Shown: positions 1 through 64,000 of the stretch, one piece after another
How the letters are laid out: each line of letters begins with the position of its first letter
How positions within the stretch are numbered: position 1 is the first letter of the stretch
Source of the DNA: Membranipora membranacea
Taxonomy: Eukaryota > Bryozoa > Gymnolaemata > Cheilostomatida > Membraniporidae
Direction of reading: 5' to 3'
Assembly (NCBI GenBank): GCA_914767715.1
Contig: OU612075.1
Location: 6,386,001-6,450,000 of the forward strand
DNA: 64,000 nucleotides
Notes under the pieces: generated by a model
The model's input: only the letters and a program-made list of their open reading frames with translations
What the model was told of the DNA's origin: nothing
Database searches by the model: none
Translations under genes and position numbers: made by a program

Positions 1-205
1 ATCAGTGAATTTATAACCATAACTCAACAAAAATCCCATAGGCTTCATGTGGTAAAGTTTTCAAGAATTGATTACCTTCTATCTAATCATCTATCTAACG
101 GTGGTAGAATTCTTCTGAATTTTAAAGGTTTGCCAAATAGCACTCTGTCGAGCTCGGCCTACAATTTCCAAATAACAGCTAAAATGTCTATAATCTAATT
201 ACAAA

Positions 206-1970
206 GTGATTGTGCTCTATCTATCAATTTATCTGTGTCAGGATGGAGGTTGGCAACTCAGGCCTTATCACATTGTTGTAACAGATGAGATGACATTTCC
301 CGTATCCAAACATAATTTGACAGACATACCACAATTCACCCCTTTCACATGTACAAGAATATTGTTCCACATTCCTGATAGTAAAAGTACAGGACCTGAC
401 AGAATTACAGTGAAGATGTTGAAGCTTGTTTGGCCTTATATTGTGGATATTGTCACCGATATGTTTAACAGGGTTTTAAGCAAAGGACAGTTCCCTTCAA
501 CATGGAAACTAGCTCGAGTTACACCAATACATAAATCTGGGGATATAAATAACCCATCAAATTATAGGCCAATTTCAGTCTTGCCTGTTCTTTCAAAAAT
601 ATTTGAGAAACACATAAATCACCATCTGCAAGAATATCTCACTAAGAACAAAATCATCCATGAGCTTCAATGTGGATTTAGAAAAGGCCATTCTTGTTCA
701 GACAGTTTATTTAAAATTATTTCAGACTCTTTGGTGGAGAAAATTAATGGAAATGTTATGACATTACTTTTTCTGGATTTTAAAAAGGCATTTGACTGTG
801 TATCCCATGTTTTACTACACAATAAGTTGAAGGCTTGCGGCATCGGAGGAAATATGTTAAAACTTCAAGACACCTTTCTGACAGACAGAAGGCAGTTTGT
901 TAAACTCAATAATATTGAATCTTGTAGATTGCCTATCACAATAGGGGTCCCTCAAGGTTCAATCCTAGCACCAACTTTGTTTCTCATCTTCATAAATGAT
1001 TTATTAACTTCATCAAAATCAGACTCATCATCATATGCATATGCTGATGATACAGTGTTCCTGTCATCTAATAAAAACCTTCAGCAACTAAAGGCAAAGG
1101 CATCTGAAGATTTAAGTGGCATTTTGGATTGGTGCAATCGAAACCGGATGGTTATAAATGTTCAGAAATCTCATTACATGCTACTTAATATCTCAGATCC
1201 GCTTTATGACGTGGAACTGTACATAGGGCATGAAAAACTAAACAGACAGAGAACTACAAGGCTTCTGGGTTTTGTGTTGAATGACTCGCTTTCATGGCAG
1301 GATCATCTAGAGTATGTATATAAAAAGGTACAACGGAATGTTTACCTACTTCAAAATTTGAGATACTTCTTGGATATAGCAAGTGCCCGCACATTTTACT
1401 TCCAGTTTATCTATTGTCACCTTATATATGGTATCCATATCATTGGCAACTTGTCCTGCAATAATGCCCTCAATAGATTATTTTTGTTGCAAAAACGGGC
1501 TTTACGCATTATCGCCAATGTGCATTACATCCCGTATTATCTCATTTCAACCGAATCCATTACACAATCATTACAACTCCTACCTCTTCCTAAGCTTGTT
1601 TGTTATTTCACTTCACTTTTTGCGCATAAGATAAACAATTTTTTAACACCACCATTTATATATAGAGGATTTAAAAACACTACCAAGTTCAATTTTCGTG
1701 ATAAACATTTACTTTTATATCATACAGACAATCTAAGATACAAAGTTTCTGCTACATACAATTCTTTACCGTTACATTTGAGATCTAAAGAGAAGTTCAG
1801 TTCATTCAAAACTTTACTTTTCAACCATATATTATCGACTTGACCAACATCATTGATGATATTATTTCCCTTCTGTTTCTCTTTTTTTGTTATAAAAAAA
1901 ATTGTTTTCTGGCACTGAGTGCAAAACATTTCGAATGAGATGACTTTTGATGCCAATAAAAAGTATTCAA
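206..1970 (+). mobile_element. 5'-truncated LINE with intact reverse transcriptase ORF tail
   Basis: An open frame from 206 to the TGA at 1841-1843 encodes a non-LTR retrotransposon reverse transcriptase. The RT region begins near residue 40 with the SKSTGPDRI type of start motif. Motif A reads FLDFKKAFD near residue 189, the GVPQGSILAP motif sits near residue 247, and the catalytic YADD lies near residue 278. The usual C-terminal LINE tail follows (LQKRALRII, then LPLHLRSKEKFSSFK). No endonuclease domain is present upstream in the window, so the copy is 5' truncated and the ATG at 206 is probably not a true start. The element seems to end near 1970 after an A-rich tail containing a CCAATAAAA signal. 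Type is probably Jockey/CR1-like; clade not resolved. A related but diverged copy lies at 7830-8635. Confidence 0.9.
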
Positions 1971-1984
1971 ATCACAATCATAGG

Positions 1985-2215
1985 ATTAGCATGATAAATC
2001 CCTTGGTCCTCATGGCGCTCCACACTCATACCAGCTGATCTTACAATGCGATTGTCCTACATTGACTCAAAGGCTTGAGAACCCATAGCTTCCTCATTAC
2101 TGGGATTCTAATGAGGAAGCTTTCCCATGTGATAGATTAAAGAATAACATGATAGAATATTAAAACTTCATTTATCAAGGTCGGCTGAGGTCAAGGTGAA
2201 CACAATGAAATATAT
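1985..2215. repeat. Dispersed repeat copy 1 (partner at 13055-13260)
   Basis: This stretch matches 13055-13260 in the same orientation. Shared landmarks are CCTTGGTC, ACACCAGCT/ATACCAGCT, ATAGCTTCCTCA, GGATTCTAAT, ATAACATGA and TTTATCAA in the same order with scattered substitutions. It lies directly after the LINE end. The family is not recognised. Confidence 0.6.
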
Positions 2216-2853
2216 GATCCTATAGGTCATGGGAATTATATATCAATTCTTTTGAGTTTGTAACAGGATCATGCAAGGCTGATATCAATATTCGTAACCC
2301 TCCTTGCTGTTACCTGTGTCACCCCACTTGTGAAATATGCAGCACCCTGCTGGTTCCCTCAGCTCTCTAATCAAGATCGTCAGAAGCTAGAGTAATACCA
2401 GATAATCTGTCTACAAGAAATGCTGCCAAATCAAGCCAACAGACCAAGCCAAGCAGTTAGCAGAGTCGAAAATGTCAGTGTCCTGCTCAGCACACTTTTT
2501 CTTCTTATACGAACAAAGTTCAATCAGATAACACACACCCGTTACATACCTACACTGCCACTGGAAAAACATCGACACACAGTGGCAGGCAGATCAAATC
2601 AAAATCAAGAACAGCACTGCGATCTAAGTCACTATTTCAGAGATCTTTGTAACTTATAACGTAATTCAATATATGTTCACCATATTTAGAGTACACATTC
2701 CTACTTATGTACATGTATCAATGTATCAGATATTCAAGTATTGTATACTTTGCATTATCAACCTTGTGCATCTCCCATTGTGTAAACATGATCTTATACG
2801 CTCTCCAGAGTTTTGATCTCTTTTGATATCGTTCCTGATCTCTTTCACTACCT
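2216..2853. other. Non-coding spacer, nothing recognised
   Basis: Short open frames occur but none has a recognisable product or splice-site support. The last 130 bases lead into the LINE remnant at 2854 and may belong to it. Confidence 0.4.
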
Positions 2854-3913
2854 ATGAAATCGCTTGTGGAAGAGTACAAAACATCAAAGGCGAGACTGGA
2901 TATGATGTTGAACGAGTCACCAGACCAGGTGATAAGGGAATGTGCTCCAACACTTGACACTGGTAAAAAATGGTCTGTCACAGAGACTGTCAGAGATGCC
3001 AAATCTCGACTGGAGATAAGTGAGATTGTGGGTGCTGTGACAACTGCACGTCATGGCATCGGCTGGGAAGCAAACCGGTGGTTCTCAAAGGAAAGCCCAA
3101 AGGTTAGACGGCAGATGGTAGTTTATGAGGTGCGCAAGATGGAAGAGGAGCGCCGCCAGACACAAGCTGTAGGCCAAGCCCAACAAGGCAGGTGGACTTG
3201 TTGGGAGTCTGTTGAGCAGCGTCAGCTCAAATGGACAGAATTGTGGTCGATGGAGCCACAAAGGATCAGCTTTCTGGTTGATGCAGCTTATGATCAACTA
3301 CCGACCCCGGCAAACCTGGAACGCTGGAATTTGACCGAGAACTCGAAATGCGCCGAGTGCTCGGCTAAGGGGACACTTCGACATATACTGTCGAATTGCC
3401 AACAGAGCCTGGGAAGATACACGTATAGGCATAATCAAGTCCTGAAAGTGTTGTGTAAATATGTCACGGAGAAGTGTGAATATGCTAATGCTGGTGGTGA
3501 AGCGCGTGAAAAGATTTTGCGCAAAAAGGGATTGATGAACAGCGGAGAATGGCAGGTGAGATGCGACCTCACAGAGACCAGACTTAATTGTTTGGTCTGA
3601 CAAAGAAAAAGCACTAATACTGATGGAATTGACGGTGCCTTCGGAAGAAAATCTCTCATATGCACATGAGAGAAAACTGACAAGATACGAAGATCTGGTC
3701 ACACAATGCCAAGACAAAGGTTGGAATTGCGAATTATTCGCAGTGGAAGTTGGCTGCCGTGGATTCATGGCTAGATCAGCTACCAAATTTCTGACTAGAG
3801 TTGGGCTTTCAGGAAGAGCACTCAAACAAGCCACAAAAAGCATAGTACATGAGGCAGAAAGCGCATCTGCATGGATATGGCAACAGCACTGCGTGAAGAC
3901 AAAAGCTAAGTAA
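2854..3913 (+). pseudogene. LINE remnant: RT C-terminus, zinc-finger-like motif and restriction-like nuclease domain, frameshifted
   Basis: Two consecutive frames form the C-terminal part of a retrotransposon polyprotein. The first frame (2854-3600) shows a linker rich in Arg/Glu, then LPTPANLERW and a C-x2-C-x7-H-x4-C zinc-finger-like motif (CAEC, then HILSNC), typical after the RT domain of LINEs. The second frame (about 3571-3913) starts with RPDLIVWSDKEKALILMELT and continues to VEVGCRGF and ATKSIVHEAE. A PD followed by E-x-T is what a PD-(D/E)xK restriction-like nuclease would show. The two parts belong to one reading but are split by a +1 frame change near 3570, so the copy is dead. Similar proteins are common as unannotated ORFs in fish and cnidarian genomes. 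The RT core itself is missing. Confidence 0.75.
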
Positions 3914-4860
3914 ACATAGGATTAAAAGCTTGGCACTCGCATAAAAGGCAGGCAGAGCGAGACAGGAAATCACAGTCAGCCCACTGGCTGCAGCGCAAGC
4001 AAGTCATCTCTCTGACTTGTGTATGAGTTGTACTATGCTCAATGTGGTGAATTTGAGTAGTGAACGAGTGGCACGAGGGGCGGGTGCCTTGACGATAGCG
4101 ACTTTGCGCCGATGAGTTGATGGAAAGCAAACCTCCCTGCACTGGTTTGGCTTAGAGTATAAGCATGAGAGTGATGGGGCGAACATTGTTGCACTGAAAC
4201 AATGAAGAGTTGGCAGCCTCCCTGGTTGCGCACCAGCGTAAACACACCAATTATGTCAAACCACCGAAACTTACAAAATGCACTGAGGGATCGATGAGAT
4301 TGATTGATATGCTCAGCAACACACAGGGGTACGCGCACCACTGTATGTTGTATCTAAAGTTGATCATGACATGACATGACATTACCCGTAACCGAATTTA
4401 GACAAAAATTCTAGATGCCGACATGCCAACCTGTAAGACAAATTGATTGATTGACATCATATGAGGCCAAATGGGACCAAATTATCCTCTGCATGAACAT
4501 CGAATATGTGACGGTTTCAAACAGAGAGATAAAGATGCACTGGATCTTGAAAGTTGCATTGCTCTTTTTTCTAAACTTTATTGGCTTTCAGTCGCCGTGA
4601 ATGTTTTTAAAAATCAGCCATTTAAAAAACAGAACAGTGAGCCATCTGTAAAAGAGAAAACTTTGGGTGGTGTCCCATGTTTTGTTAAACCACAGGGACT
4701 ATTTGGGACGGATCGGAAATGTCACAGAAGGATGTAACTCAAAGCCTACAACAAAGAAGATCCTTCTCCACTTTTGTATCATATTTTCTTTAGTTGTTTT
4801 ACCAATAGCGAGTTCAATGAGAGATCATTAGATTTATAATTCCATAATCAGAGCTGCCTG
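3914..4860. other. Non-coding spacer
   Basis: No gene is recognised. The open frame at 4471-4737 has no recognisable motif and no splice support. The 3' end of the preceding LINE may extend some way into this stretch. Confidence 0.35.
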
Positions 4861-4863
4861 CTA

Positions 4864-5045
4864 ACTGGTTGAGAGGGGGGGCTGCTGTTTCCCCGAGGGT
4901 AGGTGAGGTAGCTACGTATCGCCACCTGACTGGTAGGCGAGGTAAGAAGATATTGTTTCTTGACAAGTAGGCGAGGCTAGGCTGATCTTGTCCCCCGAGT
5001 GGTGGGCGTGGGGTGAGCTGATATTGTAGTTTAGAGGGAGTGACT
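4864..5045. repeat. Degenerate tandem repeat, period about 50 bp
   Basis: About three and a half units share the cores GTAGGCGAGG and GATATTGT/GATCTTGT, for example at 4930-4960, 4960-5000 and 5000-5030. Copies are diverged. It lies about 670 bp upstream of the NG1 TATA box. No function is evident. Confidence 0.6.
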
Positions 5046-5700
5046 TGGCAGATTGTTATAAATGCCAGTTTCTGACGGATAATAGAATGAAATAATAATC
5101 TTCTTATGATAACCCCTTATAGTTAAAATGACAAGAAGATCCTGCTTAACCTTTGTTCTGAATGCGCAATAGGCCCATAATTGATGTACTTGCTTGAAAT
5201 AACTCTCTATATATGTGTGTCAAAATTCTGAACATCCTGAAAATCATCATGAGCTTCGACTTCTGTGACGGCACTAAACCACTATGCCGCACACTGAGCG
5301 GTTACTAGGGCGAATTGACGAGACTTTTAATTGCACACCAGCATCTTTATTGCTCTCTCAAACAACACACACTAAACTGAGTAAAAACAATCTCTTATAT
5401 AGTATCACCAAAAGCATGTGAAAACAGGACATCGTATGATATCAATTAAACTGCAAAAACTAGGCAATAGCAAAGCGATAATTAATTGGCTCACACTCAT
5501 CAAGATGGCAAAGCGTAACACTGCACACCAGGACACAGCCCATAAGTTGGTCATTATTAATGTAATAAATGTCTATTAAAAGGTTATTATTTCTGCCACA
5601 GGAAGTTAATAAAAAATGTTTATTATTATGGCATTTCCAGTGACAGCCAGAACGGTCACTGTCATGACCTGATACATGACAGGTGATGGCTGTTACACTT
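5046..5700. other. Upstream region of NG1
   Basis: No coding sequence is recognised. The proximal part (5657-5688) contains an imperfect inverted repeat, TCACTGTCATG facing CATGACAGGTGA, immediately upstream of the NG1 TATA box; it could be a regulatory site but this is not supported further. Confidence 0.3.
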
Positions 5701-5710
5701 CATTGCAGCA

Positions 5711-5718
5711 TATAAATA
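5711..5718 (+). promoter_or_regulatory. NG1 TATA box and untranslated first exon
   Basis: TATAAATA within CAGCATATAAATA matches the same word at 16742-16749 upstream of NG2. The transcript would start about 30 bases on and the untranslated first exon ends at 5792 (CAG before GTACGT). The parallel arrangement in NG2 and NG3 supports both the promoter and the leader intron (5793-6001). Confidence 0.7.
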
Positions 5719-6018
5719 GAGTCAGAAATCAAATGAAACTCATTCGACTAAGCGGAGCCAAACATTCACTTCAGTACATAGGCTTAGGGCAGGTACGTCA
5801 GACTCTTTAAATGTCTAACATACTCTAAGATGGATTAGTGTATTCAGAAGGTTAAAGGTTAATTTCCCAAAATTGCAATTTATTTTCCCTAAATTAATTT
5901 GAGCTTTTCTCATGTTATATTTTCTCGGTTGTGAATAAAAGTTTGTAAGAAAGCTGGCAAGATTTGATGTCATTCAAAAATACTACCTGTATTTGTTGCA
6001 GAAAGGCAAACACAAGAC

Positions 6019-7670
6019 ATGGCATCCAAGTTTCTACTCGTCCTGATAGTTGTTATTGCAGTTCTTAGCGTAACTACCGCTAAGGTAAGTTGATCAAAAT
6101 GTTTCCATTTCACAAAACATTTGTGCATTGTTGAATTTTCATTACAGTGAAGCAGAAACTTGATCTTGGTATTCAACATCCATACATACATTTAAATTGG
6201 CATTATCAAACCATTTGTTATCATCGGATTGAGTTGGAGATTGAGTTAAAATTCTTTTTCCGTTGATTTTATTTTTGTTTGTTTTTTTGTTTTGCACATC
6301 AGTAAATACATCTCGCAGTGAGTGGAGGTAAAAATGTAAACACATTCTTTCAATCTGTGTGCATTGAATTCCTCTCAATCCACAGTTTATTGTTGGGAAC
6401 ATTTTTTTCGTTCAATCAACGTCCAATTTTGACATATTTTATCTTAAATTTGTTCACAGAAGAACGGTAACAACAATGGGAATTGTAAAGGTAAATGTGT
6501 GAACACAGTCACAGGGAACAACAACGGTAACAATAACAGTGGAGGCAACAATGGTATGTAATTATGGTAATATATGACATGTTAAATGAAAAAACTAGAA
6601 CTGAAATGTCAGAGACCCACCTCCAACGATGATAGCAGCGGGGATTGGAGTAGTATGGGATGTTTATAACACCAATATTCTCAGTGAAAAACTAAGACAA
6701 ATACGATGGGTAATTGTTGTAATACCTGCCTCACTCATATCATCGGTCTAGGGACCACATTTCACTCAGTTTATATTTTGTCTTTGTGTCCTTATTAACT
6801 GTGAATGCAATATCAGGGCTGATCATTGCATGTAGGAATTAGAGCCTCCCTAATGTCCAATTTGATCTAAATGATGTGATGGTTTTACAGTAAGATCATG
6901 TTACATGTTGCCCTAGAACTTCCTGATCACGCTGCCACACCGTGTTAACATAGTTGCAATGTCATGTAATATGACACCTACATAACCATCACCAACTATT
7001 GGAATAGTTTCAGATATAATATATCCTCACACTAAATTTGTCATTGCAGGGAACTCTAATGGAAACTGTGTTGGTGTATGTAAGAACACGAACGCAGGTA
7101 ACAACAATGGAAATAACAACAACTCCAACAAAAACACCGGAAATAACAACGGGAACTGCGTCGGTAAGTCACCACTACAACACTACCTAATTGTCTATGT
7201 GGGCGTACACCATTTAATGTTTGATATTTATGGTAAGTCAAGGTTACATTACTCACTTGTCTATGTAGGTGTAGACGTACACAACCTCAAGGCTACACAA
7301 AGACCAATGCATGTTATAGTCAGGTAGTTACTTATGATGGATTTCTGTAAGCTTGGCAAGGTTAAAAATATCAACGCTCTTGATGGCATGAATTATCAAT
7401 GGTGATGAGAGTGCTCACCGTAGGGGAAGGTAACTCTCATTCCCTGCAAGGCAATTGATGTCCCCTAATGCCACAATGCAAAACTGTATCAACATCGTGT
7501 TCAAGTTGCATCCTGTGTTTTAAGGTAATTGTAACGGATTCACCGGAGGCAACAACACCAACAAGAACAACCAGGGAAACTGTATCGGGAATTGTACAGG
7601 TGATAACAAAGGAGGCGTCACAGGAAAAACAGCTGGAAAAATCAGTGGCTACATCAACGGCAAAAAGTAA
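6019..7670 (+). CDS. NG1: secreted Asn/Gly-rich C-x-G-x-C repeat protein
   Basis: Coding exons are 6019-6084, 6460-6553, 7050-7163 and 7525-7670, joined by GT-AG introns; the product is 139 residues. Residues 1-22 are a signal peptide (MASKFLLVLIVVIAVLSV...). The mature part is dominated by Asn and Gly runs (NGNNNGN) and holds eight cysteines, all in four C-x-G-x-C pairs: CKGKC, CVGVC, CVGNC (formed across the last exon junction) and CIGNC. It ends with a basic conserved tail, GGVTGKTAGKISGYINGKK. The first coding intron is phase 0 and the next two are phase 1, each splitting a Gly codon. Exon 2 starts after TTGTTGCAG at 6002, and AATAAA is at 7766. The family is not recognised and no function can be assigned; secretion is predicted. 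An out-of-frame ORF covers the last exon and is not the product. Confidence 0.85.
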
Positions 7671-7765
7671 ATTGGTTTATAGCTAGCTTTCATTAGCAAG
7701 TAGTTATTGAGGTAGTTCTAAAAGTCTTCTACAATTTATAATACATCTCTTGTAAATTGAATCCG

Positions 7766-7771
7766 AATAAA
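7766..7771 (+). other. NG1 polyadenylation signal
   Basis: AATAAA lies 96 bases after the stop codon. The 3' untranslated sequence before it resembles that of NG2 (TATAGCTAG, TTGAGG, CTTCTAC, GAATAA), which supports common descent of the 3' ends. Confidence 0.7.
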
Positions 7772-7829
7772 ATGCAATGTTGCAAATGGTTGCGCCATCT
7801 TCAGTTGCCAATCCCGAAAGGAACCCTTG

Positions 7830-8635
7830 ATCAGTTTTGTTTATCACAGACAGATCACACGGACAGAACAATTCATCATTAAATTTAAAAATTGACAATA
7901 ACCAAATATTTCAAAGGCATGAAACTGAACTTCTTGACTTTAAGATATCTGACTCATTTTCATTGAATGGTCATTGTGAGGCTGTTTTGGATAAGGTGTC
8001 AAAAATACAAACTTACTTTAGCTATGCAGACCCTACTTGACCACACATTCTGCTAAACAATTTTATTCTCAATTTATTCACTGGTATCTCATTTATGGTA
8101 TCCATATATATTACAACTTATATGCATCAAATATCACAAACCCTATTTTCACTCAGCAAAAAAGAGCCTTGAGAATTGTGGCCAATGTTCAACGTATACC
8201 TTTTTATTTGTCACCTTCTAATGACCTATGTACATCACCTAAAATTTTACCCCTTCCAATACTGAGCAATTATTTTACTTGCATTACGGGATTTAAGGCT
8301 CTGAATTATTTATCACCTCCATACATCTCTGATTTTTTTGTTACCACACCAATTTCCAAGAAGAGATACACACTTACTTAAACCTCCATTAGGCAACTTA
8401 AACCACAAAATAGCAACAAACTTTAATATTTTACCCTCTTCATTGAGAAGCACTCTTACTTTGAATATGTTTAAGAAAAGGCTAATGCAACATTCTTTCA
8501 GTTTGTTGGCATAGTCTTATTTTTTTGTTGAATCTTTGTTTGTATCATTTTTTCTTTTTTGCCATTTATGTCACATCATGAAAAACATTTGAAATAATGA
8601 ATTGTTGCTGACAATAAAAGTATATATATATGCTT
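7830..8635 (+). mobile_element. LINE 3' fragment related to the 206-1970 element, decayed
   Basis: Two frames (7837-8040 and 8037-8381) give a broken RT tail: LNLKIDNN, then QFYSQFIHWYLIYGIHIYYN and QQKRALRIVANVQRIPF. The second part aligns with FYFQFIYCHLIYGIHI and LQKRALRIIANVHYIPY of the 206-1970 element. The copy is 5' truncated, frameshifted near 8037 and ends near 8635 after GACAATAAAAG. It begins about 60 bases after the NG1 poly(A) signal. Confidence 0.8.
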
Positions 8636-9270
8636 GAAACAAACAAGGGCAATTTGAAAAATTGCCGAACATCAGGACCATATGTGGTCAAAGGTGTGCT
8701 GGTCAGTTTGTTGGTAAGATAAACAAATCATTCATTCTACAAAACTGTATTTTGTGACCTTGAACTTGATCCAGCATGTGGGAGCACCATCAATAGATGC
8801 CCTTTTTATAAACCTCAGCTTGACAGCCTTGTAGCTTGACAGCCTTGCAGCTTGACAATATGACCATGCCAGCACTCATCAACTCAAACAACCCTGCATC
8901 TCAACTATCATCAGATCGGCCCAGTTATCTGTTGCTTAGTCTTTATGAAGCAGCTACCGTGTAAAGGTTAATCACTGCTAGCAAAAAAATGGCATCTGCT
9001 GGCATAAAAATGTCAATAACATCAAATAAAATGGTGATGTGAGATGCTGCTGTTGAAAATTCTAGTATGATCTTAAATCTGCCCCAGTATTTTATTTGCA
9101 AGATCTGCCTAAAATCTCTTCTAGGTATTTTGTTCCTCTCCAGAGAGTAGAGGAAAGTTATAGTACATCGACAAAAAGTTTTTAAAAATTCGATGATATT
9201 TTTTTACACAAGTTTCGGTGACTGTCCTTAATTATTTATTTAAACACACACAACGTCATACACATTGAGT
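8636..9270. other. Spacer between LINE fragment and temptin-like gene
   Basis: No gene or clear repeat was recognised, apart from short runs such as the doubled CAGCTTGACAGCCTTG near 8815-8850. Confidence 0.35.
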
Positions 9271-9271
9271 C

Positions 9272-9346
9272 TTGAAATTGGCCAATGTATTGGCTCTAAT
9301 TGGAGCCAATCAGAGCCAATCAGAGCCAACACATTGGCTACTTCCA
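9272..9346. repeat. MITE family B, internally deleted copy
   Basis: GGCCAATGTATTGGCTCT faces AGAGCCAACACATTGGCT, the same termini seen in longer elements at 23108-23291, 25848-26004 and 40744-40968. Here the ends are nearly fused, with a small duplication of CAGAGCCAAT. Confidence 0.55.
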
Positions 9347-9486
9347 AAGCTAATAAATACATTCTAAGGTGAACTCCTTTAACATATAGACTGCATCAAA
9401 AAAATGTTATTTCATTTTCAGTTCTCACATGGATATTTTACTACAATTTAATTCTGTATCAAGTTTTAGCGTTATACATGATCCAG

Positions 9487-11790
9487 TTAGATTAGTGGAA
9501 TTGGGCATGCAGCAGCGCAGATAGGTATCCGGCGATTCCTGATCATACATTCAACATGGCATACAGGCTCGCATATAGCTGGGTGACTTATAGCCATGTT
9601 GATTTGAGGATCACCTGCAAAAAAGATATTATTGTGCAATGTATGATGTTATCGCAAAAAACAACAAATATACAAAATAATATATAATTGATGCTTTATA
9701 TTTTGCCTGCTGCCATGATTATTGATTAAAGGTAAATTTAGATGTTAGTGAAGTGATACATCAGATGAGTAAATATAAGCTAGGACTACAGTTTAGTTGA
9801 GCTGGTCTGATCTGTACCGGTCCGGCCCGATCCGGTCCGGTTCGGTCTGGTCTGGTCTGACCTTGCTAGCTAGGCCCAACTGATGGTAGCTAAGGTCGAA
9901 GTTCATATAACATGGTGAGGTTGAGCAAATGTGAACTAGCCATTACATTTCAGGAAAGTGTGAAAAGGCAAATCATGTATCCTGCTAATCTGTTTATCTA
10001 CTAGGGAAATGAATTCTCTCCTAAGTGTGGCAGGGAACGCAAAGCCAAGGCAGAAAGGTCAACATGATAGTTGGAGCAGTGGTCAAAATTATCGAATTTT
10101 TTTTTTATATTCTCATGGCCAATTAAAACACAGCTCTTGCTTTTGTGTTAGCAAGGGAAATTACTATGATCATTTAAAAAATATTTATTGATGGAGGTTG
10201 AGCCCTATTCTTTGCTATGGTGGGTAGGAATGTTTTGCACAAATCAAGATTCCATTTCAAAAGAATGATGCTATAACTAGCGATCCTGGCACAGTTTGAG
10301 GGTTTAAATGACTTTATCAGCAAATGAATTTGATATTATTACTGTTATTATTAAACTAGCTCAATTATCAAATAGCAATTTCACTCCATGAATCACAACA
10401 AAGGCAAAGTTCTCACCTTCCTTCCAGATGCATTGTGGGTCCCCGAGTTCTTCACCATTTGTTAAACCATCACCGTCAGAATCCTTCGTACATATTTGTT
10501 CATTCCACACCTAAAATTTAAAAACAAAATTCTGCATAACTTTCAAAACTTGTTAGAATTAAAGCAACAAGTATGCAAACGAAAATTAGTAGAAAAAAAT
10601 ATTCTGATTTGAGCAATTTGCGTTAATTAAGGAAAGCGTTTCACATGGTTGTCAGAGATTACTCAAAACATGCTATTGAAGTTTATCTAGATTAGAAATA
10701 TGAGTAGTATGATTTTCTTTGCTTCTCATCCATGATCATGTTCAAACAGAACTAGAACTAATGATTTTAAGCTCTGTTCATGTGTTATTACCAATTATTA
10801 TTAGTTATTATTGTTATTATTACTAGTAATGTGCATATTGAAATTTGTGGTAAACTGATGATGATGTTTATTACAAGACTATCTGACAACACAAAGATTA
10901 ATCTAAAAGTAGTAGATCAGCTCCCAGCATTTTACTTGAAGTACATACTCTTGAGAAGAGAAGTATTTGCTCAGGCTTGTGTTAGCAAATCTTGATAGTT
11001 AGCTAACATTTACACAACCTATCTACTACATAACATGTCCTATCTTACTATCTTACTATCTTCTTCTTATTAAATTCATATATATATAGATTTTAATATC
11101 AATGTGTATATACATATCTATGATCCCAGCTATCAAACCGATGCTATGACAATAAGCCATGGAACCCAAAACTAGCAAAGCTGAACAAAAGCAAATAAAA
11201 TCCTCTAGGGTACCAATCTCCTATTTTTCAAACCTTACCAGGCCTGCCTCCTTGAAGTCTTTGCCGAACGCATTTCTTTCTCCTCCGCCGCTTGAACTTA
11301 GATGTCCGACACCTTGCCATATGGCGGTGAAGTCTCCGACACATGGGTTGGGAACAGCATCACCATTAGGTACCTTCATCTGGAAGATTCTATGCGCCAA
11401 ACTAGTCACAGCAATCATCGCGAGCAACACAGCTACTCTACAAGACAGAAAAACATAGTAAACTTAGTTGTCACAAAATTCATGCGCAACATTCCTCGAT
11501 TATACACGTGCTGTTTAGAAAGTTGACATTAGTTGTTGCGGTTCCATAAGAACTTTAAAGAATTCTTACCTTATAACTTTTACAGGATATAATGTATTTG
11601 TCAAACCATATTTCAACAATGATTTTAGCCTCAATTTTTTGCATGGCACAAAACACTTCTAGGTGTACTGTTTATTAGGCTTTATATATATATATCATTA
11701 TTATGACAAAAAAAAAAGATTATATCAATGTAATGAAAATTAATGAAATAAACATAAAATAATATGTTACCTGCTAGTCAAAAATGACAT
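9487..11790 (-). CDS. Temptin-like secreted protein
   Basis: Four minus-strand exons, 11771-11790, 11239-11437, 10417-10510 and 9487-9614, join in frame with GT-AG introns of phases 2, 0 and 1 to give 146 residues. The start MSFLTSR is followed by a hydrophobic signal sequence (VAVLLAMIAVTSLA). The mature part shows the temptin signature: VPNGDAVPNPC, then IWQGVGH, SGGGERNAFGKDF, then C-T-K-DSDGDGLTNGEELGDPQC and finally SHPAICEP. DSDGDGLTNGEELGDP also resembles a calcium-binding loop. Temptin in Aplysia is a secreted pheromone complex protein; homologues occur in many marine invertebrates where roles are mostly unknown. The tail after SHPAICEP carries four further cysteines, more than I expect for the family. 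The gene lies on the opposite strand between NG1 and NG2. The fragment starting with GTG at 11430 is only one exon of it. Confidence 0.9.
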
Positions 11791-11898
11791 TCTGAATTTG
11801 GTGGTGACTCTTGCTGAATACTTCAAAGAAATTGTGAGTAGAATTTACTCTCTTTCACAGGATGAATGGTTCTGTTATATGAGCTATCCAGTGCCTGT

Positions 11899-11906
11899 TT
11901 ATATAT
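11899..11906 (-). promoter_or_regulatory. Possible TATA box of the temptin-like gene
   Basis: On the minus strand the sequence reads ATATATAAACAGG about 110 bases upstream of the ATG at 11790. Position is plausible for a TATA promoter with a short leader, but nothing else supports it. Confidence 0.4.
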
Positions 11907-11909
11907 TTC

Positions 11910-13050
11910 TTAAAATTGGGTCAAAACTGATCTCACCACTCGCTGGCTGCAGACAACAAGTGCAAAACTTTGAACCCCCATCATACTGGTAAAACCATCC
12001 AAAATTAGTAAAAGATGTCTGGACAGCAACCATAGATTATGTCGACCAAATATCATTACATGAATGTCTCAAAGGCCGTTTGGAGAAGTTTTAGCGGTGC
12101 CCACATGGTCCGTCAACCATTATTATAAGATAGTATTCCAAGAAACAAGCGAGATATCAATCAGTGATTTATCAAGATGGCAATCTGGTAGTGTCATAAC
12201 CAAGAGTCCAAGGTTTACACCAAATATTTAATACTGCTGAATTAAAGATAATAAATGCTAAAAATAACTCGCCTATAACTTTGAATCTTTGTTGATGGTA
12301 AACTCATTGCATCTCACTCCACAAACTGTAAGACTTTAAAAAATATATCCTCTACATATAAACTGTGGATTCAACAAAATCTCTGGTTGAATGTCAGGAA
12401 GGTGGCAAAGATTTGCTAAAGTCTGATTCCCAATTGCTGAACAGAAGTCTGACAATTCTTGCAAGAGTTCCCTACACATAGAGAAAAAAAATTTTTTATG
12501 CGTACACAAAACAATGGATTCTATGCTACATGCATCAGAGCATACTCAATATTAAGATTAATAATTGGGCCTGAACAGACAGACAGACAACCAATACCAA
12601 AGAACTGCAGTCAATACACCATTTTATATGGCAGCTATATTATTATATTATTCCAGTGCATCTCTAGCCTTGTCACACAGCCTCAAAGTTGCCATGTGAA
12701 AAGACTAAGGTTTCACCATTGTCATTGTGGTTAAAACCTATATCATAAAGCTTCCATTGATTTCGGAACCCATTCAAATAGTAAAGCTTGTTATGTGTGG
12801 ATAGTAAATTTGGTCATAGTAATTCTTGTATTTTGCATAACCCTGGATCGACTTTTCCCAGGCAGCGAGATTGACCATATGGTACCAAGGAGTAACAGCT
12901 TCCAACAATTTAACGATATCCCTTATCGCACAATCATAGTCTACAAGTGGTGAGATTTGCAGTTGATTTCATCATCCTCTCTTCAAACCATCTAGCTATC
13001 TGTGGTAGGATCGTGGATTGGGCCATGAAGTCCCATCTATATTACATGGA
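11910..13050. other. Spacer, no gene recognised
   Basis: Only short frames without motifs or splice support are present. This would hold the distal promoter of the temptin-like gene. Confidence 0.35.
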
Positions 13051-13054
13051 TTAA

Positions 13055-13260
13055 TGTATTTGTGTGGGACACCCCTTGGTCTCTGTGGCGTTCTACTCTT
13101 ACACCAGCTCTTTCTCAATGCCTTTGAGGGCCAATAGCTTCCTCAATATATGGATTCTAATAAGAAAACTTACCAACATCATAGATAGAAGGATAACATG
13201 AGGAAATATTAAATTTAGATTTATCAAATAGATTTAGGTCAACATACATAACATAGACAA
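13055..13260. repeat. Dispersed repeat copy 2 (partner at 1985-2215)
   Basis: Direct-orientation diverged copy of 1985-2215 sharing CCTTGGTCTC/CCTTGGTCCTC, ACCAGCT, ATAGCTTCCTCA, GGATTCTAAT, GATAACATGA and TTTATCAA in order. Confidence 0.6.
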
Positions 13261-14017
13261 TTGACTTTATATTGGTTATGTGAAAAAAGCGATCAATTGC
13301 CTTGTCCTTGTAAACCTTTGGAACCTGGCGGGACTGAAATCAAAGATATTGGAAAACGATACCTAGCATTAACTACAAAATCTAGATGTCTTTTAGTTGA
13401 GCAAGCATGCTTACATGAAGACATAATGATTGACATATGCTGCCCAATGATAGCCATATTATAGTTAGCATTAACTACAGGCTATATGTATCAGCTTTAA
13501 CAAGAGAGGTAGTACGACATGGATCTTCAATATTGTATGGCACTTGAGTGACCGGGAGGAAAAAGGGGCACTGAGCTTTGGATGATTACCCTAAGATGGG
13601 CAATCTGGGACTTCTTGAAACAGATTTGAAATTTGGATGAAGGATGTAACTAGAAGCCTCCATTAAAGAAAAATCCTGCACACTTTGTTATGACAGACCT
13701 GTTGTAGGGCTTCATATTATGATCCTATGATTACTTTACTCCTTCATGGTGTTTGTGGTGCAATCCAATAGTCACACTTTAGCTTCCCCCTCCCCTCCCT
13801 TACTTTTCTTGTCTCAATGTTTAGACTGAAGGATTATTGTTTTATTGGGTCATTATGGTCCATTGAGTTGTTTGCGGATATGCTAATATCTAATAACAAG
13901 CTAATAACTGTCTTCACATGTCACTTCCACCTTCAACAAAAATGCCTCTACAGATCCTGTCAATGATAGATTTGAATTTAATTTGTTTCCCATTTTATGA
14001 ATCATATGCTATGATGG
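13261..14017. other. Spacer, nothing recognised
   Basis: Open frames at 13261-13464 and 13918-14127 have no motif or splice context that supports a gene. Confidence 0.35.
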
Positions 14018-14485
14018 GCATTCATAAGTCTTCACTGTGCAGGTACACCATATACAAATATATTTTTTGCGGAACAATGAGACTGAGCAATAGGCAGACA
14101 GAAGCAATTTCCTCTTTGCTATGCTGACAACCATTTCTTTATTGCCTACAGTGGCAGGGGTGCTGTTGGGCTTTGTCTAGAGGGAGGTACGTATTGTCAC
14201 AGACAAAAGGTCCAAAAAATGACGATCTGATACATTAATTATTTTCTTATGAAACTAATTGTATCTGAAGTCTGCCAAATACTCAGCTTAGCAGTAGCCT
14301 TCTCTTAGCAAACAAGATGACTACCTACCAAACATCCTCATCTTTAATTTCAGTATTCCTCTCAGGTAGAAGGGAAAGGGGTTGCATGCTTATTTCCTAT
14401 TGTTATTCTCTTTATATAAATTCGACGGGGTCATAGGAAATGCACATCCTCATCTAGAACCGCTCCTGAGTGGTACGGGTTAGGA
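14018..14485 (+). repeat. 470-bp monomer upstream of the deleted LINE
   Basis: The word GCATTCATAAGTCTTCAC with the later GCAATAGGCAGACAGAAG at 14018-14109 recurs as GCATTTCGTAAGTCTTCAC and GTAATAGGCAGACAGAAG at 14486-14545. The rest of the unit (14099-14490) recurs at 16085-16470 on the far side of the LINE. The arrangement fits a LINE 5' untranslated region built of tandem monomers, or a repeat interrupted by the LINE. Confidence 0.6.
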
Positions 14486-15900
14486 GCATTTCGTAAGTCT
14501 TCACAGTGCATGAATATGATGATGAGTAATAGGCAGACAGAAGTTATTATACATGGCTTAAAAGAGAATAACAATACCATGGAAGAGCTTATGGAAATAT
14601 GTGATATTTTAAGTTTCAATCGTGAGTCCCTGTTAAAATTCTCTAGACTAGGTAGACGTAACATGAACCTCCCCAACTCTGACAAGATAAGACCAGTTAA
14701 AGCCATCTTTAATTCTGAGATGAATAAAAATGATTTTATGTATAGATACAACACCTGGGAAAATAAAGCATCTACATTTTGTACACCAGATCAGGTTAGA
14801 CCGCTGGTCCAAGTTTGCCCATGACTCTGATACTATTGCTTGAGAATCTCTCCGAGACCCTAGCGAGACTAATACCACAACTGATAAAAACACAGCTGGC
14901 CATTAAATATACACAAGTCATACTCACCACTTTACTGCTAATTAAACTGTCCAACTCAACTATCATGGCAGGACAAAAAGAGTTAAAAGTAATATCTTGG
15001 AGTTGTAATGGTATCAGGGGTAAAATACATGAACTTTCCTTGCTATTAGATCAGCAATCGCCAGATATCTTTTGCTTATGTGAAACAAAACTAGATTCAT
15101 CAGTTTCCGATAATGAGTTAACCAGAGACTACACCCTGAACTGACGGACTCGGACGTGGAGGTGGAGATGAAGTTCAATATAAAAAAATTTGAGCATATG
15201 ACAATTCAACGCTCCACTGTAAATCCTCTAGTGTCACAATTCAGCATGAATAATGACCCCTTACAATGTGTTGACAAAGTACTATACCTTGGTGTAACGA
15301 TTGACAATAAACTGTCATTCGATCAACATATAATAAACATTTGCTCAAAAGCTAATAAATCATTACACATGCTGATGCGCTGTCTAAAAAAGGCTAAAGG
15401 TAAAACCAGAGCCATAGCTTATAAAAACAGTCTGTCGCCCTATACTAGAATTTGCGACCCACACCTGGTCTCCATTTAAATTGAAAAACATCAATATCAT
15501 TGAAGGGATAAATAGAAAGGCCTTCAGGTGGACACACTGTAAGAGGAAACGACACCATATTACTCATGACACAATTTAATTGGGACACCCTTGCACAAAG
15601 AGGTGTTAATGCAGACCAAAAAATGTACTTTCGTATGCTTTCTGGTAGTGCCGCTATAGACCAAGATCGGTTCTCCCTTTAGTTTGCCGAGTCTCACAAT
15701 ACCAGACATGGTGCTATTAAGGGTAATATCAACACCAATACTGCCAAACATTCATATAAACATTGCATCCATAAACTGTTCTAATGATTCTAGTTGCTTT
15801 GCCTAACTGATTATAAGCACTTATCACTGACTCTGCTTCACAACATCTGAAGCTGTGCTGTGCTGTGTATATTTATTTATTTATTTATTTTTTTTTTTTC
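14486..15900 (+). mobile_element. LINE with internal deletion: ORF1, endonuclease start, RT tail
   Basis: The frame 14510-14824 resembles a LINE ORF1 (IIHGLKENNNTMEELMEI, FSRLGRR, RPVKAIFNS). The frame ending at 15144 contains the start of an AP-type endonuclease from about 14974 (LKVISWSCNGIRGKIHELSL, then PDIFCLCETKL). The next frame, 15156-15479, jumps directly to the RT tail (VLYLGVTIDNKLSFDQHI, then ICSKANKSLHML), which continues frameshifted to about 15780 (NRKAFRW). Most of the endonuclease and the catalytic RT core are therefore missing, deleted near 15140. It ends with a (TTTA)n and poly-T stretch near 15865-15900. Its RT tail differs clearly from the 206-1970 family. Confidence 0.8.
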
Positions 15901-16084
15901 TCTTGGCAGTAGCTAGCTATTGAGCTTTGAATCAAAGCATAATTAACTATGTTCTTATCTCATAGACAAACTGGTTTTCTTCCTTGCTACTGATAATTTA
16001 AACAATTGTTCATACACGACTACATCTCGATAAAGGAGCCAAAGCGCTCCAAGTGAGATTAATTAGATGAGAGATGAGAGATGA

Positions 16085-16470
16085 GAGAAGTAATTTCCTC
16101 TTTGCTATGTTGATAACCAATCTTTTATTGTCTACAACGGCAGAGGTGCTGTTGCTGTCTAGAGCGGGGGGGCGTATTGTCACAGAAAAATGGTGCAAAA
16201 TATGGCATGGCATCAATTTTGATCTTCGTATGAGGCTAATAATGCCTGGCAAATACTCAGTTTCAATTGGCAGTAGCCTTCTTTTAGCCATCAGAAGGAC
16301 AAACTTACAGCCATCCTTATCTTTTACATAAATTTTCCGCTCAGGTATATTAGGGGGAGGAGCTGCATGCTTATTTCCTTTTGTTTCCCCTTTTAGCAAG
16401 TCTAACGGGGTCATAGGGCATGTACATTCTCATCCAGAACTTCTCCTAATAGGTACAAATCAGGACCTGG
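16085..16470 (+). repeat. Second copy of the LINE-flanking unit
   Basis: Matches 14099-14490 in direct orientation: TTTCCTCTTTGCTATG, GCAGAGGTGCTGTTG, CGTATTGTCACAGA, GGCAGTAGCCTTCT, GCATGCTTATTTCCT and ACGGGGTCATAGG occur in the same order. An open frame through it (16074-16331) is not a gene. Confidence 0.75.
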
Positions 16471-16741
16471 GGGTGGTAACTAGGCAACTTGTCATTTGTT
16501 CATAAATGACAGCCTCTGACAATCGAAGGAACTAATCTTTGAATGACACCAATGACATTCTATACCGCCTTTGTTTTGTTTGAATTATTAATACATCAAT
16601 ATGACTTATCAATAATTATCAACCTACATAAGGTTTAAATATGCGTCAATCTCTTTAATCTTCAATCCGTCACATCCTCTTTTGGAAGGGGGCTGGCTAA
16701 AGTAAACCAATACAGTCACGAGTTTCCACTTCACCACAGCA
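16471..16741. other. Upstream region of NG2
   Basis: Non-coding; holds the NG2 proximal promoter. A CCAAT word occurs in AAACCAATACAG near 16706, about 35 bases before the TATA box. Confidence 0.35.
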
Positions 16742-16749
16742 TATAAATA
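16742..16749 (+). promoter_or_regulatory. NG2 TATA box and untranslated first exon
   Basis: TATAAATA inside CAGCATATAAATAAAG, matching NG1. The untranslated first exon ends at 16820 (ACACAG before GTATGG) and the leader intron runs to 17415. Confidence 0.7.
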
Positions 16750-16934
16750 AAGTTAGAGAGAAAATCTCATACTTGACAACGCAAAGTCAACAATCACCTC
16801 AGTAAATAGGAATAACACAGGTATGGATTTTAAATATTTAACAAACTTGATTATTGTGTTCATTTGTGTTAATAAGTTTGAGGAAAGGTGTGGCTTTCAT
16901 TGGTTGTAATTAGTTCTTGAAGCACCTTAATCTT

Positions 16935-17110
16935 GCTTTTCACAGAAAGAAAAACAGGCCTAATTCTGTCTCAAAAAAATTGAAATTTCCTAAAATAATT
17001 GGGTGCTTGTCAAGGCCTACTGTTATTGTTGGTTCATGTTCTATTTCTATAAAATCATTAGGTATATTAATGTTGATGTCTGTCACTTCTGACATTGACT
17101 GCACCAAAGT
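16935..17110 (-). mobile_element. Remnant of a LINE endonuclease inside NG2 leader intron
   Basis: The minus strand reads an AP-endonuclease-like stretch: ININIPNDFIEIE and then PIILGNFNFFE. It resembles the region around the catalytic GDFN motif, with Asp changed to Asn. Both sides are out of frame. The plus-strand frame at 16917-17144 is the shadow of this. Confidence 0.4.
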
Positions 17111-17239
17111 GTGTGTTAGAAAGAGGTTGTGTAGTGACGGCTAATTTCCAAAGGCATTTGTGCCACTTTTCAACCACTGACAGCTTTAACCTCGCATGAA
17201 GCATAGTGCTACAACATCAAGATATCAAAATTAACTTAT

Positions 17240-17325
17240 CTTTATTCTCAATCTTTCTATTTTTTTCGGCACCATTCCGAAAACATTTCACTATTAAAAA
17301 TGAAATAGACAGCCAATAAAAGTGT
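17240..17325 (+). mobile_element. LINE 3' tail fragment
   Basis: CGGCACCATTCCGAAAACAT, then TAGACAGCCAATAAAAGTGTT, recurs at 29140-29205 and resembles the 3' end at about 1945-1965. It is a 5'-truncated retroposed tail in the NG2 leader intron. Confidence 0.5.
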
Positions 17326-17432
17326 TACAAAAAATGATCTTGTCTTTATTCGAAATATTGTTAGAAAGTTGCCGAAATGTCACAGTATTAAATAGTACTT
17401 ATGTTTTTGCTGCAGGAAATCCAAGACAAGAC

Positions 17433-19172
17433 ATGGCATCTAGTTTCTTTTCTCTACTCACCCTGTTGGTTCTTATCGCAGTTTTAAGTGTATCTACTGC
17501 TCAGGTAAGTTGATTAGATCATCATTCAATCTACGATGTTTTTCAACCAAACATTTGCATTTGTGGCAGCATGGGATAGTTCCACTTCCATGAAGTAATT
17601 TGTTAGGAAATGCGACTACAAGTGATGACATGAAACAAACATCCGAGTTCCACAGGTCATCAGGTCATGGAACATAGTGCCGAATCCATAAACAATATCA
17701 GTTATCTACAACTCAGCACTCTGCGCCTGAATTTATCCATCTAGACTGAGTAGCTAAAATGGGAAAACAATGGAAACCCATCACTTGGAAATATTTTGAC
17801 ACCAATGGAACAATGGTTACAGTATCTGATAACCTAGAATTCTGGGAGCTGTCTGTCTCGATGGCAGGCAGCGCCAACATTGCTATGCTGCAGAGATAGA
17901 CTACGTCACAAGGCAATCCTGCAGGAATAATGAAAACTCAAGCTAGCTGCTTTATTGAAGTTTCACAATTTGTCAGTTAAAGTATTCCTGAAATTTTGGA
18001 CAAATCAAAAAGAAGAAATGATTCTTATAAACATACACAAATTGCCTTGTGCTTGTAGAGAGTCAGTTATATTTCTCTGATCCATGAATTCATATCAGTG
18101 GATGCGTGTATTTCTCTTAATTTGTCTCCTTTGTCTCAATTTTGTATTTCTCTTATTTGTCATGTTACATTGGTCGGAGATTATATTAAAGTGTAAATTA
18201 ACAAAATATCCACAGTCAATTCCATCAATATTCAGTTTAGCTAATTCTTATTTCATTTTATTATCAGAAAAATGGAAACAATAATGGAAATTGTAAAGGT
18301 AAATGCGTGAACACAATCAGAGGGAACAACAACGGTAACAATAACAGTGGAGGAAACAATGGTATGTAATTATTATAATATAATATGTGATTATTTATAA
18401 TAAAACATTATTTTATTGTATTTAATTATTTTTTATATACATATTATATTATATTATAAAATATGGAGATCAACGAAGTTTGAAAAACATCTCCAACTTA
18501 TTGAATATTTGATATTTGTCTCGTCACACTAGTCTTGTTTCTGCAGGGAACTCCAATGGAAACTGTGTTGGTGTGTGTAAGAACGTGAAATCAGGTAACA
18601 ACAATGGTAATAACAATGATACTGATAAGGACACAGGAAATAACAATGGGAACTGCGTCGGTAAGCTCATGTTACATAACTTCGGAATTGTCTGCCCCTT
18701 TATAATAGAATGGTCAGTGTGTGAGTGTGTGAGTGTGTGAGTGTGTGAGTGTGTGAGTGTGTGAGTGTGTGAGTGTGAGTCTATGGTGTGAGTATACAAC
18801 TTTATCTTTGCGCCGTTTGAGTAAAAACTGTTGATCACAAATTGAAAGAGAACTTTCTTTCATATGCTGCTTTGTTCCAATGGGATTGTATTCCCATTAT
18901 CCCACAATTCAAACATGGTGCCATATGGAGCCTTTCTCCTACATCCTACACATGTTGGTGTCAATGCTGATGCTGTTGTTGTGGTTATTGTTATTGTTGC
19001 TGTTGATGTTGCATTATGTTTTTAAGGTAATTGTGTCAATTACTCCGGTGGCAACAACACCAACAAGAACAACCAGGGAAACTGTATTGGTAATTGCGGA
19101 GGGAAATACATGGGAGGTGTCACAGGAAAAACAGCTGGAAAAATCTCAAGCTATATCAACGGCAAAAAATAA
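17433..19172 (+). CDS. NG2: secreted Asn/Gly-rich C-x-G-x-C repeat protein
   Basis: Coding exons 17433-17504, 18268-18361, 18547-18660 and 19027-19172 join to 141 residues. Intron phases (0, 1, 1) and the lengths of the last three exons (94, 114, 146 bases) are identical to NG1. Residues 1-24 are the signal peptide (MASSFFSLLTLLVLIAVLSV...). The mature part again has eight cysteines in four pairs, CKGKC, CVGVC, CVGNC and CIGNC, separated by NNNGNNN linkers; the middle linker is more acidic than in NG1 (NDTDKDTG). The C-terminal tail ends GKTAGKISSYINGKK. Exon 2 is preceded by TTTTTGCTGCAG. A poly(A) signal lies at 19251-19256. The lack of stops or frameshifts in a repeat-rich gene argues that it is functional. 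Function unknown. The frame at 18880-19188 that overlaps the last exon is out of frame. Confidence 0.85.
18380..18470. repeat. AT-rich stretch in NG2 intron
   Basis: Almost pure A/T sequence with repeated TATAATAT and TATTATAT words, between the second and third coding exons of NG2. Confidence 0.6.
18716..18779. repeat. Octamer tandem repeat (GTGTGTGA)n
   Basis: About seven perfect copies of an 8-base unit in the last NG2 intron, starting 55 bases after the third exon. The minus-strand frame rich in His-Ser-Thr is only a translation of it. Confidence 0.9.
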
Positions 19173-19250
19173 TCCTGTTCATAGCTAGTGATTGAGGAAT
19201 TTTTGAAAGTTTTCTACCATGGGTCTTTTATCTGAATAATATCAGTGCAA

Positions 19251-19256
19251 AATAAA
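19251..19256 (+). other. NG2 polyadenylation signal
   Basis: AATAAA, 79 bases after the NG2 stop codon, in a 3' untranslated region similar to that of NG1. Confidence 0.7.
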
Positions 19257-19257
19257 A

Positions 19258-19709
19258 TTTAGTTTTGATACTAAACTTCTGACATCATTTCATTTGTTGA
19301 GTTGCAATAGAATGGAATATAGAACCTACCATTCAAGGGATTCGTATAGATATATAAGAATATTATCATGTTACGATAATCTTGATAATTCAGCCAATTC
19401 AGCAATGGTCATAATTCTGCAATTCTGGTAGTCTGTTGTATTGATTTGCTGATAAATCTGCAATTCACACTTCTTGTGTGAGGTGATTATAAAGCCATCA
19501 TTGTTTTCTCATTGAAACATCACTGAATACTGACACCATAAATCAGCATAAAAGCCAGCAAACATTACAAAAGTTAAGACTAAAATATATTGAATATATT
19601 ATCAATCGAATAACACCCTACCATTATTCATTCCTGGAGTTATTTCCCCTCTCAAAAAGGTTGCGATAACCTCTATCCAGGAAGTTTGTGAATGATTCCT
19701 AGTAAGTAT
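19258..19709. other. Spacer downstream of NG2
   Basis: No gene or repeat recognised. Confidence 0.35.
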
Positions 19710-19731
19710 CTTGGCCATCAGATTATGTCCT

Positions 19732-20133
19732 GTGTACTTGTCTACTGACTAACTCATGGAAAGACATGTGACAGCATGGAAAGACATGCTGACAAGCTGG
19801 AAAGACAGCTAAACCTACTACAAGGGGTCCCAGCAATGGGCCATGTAAGGCCAATAACCCTAACACGTACGCTGTGTTTCATAGGGTGGCAATGGTGGAA
19901 TGGAATGTGCTGTGGGATGAGAGAACACAACTCCGAGTAGTGAATAGCGGGCTATCTAATTAGCGCCATCGACCCATTCTTTTTTGGGGATGGTGAGATG
20001 GCGCAATCGGTTAGCGCGCTTGCTATTCACTGCCAGGCGATTAGTGCCGCAGGAGTTGTGGGTTCGAGCCCCACTGGGGGAGCTTTCATTGTTGATTGTT
20101 CCAGCCCCCAGCACCCTCGGGTGTATACCTCTC
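19732..20133 (+). mobile_element. tRNA-related SINE with perfect 22-bp target duplication
   Basis: The insert is flanked by identical 22-base direct repeats at 19710-19731 and 20134-20155. Inside, a tRNA-like Pol III promoter is visible: an A box (TGGCGCAATCGGTTAGC) near 19998 and a B box (GGTTCGAGCC) near 20061. The element ends CACCCTCGGGTGTATACCTCT. About 260 bases precede the tRNA-like part, which is unusual because tRNA-derived SINEs normally start with it. Related copies on the minus strand are at 33832-33958, 44876-45230 and 62666-62937. The open frame at 19998-20210 is not a gene. Confidence 0.85.
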
Positions 20134-21420
20134 CTTGGCCATCAGATTATGTCCTAGTGATCTTGTATTATGAATACAAGGTATTCAGTTTTCAATTTGC
20201 ACTTCAATAAGGTAATATCTTATCTTCTGCTGAGCACATTTGATAAATGATCTGTGAATGATAAGATATATCATGTGGAAAAATGTGTCATATAGAAAAA
20301 AGTATGCAGAGCAAACAAGTCAAAACTTAGCTACCTAAAATAAATGTAAATGAGGAACTAGTCATTGACGTTTCCCCTAGCCTGAGCAGTCTGTCTGGGG
20401 TTCGGTGGGTGTCCCCCACGCCCCCACCTACCCTATACAGCCTGCCCAGGCTAGCTCTCCTCAGTATTTAATCTATGACTTGACATGTCTGAAGGTCGTC
20501 GAGATATTTCATATCCCACAATTGTGTAGGCCTACAGTAGAATCTGGTCCAATAAAATCCTCTGAATGAGGAGCTCTGCCTGACCAGAAAAGAGTTTCAA
20601 ACCTGCACTCTTAAATCCTGTCCTAGAGTGTTAGGGTTAGTTTATCTGGTATAATCCCGTTTTAATTCATTTCCAGAAGGCATCCGTTTATGTCAAATTG
20701 ACCTATTTTGGGAACAAAGATGAGTATAACATGAGATTGAAATATGTTAAGCTTTCCTCAATTAGCAGCTGCTGCTGTCTGTCATGGGATAGCCCACTGA
20801 ATTAAATTCTTCCCACGAAACAGAAATATTATAATGATGTATTTTATGCTCATATTTATCTCATCTATGCACCCTATATAGGTTCATTTGTCATAAATGA
20901 TGCCATTTGTAATGCATTAAAAAAGTATTATTCAAGATTTAAGCCAGGGTTTAAGTGTGCCGGTTTCTGGTGAGGCAAAACAGTTCTTTCAGGGGGATGG
21001 GCCCCCCATTCTATCATAATTATCAGTGGGAAATGAAATGCCTTGACAAACTCTAGACATGCCAAGTCATATATTGAAATCAGAGGAGAGCTAGCCTGGG
21101 CAGGCTGTTAAGGGTAGGAGGGGGCGTGGGGGACACCCACCCAACCCCAGACAGACTGCACAGGCTAAGGGAGAGGTCAATAACTAGCTCCTAATTTACA
21201 TATTATGAGAAAGCTTAATTTTATAATATTGGCCTCGCACACATTTTCTATTTGATTAATGCATCCATATGATATATCTTGTCATTTACACATCATTTCC
21301 TGAAGTGCTCAGTGGAAGATGAGCTACTACCTTATGGAAGAGCCTACTGGAATCTGAATACCTTGTTTTCATGATGCAAGATCACTAGGACTATAACAGC
21401 CCAGATCAAAGACTGTCTGG
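20134..21420. mobile_element. Large inverted-repeat (foldback) element
   Basis: The left arm, about 20145-20520, matches the reverse complement of 21030-21412 along nearly its whole length. Matching landmarks are GTCCTAGTGATCTTG, ACAAGGTATTCAG, CTGAGCAC, AAGATATATCAT, GTCTGTCTGGGGTT, GTGGGTGTCCCCCACGCCCC and CAGGCTAGCTCTCCTC. The central 500 bases are unique. No transposase is encoded, so this is a non-autonomous foldback or MITE-like DNA element. The SINE at 19732 sits just outside its left end. Confidence 0.8.
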
Positions 21421-21727
21421 TTTAAAAGTTATCTCTACATTTAAGGAGATGAGATGAATCAGGAAATAAATCATGGTAACCTGAAATTTTATCAATTGTA
21501 TCTATACTAGTTTGAACCTATGTAATGTCTACTGGCATCAATGGTGATACATGGTCAAACAATTTATCTCTATCCAATGATTTATGTATAATAAGCCAAG
21601 GAGTAACAGGGTTACACCTTGGATAAAGCACTGATGACTTCACAATGACCTCATATAAGCTGTGTGAATTGATGTTGGTTCTGCAAAGTCATCAAGTTAA
21701 TGCTCTGATATATATAAATATATCCAA
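21421..21727. other. Spacer
   Basis: Nothing recognised. Confidence 0.3.
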
Positions 21728-21860
21728 ATTCTAGTTCACTTTCATGTTGTGCTTACATACAATGGGGGGAAAATAACTGCTATGTCATCTCTTATTGGCC
21801 GTAAACAAGTTCAATGCCTAAAGGGATTTAAAGATATTCGAGGCTCATAAAAAATTAAGA
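21728..21860 (+). pseudogene. Copy of the NG3 3' region, probable relic of a lost NG gene
   Basis: This stretch matches 27440-27595 just after the NG3 stop codon: TTCATGTTGTGCTTACATACAATGG against TTTATGTTGTGCTTGCATACAATGG, then TCATCTCTTATT, CAATGCCTAAA and GGCTCATAA. No NG coding sequence was found next to it. It could be the remnant of a fourth gene, a duplication end point, or an independent repeat. Confidence 0.5.
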
Positions 21861-22679
21861 AGTACTAAAATTTCTACGCTATTTTGGTGCAAAAAGACAT
21901 GTTCCGGACATGTTTTCAGTGGTTTGAGTGTTTGCAATTTGCATCCTTGGGTCATTTTAGGCATTGAAATCATTTATCAATCAATCAGCTTATCTTGGAT
22001 TTCCATTTGCTAATTATGCTTTAAATTGGTTGGTAAGGGCTTTCAGCGACCCTCCTAGGGATGCTTCGGACTCGCCTCGTACTTTTGCCTGCCCTACCGT
22101 CTTTTTTTAAACTACAGCCCTGTGTATGTGAGCCAGCCCTGGCTTTGAGCCTCTGATGACTTGTCAGGTTTCCATTGATACATGCCAGAAAAATAATGAA
22201 TCATAATCCGTTCTTAGAATGACGGTGAGCCATATTTTTTCCATTGTCGTTTAAAATACGGACGTAAGGCCAAGGGCAATTCGAGAGCTGTGCACAAGCC
22301 GCTTAAAGGATTTACTCTGGCATGTGCCAAACTAAGAAGGCAGGCCAGTAGTTCTAGATGAGGCAGGGGCGCTCTACCTCCCCTAGAATGCTCAATAGAA
22401 CGGCTTAAAATGCCTCAGCTCATTTGACAATTATATTTTCTATTGATATCATTGAAACGCTTTGGAGGCCGGGGACTCGGGAAGATCATACAATACCCAA
22501 CCTTGTGTTACTTCATACCCGCAAGGACTTTTGCCTCCTCTACCATTTTACCCAAACTATGACCCTGGAAGGTATGTCATTTTGAGTGGCTGTCTGTACC
22601 AGCTGAGAACAATTCACCACCTGGAACTACAGCTAGGCAAAATAATCCCTTTTGCAACTTCCTAAACAACATAGCAGCT
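21861..22679. other. Upstream region of NG3
   Basis: No gene recognised; the frame at 22462-22665 has no motif. Confidence 0.3.
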
Positions 22680-22687
22680 CATAAAAA
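22680..22687 (+). promoter_or_regulatory. Probable NG3 TATA-like box and untranslated first exon
   Basis: CATAAAAA in CAGCTCATAAAAACAAG occupies the place of CAGCATATAAATAAAG in NG2. The sequence after it parallels the NG2 leader and ends CCCAG before GTATGT at 22754. The TATA word is weaker than in the other copies. Confidence 0.5.
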
Positions 22688-23107
22688 CAAGTTGAACATG
22701 CAAATTACTTCAGTTGACAACAGGACAGGACACCCATCAACATTCCATCCCAGGTATGTTATTATAATAATTTGACACAAATACTAGGGCCTTGTAAGTA
22801 ATCTGAGACTATACCCATCATGGATTTGGGTATAGTTAATACTGTGCACACTGTTTGTAGCCATTAAAAAATTACGTAACTTTCTAATATCAAATCATGT
22901 GTGATTTAGTATTTGATAGTTATTTTGGAGCTGTAGTCCCTTCACATTTGGAGACAATAATAATATTATACCAAAAATTAAACCACTAGTTAAACTGTGT
23001 ATAATTTCATAATGAGAGAGTTGATTTACACTTTTTTGTATTCACTCCTATCAAACTTTATTTGTGCAAAAGTACTGCCAAATTTCTTTTCCACGTTTAG
23101 TTTAAGT

Positions 23108-23291
23108 TTAATACACCTGGAAGTGGAAGAGAGTTAAAGCGAGGTCACTGAGAGCACCTATTGAGATATAATGAAAGTGAAACTGAATTATTTTCAAACT
23201 TTCTATAATATCAATACGTACCATTTGGTCTGGTATTGGCTCTCTCCCTCCCACCTGCCAATCAGAGCCAAAACATTGGCTAACCTGTGAG
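23108..23291. repeat. MITE family B copy
   Basis: Contains GTCACTGAGAGCACC, TATTGAGATATA, TGAAAGTGAAACT, TACCATTTGGTCTGG and the terminus AGCCAAAACATTGGCTAAC. The same order of words is found at 25848-26004 and, reversed, at 40744-40968. It lies in the NG3 leader intron. Confidence 0.7.
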
Positions 23292-23449
23292 ATGTTTTGA
23301 TTCTTAAATTGCTCTCCTTCTTCGTCTTTTTGATAACGCAACAGGAAACCTACTTTCAATAAATGACCCTCTGTCATCCAGTTTATTGAGGGAATATATT
23401 CAGATATTCAGAGTCATTGTTATTTCCTTTGCAGAAAAAGTAAAGAGAC

Positions 23450-26400
23450 ATGGCATCTTGCTCCTGTTCACTAGTGGCTCTGGTCATTGTTATGGCAGTA
23501 CTCAGCACATCTTCTGCTCAGGTAAGATTTGGCGTCATCTCTTTGATAAAATCATGAAATGTCATCAAATCAATTGTTTAGCTTTTAGCCTTTGTTATCT
23601 TGGAAGCTTTCCAACTGTGTACAGGAAGCCAACATTTTCTACCCACCCACGTGTCTCTACCACAAGTTCATGCGAATGTTCAACGAGGTCAAGTTCAAAT
23701 TTCAATAACTAAAATTCTGGTAGTCCAAGAGGGTCAGTCTGTGCTTGCCAACGAAGTTCTAATTGATGTCATTTTAATGCCCTCATGTCATGTTTTGTGT
23801 TCATATTTCTTGACCTCTTGGTACAAGGAATGTTACAATGGTGGGATCTCGATAAACTTGGGAGATACAATTAATCAAGAAATACTTCCCAAATGGTACT
23901 TGCACATATGGTACCAGTCGCTTGGTACTAATAATTCCAACGTTTAACCATCTTCGATTATTGGAACATTTCAAGTGCAATAATGAAGAAGCCCTTAAAG
24001 AAATAAACATCTTAGATATTGATTAATTTAATACAGATTGTGCTCGAAAAAAGCGGCAGAAAATCATAATTATTTCCTAAAAGGTTTTCATTGATGAAGA
24101 ATGGGTGTTGGCTGTTAGCAATTATACTCAGTACTAAAATTAAATTAAATTAAATGTTGCTAATTTACTGTTCTCAATTGATGGTGTAAATTTTATTTCA
24201 ATTGATGACATATTTGATCAATGTTCATTGTTTTTATTTTACAGAACAACGGAAATAACAATGGGAATTGCTACGGTAAGAGACAAGACAAATCTTTGTT
24301 AAACCTATAGTAGCGCCTCCCGATATTTGATATCATATTGAAGGTCTCGGTCTAGTTAAGAGCACCATGGCAATTTCTTACATAGCCTATGGACACAGTA
24401 GAAATCATTCGCTTTACTAAAATGACAATTCTTCTCAACTTTTCTGAACCACCGCTTCACAACATCCAAATATGTATAACATGCTCAAATTTCAGATCAC
24501 GGTGCCCTTAAGTTTGGGGAAATCTTTAAAAAATATGATATTTGGCATGTGATTCGACATATTTGTTTACCCAAGCAAATATCATAATCCAAAAGTTTGC
24601 TACTAAAGCTTTAAAGTCAAAGTTTGTATATCGATATTCGCTAGCCGACCGATAATAGTGACAATATCATCTGGCTGAAGGAATGAATAGACATTTTTTG
24701 CTGGGCACAAACTCCCTTATTTGCAATATATTGTTATTTGATCGAGAAATTCATATCGTTGTGAAATGCATTGTTTTTGGCATCCCGCACCAGCTTCCCA
24801 CATAATAGTCTAACCACAATTCAAAAGATGCATAAAATGTTCTTACTGGTATTTGATTGTTATCATGCATTATATGGTGTATTCATATCATATCATATCA
24901 TATCATATCATATCATATCATATCATATCATATCATATCATATCATATCATATCATATCATATCATATCATATCATATCATATCATATCATATCATATCA
25001 TATCATATCATATCATATCATATCATATCATATCGTATTGTTATATCATAATTCATTGATTGACATGTTGGATTGTATGTTACGTTATTGTACCGCATCA
25101 TAGACTTGTGATTGGTTGCAGGTGGCTATTGTAGAGGAGGGGCTCGAGGAAATTTCAATGGCAACAGCAACTCTGGAACAAGTGTGAACAATGGTAACAA
25201 CAACGGGAACTGTAGAGGTAAATGTGTGAACACAATCACAGGGAACAACAACGGTAACGAGAATACGGCAGGAAGTAATGGTATGTACAAATTGAACACA
25301 ATATCTGGAACGTCATAATTAGCTTTCTTTTGACAAACAAAGAGCGTTCAAAAATAGCCAGTCCCTAGTAGCATCCCAGGAATGCCCACAATATTGTTCT
25401 GTAGCACTGAGGTATATATAAATGGAGCGGGGCCACTCGCTGAGCAGATGGCCATTCATTTTTATTCATATCAATGTTCTGGAGGCATTTTACCCCTGTT
25501 TGAAATTTTGTAATCAACACTTTATCCCAGGCTATATTATTCATGCTAGTATAGGTACAGCCACATCAATGTCAGATCAGTCCCTGTGTTGTGTGTTCTA
25601 ACTGTATAAGGTTATGCTTACACTTACGTTCCATAAAAATAATATAATTCAGTGTATGTAGATAATACACATAAGAAATTGAGACATACTTTTGCACAGT
25701 AATTTCAAATAAAGTGATTTTAGAGTGAGTTCTAAGAGTATATGAGACCTGGTTAACTAACAGATGCTTAAGATCAGCTGTCCCGTTTGCCAGAGGACTT
25801 TGTCATCAGTTTTTGCACTAAGGTTGTCACAAAAAGCAGGATATACATGGCCAATGCGTTGGCTTTGATCTTATTGAGAGCACACGCCAAGTCACTAAAA
25901 CTACCTATTGAGATATAGTGAAAGTAAAACTGAATTACTTCCACAATAATTATATACCGATGGGTACTATCAGGAAAGTACCATTTGACCTGGCATTGGC
26001 TCTCTACACCAGATACACACATCTACATCCAGCGTTGATAATTTATCAATAAATACTTATTAGTCATTGATATGAATTAATGGAATTGTGGTAAATTAAC
26101 AACCTACAAAACTCATGCAAGCTGCCTGACAAAAGTTGTAAGTGGTCATCCCTAAACTTGTTGACCAATAAAAGATGAGAAATACGTTCCAGCAACTGTT
26201 CCAGCAACACATAACTAGCCATATGCTTGATCAGGATTCACATTGGTTTAAGTGGACTTCTTTCTCTGGGTACTCTAATCCCTGGGTTGAAAATCGTTTT
26301 GAGAATTTTCTGCAATTTTTTTTATGCAAAAATATGGATCTGTAATAGTATGATTGATATCTGGTCAAAAGAGACAACTTGACACTGTTTTGAACAGAAT

Positions 26401-27398
26401 CCAGTGGGAACTGTCTTCTAAAGGTTCCCCCTCTATGTTTTTGCGGGAACTCAGTTCCCACCAGTTCCACTCACTCAGAACACTGAGGGTGCGACATGCC
26501 CCCTAGTCCATTTAATATATATCAGTTTTGTTGCTCTGCAGGAAACTCTAATGGAAACTGTATAGGTGTATGTAAGGACACAAACGCAGGTAACAACAAC
26601 GGTAACAACAATGATTCCGATAAGGACACAGGAAATAACAATGGGAATTGTGTGGGTAAGTCATGCCTCCAGTTCTTAATTGTCTATGTAAGCGTACACA
26701 CACCCCTCCCTCTCCCCATACACCTCTTAAGATAAGATCTTATTGGTTGCCTTCATCAAAGATTGATCAAAATTAAGTGATTTGTGGTGGCTTATTTAAA
26801 AATCGAAAACATGTTGTTAAAAAACTATCATATTATCTAGTCGTTCTAGTTTTGGCACCGATAAAAGATCAATAATGTTTGTCGATTAAGGTAAGTCTAA
26901 TTTAAGAGTGATATTACATGTGTATAGGAGCTGTTCCATTTCGACAGACGGTCAGCAATGAATTTGAGATGGAAATTATTTATTAGCCTGAGCAATGCTT
27001 GGCATTTGTTGAAATAAATTTTGATCAAACTTGCCTGCATTTGCTGAGTTGCTCCCCTTCATACTGCCGGCTTACCGGTGGAATTAGCCTGTCTTTACAT
27101 GCTTTGTTGGTGGTGGGGGACCAATCTTCTCAACAGTTCGACTCAAGGGATGACAGGCTTTGTTCCCCTCATCATCAAAGACTGACCCCCCCCCCCCCCA
27201 CAAACTCAAAAGATGACATCATTGATATGACAAGATATGATTCTTGTTTTAGGTAATTGTGTAGGATACACTGGTGGTAACGATACCAACAAGAACGGCC
27301 AGGGAAACTGTATCGGTAACTGTGGAGGTAAATATATGGGCGGTGTTACGGGAAAAGTGGCTGGAAAAATCAGTGGCTACATCAACGGCAAAAAATAA
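23450..27398 (+). CDS. NG3: longer secreted Asn/Gly-rich C-x-G-x-C repeat protein
   Basis: Coding exons 23450-23521, 24245-24275, 25122-25280, 26542-26655 and 27253-27398 give 173 residues, one exon more than NG1 and NG2. Residues 1-24 are the signal peptide. The second exon is only 31 bases (NNGNNNGNCY), and the third is a 159-base module with GYCRGGARGNFNGN, a Ser/Asn linker and the CRGKC block that matches exon 3 of NG1. The last two exons equal those of NG1/NG2 in length (114, 146). Ten mature cysteines are present; the first pair is C-x4-C (CYGGYC), the others CRGKC, CIGVC, CVGNC and CIGNC. All internal introns after the first are phase 1 and split a Gly codon, so the exons are symmetrical and can be gained or lost without frame change. 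An AATAAA occurs near 27541. Function unknown. Confidence 0.82.
24884..25034. repeat. Pentanucleotide microsatellite (ATATC)n
   Basis: About thirty nearly perfect 5-base units in the second coding intron of NG3. Because the unit is 5 bases, all three plus frames stay open and read Ile-Ser-Tyr-His repeats; these frames are not genes. Confidence 0.97.
25848..26004. repeat. MITE family B copy
   Basis: Same family and orientation as 23108-23291: CCAATGCGTTGGCT, AAGTCACTAAAACTACCTATT, GAGATATAGTGAAAGTAAAACT, AAAGTACCATTTGACCTGGC. Lies in an NG3 intron. Confidence 0.7.
27010..27062. repeat. Repeat with TTTGATCAAACTTGCCTGCATTTGC core
   Basis: The core recurs as GCAGGCAAACAGGATCAAA near 32758, at 40612-40688 and at 41225-41275. 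It looks like the end of a short foldback family (family C). Confidence 0.45.
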
Positions 27399-28150
27399 TA
27401 AGTCGATTTGGAGATACAATTAACTCTATTGAAAGTGACCGTTCGCTTTTATGTTGTGCTTGCATACAATGGTGGTAGTAGAATAATTGTTGTATCATCT
27501 CTTATTCATTGGGAGTAAATGTAGTAAAAGTAAGTTAAGAAATAAAAGTCCAATGCCTAAATTGACTTAAGAATATTGTAGGCTCATAATATGCAGTTTT
27601 TATCACACATAATATATATTCAAGAAACTATTAGTTTTTAAGTCTTACTGGAATGTTGTTTTGAATCAATGAAATTGTTTGGTCCCAAAACAGACGCTCA
27701 CAAAACTCTCAAATCTTACCGGAATGTTATTTTGAACCGTTGCAACAACAGGACCAAAAGCATAGTTGCCTTATCACATACGTTTGAAGGTTTTAAATAA
27801 ATTTCAGAGATTTTTCTGTCAGTACAGTCATTATTTATTAATCCAATTTTTTTCACCCACATGCCTGTCACACAAAAAATGCCTTTAGTTTGATTCCTGA
27901 ATAAACAGAATTTACTTGTCAATATGTAATATTTCATTTCAATGGTTTGATGTCGAACTCTGGATCCTATTCTTGACTGAAAATAGTCTAGACATAGCTT
28001 CACATATGAGACAGATAGAACGCTGAAGCTCTGTTCATTGTCCAATTTCGATCTTATTTTAACGGAAACCCTTTTGCATAGGTCTGGGCATTCAGCATTT
28101 GTGTCAAGTTATCTCCATTTTTTCATGTTATTCAGAGTGAATTCCTACAA
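27399..28150. other. NG3 3' region and spacer
   Basis: Holds the NG3 3' untranslated region. No further gene is recognised; the minus-strand frame at 27716-28045 has no motif. Confidence 0.4.
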
Positions 28151-28151
28151 A

Positions 28152-28159
28152 TATAAATA
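28152..28159 (+). promoter_or_regulatory. TATAAATA box, possible promoter of the PAN-like gene
   Basis: AAATATAAATAAAG is nearly the same as the NG2 TATA context. It lies 760 bases before the next ATG used here (28918), so a leader intron would be needed, as in the NG genes. It could also be a relic of an NG promoter. Confidence 0.35.
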
Positions 28160-28917
28160 AAGCAATGAGCAAGTGCATAGAATGTAAAGCGTGAAGCGTA
28201 ACGTGTTAAGCAGAGAATGTAAAGCAATTATTGACTTTTCTTGATCGATCCGTGTGATGTTGTGTTAACACAGTCACAGAATGTTGCAATGGTGACATCT
28301 ATCAATCTGCCATTGCTCAGGGCTGGTCATAATATTAACAGTCTCAAATCTGGAGCGCAACTCTCAGCTGACACATTCATCGGTGTTTACATCCTGCATG
28401 TTAAACTGACAAGAACATTTCACAAAATTTTACAAATAGATACCACCTTATCATCTGATGGCAGGCAGACATTCTTTGGTGTAGCAAAACCTTTATGACC
28501 TTGAACTTCTTTATTGACCGATGACCCAGTTGTTTGAATACCTGATTGTCACAAATTCCGATCCAAAAGCTTTAGAAGGTCAGACCGCTTTAGAAATTCA
28601 ATATCCTCCTTAAAAGCTTTCCTGTAGTTGCGAAATTGTCAAATTGATGTTTGTTGTTTTCACAATTTCATCGATTCTGTATAAAATTACAGGAAATGTA
28701 TTTTATAATACAGCTTTTGTAGGCTATATCTTTTCTGGCATCAATATTTCATCAAGTTGGGTTGATCATCATTTTGAAAATTAGAATTCAACTCACATAA
28801 AAGCTATACCTCTTTATTAGCATCATATGGACATCTATGGCTGGTAAACCAAGAAGTTAGACTCCTTGGGTAAACTAAGGATTTTTCTAACCAGATTTTA
28901 ATGACTCAACAGCCACT

Positions 28918-31900
28918 ATGGTGTTTGTGTTGATTCTTGTCATATCGCTTTCTCAGACATCAGGACAAGATGTGAATAGTGTATTTCATAGATTAGACAA
29001 CCAGGTCATCGTCGAAACTTCCAGCGATATCAAGACAATCGTAGTATCAAGAAACGTGAGTACGGAGTTATATTAAAGATTGGAGGTGAAGTTAAGATTA
29101 TAGATCCCTGCTCAAGCTTTCTTTTACCTTTTCCTCTTTTTTTTCCGGCACTATTCGGAAAACATTCCGCTATTGGAATGAATTAGACTGCCAATAAAAG
29201 TGTTGAAAACAAAGTTGATGAGTACCCACAATGCAATTTTCGTGAATTCCTTTGGAAAATCAGGTCAACAATGGCATTTATAAGATTTACATGGTCTCTT
29301 CTAGAATTTCCAGGTCAAAGTTGCTTTATGGGAATTCTATGTTGAAGATGCATTGTGGGAATTCTCAGGTTAAAGGTGCTTTGTTGGAATGTTATAATCG
29401 AGCGCTATTGTTACAATTTGGTCTAGCAACAAGGTAGCATACACCAACCAGACCACTTCAGCTCAAAACTTTTTGTTTTTATTTAAGATTGGGGGATTCC
29501 TGGTGTTAATGGTGTTTGCTTGTGATGAACCACACATTCTTAAATCATGGCCACATCGAACAACCTCACAACATTCCAAATCTCATATGTTTATACTTTT
29601 ACCTCTCATCACTTTTGGTCTGCAGGTTTACTGCAGTTTGGAATGTGGATTGCATGAGGAATGCAAATTTTACTCTCTCCGCATCAGACCAGATGATTAT
29701 TATGACTGCATTATTCAGCAGTCAACACAGAGACCGCTTTTCTCGAAAAACCACATGTGCAGCACATACATGCGTTGTAAGTGATTCAAGTATATCCAGT
29801 TACTTTTCTTATTACCATTACAAAGCTGATCAAATGTGTTCACAGTTGATACTTAATCTGCATGATTATAAACTGCAACTCAGTATGATATCCCAAGACG
29901 GATTTATTCCATTTCTTGACTACCTGGTTGTCCCCGCAAATAAAGCCTGGCAATATTCCAAATATGTGACAACAGCACATTTAAATGAAGCACATGCTAG
30001 AACACAAAGCTTTGTTGACGCAAGGAAAAAAGTTCAAAATTCAAAACTCACGTGTCACCATTTATCCCTGATACACAACCGTTTGATGACGTAAAGGGGG
30101 ATGCAGAACAATAATACTGTGGAAATCTGTGAATGCAATGTTGTGTGATTTTGATCCCACAACAGGTTTTCATGAACAGTGTGTAATTTTTTAATCCAAG
30201 CCAGTGACAACTTCAGGAGAGGGCAACTCTTAGTTCTCTCTATGTCGTCTCCACTTCTTCATTTGGTTGACACAGATTTATGAGACCAAAACATAAAGTG
30301 AGTACACACTCCTAATAATGATCACTCTTCAAGTTCTTTCAGATATCCTACACCTGAATCTTATTCTGTAAATTACAGCCCTTTATGGGTCAACAAGCTA
30401 CAAGCTCATAGCTGACCAAAGTTTGATGGAGCGAGAGGGGGTACTAGCCTGGAGGAACCAGAGAGATGATTTGACTAACAACTGGGACTTGGTCGGTGTG
30501 GCTGGCGTACAACTGTGCTATGATGCTTGCCAACTGCTGACAGGCAATGACTGTATAATATTCAGGTCAGTGTGTGTCTTATAGTGCATGATAGCAATGT
30601 TCCCAAGAAGAAAAGATAAAACTCATTCTTTGCTCTCAATTATCTCACTGGGAACTCCAGAAAATTGCATTGTGGGAGACCCATTCAAATACCTCATCGA
30701 AATCCAATAATTCCTTAGTTCTCAGTTTTCTATGTTTAAATGCCAGATAATAATATTTAATTAGAACACTGAATTTGGCTCCATACTTTCATAAAATTTA
30801 GAGCTTGTCACCTCAGTGAAAGGTTTTGAGTAAAATCTTTCATGAATATAGTGTCCCAATACCTTAACAACCACAATCACTACTGCAATTGTGCAATCTC
30901 ATTTGTGATATCTTGAATGATTGATAATTGTATAGTTGGCCTTCGCCCCTGAATACAGATGCTTACAGATGCTTAATAGCAGGTAGCAAGTAAATTTAGT
31001 CTCGTTTTTTATATCTATTTGCAAGAATTTTTTGTTTGTTTTAGCTTCGCACAAGGAAGATGTATAATACCCACATATAGTTTGAGCACCACCTGGATAA
31101 CTTCAGGTCAACTAGAATATGAGGAAGAACCTAGCGCTGTCAGCTATTTATCTACCTTCAACACAGGTGAGTTCCTATTTTATTCAATTTTGGCACCTGT
31201 GATATATTAATTTAAATTAATTTAAATTAATTTATATTTATTGATATTTATTTTTATTTATTTACATTTATTGTATCTGTATGTGAATAAGGCAAGTTTG
31301 AACTGAGAGGAGCTTAAAAAGAGATATGTACTATTTTTCAGCGGCTAAACCAAGGGTACCACCATACCAGACATATTAAGGTTTGTCTACCTATGCTGAG
31401 GCACAGAGGAATATTAGTACTGCCATATGCCGCAGCTTCAGTTATTCTGTATCAACATTATTTCGTTGACATTTTATGAAAGTTTGCAGCTGCCAGTAGC
31501 TGTTAGAACGTAACATGTTTAACTCTAACACAAAAGTTTATAACAATTTGTTGGATACCTATGCTAGCAGGGAGTTTGGGAGTTTTTATCCCAAACTCAC
31601 TGATGCTAGCACACTAAATGGTAGAAAAAGATCATTTTTAGTTGTTTTGTTTGAGCAGGAACATAGATATGTATGAGACCTTTCTGGAGGGTGGTCCAGC
31701 TATAAGGATTCGCCTACATTCTATAATTATTCTTAACGTGTGCAAAAATATAGATACCCCTAATTCTGAGTTAACCAGACAAAGGGTTGCTTTCCGGTGA
31801 TTGTGATTTATAGACACAGGGCCATCCAAATTTATTTTTATGACCTAAAAAAGCTGTCTGTGTATCAACCAACTCATTTGCTTTAGAAACAGCTTTCACT

Positions 31901-34900
31901 ATCATCGTCACAACGCAAACTTTTTTCTCTTACCCTCTTCCCCCCCCCCAAGTTTTGCTGAAATTTGTTTGGAACACAATGGAAAACATCCGACCAGGAT
32001 GATATTGTCGGCCAAATAAAATACTGTATATATATCGTAATTCAATATTTTCAGACATTACGGAACATTATAACACGGGAGCATCAGGACTGTTCCACCA
32101 CATATTCATGGATGTAAATACTAATCACATGCAGTTACAGCTTTCATCCAAAGATCTTTGTTACATTGAATGCCAGATTGTCAACCATGAATTCTGTCTG
32201 ACGTTTTCATACAATGGGTGAGTGTTGTGTGGCCGTGGTGGCAATGGCACTTTTTTAACACCCATATGTTTCAGATAAACCCCTGTAGAATATTGCTTAG
32301 CTCTCAATGAAATATTCTCACATCTAGATCATAAGGGTGATGTATATCATAATAGCCAAGAACATGTTTGATCCAATTTACCTGCCTTCCAGTTGCTCCA
32401 GTTCCAAACTTGGTCGAGAAATGCCACACGGAAAAGCACTGCTTGTGTGCAGTGACAGTTACTTAATATTTATGAAATAAAATAGAAATCTAATTCTAAT
32501 TAAGTTTTATAAAAATGGCTCACAAGTTCCCTGCCTTTTTGCAGACTGATATGTGAGTTTCCTGTAGTAACCACTCTGACACAACTAAGTGATCTAACTC
32601 ATACTTCATCCACGGACTATACTGCATATATCTACATTAACCAGACATCAACAACATTTAGTAAGTATGAGGATATCTAGATGAAGATTGATCCAGCATT
32701 CGGTATTACTCCCTTTTACAGCTGGTCTTATCAGTAGGGGGGAGCAATTACAAATGCAGGCAAACAGGATCAAACTTCATCTATGTCAGAGTATAGCCCA
32801 TCAGAAAAACACAGAGTATATAGAATATAAAATGGATGATTTATGCTGACTGATGCTGGTCCGATTGCGCTCCATTGGACCTCTAACCTTTGAAATGTGA
32901 GACAGGGCTGGCAAACACCACAAATGGATGGAATTTGTAATGTAATGGCTTGTGATTCTCAGCCTCAATTCTCTGGCCATGCAATTATCACTGGCAAATT
33001 CAAAGAGGCAGCGACTCTTATCTGAATCATGCAGATTAAGACACATTTTGGTTTCACCCCAACAAACAGCCACTGACAACTCTTTTTGGCTAATTTAGAT
33101 TCAGCTGACTGGACAACATTGATAGACTTGAAAACGGAAATAAAGCAACAAGGATTAAAGAACGTGCAGTTTGTCTCAGTGGTTGACTTAAATACATGCT
33201 ACCATATATGTACAGCTATACTCATCATATGTCAAACATTCAGGTAATGTGGTATCATTTAACCCATCCCGTAATCATACAATCAAACTGTGGTTCTGAG
33301 TCTAAACGCCTGTGGGGGAGGGGAGTGTTTTTCAGTGACAATGGTTTTCTAAATAGTCAATGTTGGTGTTCAGTTATGACCTAAGAGGCAGGCCTAGCGA
33401 TTGTTATGCGATTGATTGATACATTTATCATACTAATCTAAATAAAATCGTTTTTTAAAACAATCATTCGGGATATTGTTAGTCTAAGAAAGAACCGCTG
33501 CAAAACATACAATAAATGAAAGAAATCAATTAAACACATAAGCAGTTATCAATGATTATACATTTTTGTATTTATTTCATATTTCATTAATTATTGTTCA
33601 TGGTCAAGCCTAATAACAATGTATTTGGGACCTTCACCTTCGTTTCCTCACAGCTATAACCAAGGTGGTGAGATTTGTCATATCGCTGATGTTAACTTTC
33701 ATGATGAGTGGACGGTCACAACAGTAGAGGAGGGTTTTATTACCTTCTTCTTAAAAGCTCCAGGCAAGTACCTTCAACAGGTTACATCATTATTTAACTT
33801 GTTTTATTTTAATTTTTAAATTCCTGAGATATATACACCCGAGGGTGCTGGGGCCTGGAACAATCAACCCTGAAAGCTTCCCCAGTGGGACTCGAACCCA
33901 CGACTCCTGCTACACCATTTACCTGGCAGTGAACAGCAAGCGCGCTGTTCCTTTACATCGTGTTTTTATGTATATGATTGTGTGGCACATATCCCATGAT
34001 GCAACTCTTGTAAAGCATAGATTACATTGTTTTGTCATACTGAAAGACATCATAACGTTTGGAAAGAAGGATGTTTCCTATGTTCTTCTCCAAAGCCAGG
34101 TCTGTGAGCGATCAAAACTTCAATATTCCAAAGATTTAATCAATGGTACTGCTCTGTTTGTTATCCGATTTTAAATTGCACATGAGAACACAGTGTCAAA
34201 ATATCTAATGTTGTAGACAAGTGGAAGTTGCTCTCTAAGCATGTAAAGGAAATTGGGGTTTTTCCAGCAGATGCCTACCTCAGTGTAAGTTATCCATTTG
34301 TTAGCACAACATAACAAGCATATTATTATGTCTTTACACTGATGCCAGCTTTGTAAATATTAGTTATAGTTGAGGGAGGGGGCGACTTCATGTTAGCTAG
34401 AACTTATCTTAACTAGCTAAGGTTGTAGCGTATAAATAGTAATGGGGGTGGGTAATGATAGCCCGCCTAGCTAAGGTTGTAGCATATAAAAATTTATGAG
34501 GGTGGGTACATAATAGCCAGCAATGAATTTCTCTATCTCAACCATGTGCAAAAAAGCAAACACTTTCTCTTTCGAATACTTTACTTCTCTGCTTTAGGAG
34601 CTACCTTCAATTCATAGGATATAATGTTCTTATCTTTTATGCTCCCAGACCAGTTCATCAGTTACTCAGGCAGCCACCACTACAGATATGCTGTTTGTGG
34701 ATAGCTTTGAGACTGCTGACCTTCTGCATCTAGAGAGCTCACTGATTGGTCAATGGAGCTACCTGGGGGCAAGAAACAAGGTACAACTGCAAACAAGCAA
34801 TCATTTTAGAAAAATGGGCGGGTGGGTGGCGGTGATGGTGGGGGGTGCAAGGGGTGTGAGCGCATGACTCAGGCTACTGAGTAGCAGGCTTGCAAACCCA

Positions 34901-37900
34901 ATATTTTATTGTGTGCAATGTGCCAGGCGGTTGATGCCACATGAGTTTGAGTTCCACTTTGGGAGGCTGGATTTTGGGAGTATTATTTTTTCTTATAAAA
35001 ATACATCTGGAAGACAAGGTCTTTGGAACACTAACACAACCTTATGCTCTCGATTGGATGGCAGAGATGTTTGTGTGGCAGTGGCAGCTTTTAGAAGGCG
35101 CAATAGTCTTAAAGGGCTCTTCACGCTGCCTGTTGGGGACCTGGTCGAGTAAATAATCACACTTAAAAGTAATGTTTTACCTCCTACTACCTTGTATTTA
35201 AGCCACACTGCCCCTTTGCAGACGTGTACTTATAGGGCAGACAGGGAGCCACAGCCTCCTCTAGAAAGCTCAAACATCATTGCAAAACATGTGTCAGAAT
35301 CAGCTACAGATACGGCTCTGTTTGGATTTCTATTCAAATTATATACTTTAAATCTTTCGCAGCTTGAGATTCCGCTCAGGTGACACTAGGTGAAACTAAC
35401 AATTCCCCCTGGGTTCATTTTTCCATGGAGCCTCTATTAATATTTCAAAACCACGCCATTGACTATATCGCTAGGTCATATGTCATATGTCATATCATAG
35501 GCGATTTTTGCGATTTGCAGAGTTGAAACTCGAATGGCCAAAATGTCATTAACTTATTTCATGATGATTGTTATGATTTTCAGATTAGAATGGAACTTTA
35601 TCAGAGTGACGGCACACTATTGAAGTACATGGAATATAATGCAGCGAATAGTGGCAACTCTCAAAACTGGTTTTCTAATGATACCTTCATATCCTCCTCA
35701 TGGACAGATCTTGCTTCTGATTTCACTCATAATATTTGGAGCATTCTTGGATCGTAAGTCGACCATACCACACTATTCCGTCATGGTCTTTGAATATCAA
35801 GGGCAACATCCTATAGTACAATATGAAGATTATATATATTAATGTAATGTAATATTGATCAGTCTATTAGAGAAGAAAATTTTTTGCGTTTTGTAGTCTC
35901 TTGTAATTCAATAATTGGCTAAGATCGCATTGGTCATGGTCATTGGCTGATTAGTGCAAGTTTCTCAGTGTGAGGATATAGGGCATCCGTTAAAGGCCAG
36001 CCCAATCTTCTGTTGTTTTACTAAACTGTAATAATTTTGTACCATAGAGAACAATTGAGAACATGCAGGCAAAGAGTTGAGCTGCATTTATACTGCAATT
36101 TTTTGTGACAGATTTTTTGGTTTGATTTTTCTGTTTTCCAACCTTAGCAACAGAAAATTTCATGACATTTGTGACAATAATCCGACAGGAAAATCTGAAT
36201 TATAAATGCAGCTGTATATATCATCGTAGAACCTGCAGGAGTGCAGGAACCAAATCTTTGTTTCCACCCTAGCTTGGCCCTCGAAATGAGTGTGAAGGAA
36301 TCAAGTTTTTGGTATCATTCTACATTCTGCGCATGCTCAGCTCTGGGCATGAGCTGATCTCTGCAAAATTGAGTCTCGGAATTCCGAAGCCATCTGATTG
36401 GCTACCTGCTCTGGTGACATACTCCCCAAAGCGTGTGGATTTGTTATTAATAGTTATCCTCTTGTCATTATTAGCTGATTTTGATTGACAGTTTATGCAG
36501 GGGATGTCCCATTTCCTCTTTCCAAAGTTGCATTCAGAACCCAAACTAAACTCATTGCTCTTGCACATGCGCAAATTCAAGATTCAATGATGCATACTTA
36601 GCCTTACGACACCTGCTTTGTGGTAATGATAGCCTAGTTTATCAGTGATCTACATGCCCAGTCAGATCACGAGAGTCAGTATGATCATTCTACAGTTCTC
36701 AGTCTAGTTTAGAATACTGCTCCAATTTCATAAACAGCCTGTGTCTCAGTTTCAACTTATTTTCACTCAAAGTTGAGATGGGAAAAGGTACTAAAAAGTT
36801 ACCTCTTTTAGTGAAAGTGATACGAAAAAGTACATTTTTAGTACCTTCTCGCCACATGAAGCTGAGCAACATAGCAGGTTGTTCATGAAATTAGATAAGC
36901 TTTCTAAAATAGGTTGAGAATGATACTTAAAACATGATTCTGTCACGTAATTGATAATACTTTCTGTTGACAGTGATATTGATAAAAGACATTTTTACAT
37001 TAGTAAAAATCATGGTGGCTGTAGTGTTGATGCTGGTTGGATGGTAACTGTCGACAAATACGTAGCCGATAGGGGGTGTGGAGAATGGGATCGTCCGGCA
37101 TCCGCTGCTGACCCCGTTCCTAGATTCTTATATTCAAGTCACTCAAATGCTACAGTATGGGCCATTGGCTGTAAGTAAATAATCCATAAAAAACTTCAGT
37201 TTTGTGTTTATGATAAATGCATGTGTATATAAAATAAAAGTGCCTCATACCGTAATATCTCACTTATAAGGCACCTCCCTTGGGAAAAATAAAAATGCTC
37301 CATTTATAATGCGACCCACAGCTAAAAGGCACCCTTTGAAACAAAACTAACCTCGATTGGAATCAAACCCGTGACATCGAATTTACACCATGCTTTCAAG
37401 ACAGACACTTTATACACTGAGCTAATCAGCCTCACCTTCCCTCTGTGGTTTTAGTCCAACCTTAATATAAAAATGCTTCAAATGATAGCCGCGCCTATAT
37501 GCTTCTCTGTTATAGGCGCCTTATAGGTGAGGTATTACGTAGCATTTTTTCGAAAGGTGTTTTGGAATAAAATGGAAGAAATCACAGTGCAAGAGGCCCA
37601 AGTTCAAGTCCCAGTTGAGGCCCTAAATGGAGCAGGGAGGAGCATTGGTAACCATCAGATTTATATACTATATATAAATATAACACAATCATAACAGTTT
37701 GTTGCGCGAGAGGCGGCCAGAGGCCCGAGTTCAGATCCCGATGAAGCCAGATTTTATTTACATATCAACTCTTTTACTACTTGGTGGTTTACCTTCTATT
37801 GTTATGGTACCTTTTTATTACTACTTACACCCACTACAACATTAAATTTAAAATCCTGGATTAAAGCTTCAGCGATCCAGCTTGGCTGAGCGGCTAGTAT

Positions 37901-38312
37901 GTTTGATCTCAGTGCGAGAAGCCTGTTCATATCCCGGTATAGCCAGATTTTATTTACATATCATCTCTTTATATACACCCATGAAGTTTTGTGGCATCTA
38001 TGATCGCGCATTTCTAGTTATTTATAGGCATTGATATGAATTTATGAATTTATAGACATAAAATAGACATTGCTTTTTCAGGGTCAAATTTATTTTCCCC
38101 TAATCCATTTGATCATATCAGTGTGTAAAAGTAGTAGTGATTGTGGTGGTGGTGGTGGTTGTGGTTGTGGTGGTGGTGGTGGTGGTGGTTTGTTCTTAAG
38201 GATGGGAAATGGATGAAAAACTTTCGCTTTGCATTGATATTGCATCATTCATCTTTTATACATTGCAGATTCAGAGTTTGATGTTTTGGTTGTGAAGATG
38301 TCATTCGACTAA
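28918..38312 (+). CDS. Secreted protein with four PAN/apple-like repeats and a novel C-terminal domain
   Basis: Thirteen exons join without a stop to 580 residues: 28918-29055, 29626-29776, 30379-30565, 31045-31166, 32055-32217, 32545-32660, 33099-33243, 33654-33763, 34217-34284, 34649-34780, 35584-35753, 36974-37170, 38269-38312. Residues 1-16 form a signal peptide (MVFVLILVISLSQTSG). Four repeats show C-x3-C followed by a further Cys and hydrophobics: C49/C53/C59, C143/C147/C155/C165, C235/C239/C247/C257, C326/C330/C337/C349; the last three follow the PAN/apple spacing with F-x-x-x-x-x-C. Each of repeats 2-4 is coded by an exon pair with phases 1-2-1, a sign of tandem exon duplication. Residues 445-580 form a separate domain with NWFSND, FYISKNHGGCSVDAGWMV and PRFLYSS. 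The protein is probably extracellular and binding in nature; no catalytic motif is seen. The intron after 33763 has a GC donor. Function not known. Confidence 0.8.
29130..29208 (+). mobile_element. LINE 3' tail fragment
   Basis: CCGGCACTATTCGGAAAACAT and GACTGCCAATAAAAGTGTTG match 17265-17325. It lies 80 bases after the first exon of the PAN-like gene. Confidence 0.5.
29225..29405. repeat. Repeat family D (CCCACAATGCAA) copy
   Basis: CCCACAATGCAATTTT and GATGCATTGTGGGAATTC face each other; related sequence is at 52612-52765 and a half copy at 30655-30690. A short foldback family. Confidence 0.5.
31205..31272. repeat. A/T simple repeat
   Basis: Repeated AATTTAAATTAATTTA and TTTATTTA words in an intron of the PAN-like gene. 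Confidence 0.8.
31563..31613. repeat. Foldback with GCTAGC ends
   Basis: GCTAGCAGGGAGTTTGGGA faces TCCCAAACTCACTGATGCTAGC. A related hairpin (CAGGGAGTTTGGGACA facing TGTCCAAAACTCCCTG) is at 39035-39070. Confidence 0.7.
33832..33958 (-). mobile_element. 5'-truncated SINE copy
   Basis: On the minus strand it reads GCGCGCTTGCTGTTCACTGCCAGG, then GTGGGTTCGAGTCCCACTGG and the end CACCCTCGGGTGTATA, matching the 3' third of the SINE at 19732-20133. It starts about 70 bases after exon 8 of the PAN-like gene. Confidence 0.8.
34405..34525. repeat. Two-unit tandem repeat, about 60 bp
   Basis: CTAGCTAAGGTTGTAGC is repeated at about 34416 and 34469, each followed by TATAAA and GGGTGGGTA. Located in intron 9 of the PAN-like gene. 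Confidence 0.65.
34858..34985 (+). mobile_element. Old SINE remnant
   Basis: GTGCCAGGCGGTTGATGCCACATGAG and GAGTTCCACTTTGGGAGGC align with TGCCAGGCGATTAGTGCCGCAGGAG and GAGCCCCACTGGGGGAGC of the intact SINE. The B box is eroded. The frames at 34913-35156 are not genes. Confidence 0.55.
37251..37539. mobile_element. MITE-like element with 25-bp inverted ends
   Basis: The left end CGTAATATCTCACTTATAAG (37251 on) is the inverse of the right end CTTATAGGTGAGGTATTACG (to 37539) with a few changes. The interior, read on the minus strand, contains a tRNA-like stretch with GATTAGCTCAGTGTATAA and GGGTTTGATTCC, resembling Pol III A and B boxes. It lies in the last intron of the PAN-like gene. Confidence 0.65.
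37560..37975 (+). repeat. Three tRNA-like modules in a row
   Basis: Modules near 37585-37625, 37700-37775 and 37870-37975 each carry a B-box-like word (GTTCAAGTCCC, GTTCAGATCCC, GTTCATATCCC). The last two end AGCCAGATTTTATTTACATATCA, and the third begins TTGGCTGAGCGGC like a Ser/Leu tRNA. The cloverleafs are too eroded to be working tRNA genes; a tRNA-derived SINE family is more likely. Confidence 0.55.
38136..38195. repeat. (GGT)n microsatellite
   Basis: GTGGTGGTGG interrupted by TTGTGG units, in the last intron of the PAN-like gene. Confidence 0.9.
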
Positions 38313-38414
38313 CTGTTGCGATGCTCTGGGATTTCTACTGATAATAATAATTCTATAGGCGCCAGACACTATGGCACAGGAGTGCAGTCTGAGATGTACT
38401 GAAAATGCTTAAAC

Positions 38415-38645
38415 TGAACAGGTGATATACTATCGCAAGTATATTTCTGATCGATAGAGAGTGTTCTAACTTACTTAGAATGAGTATTATCAGAAGGGAT
38501 TCAATGTGACAACCAATGGCCTATTTCATTAACTAGGGACGGGAACATGTTAGGTCCTCACACTAAATTGACTCTAACAATCAGAGATACACATGTTACC
38601 AGGGTAGTACTGGTCTCAGTGTGGAATAGGCCTACGCTCCAGTAT
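38415..38645. repeat. Repeat family E copy 1 (partner 45664-45900)
   Basis: GTGATATACTAT, CTGATCGATAGA, ATCAGAAGG, TTCAATGTGAC, ACTAGGGACGG, ACTAAATTGACTCTAAC and GATACACATGT occur in the same order, diverged, at 45664-45900. It overlaps the 3' untranslated region of the PAN-like gene. Confidence 0.7.
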
Positions 38646-38854
38646 GCCTTTTCGTTTTCAGGTAATGGTTCCACAAAATGTGTCAAAAAACAGTGTTGTT
38701 ATTTACATGTAAAGTTGTGATCATTCATCTTCTTAAGCTGCATTTTTTTCAATATGTTTGATGTATTATTATAAATTATATAGTATTACATATCATACAC
38801 AGTATAATTTACTATTTAATGTATAATATAATAAATACATAAGGTCATTGTTAG

Positions 38855-38860
38855 AATAAA
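38855..38860 (+). other. Likely poly(A) signal of the PAN-like gene
   Basis: AATAAA 540 bases after the stop; an earlier overlapping AATAAA near 38829 is an alternative. Confidence 0.45.
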
Positions 38861-39074
38861 AAGTTATTCTTGTATGTTATGTTGTCAGTTTGTTAGTCAT
38901 CTCATCAGTGATAACAGAATTAGCACCAATCTGTGATAAATCTCTTAGCAATAATTTACATTCAGGAGTTGCCTTCAGTGCATCAAAGGACAATTACACA
39001 ACAATTTATATTTGCGTTAACATTGTTTTGATCAGGGAGTTTGGGACATAGGCTGTCCAAAACTCCCTGGTTAG

Positions 39075-40611
39075 TTGTAACAGTGCTGTAAATCTAGACA
39101 AAAGGTTTAGAGTCAAGAATCCATTTTACCTAGGCTTTATAATAACGAATGTTATTGATAAATTGGTTGGAAGATTTGCTGTTGTTTATTTTCTTTTATA
39201 TAACTTCTCATGATTGCAAAACTAAGGATTCCCAAGGTGAAGTAGTATTGAAAAGCTTATCGATCTCGCTACTTTTATATGGCACATGGTGAAGTAATGT
39301 TATAAAAACATCCGAAAAATACAATATGGAACAAAAATAAACAGTTATAATTGGGTAAAATACACTAATGAAAGAATTTTTAATTCTCAATTTAATGACA
39401 ATACACTAAAAAGAGTGGAAGGCCCTAATAGTTGAATCTCAGTGCTGGTGCTACAGTATTAATTATGACTGCTTAAATAAATTTACAGTTCAAATACACA
39501 GGTACATGATTGTTTTAGTTCTATTTATAGGTCTACAATCTCTAGGGCGGCAGTCAAATAACAATTAAAGCATTCATTGATAGCGAGTTTAATCATTTTT
39601 TTTTTCACAACTTCGGCACATAACATGTTGCGTACATTGATATTTTTTTACTAATTTTAGTAATACTTTACCAACCAAATCATATATATCAGGGTGACCA
39701 CGTATGGGTGTGACTAGCTGAGCTTATGACAACAACTTTATTTGGGAGGGAAAGGAAGATCATAGTGTAAGTGCTCAGACTTAAATCCGGTGCAAACTTT
39801 TCCTCTTGACTCCATTAAGTTGACACCCAAAGACCAAAGCATGTTTTAGTCAGGCAGTTACTTGCTGTTTAGTAAGAAACAGAAGATTGGGCTGCCCCTA
39901 AAGAGGGACGCAAGGTGCCCTAAAGTGACTTTTGTGTTTCAGAACTTTGACTAGAACTGAAATATCTGAGCGCTAAAGTGAGGAAAATTTGGACTGGCCT
40001 TGTAGAATTACAGAACTGACATGCATGCTTCCAGGATATCTCAAGTGGATAGCTAAGAGTACTCTGGATGCCATAGAGAAGCTGAAAGCTCACTATAATG
40101 AAAACCTTGTCAATACTGGTTGACCCCATGAAGAGGCTTAAGGTAATGTCAGCAACAGACAAGGAGGGTAAAAAAACTTAGACACTGTAGAAAAAAACTT
40201 TCGCAAATTCACTATCTGGGTAGTAACAGGGTTGTCTATATTTCGGTCAAAAATATGGAAATTCCAGAAGTCGGTTTTTCCAGTTCTGCACAGGGGTTGA
40301 TAAAATCAGATCATGATTATATTGTCAGAGTACATCAGTTGACTTACTCCTGCACTGTAGATGCTTGTAGATTCTTATTTCCAGGCTCTACCCCAGGGGC
40401 AGGGTCTCAGCATCTGACCAGATATACTTTTGACAAAGATATGTCTAGTGATAGTTTTCCCTGTAAAAGAAAAAAACCTTGTTCAAAATCCATCTGCAGT
40501 TCCGCATTCATTGGGTAAGGTGAAGTTATCCTAGAGCACTAAGCAACATGCAAGGAGCAAGGTATGGGAGGCTGAAGTCAGCCTTATCTTGTCTCAGTAA
40601 AGTTTGCTCAA
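39075..40611. other. Spacer, no gene recognised
   Basis: Frames at 39208-39390, 39920-40162 and 40255-40518 have no recognisable motif. The last exon of the minus-strand NIPSNAP gene may lie here or just to the right but was not found. Confidence 0.3.
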
Positions 40612-40688
40612 ATTTGCCTGCATTTTGTTTCCATTCTGGTAAACATCAGCTCGAGTGTAAGCATCTCCAAATGCAGGCAAATTGAATT
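40612..40688. repeat. Foldback family C
   Basis: CTCAAATTTGCCTGCATTTT faces AAATGCAGGCAAATTGAA with about 35 bases between. Confidence 0.65.
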
Positions 40689-40743
40689 TTTTTTTTATGT
40701 AAACTTGTGGTCTCAAAGTGATACCACTGCTTCTATATGCTTC

Positions 40744-40968
40744 AAGTCAGCCAAATTTGTTGGCTCTGACTCGCTGGTAGGAGGGAGCAACATGCCAGGT
40801 CATATGGTACTTTCCTAAAAGTACCTATATATAAGTACCTGATATATAGTGACTGTGAAAACAAGTTAGTTTCACTTTCACTATATCTCAATAGCTGGTG
40901 CTATCAGTGACTCGGCATTATCTCGCCCACAAACCAAACAGCCGATCACATCCAACACATTGGCTAAC
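40744..40968. repeat. MITE family B, longest copy, inverse orientation
   Basis: GTCAGCCAAATTTGTTGGCTCT at the left and CCAACACATTGGCTAAC at the right are the termini. The interior matches 23108-23291 and 25848-26004 reversed (GGTACTTTCCTAAAAGTACC, AGTTTCACTTTCACTATATCTCAATA). Confidence 0.75.
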
Positions 40969-41450
40969 CCCCCCCCCTCCTATTCAGAAGTCTAGATCCA
41001 CCACTAAGGGATAACTTACATTCATCACGATGATATTTATGAGTTAGAGCTGGGTTTGTAGGAGACTCTAACTTGGCAGTATGAAATAGAACATAATCTA
41101 CAAATAGATAAACATACGTTAAACCAGAATAAGGAGTGTTTTAGCTTAAGTGTGTGAGCTCCACCTCTTTTGAGACAAAAAAAAGGAAAAGGGGCGGATT
41201 GGTAGTTAATTCTTGATCCCTTTGCCTGCAGCGTGAACGGTCCAAGGGAGCAATAGGAATGCAGGCAATTGGATTAAACTTGTTCTATAAAACAACCATC
41301 ACATTGTATAGTTACTTAAAATATTTTTCAGATCTCATCAGACATTCCGGGTTAATGATAATACATAGGAGTCGGCATGATCTCTCATGGTAACCAAGGC
41401 TCAAATTGACACAGTTCAAAATTTTTTCCATGCCCAACCATCATACTCAC

Positions 41451-42921
41451 ATATTGAAAGCGTTTCCTCTCCGAGTTCAGGGGTCCACATGCCAAGACAA
41501 GTGAGACCGGTACGAGTTATGTATTTATTCAGGACTTCTTCCAATCCTGACGCTCTCATACAATTATTAGGGTAAGTTTCCCGGCAAAAGGTGAACTTAT
41601 ACAGGAAATAGTATCCTTAAAACAAAACCCTAGAGTAGTAAACATTAGCTAGATTTTAAGCTGAGGCATATACTGTAAAGAGGTTTAGCTTCAAGGGTCG
41701 GTTCCATTATAACAGTGGGTGTGTAGAGATGGTGTATCAAGTATTGTGAGTTCACATATAAAAGAGGGTTAACCCCTCCTAATGTCCATTTCATGATGTC
41801 ATCAGTCTCGTACATTGCTGAGAAACTGCGGGCACTTTTATCTGCCACCAAATTTGTCCCTTCTTTATAGCATAATCATATATGTTTATGAGATATAGAT
41901 ATAGATAGGTATGAAAGATTTCATTTTCAAAGCATGGTCCAATGAGTTTGGTAAAATCTTTGTAAATTATGATTCACATGTGGTCTGCCATATTTTTTTA
42001 CAAAAGCGCTACCATATTTTTAAACACTACAAAATCCTATACATACCTCCGGGCCCAGAGGATGGGACTTGTAGAGGACCCTGATATGCTGACCTCATCG
42101 TTATACACTCCTGTGTATCATACAGCTCTCTCAGTGCAGAGTTAGCTGAGGCCCAGGAAGGATTATCAACTGGTAAGTTATGGATTTCAGCTTCACGGGC
42201 ATCATAATCAGCTAAAATACACATAAATAGTAATACATAGACACCCAATCTTTGGAAAATGCTTAGATTAAATAGGCACTGATGATATCCCTCAGTACAC
42301 ATGCACGATATGAGAAAGGGCTTATATTATATATGTTGATGATGCCCATGTTACACTAAGTGTTCTTGACATCGCCCTACAGCTACAGTGTGTCACTTTG
42401 ATCAACGTTACGAGCTCTTTCTTCCCACTAAGGGTGCCTGTAACTCCTAATAAGCAACTGAAAGCAAGTAATAATTTGGGAACAGTTTTTCTATATAACT
42501 CAATTTGTTACTGGCCAGTAAGGCACCGGACAACTTTTACTGCCATGTAAACATATGTAAGTGTCATACAGTTTTGGGCAAAATGATCACTCCTAGTGTT
42601 TAAAACATAGATATAGCTGTGTGCATCTATACAATGACATCCGCACATACCAATCAAACGAACAAAGCGAACAAAACATTGTTTCTAGTTACTGATGATC
42701 AAACCAGTGCAGAAAAATGAAAACACTGACCAAATTGATATATCTGAACGTATTGATTTAGCTTTCCAATATCAGTTGTGAATGCGCCCAGCGGAGGGGA
42801 CTTGGTCTTTAGTTCTGGCATCACATTTGACACAATCTCTAAAGCTCTGGCCATGTTACTCAGCCTCCCTGAATCAATCCTTAACTCATAGAGCTTGCTA
42901 CTAGCCATCTTTCTACAAGGT
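41451..42921 (-). CDS. NIPSNAP-family protein (three exons, 3' end not found)
   Basis: Three minus-strand exons join in frame: 42731-42921 (ATG at 42906-42908 after an untranslated piece and a TTTTTGTAG acceptor), 42047-42211 and 41451-41615, all with phase-1 junctions. The visible protein is about 169 residues. The first exon reads MASSKLYELRIDSGRLSNMA and then LGAFTTDIGKLNQYVQIYQF, the typical start of a NIPSNAP ferredoxin-like fold domain. The second has ADYDAREAEIHNLPVD and WASANSALREL. The third (ASGLEEVLNKY, then GLTCLGMWTPELGEETLSI) looks like the start of a second domain, as in NIPSNAP3/4-like proteins. NIPSNAP proteins act at mitochondria in animals; no targeting peptide is clear here. 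The final exon was not located, so the gene is either incomplete in my reading or truncated. Confidence 0.72.
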
Positions 42922-44195
42922 CTACAAAAAATATGTAATATGTAATAGAGATGGTCGTTATTAGCTCTACACAATTTTCAATATTCGGCAATATAAAGAC
43001 AGATTTAGTCATTTGCAGTTCCAATAAGCTTTCCATTATCTGTACATAGGCCTAAGCGATGTAAGCGATGAGGATTGCTACACCAGTTTTTGTGTGTCCA
43101 CCGGTCAAACTTTTGGCGGTACTGCGATACTATGATTGTCACTAATGGGCTCTTAAAACAAGTGTAAGCGATGGTTGTAGAAAGATGAACTACTCTAACG
43201 ATGGATCGGTCAGAGAGTGACTCGGTCTAACGCTTGGGGTCCCTGAGCCTGCATGAATGAGATCTGACATGGTTCTATAAATTTCTTGCAGCCCAAATGT
43301 TGTAAGGCACAACAGGTATGGAGCAGTTTTGAAAAGTCACAGAGCAATTAGGTATGGGTGCGGTGCGCATGTGTTCTGTCTGTAGTCAGTGCATCTTCAG
43401 CAGTTAAATACATACATACACCAAAATAATCTAGAAATGTTTTCTCTCCAAGAGAAAAATGTTCTCTGGGGCACTCAACCACTTGATTTGCACAACCAAC
43501 AGATAGCCTGTGCTGCACTGCTTGTAACTTCAGATGCCTTCAACCTATACCCATCTATCTATGTATGGTTAGCTACTTTCCACTCAAGGACAGGAATTTT
43601 CTGCTATGGGACCAGTCAAGCACCGACAGTTTAGTCACAGGTTTCACAGAAGTCATAAGTCAGTAATGAGTTGAAGCTAAGCAGCGATTCAAAGGGTATT
43701 CCTTGGTAATATTTATTATCAAAAATGGATAATTTAATTAGGGACATAACTTGGTACTTTTACTTGGTTAGTAGCTTTTTTATGCGTCTCTTTGGCACAG
43801 TAGTACAATTTTATTTGTTTGACTGTACTCAATGGCAGCTGAGGATTTCTTGTCAGCCTAGGGTAGTATGTATCTAGCCTTGGTAAAGGTGTTATGGTCA
43901 AATGTGCAGGCTGTCTGGAAATCCCCAGGTCAAGTGACAAGGCCCAACTGCAGATTCCTATTTTTGATTGGTCGGGGCAAAATAAGCTGACCAATTATAT
44001 TTGCCGTTTCAAAGATTAGAAATAACAAATGAAATTATTTGACTCATTACATATCTCATTTTCTCACTTTTCCAAATAGTCATCTCCTCTGATAACTTTC
44101 CATTCTACCATCAAATTGCACAGGATCGAGGGTAATACTGAACAGCTATACACTGGACTAGACTCCGGAACACAGCACATGTCAAGAACTCAGCC
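42922..44195. other. Divergent intergenic region, NIPSNAP and RBMX2
   Basis: About 1.3 kb between head-to-head genes. It must hold the leader exon of NIPSNAP and both promoters. The frame at 43389-43634 has no recognised motif. Confidence 0.4.
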
Positions 44196-47100
44196 ATGAA
44201 TTCCCTCACGTATGTGGTTCAAAATCATGTTATAAATATATCCAAAAAATAGAATAAAGATTTTTTGAATTAAATTATTAATTGAAACCAAGATGATAAA
44301 GGTAATTGAATGAAAGAACCAGAGCACACTAATGATATATATTTCTAAGCGTATCATTTTACCTGCACATGCTCCCAGCAAAATTTATTTATGATTAGAG
44401 GTTGAGCAAATACGAGGCATCAACATCATACAGAATATTCTTTATGGTTAGACATATAATAGTGGCATAGTCCTGTCTATAACTCATAGATCAGGTACGG
44501 TGAAGCTTCAAGCGGTTTGAGTGGCACACCCCTCAACAGTGTAACGCTGCCAATGAGGGGATCACCGAGCGGTGGTCATCTGGTTTTTGAGACAATTTTT
44601 TGCAGATGTCCACAGAATCTCCTCAGACGATCTGGAGCTACGAGATGATGCCGCTTGCAGTCCTTCGTAGAATTCATCGTAAATGTAAAATAAATGTAAA
44701 TGCGTAAATTTTCTGACCGTGCTAGACTGGATAATTGATGGAAAAGACTCTGGCCCCAATGAAAGGCTCAATAATATGATTACAATATTGCAGGTTATGC
44801 ACCATGATTGATTAAACCGAAAACTGACAGAAAGTACACATTATTGCTTCACAGTAGAAGAAAGCCTTTAGAATAGGTATACACCCGAGGGTGCTGGGGG
44901 CTGAAACCATCAACCTTGAAAGCACCCCCGATAGGATTCAAACCCACAACTCTTGCGGCACTGTCGCCTAGCAGTGAATAGCAAGCGTGTTAAGCAATTG
45001 CGCCATCTCACCATCCCAAAAAAGAATGGGTTTATGGCGCTAATTAGCATGCCGGCTATTCACCACTCAGAGTTGTGTTCTCTTGTCCCATAGCTGAGTT
45101 CACTCCCCCATTGACATCTTATGCAACACAGCGTACGTGTTAGGGCTATTACATGGCCCATTGCTTGGACCCCTTGTAGTGAGCTTTTTTAGCTGTCTTT
45201 CAAAATTATCTTTCCATGCTGTCACATGTCTCAATTTATATATACAGCTCACTGTTGCATCATATCCACTGTCAGTAAGGCTTTGCAGATTGTCATTATG
45301 GTGATAAGTTGAATCTCTACAATGAATCAAAATTTTGTAATCAAAAGCTGTCTTCAACTTATCAGCTACAACTAACAATTGACGTCAACTTTCAACTAAT
45401 AAGCTTACATCAGAATACAACAGCATCTGATACCAAGGAATACACCGGAACTAGAATCCAAGAAATGGAGTCCTATCATAGTAGTCTATAATATATAGTA
45501 GTCTCCAAAGCATTTGAACATTGAAAACAGGCCTTTTTTCTAGTTCCAGCAAAAGACCATCACATTGGAAGTCCATCAAACTTTGTCCTATCAACAGAAA
45601 TACTCAACCCACCTTACTTACAGTCCTCTGAATAACCTGTGCTGAAGGAAGCACCCACATTGATGACGTGATATACTATTGCATGTATATCTCTGATCGA
45701 TAGATAGTGAATCAATTCTCTTTGCATGAGTACCATCAGAAGGAATTCGATGTGACGATTAGCAGTAAATTTCAGTAATTAGGGGCGAGTACTTGTTGGG
45801 TACTCATACTAAATAGACTCTAACGATCATAGATATGCATGTCAATGGTGAAGTCTTGATGTCAGTGCGGGAAGCACCTACGACCTTGAAGACCAATTCA
45901 TGCATCAGCTCATTGGTTGTTTGGCACAGGGTGGTCTTTCATTTTGTTACTCATCTTGCAATTGACAATTAAACATAATACATGTTCTAAAAGCAGTCAC
46001 CTTATCTTTACCTCCTTTATTCAACATTATTCTTTGGTAACAACCTGACAATCAGTTTAAGATGCAACCAGCAACTAGTATCACTTATGACAGGAACTTT
46101 TCAAATCCATTGCTATTTCTTAAAATATGGTATATATTCTGCTCTTTATGCAGTAATATAGTAGTTATATTCTGCTTTCTTTCTAGTAATGCAGAAAATC
46201 TGAAGAAGTTGAGTGAACGAGAGATAGAGCTGGGAATAGCTGGAACCACAAAGTCATGGCATAACATATACAGAGATAGCGCGTGGATATTTGTGGGAGG
46301 CTTACCGATGGACCTGACTGAGGGAGATGTCATCTGTATTTTCTCACAGTAAGCCTCTAGTGTTGTTTGGGAATGTTGAAAGAGTGATCATCTAGCTGCA
46401 TAGTGTAGTGACAGATCTCTGACCACTGTTCCAATGGACCTGTATTCAAAACTTCTTGTGCCATATGTCTTGATCAACGGTTTATCCATGTTATATCATT
46501 AGTAAAATAAATATTATGGCCGCTGTATTGTTTTACACGTATACCCATTGACGGCTATTACCTTTAAAGTGTCAGTCCTAATTGCAGTAAAACTGCTGCA
46601 AAGTCGGAAAATTGGGATCATAGTAGATCATTAGAACAAGATTGTTCCCTTTGTGGTGGTAGAGGGATATTGCAAATGTTATCGAGACGCATCGATACTA
46701 AACATTTGCAATATCCCTCTGCCACCACAGAGGATACAAACTTGTTCTAGTGGGTCACAGTGATCCCAATGTATATCCATACTACTGCTTGAGAGACATC
46801 TGGTCTCTACTCGTAATGACTGTTTGGTGTCATATCAATGTTATTAAACTCGCATAAAATTTGCCACTCATTATTTAGAGTTGTCCTTCATTAGTTCAAT
46901 AAAACGGAACAAGTGATGAAAACTCCAAAATACTTGAAAATCTTGTACACCCATGAATAAGTTTTGTGGTAAATGCCCACTTTTTGCATGTGCACAAACA
47001 AATTCAGTTTGGTGGTCATTGCACCATAGCAACTTAATTAATGGACAGGACTTTGGTGCTGGAGTTTTAGTACTGAATGAACTCCCGCTTGCAATTAGGA

Positions 47101-50100
47101 AAAGTTACGTTTCCAGTAGCAAAATGTAACTAGTCTGTTTAGAAGTTGTTCTGCCGCTGCACTACGGTGCAGAGAGACTCGTATTTCAAGGTCAATATTT
47201 AGTAAGGTTTACTCCCTCAGGTCGCTATCAAATCTTCAAATACCGTGTCCAGCTTTGTGCCAAATGTTTTAGAGCCAATGCGATCCACTATCTTAACAGT
47301 GTTTTTCAGAAGTGATCAGTCTTGTTGTATTTTTATATTATTTATCGTATTTCATTTGACTGTATTGTAAAACATTTTAAAACTGTTACCAGAGCACCCT
47401 ACACCCTACACTTTTATTTCTCAGAAAATGAGATCAATACAAACATACATACATACATATTCCAGTAACCTCTATATTTTAGGTTTGGTGAGATAGTAAA
47501 CATCAATATGGTACGTGACAAGAAGACAGGAAAGACTAAAGGCTTTGCTTTCATCTGCTATGAAGATCAGCGAAGTACTATAATAGCTGTCGATAACTTC
47601 AATCTTAGTAAGGTTAGTCTGGTTAAAAGTGGTAATACAAGGAGAATGAATGATATGAATGAGCAGTGATCCTTTATATAACACTGACAGTGAACTTTGA
47701 GAGAGATCGACTCGGACTCATAGAAAGTTACCATATATGGTGCCTTCCAACATGCCCTATCAACCCCGGCAAAATACTCCCGCAAAACCCAAAAATAATA
47801 AATGAAAGATTTCATGTATCTACCTACCAATCGCAAAACCTTGATTGTAGTCCAGGATACACTTGTGGGTTTGCTTTCTCAATGAATGCCACCTAACATG
47901 GCATCAGCAAATAGGACACTCAATTTCATAGACATACTCTCGGTCAGGGCAGGATAAGATTCATCATCAACCAATAGTGAGATGTAGGCAGGGAATGTGA
48001 GAGATGTGTGGATTAAGTTTGAGACAACTCACCTGCACATGGAGTTGCTTCCCCTCAAGTTGGCAGCATCTCACCAGTATGATGGTAGAGTCACACAATA
48101 CATGCAAATTTGATCAAGGAGATGCATGTACTCTACTTTTGCAGAGAAATAATGACTTATAGTTTGGAGTTGTTCCCTGCCGGTCATCAAATAGTCAATG
48201 AGGGCACAACTTGTAATTGTTCACTCCACCTGTTGCATGAGAACTGAGGTCCTGTTCAACGTTGTTGTCCATCAAGCATAGGAATGCGATGATAGCAAAG
48301 ATCTTACATCTTGACCTCACTACGGTATTGTTTACTGTCACCAAAGTTCTCCAATGTTCCGTGAGAACTCCCAATAACACGCTGTTTACAGCTTAAAGTG
48401 GACATTGGACCACGGATTTCGTGAATTTGGCTCAGCGCCAGCAGGATTAACAACAACTATGAAAACATGTGTGCACTTTAAATGCATGTTTTAAGTGCCG
48501 ACACCTTTCAATCACTCAGTAGCCACAGCAGGTCATGAGTCAGAGTATCCAAAACAACAAGGAACGCTTAACACAAACATTGTGCTATGCCCATTGCTTT
48601 GAAAGTAGAGCATAAGTTGTAAAAGGATGATTGATGTTTGCGTTATGTTAGGGTGGAATTTCGCATCATCACACAATCAAACTTTATTTCCTGGTTCTCA
48701 TCTGCAATTACCAACCCTCTACTTCATATAATGACATGGTGTATTAATCGATTAGGGCTAAGAGATTTGGTTTTATAACTTTTAATTCGATTTCATTGAC
48801 CGCTAGATTGTCATTCAACTGGTTTTGGTCACCTTTCGTTGGATCTGCGTGTGACGGACAGTAGCTAGTATTGTCTGGAATCATTGTTCGCTCAGAACCA
48901 TGTAATAATCTTTTGTGTCTATCGTGTTCAGTGGATTCTTCAAAGCGTCAGTAGCCCATTAAGTGCCTCGAGAGCGAACTGCGTCAGTTGATTCGCTGTT
49001 GGGGCTTCTAAGAGCTTCTGCGAGGTGATCACGATTTAACATTCTGAAAACGTGATTATCATATAAGGAAACTTAAATTGGTGTGTGTGAAACTGCAAAC
49101 CTCATGGTAACATTCTGCAGAAATGGTAGGCCTACCCTGGTAAAAAGATTTCATAACTTGCAAATCTTGATGTTTTGATTAGCCGATGAGCCCTCATGTC
49201 CTGGTTGTGGTGCAAACCTGGATGACCATATTCACTATGTTTACCACTGTCCCAATTACAATAGCATTAGAAAATTTCCAACAACCACTCATTCTCTGGA
49301 TAAACCAACTGTCATCCAGAAAACCAAAACATGCATCGAGGTTCCAGAACTTATTAACTTTATTCATCAGTCTTGCAAGATTGACAACCATTAGATGCAA
49401 GAGCAAACTTGCTTTCCGGGGCCTTCCAGTACTGTACCTGTACTCTGATAATACATTCATGTTGTATTATCCCCCCTTGAAGACAAGACAAGATGTTTTG
49501 GTTGCAGAAGGTGAGGTGATGGTGATTGGGAGTGTTGTTTATATTGTTGAATTGTTGACCCTAAAATTGTCTGCAGAGGTAGACAGAGTATTCAATCTAA
49601 TATCCGGAGTGTTAATGAGAGCTTTCTACTGCACATTTATGTTACTAATTTGGGTATTTTAGATTATTGCAAAAAAAATACATCCTACACTTACACTATT
49701 TAATATATAAAGAGTTTGTCAATATTCTAACCACTGAATCGGTTTCCATATCTAATACACGTAATTACACCTAATACCACATGGTGAAATTTCAAATTTT
49801 CAAGTAAATGAGTTGTAGCAATCCTCACCCGTGTTGAGAAAAACCACCCATATTCAGTCCACAACAAGTAAATGTACTGGTTAACATTATGGTGAAATTT
49901 ACTCTCATTATATTGGAACTAGTAAAGTCACACTTCGATCGGTAAGATTTGCATTATGAACTGATGATTGTGATGACAACATCTTGGGATTACAAAACTT
50001 GATCTTCTAATCTAATGTTTATGTTGATGTTCTCCGCCCAGGAAAGGACCCCTTGTCAGCTTTTGATATGTTGTTGTGGGTCTTATCCTTAATACTCTCG

Positions 50101-53100
50101 CCCTGAGTAGACATGACTATGAATTCGGCACATTTGATAAGCTCTCATTCATTCAGATTAACCCTTAAAAACACTGGATTACGAATAAACCCCCATATGT
50201 AGATAGAAGAGCATCGCCTTTACAGCTGTTCTTTTATCCAAATGTAATAATGATAAGGTGATCACTGCCTCTTTGATGTGGGACTTACACCATCATTCGC
50301 TGGCTTTGCATCATATGGTGGGAGCTACATGCAATAGATAAGAACCTGACAACTTTCCTTATTTGATAAGTTGATGAAATCAAAAAGCTCTGCATGCAAA
50401 TTTTCTCTTTGATAGCTCATACAGTCACTTCACAAAGATTTTAAACGATGAATCCCATCCACTTTATAGTCGCTTAAGTTTTAACAGTAACAGAACTTCC
50501 TCTCGAGCCAAACAAGTATTCCGTCCAAAACGATGCAGAACCACAAAGAGGTCTAACAGCTTTTTTTACTATTTTATGACCTATCATGATAATGGTCTTG
50601 TGTATCGTACTTAACCATACCTAACTGCAGTATATCCTTTTAGTTATGTATTTTTTTTTTTGCAGCTACCAGTTTTTTAACCCACACTTACGTACATTCG
50701 ATATCATCTCGCATACATGTATATTGAGTATGGCAGAATGTAATACAATACATTTACTATTACAACAGATAGTAACGCAACTTCTTTGCCAGCATCGTCT
50801 CTTGCTTATTTGATAAGTTGATGAAATTGAAAAGCTCTGAAAGTGTTCATGTATCAGACCAAGGAGTTACAGTCTCTAACTCCTTGATCAGACTCATTGG
50901 TGCGGTTGCACTTGAGGAGGAAAACTTCCCAAATTTCGAGTGACCAATTAATTCAATGACGTCTGATCGACTTCTCTGTCGGGGCGGACGATATCAGCCT
51001 GACACAATGGCCGGTCGTGATATATGTATAATTTAATCATTAAGATAAGTTTGGTCGAAGAGTAGGTTAGCAAAGCGACTACTTGATTGGAAGCTGGGAA
51101 GTTAGTTTTGGCAAGTGCAAACCTCCGCACCAATCTGTAGTTGTGAGAGATACCTAGCAGGGCCGTTTTTCAGAAAAGATGGTAGGGGAGGCAAAAATCC
51201 GAGGCAAGTCCGGAGCTTCACCAGGAGGGGTGCTGTTAGCTTCTCCCCAAGCAATTTAAAGCAAAAAATTAGTAAATGGAAATCTCAGAAGAGCTGATTC
51301 TGACATGGGTTTTTCAAACAAAGTGTTTTTAGGCAATTGTATTTAGCTTACTAGGGAAGGCAGTGCCTCCTTGCCTCCCCTAGAACTACGGGCCTGCCTA
51401 GCTGCAATGGTAGCCCTACATACTGGTAGTGAAGTTGGTGGGGGTCAGATCGCTGGAAAAAATCATTAAAATGGTAATAATGTCGCTCTGCCACTTGCCT
51501 TAATTTCCACCCGCAGGATTGCATATTATTCTATCATTTTCCGCAATTTTATGTAAAGTTATTCTAAATGTGATTTGGATAAATTCAAATTTAATTCACT
51601 ACATCCTCAATTTAGCCAGCATAATGACTTTCTTACTGACCCAACAGATGTAGAGGTTTGCAAGGGTTACAAGGAAGGTTTGTTCCTGTTGATACATGTC
51701 TGGTTGTGAATATGATTGGTTTGTTCCTGTTGATAAAAGGCTCCTGTATACACATTCCATGCTAACAGGCACGCAGCAGCATATCATAATAGTAAAATGC
51801 ACCCTGCAGACACTCTCTTTGACGCAAATATGGCTAAAAAATATTTAGATAAAGAAATCCTTGAAATTGCTAGACGATTACATGCGGAATCTTGCCATAT
51901 AAACAGTGTCTAAATTTTCCCCATACTTGATCACCAGGAAATAATATCATGTACATAAATCCTAAACTTTTTCCTGCACTGAATCACCAACAAGTAAAGT
52001 TGTCAAATTTTGTGTGTGTTGAAACCTTTAGCGGGTATAGCGATTGCAATGATGTCGTGAACATGACTTTTTATATCCGTCCCTACCGGGTGCATATGAA
52101 TGATTCTTCAGTAGATGCAGTTGCAGAGTTCATAAACTTCCTTGATAAGCAGCCGTGATGGCTGTCATCTATGGCGCTAGTGTTTGCGATATGAGAACAC
52201 AATTCCTTTGCATCTCCATAGTCGTTTTCCTAGTTTGGTTTTAAGCAGTGCTTAGCTGCAAAATAAATGCTTGAAGGAGAAACCCTTGACATGACAGCTT
52301 TTGATATGATACGGTCATAGGAAAGATTATGGTTAAACCTCTCTAAATGTATCACTGTTTTGATGTTCCCGTGTTTTTCCGCAATGTTTTAGGTCTTACA
52401 AAGGACTCTGCGAGTTGACCATGTAAAGGACTATAGACCACCAGATGAAGATGATAAAAATGCAGATGACATCACCAAGAAAGTAAGGGCGGAGGGAGTG
52501 GCGCCCCGACCTCTAACTCCATCAGAAAGTAGTGAAGATGAGGATCTCATGCCGATGGATAGTAAACAAGGTAGAAGACGGTAACAGTGGGTAATAAGGA
52601 TAGTGGAAGAGCATCCCACAATGCAATTTTTTGGAATTCCCAGAGTAGTAGTATTACTCTAAAGTTGCATTGTGGGAATGTTATTTCATGTGCCCTTTCT
52701 GGAATTCCCAAAGTGGACAGACTAACCTGATCAAAGTGGTAGTTCCACTCTGAAGTTGCATCATGGGAATGTTTATTTCACATGCCCCTTATGATCTAGC
52801 AAGAGGCCATAAATATCTATGGTCTCTATACTAGCCAGATTTTAATATAAAATATAACATTTAAAATTAACAGTTACTAGGATACCTGTTTTAATGCGTA
52901 TACGTCCCAGAATAATTATATAATTTCAATCAATTTGACATCACCTGCCTCTTTCAAACTTTCACATCCCCCAGCTTTTCACACCTTACACCTCCACCAA
53001 AAATAATAATATCAACCTACATATAAGCTGAGTAAATACAGCAGGTAGTCGCATCATTAATAATCACACCTGTTGCTCTAAGATTAATCAGGTTACGGAA

Positions 53101-56100
53101 GTCTTGTGGGTTCATGAGGTGGGATTACTCCCCCATAGCATAGTTTGCCAAAATTTGAAGATGATGTCCAGCTAGTGGCTATTTTGAGTGTAGATGTGGG
53201 GACTTTATTGCACAAGTGACCACTAAACGTTGTTTGTTTCTTATCAAGTTTACGCTTGCACATTTATCCTAGGTAAAAGTCTGCACTTATGCCTTCTTGG
53301 TGATCATGTTTTGTGAGGTTGAACTTCAGTATATAGGATGTTGATACACTGTTTCTCATGAAACAAGTAAAGTTTACGAAAATGAAAATCTAAAAATGTT
53401 AGAGCTTATGGATTTGAAAATTGAAGGCGTTGAAGAATTTATGAATAATCTTTCCTTATGGTCTAAGGTTTCAGTGAAATCGAGTTGTTATCTTTTAAGT
53501 AAGTACTAAGACAGTCAGGGACATCTCAAGGTAAAAATTTTGGAGAATAATTTGCGTGTTGTTATTTACAAACATGGAACAGCTGTCCTAAACGATTAGC
53601 TATGATGAAGAATTATTCTTACAAAAAATAACTGACAATGCCAAAAAAAGGCCGCCAGTAGAGATTTTTATCACTTTTTCCATTGTCTTTCAAACTTCTA
53701 AACTCCACCCGGCTGATGATCTGTTTGAGCTGAGTGTTATCTTGGCATAGAGCATAACACACCCCAAAAGAAAGATAAGAATCCTTCAAAAACAAGTAAA
53801 TAACATTCAAATTTCTTTGTCTAGAAAAAAATTGTTTTTCTGGTTGATGCCAACAGGTGGCTGGTTTATGTAACAGAGTGACATGTTTTGTGATGTTTTT
53901 TATGGCGGATACTTCAGTCAGCGTTCAGAATAATAATTCGTTTTAAGAAACCATCAGTTTGTGAATTTATTAAGCATTGAAGTGTTAGGTAGCTGGCTAT
54001 GTTCAAGCTCAGTTTGGTATACCTATACATTTAAATATTATAAGAGTGTTTATATGTTTCTTGGTATACTCAAATGGAGCAAAGTATTCACAGGAGAAAG
54101 AGTTTGCCATTTATAGCTAGCTGATAATTGCGTATCCTTTTTACTCTTTATAACATTAGCTAGCAAAGATCGGTGCTAGCTAATATTAAGTAACACCCAC
54201 ACTAGCTAATATTAAGTAACTCCCATACTGGCTAATATTCACTCATAGAGGGTATGTATATCGGCAGTATGGGTGGCCGACAGTAGTATGCAGCCAGTAG
54301 GGCAAATTAATCAAGATTGTTTATTTTGAAATCGAACAATTCTTTGAAAAAATAGGATTTACCATGACTTGGACGAATAAAATTATCCTTTTTTTAATTT
54401 CCCGGTTGATGTTTGAGCACCCTAATGCTTTAAATTATTGCTATTTTCATCTGCACGCCAGACCAATAAAGTATAGAGGCTCAATAAAATAATAAAATTT
54501 TCATAAATAATTCAGATTTATCTGTGGCAAATTATTGTAGAGGATTTATGAGAAAACATACAAATTGTATTCAAAAAATGTCGTTAAGTTCTAATTGTAC
54601 AACGATAATCCAGCCATGATGAGGGATTTTCATAATTTGGAAAGTGCACTTGCTAGATTTAATGTTGTCAAATGAAACTCAGCGATGATTGATGGTTTTG
54701 CATCAACAGGTGAAAGTGTAAAACTTAACTCCTTTCGCTTAGTCATAAAATAGCGACTAATTAAGCAATTAAAGACTTAGCTGCGTTTCAAGTGCACAGG
54801 TTGTTAGTTTGTTTGATTCTCGCGACCGCAAAACAACCATGAAATCACGGTTAGCGAGCTAAAAATAGCGCTGCCTTTGAAATCCTACTCCATCCGCAGA
54901 CTATAAAAAGACTAAAAATAAAAGCATGAATCTTTTATAGCAGCCTCCGTTTATTTACTTTTCTAACCTGCAGCAATGAGTTGATATCAATTAAAAATGA
55001 TTCAGCAGACATTTTTATGACTGTCATTCCCGGCTAGAGATGCAACAGCACTGACAAAAAAACTGACCAGCTGTCGTTTTCCGCACGTTGCAGTCCTATA
55101 CTAATCATTTTCTGTTGCCTTGTTTTGGCGCAGCTCTACCCCAGTGCGTTTTGTTTTTCGTAGTATTTGAAATATGTTGAACTGAACAAATGTTTAGAGA
55201 TGTACAGCAGGTCATAAAGTTTTGAGTTGTGAAATATTTGTTATGTGGTTTCGTAGGTGTTCAAGAGCCTCTTCAAGATCTGCAATGTCTGAAGTAGGCA
55301 GAGAATTAGGATCCTCGCTGGACAAAGACGATTTTTGGAATCTTTGTCAGTTGTTTGTTTTATCGTGGAATCTTTCTTTTGAACTCTCAGTGCAAGGCCC
55401 GATCCTTAGATAGTAATGAGGAGTAAAAATAACTGCCGAAATAAAAGCCACCCTGGTAATTATAACCGATTTTAAAAATGTCTTTAGGACAAAGGCGGTG
55501 ATTGAAAATTTGGCTTTCGTCCATGTATCATCCTGTCTGTCAACGGCCCAAACTTAGTTGTATTTATTAAAGATACAAGCCAATTCATCAAATGCATCCG
55601 CTATATTTGACTCATAAGACGTTGCAACCTACGTTTTCACTTACCTTTCATAGTAAATTATGAGATTTGAATAGTTTTCTACCTCCTAATTGCCACTTAC
55701 GTTCTTACTTACCTTTCATGTTTAATCAATGAGATTTTAATAGCTTTCTTCCTCGAAATTGAATTAAAAAAATCATTTCCGACACCTCACAAGCTGTTCA
55801 TTCTAAGATTATTAGTCACCGCTTCCTCAAAGTTGTGGCCTTGATTAGATAAATCATCATTTTTAGAAGATGTTTAGTAAAAAAATAGGAAAAGATGACG
55901 AATTATCCAGTGGGTGTTTTTACCAAAATTAGAAATGACGCTTTAGAGCCACGTAATTGCTCAAATTCTCGCTTATTTAGTCTTTCAATGAAGCAATTAC
56001 GTTCCCAAATTGTTCACTCAGCATGAATAAGGTTCTATCAATGAGTGAGCGTTTTGGGAACTAACTCAACTCAACTAGGAGCAATAAATAATAGTGATGT

Positions 56101-59100
56101 TGCCAGCTTTTAATTGAAAGACCCCACGTACTAATATGTAATTTTATTTAAAATCTCATTTTTGAATAAATACTTTTTTATATACTCCCCTGGCTGAAGC
56201 CTGGTCACACAGCCACTTTTTTGTTTTGTTGGACAACTAAACAAAAAAGTGACTGTGTGACCAGGACACCCATGATGTCGTTTATTAGGATCCAGCTGTT
56301 GGTCTTTGTGCACACTCTAATCCACTTATTGTTGTCGTTGTAAAATCCACCAACCATGTCTGTAGAAAAGAAGAAAAAGAAGAAAGAAAAGAAAATGAAG
56401 AAAGAGAAAAGGATGAAAAAAAAGGACGAAAAAATTAAAGATGAAAATCATTCCCCTCCGAAGCCTAGAATCAAAGAAGAGCCGGCCTCTCCTAGTCGTC
56501 GTCACAATCAGGTTTTTATATACTTAGTAGTTTGCAGGCAGATTAATAATTTGGTTTGTGTATACCATAGAGGAGTAAAATATTTGCAGGAGGAAAAGTT
56601 CTCCTTTTTTATGACTTCATGTGAGCTTCCATCATAAAAGGCGAAAGATAGGTGGTAGCTAATATTAAGTCACTCCCAAAACTGTTGCTAGAAAATTTAC
56701 TCCTCTATGGTATATAGCAACAAAATGACATCAGCACACATACTTTTGACATCAGCACAATTTTGTGTGATGTTATTTAGATCATTGTGATGGCGTCATC
56801 ATAAGGGTACTAGCCCTGACAAACAAGGGCAAATTTATTAAAATTTAATAAAAATATTTTAATAATATTTATTATTCATTCAAGGTTGTGTTGTGGCTTT
56901 TGATATCAACACAGTCCTTGTCAGTCTGCATCTCTTTGATTGAATTTCAAATTATCCCTGATAAATAAGGAAGGCCACAGTAACTAGCATGGCTTCTAGA
57001 CTATTACTCCTTCCAATGGTTCTTAACTCCACACACATACTTTTTCATGGCGATCTCTAGACTACTTACAATTATCAGTCAAGTTAAAAAAATGAGGTGT
57101 TAACAGTGGTCTAAGCTATTCAACTATGTCAACTTTGTCAGACTATTTGACAGTCAAAAGACTCGCTCTCAAAGAAAATCAGCAAAAAATTGCAGAGATT
57201 TTGTAGATTAAATTAAATACTACATAATTTTCTATGATGGCAAGTCTTAGCAGAAGATGGGCATGTAAAATAGCATGGCAATTTCTTCTCCCATTTTTCT
57301 GTGACGTGTCGTGTTTTTGTTTTTCAAATAACTTGCGACAAAGTTCACAACTATTAAATTATGCGGTAGATTGACACTTAGCTGTATGCCGCTATTTGGT
57401 TGCCTTTCCCATAAAATAGAATTTTATTTGAAAATTTAATGCAGTAAGCCTTCTATGGGCTGAAAATTAATCAATTTTTTTACATTTAAAACTGCCCTGG
57501 CACTAATGCCATGTCTGTGATGTAATCATGTAGAAAATGGGCCTTGCTTGCGACACATTTGATTTTAATTTCAATATTCCACAGCGTTTTTTTGCAGGGC
57601 ATATATACCATCCTTGTGTCTTACTTGGTCGCCTAGGGCCAATAAGGCGGTTTTCTATTTAAATACAGCCCTTTTTAAGACTCTAAAGTGTTCTGTACTA
57701 TATTGGTCGTCTAGAAGTACTCTCAATAATACACCTAGAGCATTCCCGCAGCATTACCGCAAAAAAAGTCAAACAAAGGGTGATGGTTTACTCTTCCCTC
57801 CTGGAATTTGATTGGTAAAAAATTAACGATCATTGGATCGTCAGGAGTCTTGTTAATCACCTAAAACATCCTTAATCTGACACCAGTAAACATCATGACA
57901 ATAGTTAATGTTTATAATTTACACCTGGGGTGCTCCGAAGTTTGCTGAAATTGGTGAAGTCTTGCAATATGATTGGATGAAATTTGGAAGCACAGACAGT
58001 GGATTGTCATAAGCTTGAGGAGGTGACTGCCTAAAACCATGAGACATGTCAGATAATCTGAGCAAAAAACCTTATGTCATTGTGGATTTTGAGATAATCC
58101 ATTCCACTGACGACAAACTAGAATTGAGTTGAACCGGACACGTCCAAAGAAGTGCTATGAACTTTGAGAGACCTGACAGTGACTAAGTCTGGCTGGTCTC
58201 TGAAAATTTGTCGTGTTTCGTCAAACCAATTTGAGAGACTAGACTGTTTACATTAATTATTTGTACCAACCCGTTTCTTGATTCATGCAAGGTGCTAAAT
58301 CTGACGCGATTGAAACATTTATGTTGAGGCGCATATTTGCACTGGTCTGACGTGAGGGTGTATAGGCGGACAGTCAATGTGTTGAAAGAGATGTCTCGCC
58401 AGCATAAAGAATTAAAAATAAAGTTGAACCAGGAAAAAGTCTGGACAGAATTTAGATAAAAATTCCGTGGAAACATTGCTAAATATCACTATTGAGATAT
58501 AAATTATATTTATTTTATGCTACCTGCTCACTGCGAAGAAGAATTAGCGAGTAATTTGTCTCGTCTAGACAGTATAATGTAGGATTAAGAACCTGTTTTA
58601 CAAGTTTTAAACCGCTTTGAGCAGCTTGATTAACCGCTGCGCTGGACAATACCGTGTTTAGCCCTTCGCGACTCTGATGTGAATTTTAAAGGGATTATCC
58701 CTTGGAAAGTTAATAAAATATGGATGAAGAAAGGTTGGGAATGCGACATAGTGGGCTGAATCATGTCTTAATTGGCTTTCGCTTGATTTTGTATGATAAT
58801 CCATCTTTTTATTACTGAAAGTGTTGTGAATTATGTGTCTGTTTCTGTTCGGCCGACGACACCTAGTTATCCTCACACAGCTGGTCTGAATATGTAGAAC
58901 AAGTGTCGCACACATTAATAAGTGTCGCACACATTAATAAAACAATAAAAATAAATTAAAAATGCAAAGATGACATCTCCTGGAGCGCTGAGTAGAGTTT
59001 TCTAGCTCAATTTTTTCTACTTAATCAGATGATGAACATAAAATATCTTGTGTGAGAGATATTCTCTGGTAAGGAGCGAAACTCTTTCTTGTTTGGAGTT

Positions 59101-61244
59101 TGAAGAGTTAGGGTCAAAATTAGCTGTCTAAAATTAGTTCTGTTCTATATTTTGCTCACCTAATTCAAGATGTATGTGCGCAAACTGTGGCAGAATTACA
59201 ACTTGCTTTCTACTGTATGCTTTTAGCTGATCACATAGTGACCATGCAATACTCACTCTATGACGCAAAAGGAATACTAACTGCTCCAAGCTCTCCTTTT
59301 TTATGGTAAAATGACAAGCTACTCTTGGCTCGCTTCCTCTTGTATTCCAAAAATAAGTCTCAGGCGATGTATTTTAGTCTCAGTGCATTAAGTGTCAAAC
59401 TTACAACTGTGTGAGGAAGCGTAATAATTGACTCCAGGAGGAATCCAAGACCATTGACTTTATCTTGTTCTACCCATAGATCGATAATAAATAATCAATT
59501 ATTATAATGTGGTTTATGGTCATTTCCTCATTTTATATAATAGCCACAATTAATATTTGCCATTCCGGAACACAATGCAAAATAAAATAAAATTTAGTAT
59601 CCTTGATAATAAAAGTGGTTTTCATGACTGAAGATTTTGAACATCTTGCAGTTGCACATAAATGATAAACACCATAGCATGTTCTATGATATCATAAACG
59701 TTTTAGTTATGATATCAAAATATGCCACTGTTTTTTTCAAACCTCGAATATGAATATGTCATGTTTTAATGATAGCATCCAACTTTCTGAGGTTTTACTG
59801 GGTGTTGCAATGCAAATATCAGTTCAAGGAATATTACTAAAACATAGTTTGTTCCGGGTTTGTATGTGCAGGAACTTTTTGAAATGATTCAATTAACATT
59901 GAAAATTAAGTGGGAAATTCTATGAAAGTCCATTTTTAAACAATATCAAAGGCTAATCCCCATATTGTTTTCCATAATTCTTAGAAAAATCCTCAATTTG
60001 TTCCAACAGTATGGTTTTCTTGCCAGTTACATGATAATTTCTCATGTTTTCATGGAATTTCGTTTTACAAATTATGAATAAATTTTCATTTCCAGACTTG
60101 AAAAACACACACGTTTGGGTTAAGCAAGGTCTTGCTGCTCAATCTGCACTCACTCTAGATGTTGCTCCCTAAAGCACAGCATCCTGGTTGTGTATTGGTA
60201 TTAAATAATATTTTGGTTTATTTTTGAGACTGTTTAAAATTTGAAACACGTAAAACACCCGCTCAAGCATCCGTAATCTTAAATTTGGACATGTAAGATT
60301 TACATCGTTTCTTGGTTTGAGAGAATTTATAATCCCAAATTCTCTCTTCGCTTTCTCATCATTGTCTCGTTAACAAGATGTATGTGTCTTTAATCTTGGA
60401 TGCTTCCAACCGCTAATAATTCAAGTGATTTTTCGTGGTTACTACTGAAAGGTTGAATTTTAAATTGCATTGGAGGAAAATGATACTTTAAAAGGAGAGG
60501 GATATCCTTTATTTGTTTGTGAGTCAGCAAATTTCCTTCACTGTTTGCTCTCCAGCTGGTAGTAATATACTGAGCTAAGTGCAAACTTTGGGGAAAAGTT
60601 CCATTTTCCATTCAGAAAGAAAGACGTAGTCTTTTCCCTGAGTGTCTTGCATTCAGTTTGTGTGGATCAGATTAATAGCGTCTTAAGCGATCTCACTGTC
60701 GATCTTTCAAATGTCTTTTTTGCAGGTCTGCAAAGGTTACTTTCTAGTACCTTAATGCATATAAAGGATATATCCTTACTAGTCAGGATATATCCTTGCT
60801 CTGTCATCTTATTTCTCAGATGCTCCATGCTTAGCTTACGATGTTTGACGCCACAAAATCATCACATAATAACCATATTCTCAAATGTTTTATGCAAACC
60901 TGCAAAAGCTTTATACCTTCCTAGTAACATCTGGTGTTTCCTTCTCCAATGTTCTGTTACACTACAAAATGAACCCCTATTAACCATCATGGTGATGCCT
61001 TAGGCCTATATTTTGTTCAGGATAGAGATGTTCAAACGTTTTTTTGTTCCTAGTATCTTATATACTCTGGTGTTCCATTCTTCAATGTTTTGTGACACCA
61101 CGTATAACCATCTGGGTGATGCCTTGTATATTATCCAGGATAGAGATGGGAAGAGCCGGCACAGCCCAGATAGGAACGGCCGAGAGGCAGAAAGGGGAGG
61201 CAGAATTAAACAGGACTCAGGATATCACAACCATCATCATCCTG
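44196..61244 (+). CDS. RBMX2: RBMX2 homologue (Ist3/Snu17-type spliceosomal RRM protein), last exon uncertain
   Basis: Exons 44196-44209, 46187-46348, 47483-47612, 52393-52570, 56366-56511 and 61139-61244 join in frame to 245 codons. The tiny first exon (MNSLT) sits 2 kb upstream and gives MNSLTNAENLKKLSERE, the expected RBMX2 N-terminus. The RRM follows: RNP2 WIFVGGL, then GEIVNINMVRDKKTGKTKGF with RNP1 KGFAFICY, then RTLRVDHVKDYRPP. An acidic SESSEDED stretch, a Lys-rich block (EKKKKKKEKKMKKEKRMKKK) and a basic Arg/His tail (DRDGKSRHSPDR) match the family layout. RBMX2/Ist3 works in the RES complex of the spliceosome. Exon 6 ends in phase 1; a following exon is needed. Candidates are 62212-62225 (GNDL then stop) and 63841-63884 (DTYADTNYHQCSWF then stop), neither proven; the gene may leave the window. 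Confidence 0.85.
44876..45230 (-). mobile_element. SINE copy
   Basis: On the minus strand it reads from ACATGTGACAGCATGGAAAG through TAGCCCTAACACGTACGCTG, a mutated A box (TGGCGCAATTGCTTAAC), a B box GGTTTGAATCC and the end CACCCTCGGGTGTATACC. It is the most complete relative of 19732-20133 and lies in RBMX2 intron 1. Confidence 0.8.
45100..45378 (-). other. Open frame reading into the SINE 5' part
   Basis: A 92-codon minus-strand frame runs from 45378 into the SINE (…HVTAWKDNFERQLKKLTT…). The SINE at 19732 preserves HVTAWKD in the same frame. The unusual 5' part of this SINE may thus derive from a coding sequence. The protein is not recognised. Confidence 0.35.
45664..45900. repeat. Repeat family E copy 2
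   Basis: Diverged direct-orientation copy of 38415-38645. Confidence 0.7.
46611..46770. mobile_element. 160-bp near-perfect palindrome (MITE-like)
   Basis: It starts ATTGGGATCA and ends TGATCCCAAT. Inside, TGGTGGTAGAGGGATATTGC and its partner GCAATATCCCTCTGCCACCA pair closely. The loop is about 17 bases. It lies in RBMX2 intron 2. Confidence 0.85.
47040..47130 (+). mobile_element. Possible LINE tail remnant
   Basis: The plus frame reads LVLNELPLAIRKSYVSSSK, like the WNxLPLxxRxS..SSFK end of LINE reverse transcriptase ORFs. Short and eroded. Confidence 0.3.
49174..49392 (+). mobile_element. LINE reverse transcriptase zinc-finger tail remnant
   Basis: The frame from 49187 reads PSCPGCGANLDDHIHYVYHC then PNYNSIR and stops after KIDNH. 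The C-x2-C-x8-H...H-C arrangement is that of the zinc-binding tail found after many LINE RT domains. It lies in RBMX2 intron 3. The longer frame 49186-49662 overlaps it out of frame and is not a gene. Confidence 0.6.
49700..52390. other. RBMX2 intron 3, right part
   Basis: No gene recognised. A frame near 51796-51915 (MHPADTLFDANMAKKYLDKE) could be a decayed transposon piece. TTATTTGATAAGTTGATGAAAT occurs twice, at about 50359 and 50807. Confidence 0.3.
52612..52765. repeat. Repeat family D copy
   Basis: CATCCCACAATGCAATTTTT faces AAAGTTGCATTGTGGGAATG, followed by a further half copy (GAAGTTGCATCATGGGAATG). It begins about 40 bases after RBMX2 exon 4. Confidence 0.6.
52770..56199. other. RBMX2 intron 4
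   Basis: Mostly unique AT-rich intron. TAGCTAATATTAAGTAAC is tandemly repeated at 54178-54238 and recurs near 56656. No coding sequence is supported; the frame at 55222-55413 has no motif. Confidence 0.35.
56200..56265. repeat. Strong 26-bp stem hairpin
   Basis: CCTGGTCACACAGCCACTTT faces AAAGTGACTGTGTGACCAGG with a T/A continuation and a loop of about 13 bases. It lies 100 bases upstream of RBMX2 exon 5 and could affect splicing there. Confidence 0.85.
56640..60915. other. RBMX2 intron 5
   Basis: No gene recognised; frames such as 58183-58476 and 58658-58930 on the minus strand have no motif or splice context. Confidence 0.35.
60916..61155 (+). repeat. 118-bp tandem duplication over an RBMX2 splice acceptor
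   Basis: CTGGTGTTTCCTTCTCCAATGTTCTG with GTGATGCCTTA and CAGGATAGAGATG recurs as CTGGTGTTCCATTCTTCAATGTTTTG with GTGATGCCTTG and CAGGATAGAGATG. The true exon 6 acceptor (61138/61139) thus has a decoy at 61020/61021. Confidence 0.75.
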
Positions 61245-61251
61245 GTATGTT

Positions 61252-61495
61252 AGCTCTCATAAAACATAGCCCAGGGTCATTAAATTATCCCGTCTTTGCG
61301 GGGAGGGGGAAGGTGGCACCCTCATATTTTGACCGTTTGAGTCAGCTCTTATAAAACATAGTCCAAGGTCCTTGAATTATCTTGTCTTTGACAGGTGGCA
61401 CTCCTATATTGAGGGTTTTAATCAGCTCCTATTAAACATAGTCTAAGGTCCTTAAATGATCTCATCTTTTTGGGGGATGGCAAGGTGGCACCCAA
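61252..61495. repeat. Three-unit tandem repeat, about 88 bp
   Basis: AGCTC-TA-AAACATAG, AAGGTCCTT and AGGTGGCAC occur three times in order. It begins directly after RBMX2 exon 6. Confidence 0.75.
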
Positions 61496-62422
61496 CAAGC
61501 TTTGCAGCCCATATTGTGAACTGCTGTGAAAGCTTGTTCCGTGTTATTGTGCCAGATCAACTCTTCTAGCACCGCAAAATGTACCGCAGAATCTCATAAT
61601 GAAATTAAAAATCACGACCATTACGTGTGATCATGTTTTTGCAGCGATTACCTCAGTGCTGCAGTTTTATACAGTTTTATTTAGTTTTTGCTGGTAAAAA
61701 TGATATGTCCTTACTGCCATGTTCAGGTGCAAGATTATGCATTACCATAATGACTGAAAAGGCATATCTACACTTGGTCTGTTTTGATGCAGCAGTTAAG
61801 GCGAAAGTATCAGGATATAGAAATCTGAGTTTTTCTTGAATTTATCAATATTTTCAATTGGATCCTGCTGCACGTCACACGGAAATCAAAACATTGATGT
61901 CATTTTCTTGGTAAGAATGAGGAAAAATTGTACCTGGCACCCACCTACCTTGTTTTGCTCAAAATCTCAGGAAAAAAATGGACCAAAACACTGATCTGCT
62001 GATTTTTGTTTTTTCTAGAAAAGAGAAAATTTCATTCATATGCATATTATGCATATTTCATATGGTCATGCAATTATTACTGAGGGTTCACAAATGAATT
62101 CCCAGGAATTCCTGAGAACACTTCACCTTGATCGAATAATTGAGTCATCAAATTTGAATGTTCAATTTGTGACATGAAAGAAGAATAGCGCCTTTCTGTT
62201 TCCTGCCGCAGGTAATGACTTGTAATCTTGATAAAATCGCCGCCCCCACAAGCATATCTGAATTATGAAGGATCATTATGCAGTATTTTTATCTCAGAGG
62301 CTCTCACATAATCTTATTTACAACCTTATGCGGTTGGAATCTTCCCACTACCTGTTACAAGTGATATACTCAGATCATAAAATGACACTGGCAAATATCA
62401 CCACCACACTCTTGCTTATGAT

Positions 62423-62510
62423 GGTACAACACTGTGTTGTACCATAAAGGCTTCCAAAAAGGAATATTACTTTGTGACAAATATAATATTCCGTTTGGGA
62501 AGCCTTTATT
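62423..62510. repeat. Two adjacent hairpins
   Basis: GGTACAACAC-T-GTGTTGTACC is a perfect palindrome (62423-62443). It is followed at once by ATAAAGGCTTCC...GGAATATTA facing TAATATTCC...GGAAGCCTTTAT. Probably a foldback element. Confidence 0.8.
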
Positions 62511-62665
62511 ATGTCCTTACCACCTCAAGCCAGCCTCAGACTCCCGCCGCTTGCTTTTAATGGTCCAACATCTGGTCATATGTGACTCAACCCACACACT
62601 CTTTGAACACTTCCTGCTCTTTAAAAAGAGGTTTGCAGCGAAGGCATATTTGTGTGTAAGAAGAG

Positions 62666-62937
62666 GTATACACCGGAGGGTGCTTGGGGCTGGAACAATC
62701 AACCTTGAAAGCTCCCCCAATGGGAATCGAACCCACAACTCTTGCGGCACATGCATCACCATCCCCAAAAAAGAATGGGTTGACGGCGCTAATTAGCATG
62801 CCCGCTATTCACTAATCAGAATTGTATTCTCTTGTCCCATAGCTCACTCCATTCCACCATTGCCACCCTATGCAACACAGCGTACGTGTTAGGGTTGTTG
62901 GCCTTACATGGCCCATTGCTGGGACCCCTTCTAGTGT
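62666..62937 (-). mobile_element. SINE copy lacking the A box
   Basis: On the minus strand GGGGTCCCAGCAATGGGCC through CCCATTCTTTTTTGGGGATG joins directly to GTGCCGCAAGAG; the A-box part of the tRNA-like region is deleted. The B box GGTTCGATTCC and the 3' end are kept. Confidence 0.8.
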
Positions 62938-64000
62938 GTTATGTAATTTGGAGTTGCCTCCACCTATAATGTCAATCGTCAAGTCACAGCATCGTGCAAA
63001 GGGACACTATGAAATTACCTTCGTTATATTTAGATGATAATCTTGGCGGCGATCCAAACATCGCCTGATTTAGACGCAAATGATACCCTGTCAATCAATT
63101 TCACGGATCATTTCTAATAAAAAATGATTTTGTCTTCTTTTTCGAGAGTCACACCATTTGCGCTGGCAGCCCAAAAGAAACGGCAAGACACCGCATTCGA
63201 TGACATCAAGCAAGTCATCACTGTTTCCTTGTTGGAAGCAACCCATCATTAGTTGGCTGCAAATTGCTGTTACATAAGCGAAATAACCATGCTGAGCCAG
63301 GCAGTGTTATGAAACAAATTTGATCTTAATGAGGAGGGAGGGTGGCCTCAAAAAAGCAATGCATCATTTGGCGATCATTAGAATGGTCACAATCCCGGGC
63401 TTCCACCGCTCAATTTGTTTACAATGATTCTTGAACTTACTCGATGGCTCTATTATGTATATTCTTGCCAGTTAGAAAAAGCGTTATGTCACCATGCAGT
63501 GTAGCAAAGCTCAACGTGTGTCACTCAAGTAATTAGTTGGGTGATGCCCCATTGAACCTGCTGCATCTCTAGCTCTCACCATAAATCGACCTGTTACGTA
63601 AATGCTTGCTGATTAAGAGGTTGTTTTGGGGTTTAACTAATTGTTTCTCGATCAGATAAAAAGAAACTTAGGGAACAAATTTCTGTAGTTGGCAGGTTTT
63701 ATCTTGGGTTGGACTTGTAGTAGCTTATCGCACTTGCGTTGACAATAGTCTGTGCAAGGGGCTTATAAGGGTGGGACAGGGTTGTGATTTGCAAATCAAC
63801 TACAACCCATTAATTTTCACAATGTGCATGTCTATTGCAGACACTTACGCAGATACAAACTACCATCAGTGTTCATGGTTTTAGGGCAATGTTAAATATT
63901 GAAACATTGGTGGATCGAGTAGTTTGATTACATAATACACACCCATTATGTAATAGAGCTTTTCAGGACATGCACACCCTAGAGGTGTAAATAACATGAG
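62938..64000. other. Right end of window, no proven gene
   Basis: No repeat recognised. A candidate final RBMX2 exon lies at 63841-63884 after TCTATTGCAG (14 codons then TAG), in the right phase, but without homology support. Confidence 0.3.

Follow-up and report, generated by a model that had tools for sequence, protein, structure and literature searches.

The question raised by the window, a stretch of 64,000 nucleotides from the genome of the bryozoan Membranipora membranacea, is whether its asparagine- and glycine-rich exons make up real genes, how widely such genes are spread, and what their products could do outside the cell.

Gene structures and selection

The original prediction placed here three homologous plus-strand genes (NG1, NG2 and NG3) for Asn/Gly-rich proteins with a signal peptide and 139, 141 and 173 residues, and the models rebuilt by script bear this out, as all three are spliced, all introns are GT-AG and no stops occur (Table 1). 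Given exon 1, the exon-chaining script recovered identical downstream exons for each gene, with a coding score built from NG composition, which makes this a check of splice consistency and not an independent proof. The signal peptides were called by inspection, as a hydrophobic core followed by T/S-x-A before K/Q, and not with SignalP. The exon lengths of 94, 114 and 146 nt expected for all genes hold for NG1 and NG2, but in NG3 the 94-nt exon is replaced by exons of 31 and 159 nt; a fused exon like the latter is also found in locus C10b and in the public ORF P0015. Likewise, the supposedly common promoter word is exact in NG1 and NG2, while in NG3 it has diverged, the counterpart of CAGCATATAAATA reading CAGCTCATAAAA. 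Positions 5693-5824 of NG1 and 16724-16847 of NG2 align at 70%. The coding exons had been thought invisible to ORF calling, which is true of whole genes but not of single exons, since these are detected. TAA stands directly ahead of the last exon in NG1 and NG2, so that ORF callers would rarely report this exon.

Table 1. Positions of the NG1, NG2 and NG3 features within the window
Gene	Feature	Positions	Strand	Basis
NG1	TATA-type promoter word CAGCATATAAATA	5706..5718	+	exact word match
NG1	leader (5'UTR) intron, GT...AG	5793..6001	+	inspection
NG1	exon 1 (66 nt), signal peptide, phase 0 at end	6019..6084	+	rebuilt model; peptide by inspection
NG1	exon 2 (94 nt), NG module no. 1	6460..6553	+	rebuilt model, exon chaining
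NG1	exon 3 (114 nt, phase 1-1), NG module no. 2	7050..7163	+	rebuilt model, exon chaining
NG1	exon 4 (146 nt with stop), final CxGxC pairs and basic tail	7525..7670	+	rebuilt model, exon chaining
NG1	candidate poly(A) signal AATAAA	7766..7771	+	
NG2	promoter word CAGCATATAAATA	16737..16749	+	exact word match
NG2	leader intron	16821..17415	+	inspection
NG2	exon 1 (72 nt), signal peptide	17433..17504	+	rebuilt model; peptide by inspection
NG2	exon 2 (94 nt)	18268..18361	+	rebuilt model, exon chaining
NG2	exon 3 (114 nt)	18547..18660	+	rebuilt model, exon chaining
NG2	exon 4 (146 nt with stop)	19027..19172	+	rebuilt model, exon chaining
NG2	candidate poly(A) signal AATAAA	19251..19256	+	
NG3	diverged promoter word CAGCTCATAAAAA	22675..22687	+	alignment
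NG3	leader intron	22754..23434	+	inspection
NG3	exon 1 (72 nt), signal peptide	23450..23521	+	rebuilt model; peptide by inspection
NG3	exon 2 (31 nt), extra module begins	24245..24275	+	rebuilt model, exon chaining
NG3	exon 3 (159 nt), remainder of extra module fused to NG1/NG2 exon-2 module	25122..25280	+	rebuilt model, exon chaining
NG3	exon 4 (114 nt)	26542..26655	+	rebuilt model, exon chaining
NG3	exon 5 (146 nt with stop)	27253..27398	+	rebuilt model, exon chaining
NG3	candidate poly(A) signal AATAAA	27541..27546	+	

Synonymous differences exceed non-synonymous ones in the three NG pairs (Fisher p 5e-8, 1e-11 and 1e-11), which have sequences in common. The dN/dS values are 0.19-0.23 when all aligned codons are counted and 0.14-0.19 for the mature part, leaving out the extra module of NG3, which is without a partner in NG1 and NG2, and purifying selection is weakest in the signal peptide. 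The three coding introns common to the genes align at 42-56%. NG1-3 are confirmed as real genes under strong purifying selection, with introns diverged beyond alignment. The expected selection on conserved frames is thereby substantiated, and the surrounding repeats, also put forward as an argument for it, contribute little. A misreading of chance or decaying repeats as genes, to which the low-complexity composition could point, has a practically negligible probability, as the dN/dS values, intron divergence, splice phases and dispersed paralogues all oppose it.

The exon module and its dispersal

The repeat unit comprises about 30 residues of the form GNxNGNCxGxC...GNxNGN, or more fully GNxNGNC-x-G-x-C-x5-GNxNGNxN, and usually lies on a class 1-1 exon, the phases being established for the loci that the exon-chaining script could link. 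Columns of G, N and C do not vary across an alignment of 22 exon copies, of which 15 come from this genome and 7 from public ORFs. Within the family, a signal-peptide exon is followed by module exons and then by a last exon, which adds two Cys pairs and usually a basic tail.

The count of three genes turned out to be too small. One search of the species' own genome, 339 Mb in 18 contigs, located the module at 13 further loci, on the five contigs C1, C6, C7, C8 and C10, and two divergent loci, on C3 and C10, come in addition to the 16 counted. A phase-0 signal exon was identified in 9 of the 16 loci and not found at the remaining 7; outside the window such exons were hand-picked among candidates proposed by a script, at some loci several, and part of the search admitted certain second residues only, so that the 'MA' obtained in that part is partly built in. 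The last exon is present in 11 of the 16 loci and was not found at C7a, C7b, C8b and C1, the second place on C1 giving only a weak match (E 0.009). Some loci lacking a signal or last exon may be pseudogenes.

Furthermore, public collections hold 16 ORFs with the module, two of which appear to be from the window's species. In a scan of viral contigs with the exon-3 alignment, none of the 32 pattern matches was confirmed by tblastn, and a search for last-exon homologues gave one candidate, with none scored. Judging from the sequences, NG1-3 are almost certainly members of a genuine multigene animal family, dispersed over the genome, whose small proteins are apparently secreted. Single-frame gene callers report this family in pieces only, and the module, recognisable by its sequence, phases and invariant residues, lends itself to searches of further animal genomes and transcriptomes.

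Composition and comparison with known proteins

Mature NG1-3 contain 29-36% Asn and 22-25% Gly, with 8, 8 and 10 Cys in NG1, NG2 and NG3, respectively, all in CxGxC pairs save one CxGGxC-like pair in NG3. In the same order, aromatic-or-His residues number 2, 3 and 6 and Asp plus Glu 1, 3 and 6, and the pI is 9.59, 9.43 and 8.85.

In Pfam, no family exceeded its gathering cut-off for NG1-3, the best being FeoB_associated with 16.8 bits (cut-off 27) and zf-Tim10_DDP with 15.9 (22.3), nor for three other loci, C10a and C10b giving no hits and C6a only SMN_Tudor with 10.8 (22.7). PDB sequences queried with NG2 gave no match at E < 0.1, and literature searches found no paper naming the module. The predicted absence of a known family therefore stands as far as Pfam, PDB and the literature reach, and within this scope the family is provisionally undescribed. 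With modular extracellular proteins built on symmetrical class 1-1 exons, the NG family shares a repeat unit equal to a 1-1 exon, but its module matches no Pfam domain above cut-off.

In overall plan, the closest proteins are the low-molecular-weight nacre proteins pearlin and N14. Pearl-oyster pearlin, N14 and N16 have a signal peptide, about 140 aa and Asn-Gly repeats in common with the NG proteins; their Cys, about ten in number, are considered to form disulphides, and Asn and Gly belong to their main residues (PMC7677314); NG1-3 likewise possess the signal peptide, by inspection, and the NG repeat domain. A single NG domain, four acidic regions and 13% Tyr characterise pearlin, and mature P. 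mazatlanica pearlin has a pI of 4.69 (PMC7677314), whereas NG proteins are Asn/Gly-rich along the whole length, basic and aromatic-poor, with CxGxC modules from repeated exons. Neither the four acidic regions nor the acidic pI are found in NG1-3, and the ten conserved Cys positions of pearlin, compared as listed in PMC7677314 and not by alignment, do not recur in them. A mineral matrix of the pearlin/N14 kind, in which the NG domain contacts growing crystals, would agree with the resemblance in size, signal peptide, Cys number and NG domain, but the scarcity of acidic and aromatic residues and a pI of 8.9-9.6 against 4.69 (PMC7677314) make it distinctly unlikely.

Nacrein is a carbonic anhydrase carrying an inserted repeat, and nacrein-like proteins, with Gly-X-Asn repeats, are secreted, in likeness to NG proteins (PMC4066178). 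The alpha-carbonic anhydrase domain had no Pfam match above cut-off in NG1-3, C10a, C10b or C6a. GAAP, a Gly/Ala/Asn-rich abalone shell protein, resembles NG by name, as an Asn/Gly-rich and disordered shell protein, but is Ala-rich (PMC6003135).

Possible roles outside the cell

In regard to function, secretion is apparently indicated by the signal-peptide exons. The mature protein would be intrinsically disordered, as its composition suggests, and strongly hydrating; AlphaFold, which covered single exons only, gave no confident fold for exon 3 and the last exon, each alone (mean pLDDT 44.7 and 38.3). Paired Cys, oxidised outside the cell, could fix loops in place or join chains to one another, and the basic tail could bind acidic glycans, nucleic acid or mineral. 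Together the proteins would build an extracellular layer of gel, mucus or matrix. That NG proteins form such a gel or matrix is a tentative reading, somewhat short of an even chance, and sequence does not separate gel from defence or mineral matrix. As the best explanation of the whole, the NG family combined with the gel/matrix mechanism is about evenly balanced between acceptance and doubt.

Host defence was also considered, with Gly/Asn-rich secreted proteins of a birth-and-death family whose basic tail binds microbes. NG loci on several contigs form small clusters, a signal exon is present, and the tails, judged by eye, vary more than the core from locus to locus, all of which would fit. 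Of 10 last exons examined, 9 have a positive net charge and so agree with the conserved basic tail of the original prediction, while in C8a the net charge is 0. However, 8 of the 10 tails are no more amphipathic than shuffles, C10c2 (0.028) and C10d (0.05) being borderline, which sets aside an amphipathic antimicrobial tail, and selection on mature NG1-3 is purifying, not diversifying, which leaves host defence unlikely.

The CxGxC pairs, which apart from Asn and Gly recur most regularly, could alternatively serve as ligands or as redox pairs along a flexible backbone, but in a metal-binding or redox protein the very long Asn/Gly linkers and the absence of a Pfam family above cut-off would be hard to place, and we consider this very improbable. 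Still another role, highly improbable in our view, is that of a water-borne cue or carrier that works together with the adjoining temptin-like protein. The gene of the latter (Temptin_C, E 1.4e-35) occupies the opposite strand between NG1 and NG2, and a broken temptin-like relic immediately precedes the window. The association, as seen at NG1-NG2, is one of adjacency, and when 120 kb of flanks were searched by tblastn with the temptin-like protein, the relic was the only find.

If the gel/matrix reading is true, it would add an asparagine-based chemistry to the few that animal structural proteins use. It is a doubtful but conceivable extension that the 30-residue Asn/Gly/CxGxC exon unit is a new animal extracellular module, multiplied by a lineage into a large asparagine-based gel/matrix family, which would form a structural class distinct from both Gly/Ala silks and acidic shell proteins. 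Related to this, Asn-Gly deamidates fastest of the dipeptides, and because of this an ageing clock of the material is possible, in which deamidation could slowly convert a basic NG gel to an acidic, isoaspartate-bearing one. Each NG protein has 8-12 Asn-Gly steps; the 9 observed in NG1, against about 10 expected, are no higher than composition predicts, which counts against such a clock.

Gene models and constraint

The original prediction placed three neighbouring plus-strand genes for Asn/Gly-rich proteins, NG1, NG2 and NG3, in the window, and its exons and products of 139, 141 and 173 residues were reproduced by scripted splicing, with GT-AG borders at every coding intron and coding exons starting in phases 0, 0, 1, 1 in NG1 and NG2 and 0, 0, 1, 1, 1 in NG3. 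An exon-chaining script, scoring NG composition and splice consensus, recovered the downstream exons of all three genes exactly once exon 1 was supplied, an agreement that serves as a consistency check because the coding score was derived from NG1-3 themselves. By inspection, each gene holds a 5′UTR intron, and AATAAA lies 3′ of each stop codon. The promoter word proposed for all three is common to NG1 and NG2 (CAGCATATAAATA) but differs at NG3 (CAGCTCATAAAA). The extra module that distinguishes NG3 from NG1 and NG2 occupies a 31-nt exon and continues into the start of a 159-nt exon.

In the comparisons NG1-NG2, NG1-NG3 and NG2-NG3, dS was 0.52, 0.78 and 0.72, dN was 0.12, 0.14 and 0.14, and omega was 0.23, 0.19 and 0.19 over all aligned codons and 0.19, 0.14 and 0.14 in the mature part, with 0.48-0.58 in the signal peptide; these counts leave out the extra NG3 module, which is partnerless in NG1 and NG2. 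Comparison of synonymous with non-synonymous differences gave Fisher p values of 5e-8, 1e-11 and 1e-11, respectively, while alignment of the three coding introns common to these genes gave 42-56%. NG1-3 are old copies, and their protein sequence has been maintained.

The NG family in the genome and in public collections

The genome searched comprises 339,339,785 bases in 18 contigs, the window being C11:6386001-6450000. A DNA search with a 1,201-base query around exons 1-2 of NG1 returned at least 41 matches (the query itself, 1; exons of NG2 and NG3, 3; the dispersed repeat of the NG1 intron, 37), counts that are lower bounds because 40 of 97 candidates were scored. With the NG3 protein, 42 exon matches were obtained at E <= 0.01, ten of them in the three genes of the window. 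Protein-search loci and small neighbouring stretches together gave 16 NG loci (see the table), with no further copies in the 60 kb flanking the window on each side. At C3 and at 15.275 Mb of C10 lies a divergent form in which each exon holds about one module (DNGNxNGNCxGNC...GNxNGNxN). The repeated exon-3-like copies on C1 probably reflect tandem exon duplication within an NG locus.

Exon 3 (exon 4 in NG3) measured 114 nt by script in NG1-3, C6b and C10c1, 117 nt in C10b and C1, and 111 nt in C6a and C8a; it was set to 125 or 119 nt in C10c2, C7a and C7b, where donors are unclear, and the script gave no usable exon chain for C10a, C10d and C8b. A phase-0 signal exon was found in nine loci (NG1-3, C10a, C10b, C6a, C8a, C1 and, weakest, C10d); outside the window these exons were hand-chosen from script candidates, in places several per locus, and the filter used for C1 and C10d favoured certain second residues. 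None was accepted for the remaining seven loci in the DNA stretches examined. The last exon was found in 11 of the 16 loci, and the second C1 place showed a weak last-exon match (E 0.009).

A collection of 5.8 billion proteins was searched twice and yielded at least 16 ORFs with the NG module (P0001-P0016), four among 1,219 candidates in the first search, and those four plus 12 more among 7,982 candidates scored in the second; the longest contig per ORF ranged from 512 to 31,483 bases. The exon-3 module, whole or partial, is present in 14 ORFs and the preceding module in two (P0015, P0016), P0015 also having the fused exon seen in NG3 and C10b. In 11 exon-3 ORFs (P0001-P0009, P0011, P0012) the module opens with Gly, and the next residue after it is K, E or R. 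As the codons are not seen, the splice sites are inferred from these residues: an AG acceptor plus a phase-1 donor, GTAAG, GTGAG or GTAGG. P0010 ends at the module end, while the module is followed by M in P0013, fitting GTATG, and by G in P0014, which fits less well.

P0010 and C7a agree at all 43 aligned residues, and P0016 and C1 at 54 out of 55, a stretch that takes in intron read-through, so both ORFs probably come from this species. The remaining 14 ORFs, with 37-80% identity to the fetched genome regions over the listed aligned stretches, could represent other species or paralogues outside those regions. A FastTree analysis of 22 exon copies and 40 columns, leaving out P0002, P0007-P0010, P0013-P0016 and the second C1 place, paired P0006 with C10c1 (support 0.71) and P0005 with C10c2/C10d (0.76), with P0001 adjoining C10a. 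With modest support, this tree fits NG duplications that predate the sampled species.

NG loci and other features of the window and genome
Feature	Position	Strand	Remarks
NG1, NG2, NG3	window, C11	plus	NG loci
C10a, C10b; C10c1, C10c2, C10d	C10		NG loci
C7a, C7b; C6a, C6b; C8a, C8b	C7, C6, C8		NG loci
C1 and second C1 place	C1		NG loci ~5 kb apart, read mainly as exon-3-like copies
Exon-3-like copies	C1:17818838-17818993, 17824183-17824335 (starts of translated stretches)		~155 bases apart; truncated starts
Dispersed repeat	6160-6338		NG1 first coding intron; at least 37 further genome matches
Long TATCA-type microsatellite	~24883-25050		NG3 intron
Temptin-like gene, four exons	~11790-11771, 11437-11239, 10510-10417, 9614-9487 (9487-11790)	minus	between NG1 and NG2
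Broken temptin-like exon	C11:6385137-6385277	minus	~0.8 kb before window; stop codons; 62.5% identical
Reverse transcriptase ORF and ORF with zf-RVT match	194-1840 and 2839-3594	plus	RVT_1, E 6.9e-36; zf-RVT just under cut-off
Repeat family	19762-20130, 33826-33946, 44875-45231, 62658-62935		about 75-89% alike
Long imperfect palindrome	20147-21396		69% match to own reverse complement
Pieces resembling NIPSNAP-family protein	42030-42977	minus	match at 42702-42977, 23.3 bits (cut-off 22.3)
Pieces resembling RBMX2	within 46041-56500	plus	

Protein anatomy and possible function

The repeat unit of about 30 residues, GNxNGNC-x-G-x-C-x5-GNxNGNxN, occurs three times in NG1 and NG2 and four times in NG3, the final copy being incomplete, and the C-terminal part reads GGNxTNKNxQGNCIGNC followed by a 24-residue tail with five lysines. 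The mature proteins have a pI of 8.9-9.6 and 29-36% Asn, with 8, 8 and 10 Cys in NG1, NG2 and NG3. No Pfam family reached its cut-off for NG1-3, C10a, C10b or C6a, PDB sequences gave nothing below E 0.1 for NG2, the only query, and no paper naming such a module was found in the literature searched, where the motif letters returned only papers unrelated by their titles and abstracts. The claim of novelty for the family is limited to Pfam, PDB sequences and this literature, eukaryotic protein databases being outside the scope. AlphaFold gave a mean pLDDT of 44.7 for exon 3 (15 sequences) and 38.3 for the last exon (3 sequences); it thus predicts no fold for the isolated exons and says nothing beyond that.

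The signal exon suggests that NG proteins are secreted, and their composition that they may be disordered. Even Cys counts in regular pairs are consistent with extracellularly formed disulphides. The tail was tested in 10 of the 11 last exons, C10c1 being dropped because its end is unresolved; it was basic in nine, with charge 0 in C8a, and its helical moment was no higher than in shuffles in eight, which argues against an antimicrobial helix as the theme common to the family. Based on the signal exon, composition, paired Cys and tail results, our tentative preference is for a gel or matrix protein outside the cell; a defence protein, next in order, is an unlikely reading.

Pearlin/N14, in the excerpt of PMC7677314, shares the plan of a signal, about 140 residues, an NG domain and about ten Cys with NG1-3, and is described there with four acidic regions, 13% Tyr and a mature pI of 4.69. 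Two of the features defining it in that excerpt were tested and neither was found in NG1-3, which are therefore not filed with pearlin/N14, though they might work like it. The carbonic anhydrase domain carried by nacrein-like proteins (excerpt of PMC4066178) was not seen in NG proteins. A mineral-matrix protein is an improbable reading, and a metal or redox protein more improbable still.

The exons of the temptin-like gene were joined by hand, and its product, predicted to be a secreted protein, matches Pfam Temptin_C with 122 bits (cut-off 27; E 1.4e-35). In Aplysia, temptin is a component of a water-borne pheromone; that NG proteins are a cue acting with temptin seems very unlikely.

Other features of the window

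The pieces resembling RBMX2 have only a weak Pfam match, to RRM_7, at 46041-46349. One copy of the repeat family matched the Rfam tRNA model at 19998-20075 with 30.1 bits (cut-off 29), and on this match the family is read as probably a tRNA-derived SINE; ARAGORN reported no tRNA. The palindrome is perhaps a foldback or inverted-repeat element, and the RVT_1 reverse transcriptase ORF probably belongs to a non-LTR retrotransposon.
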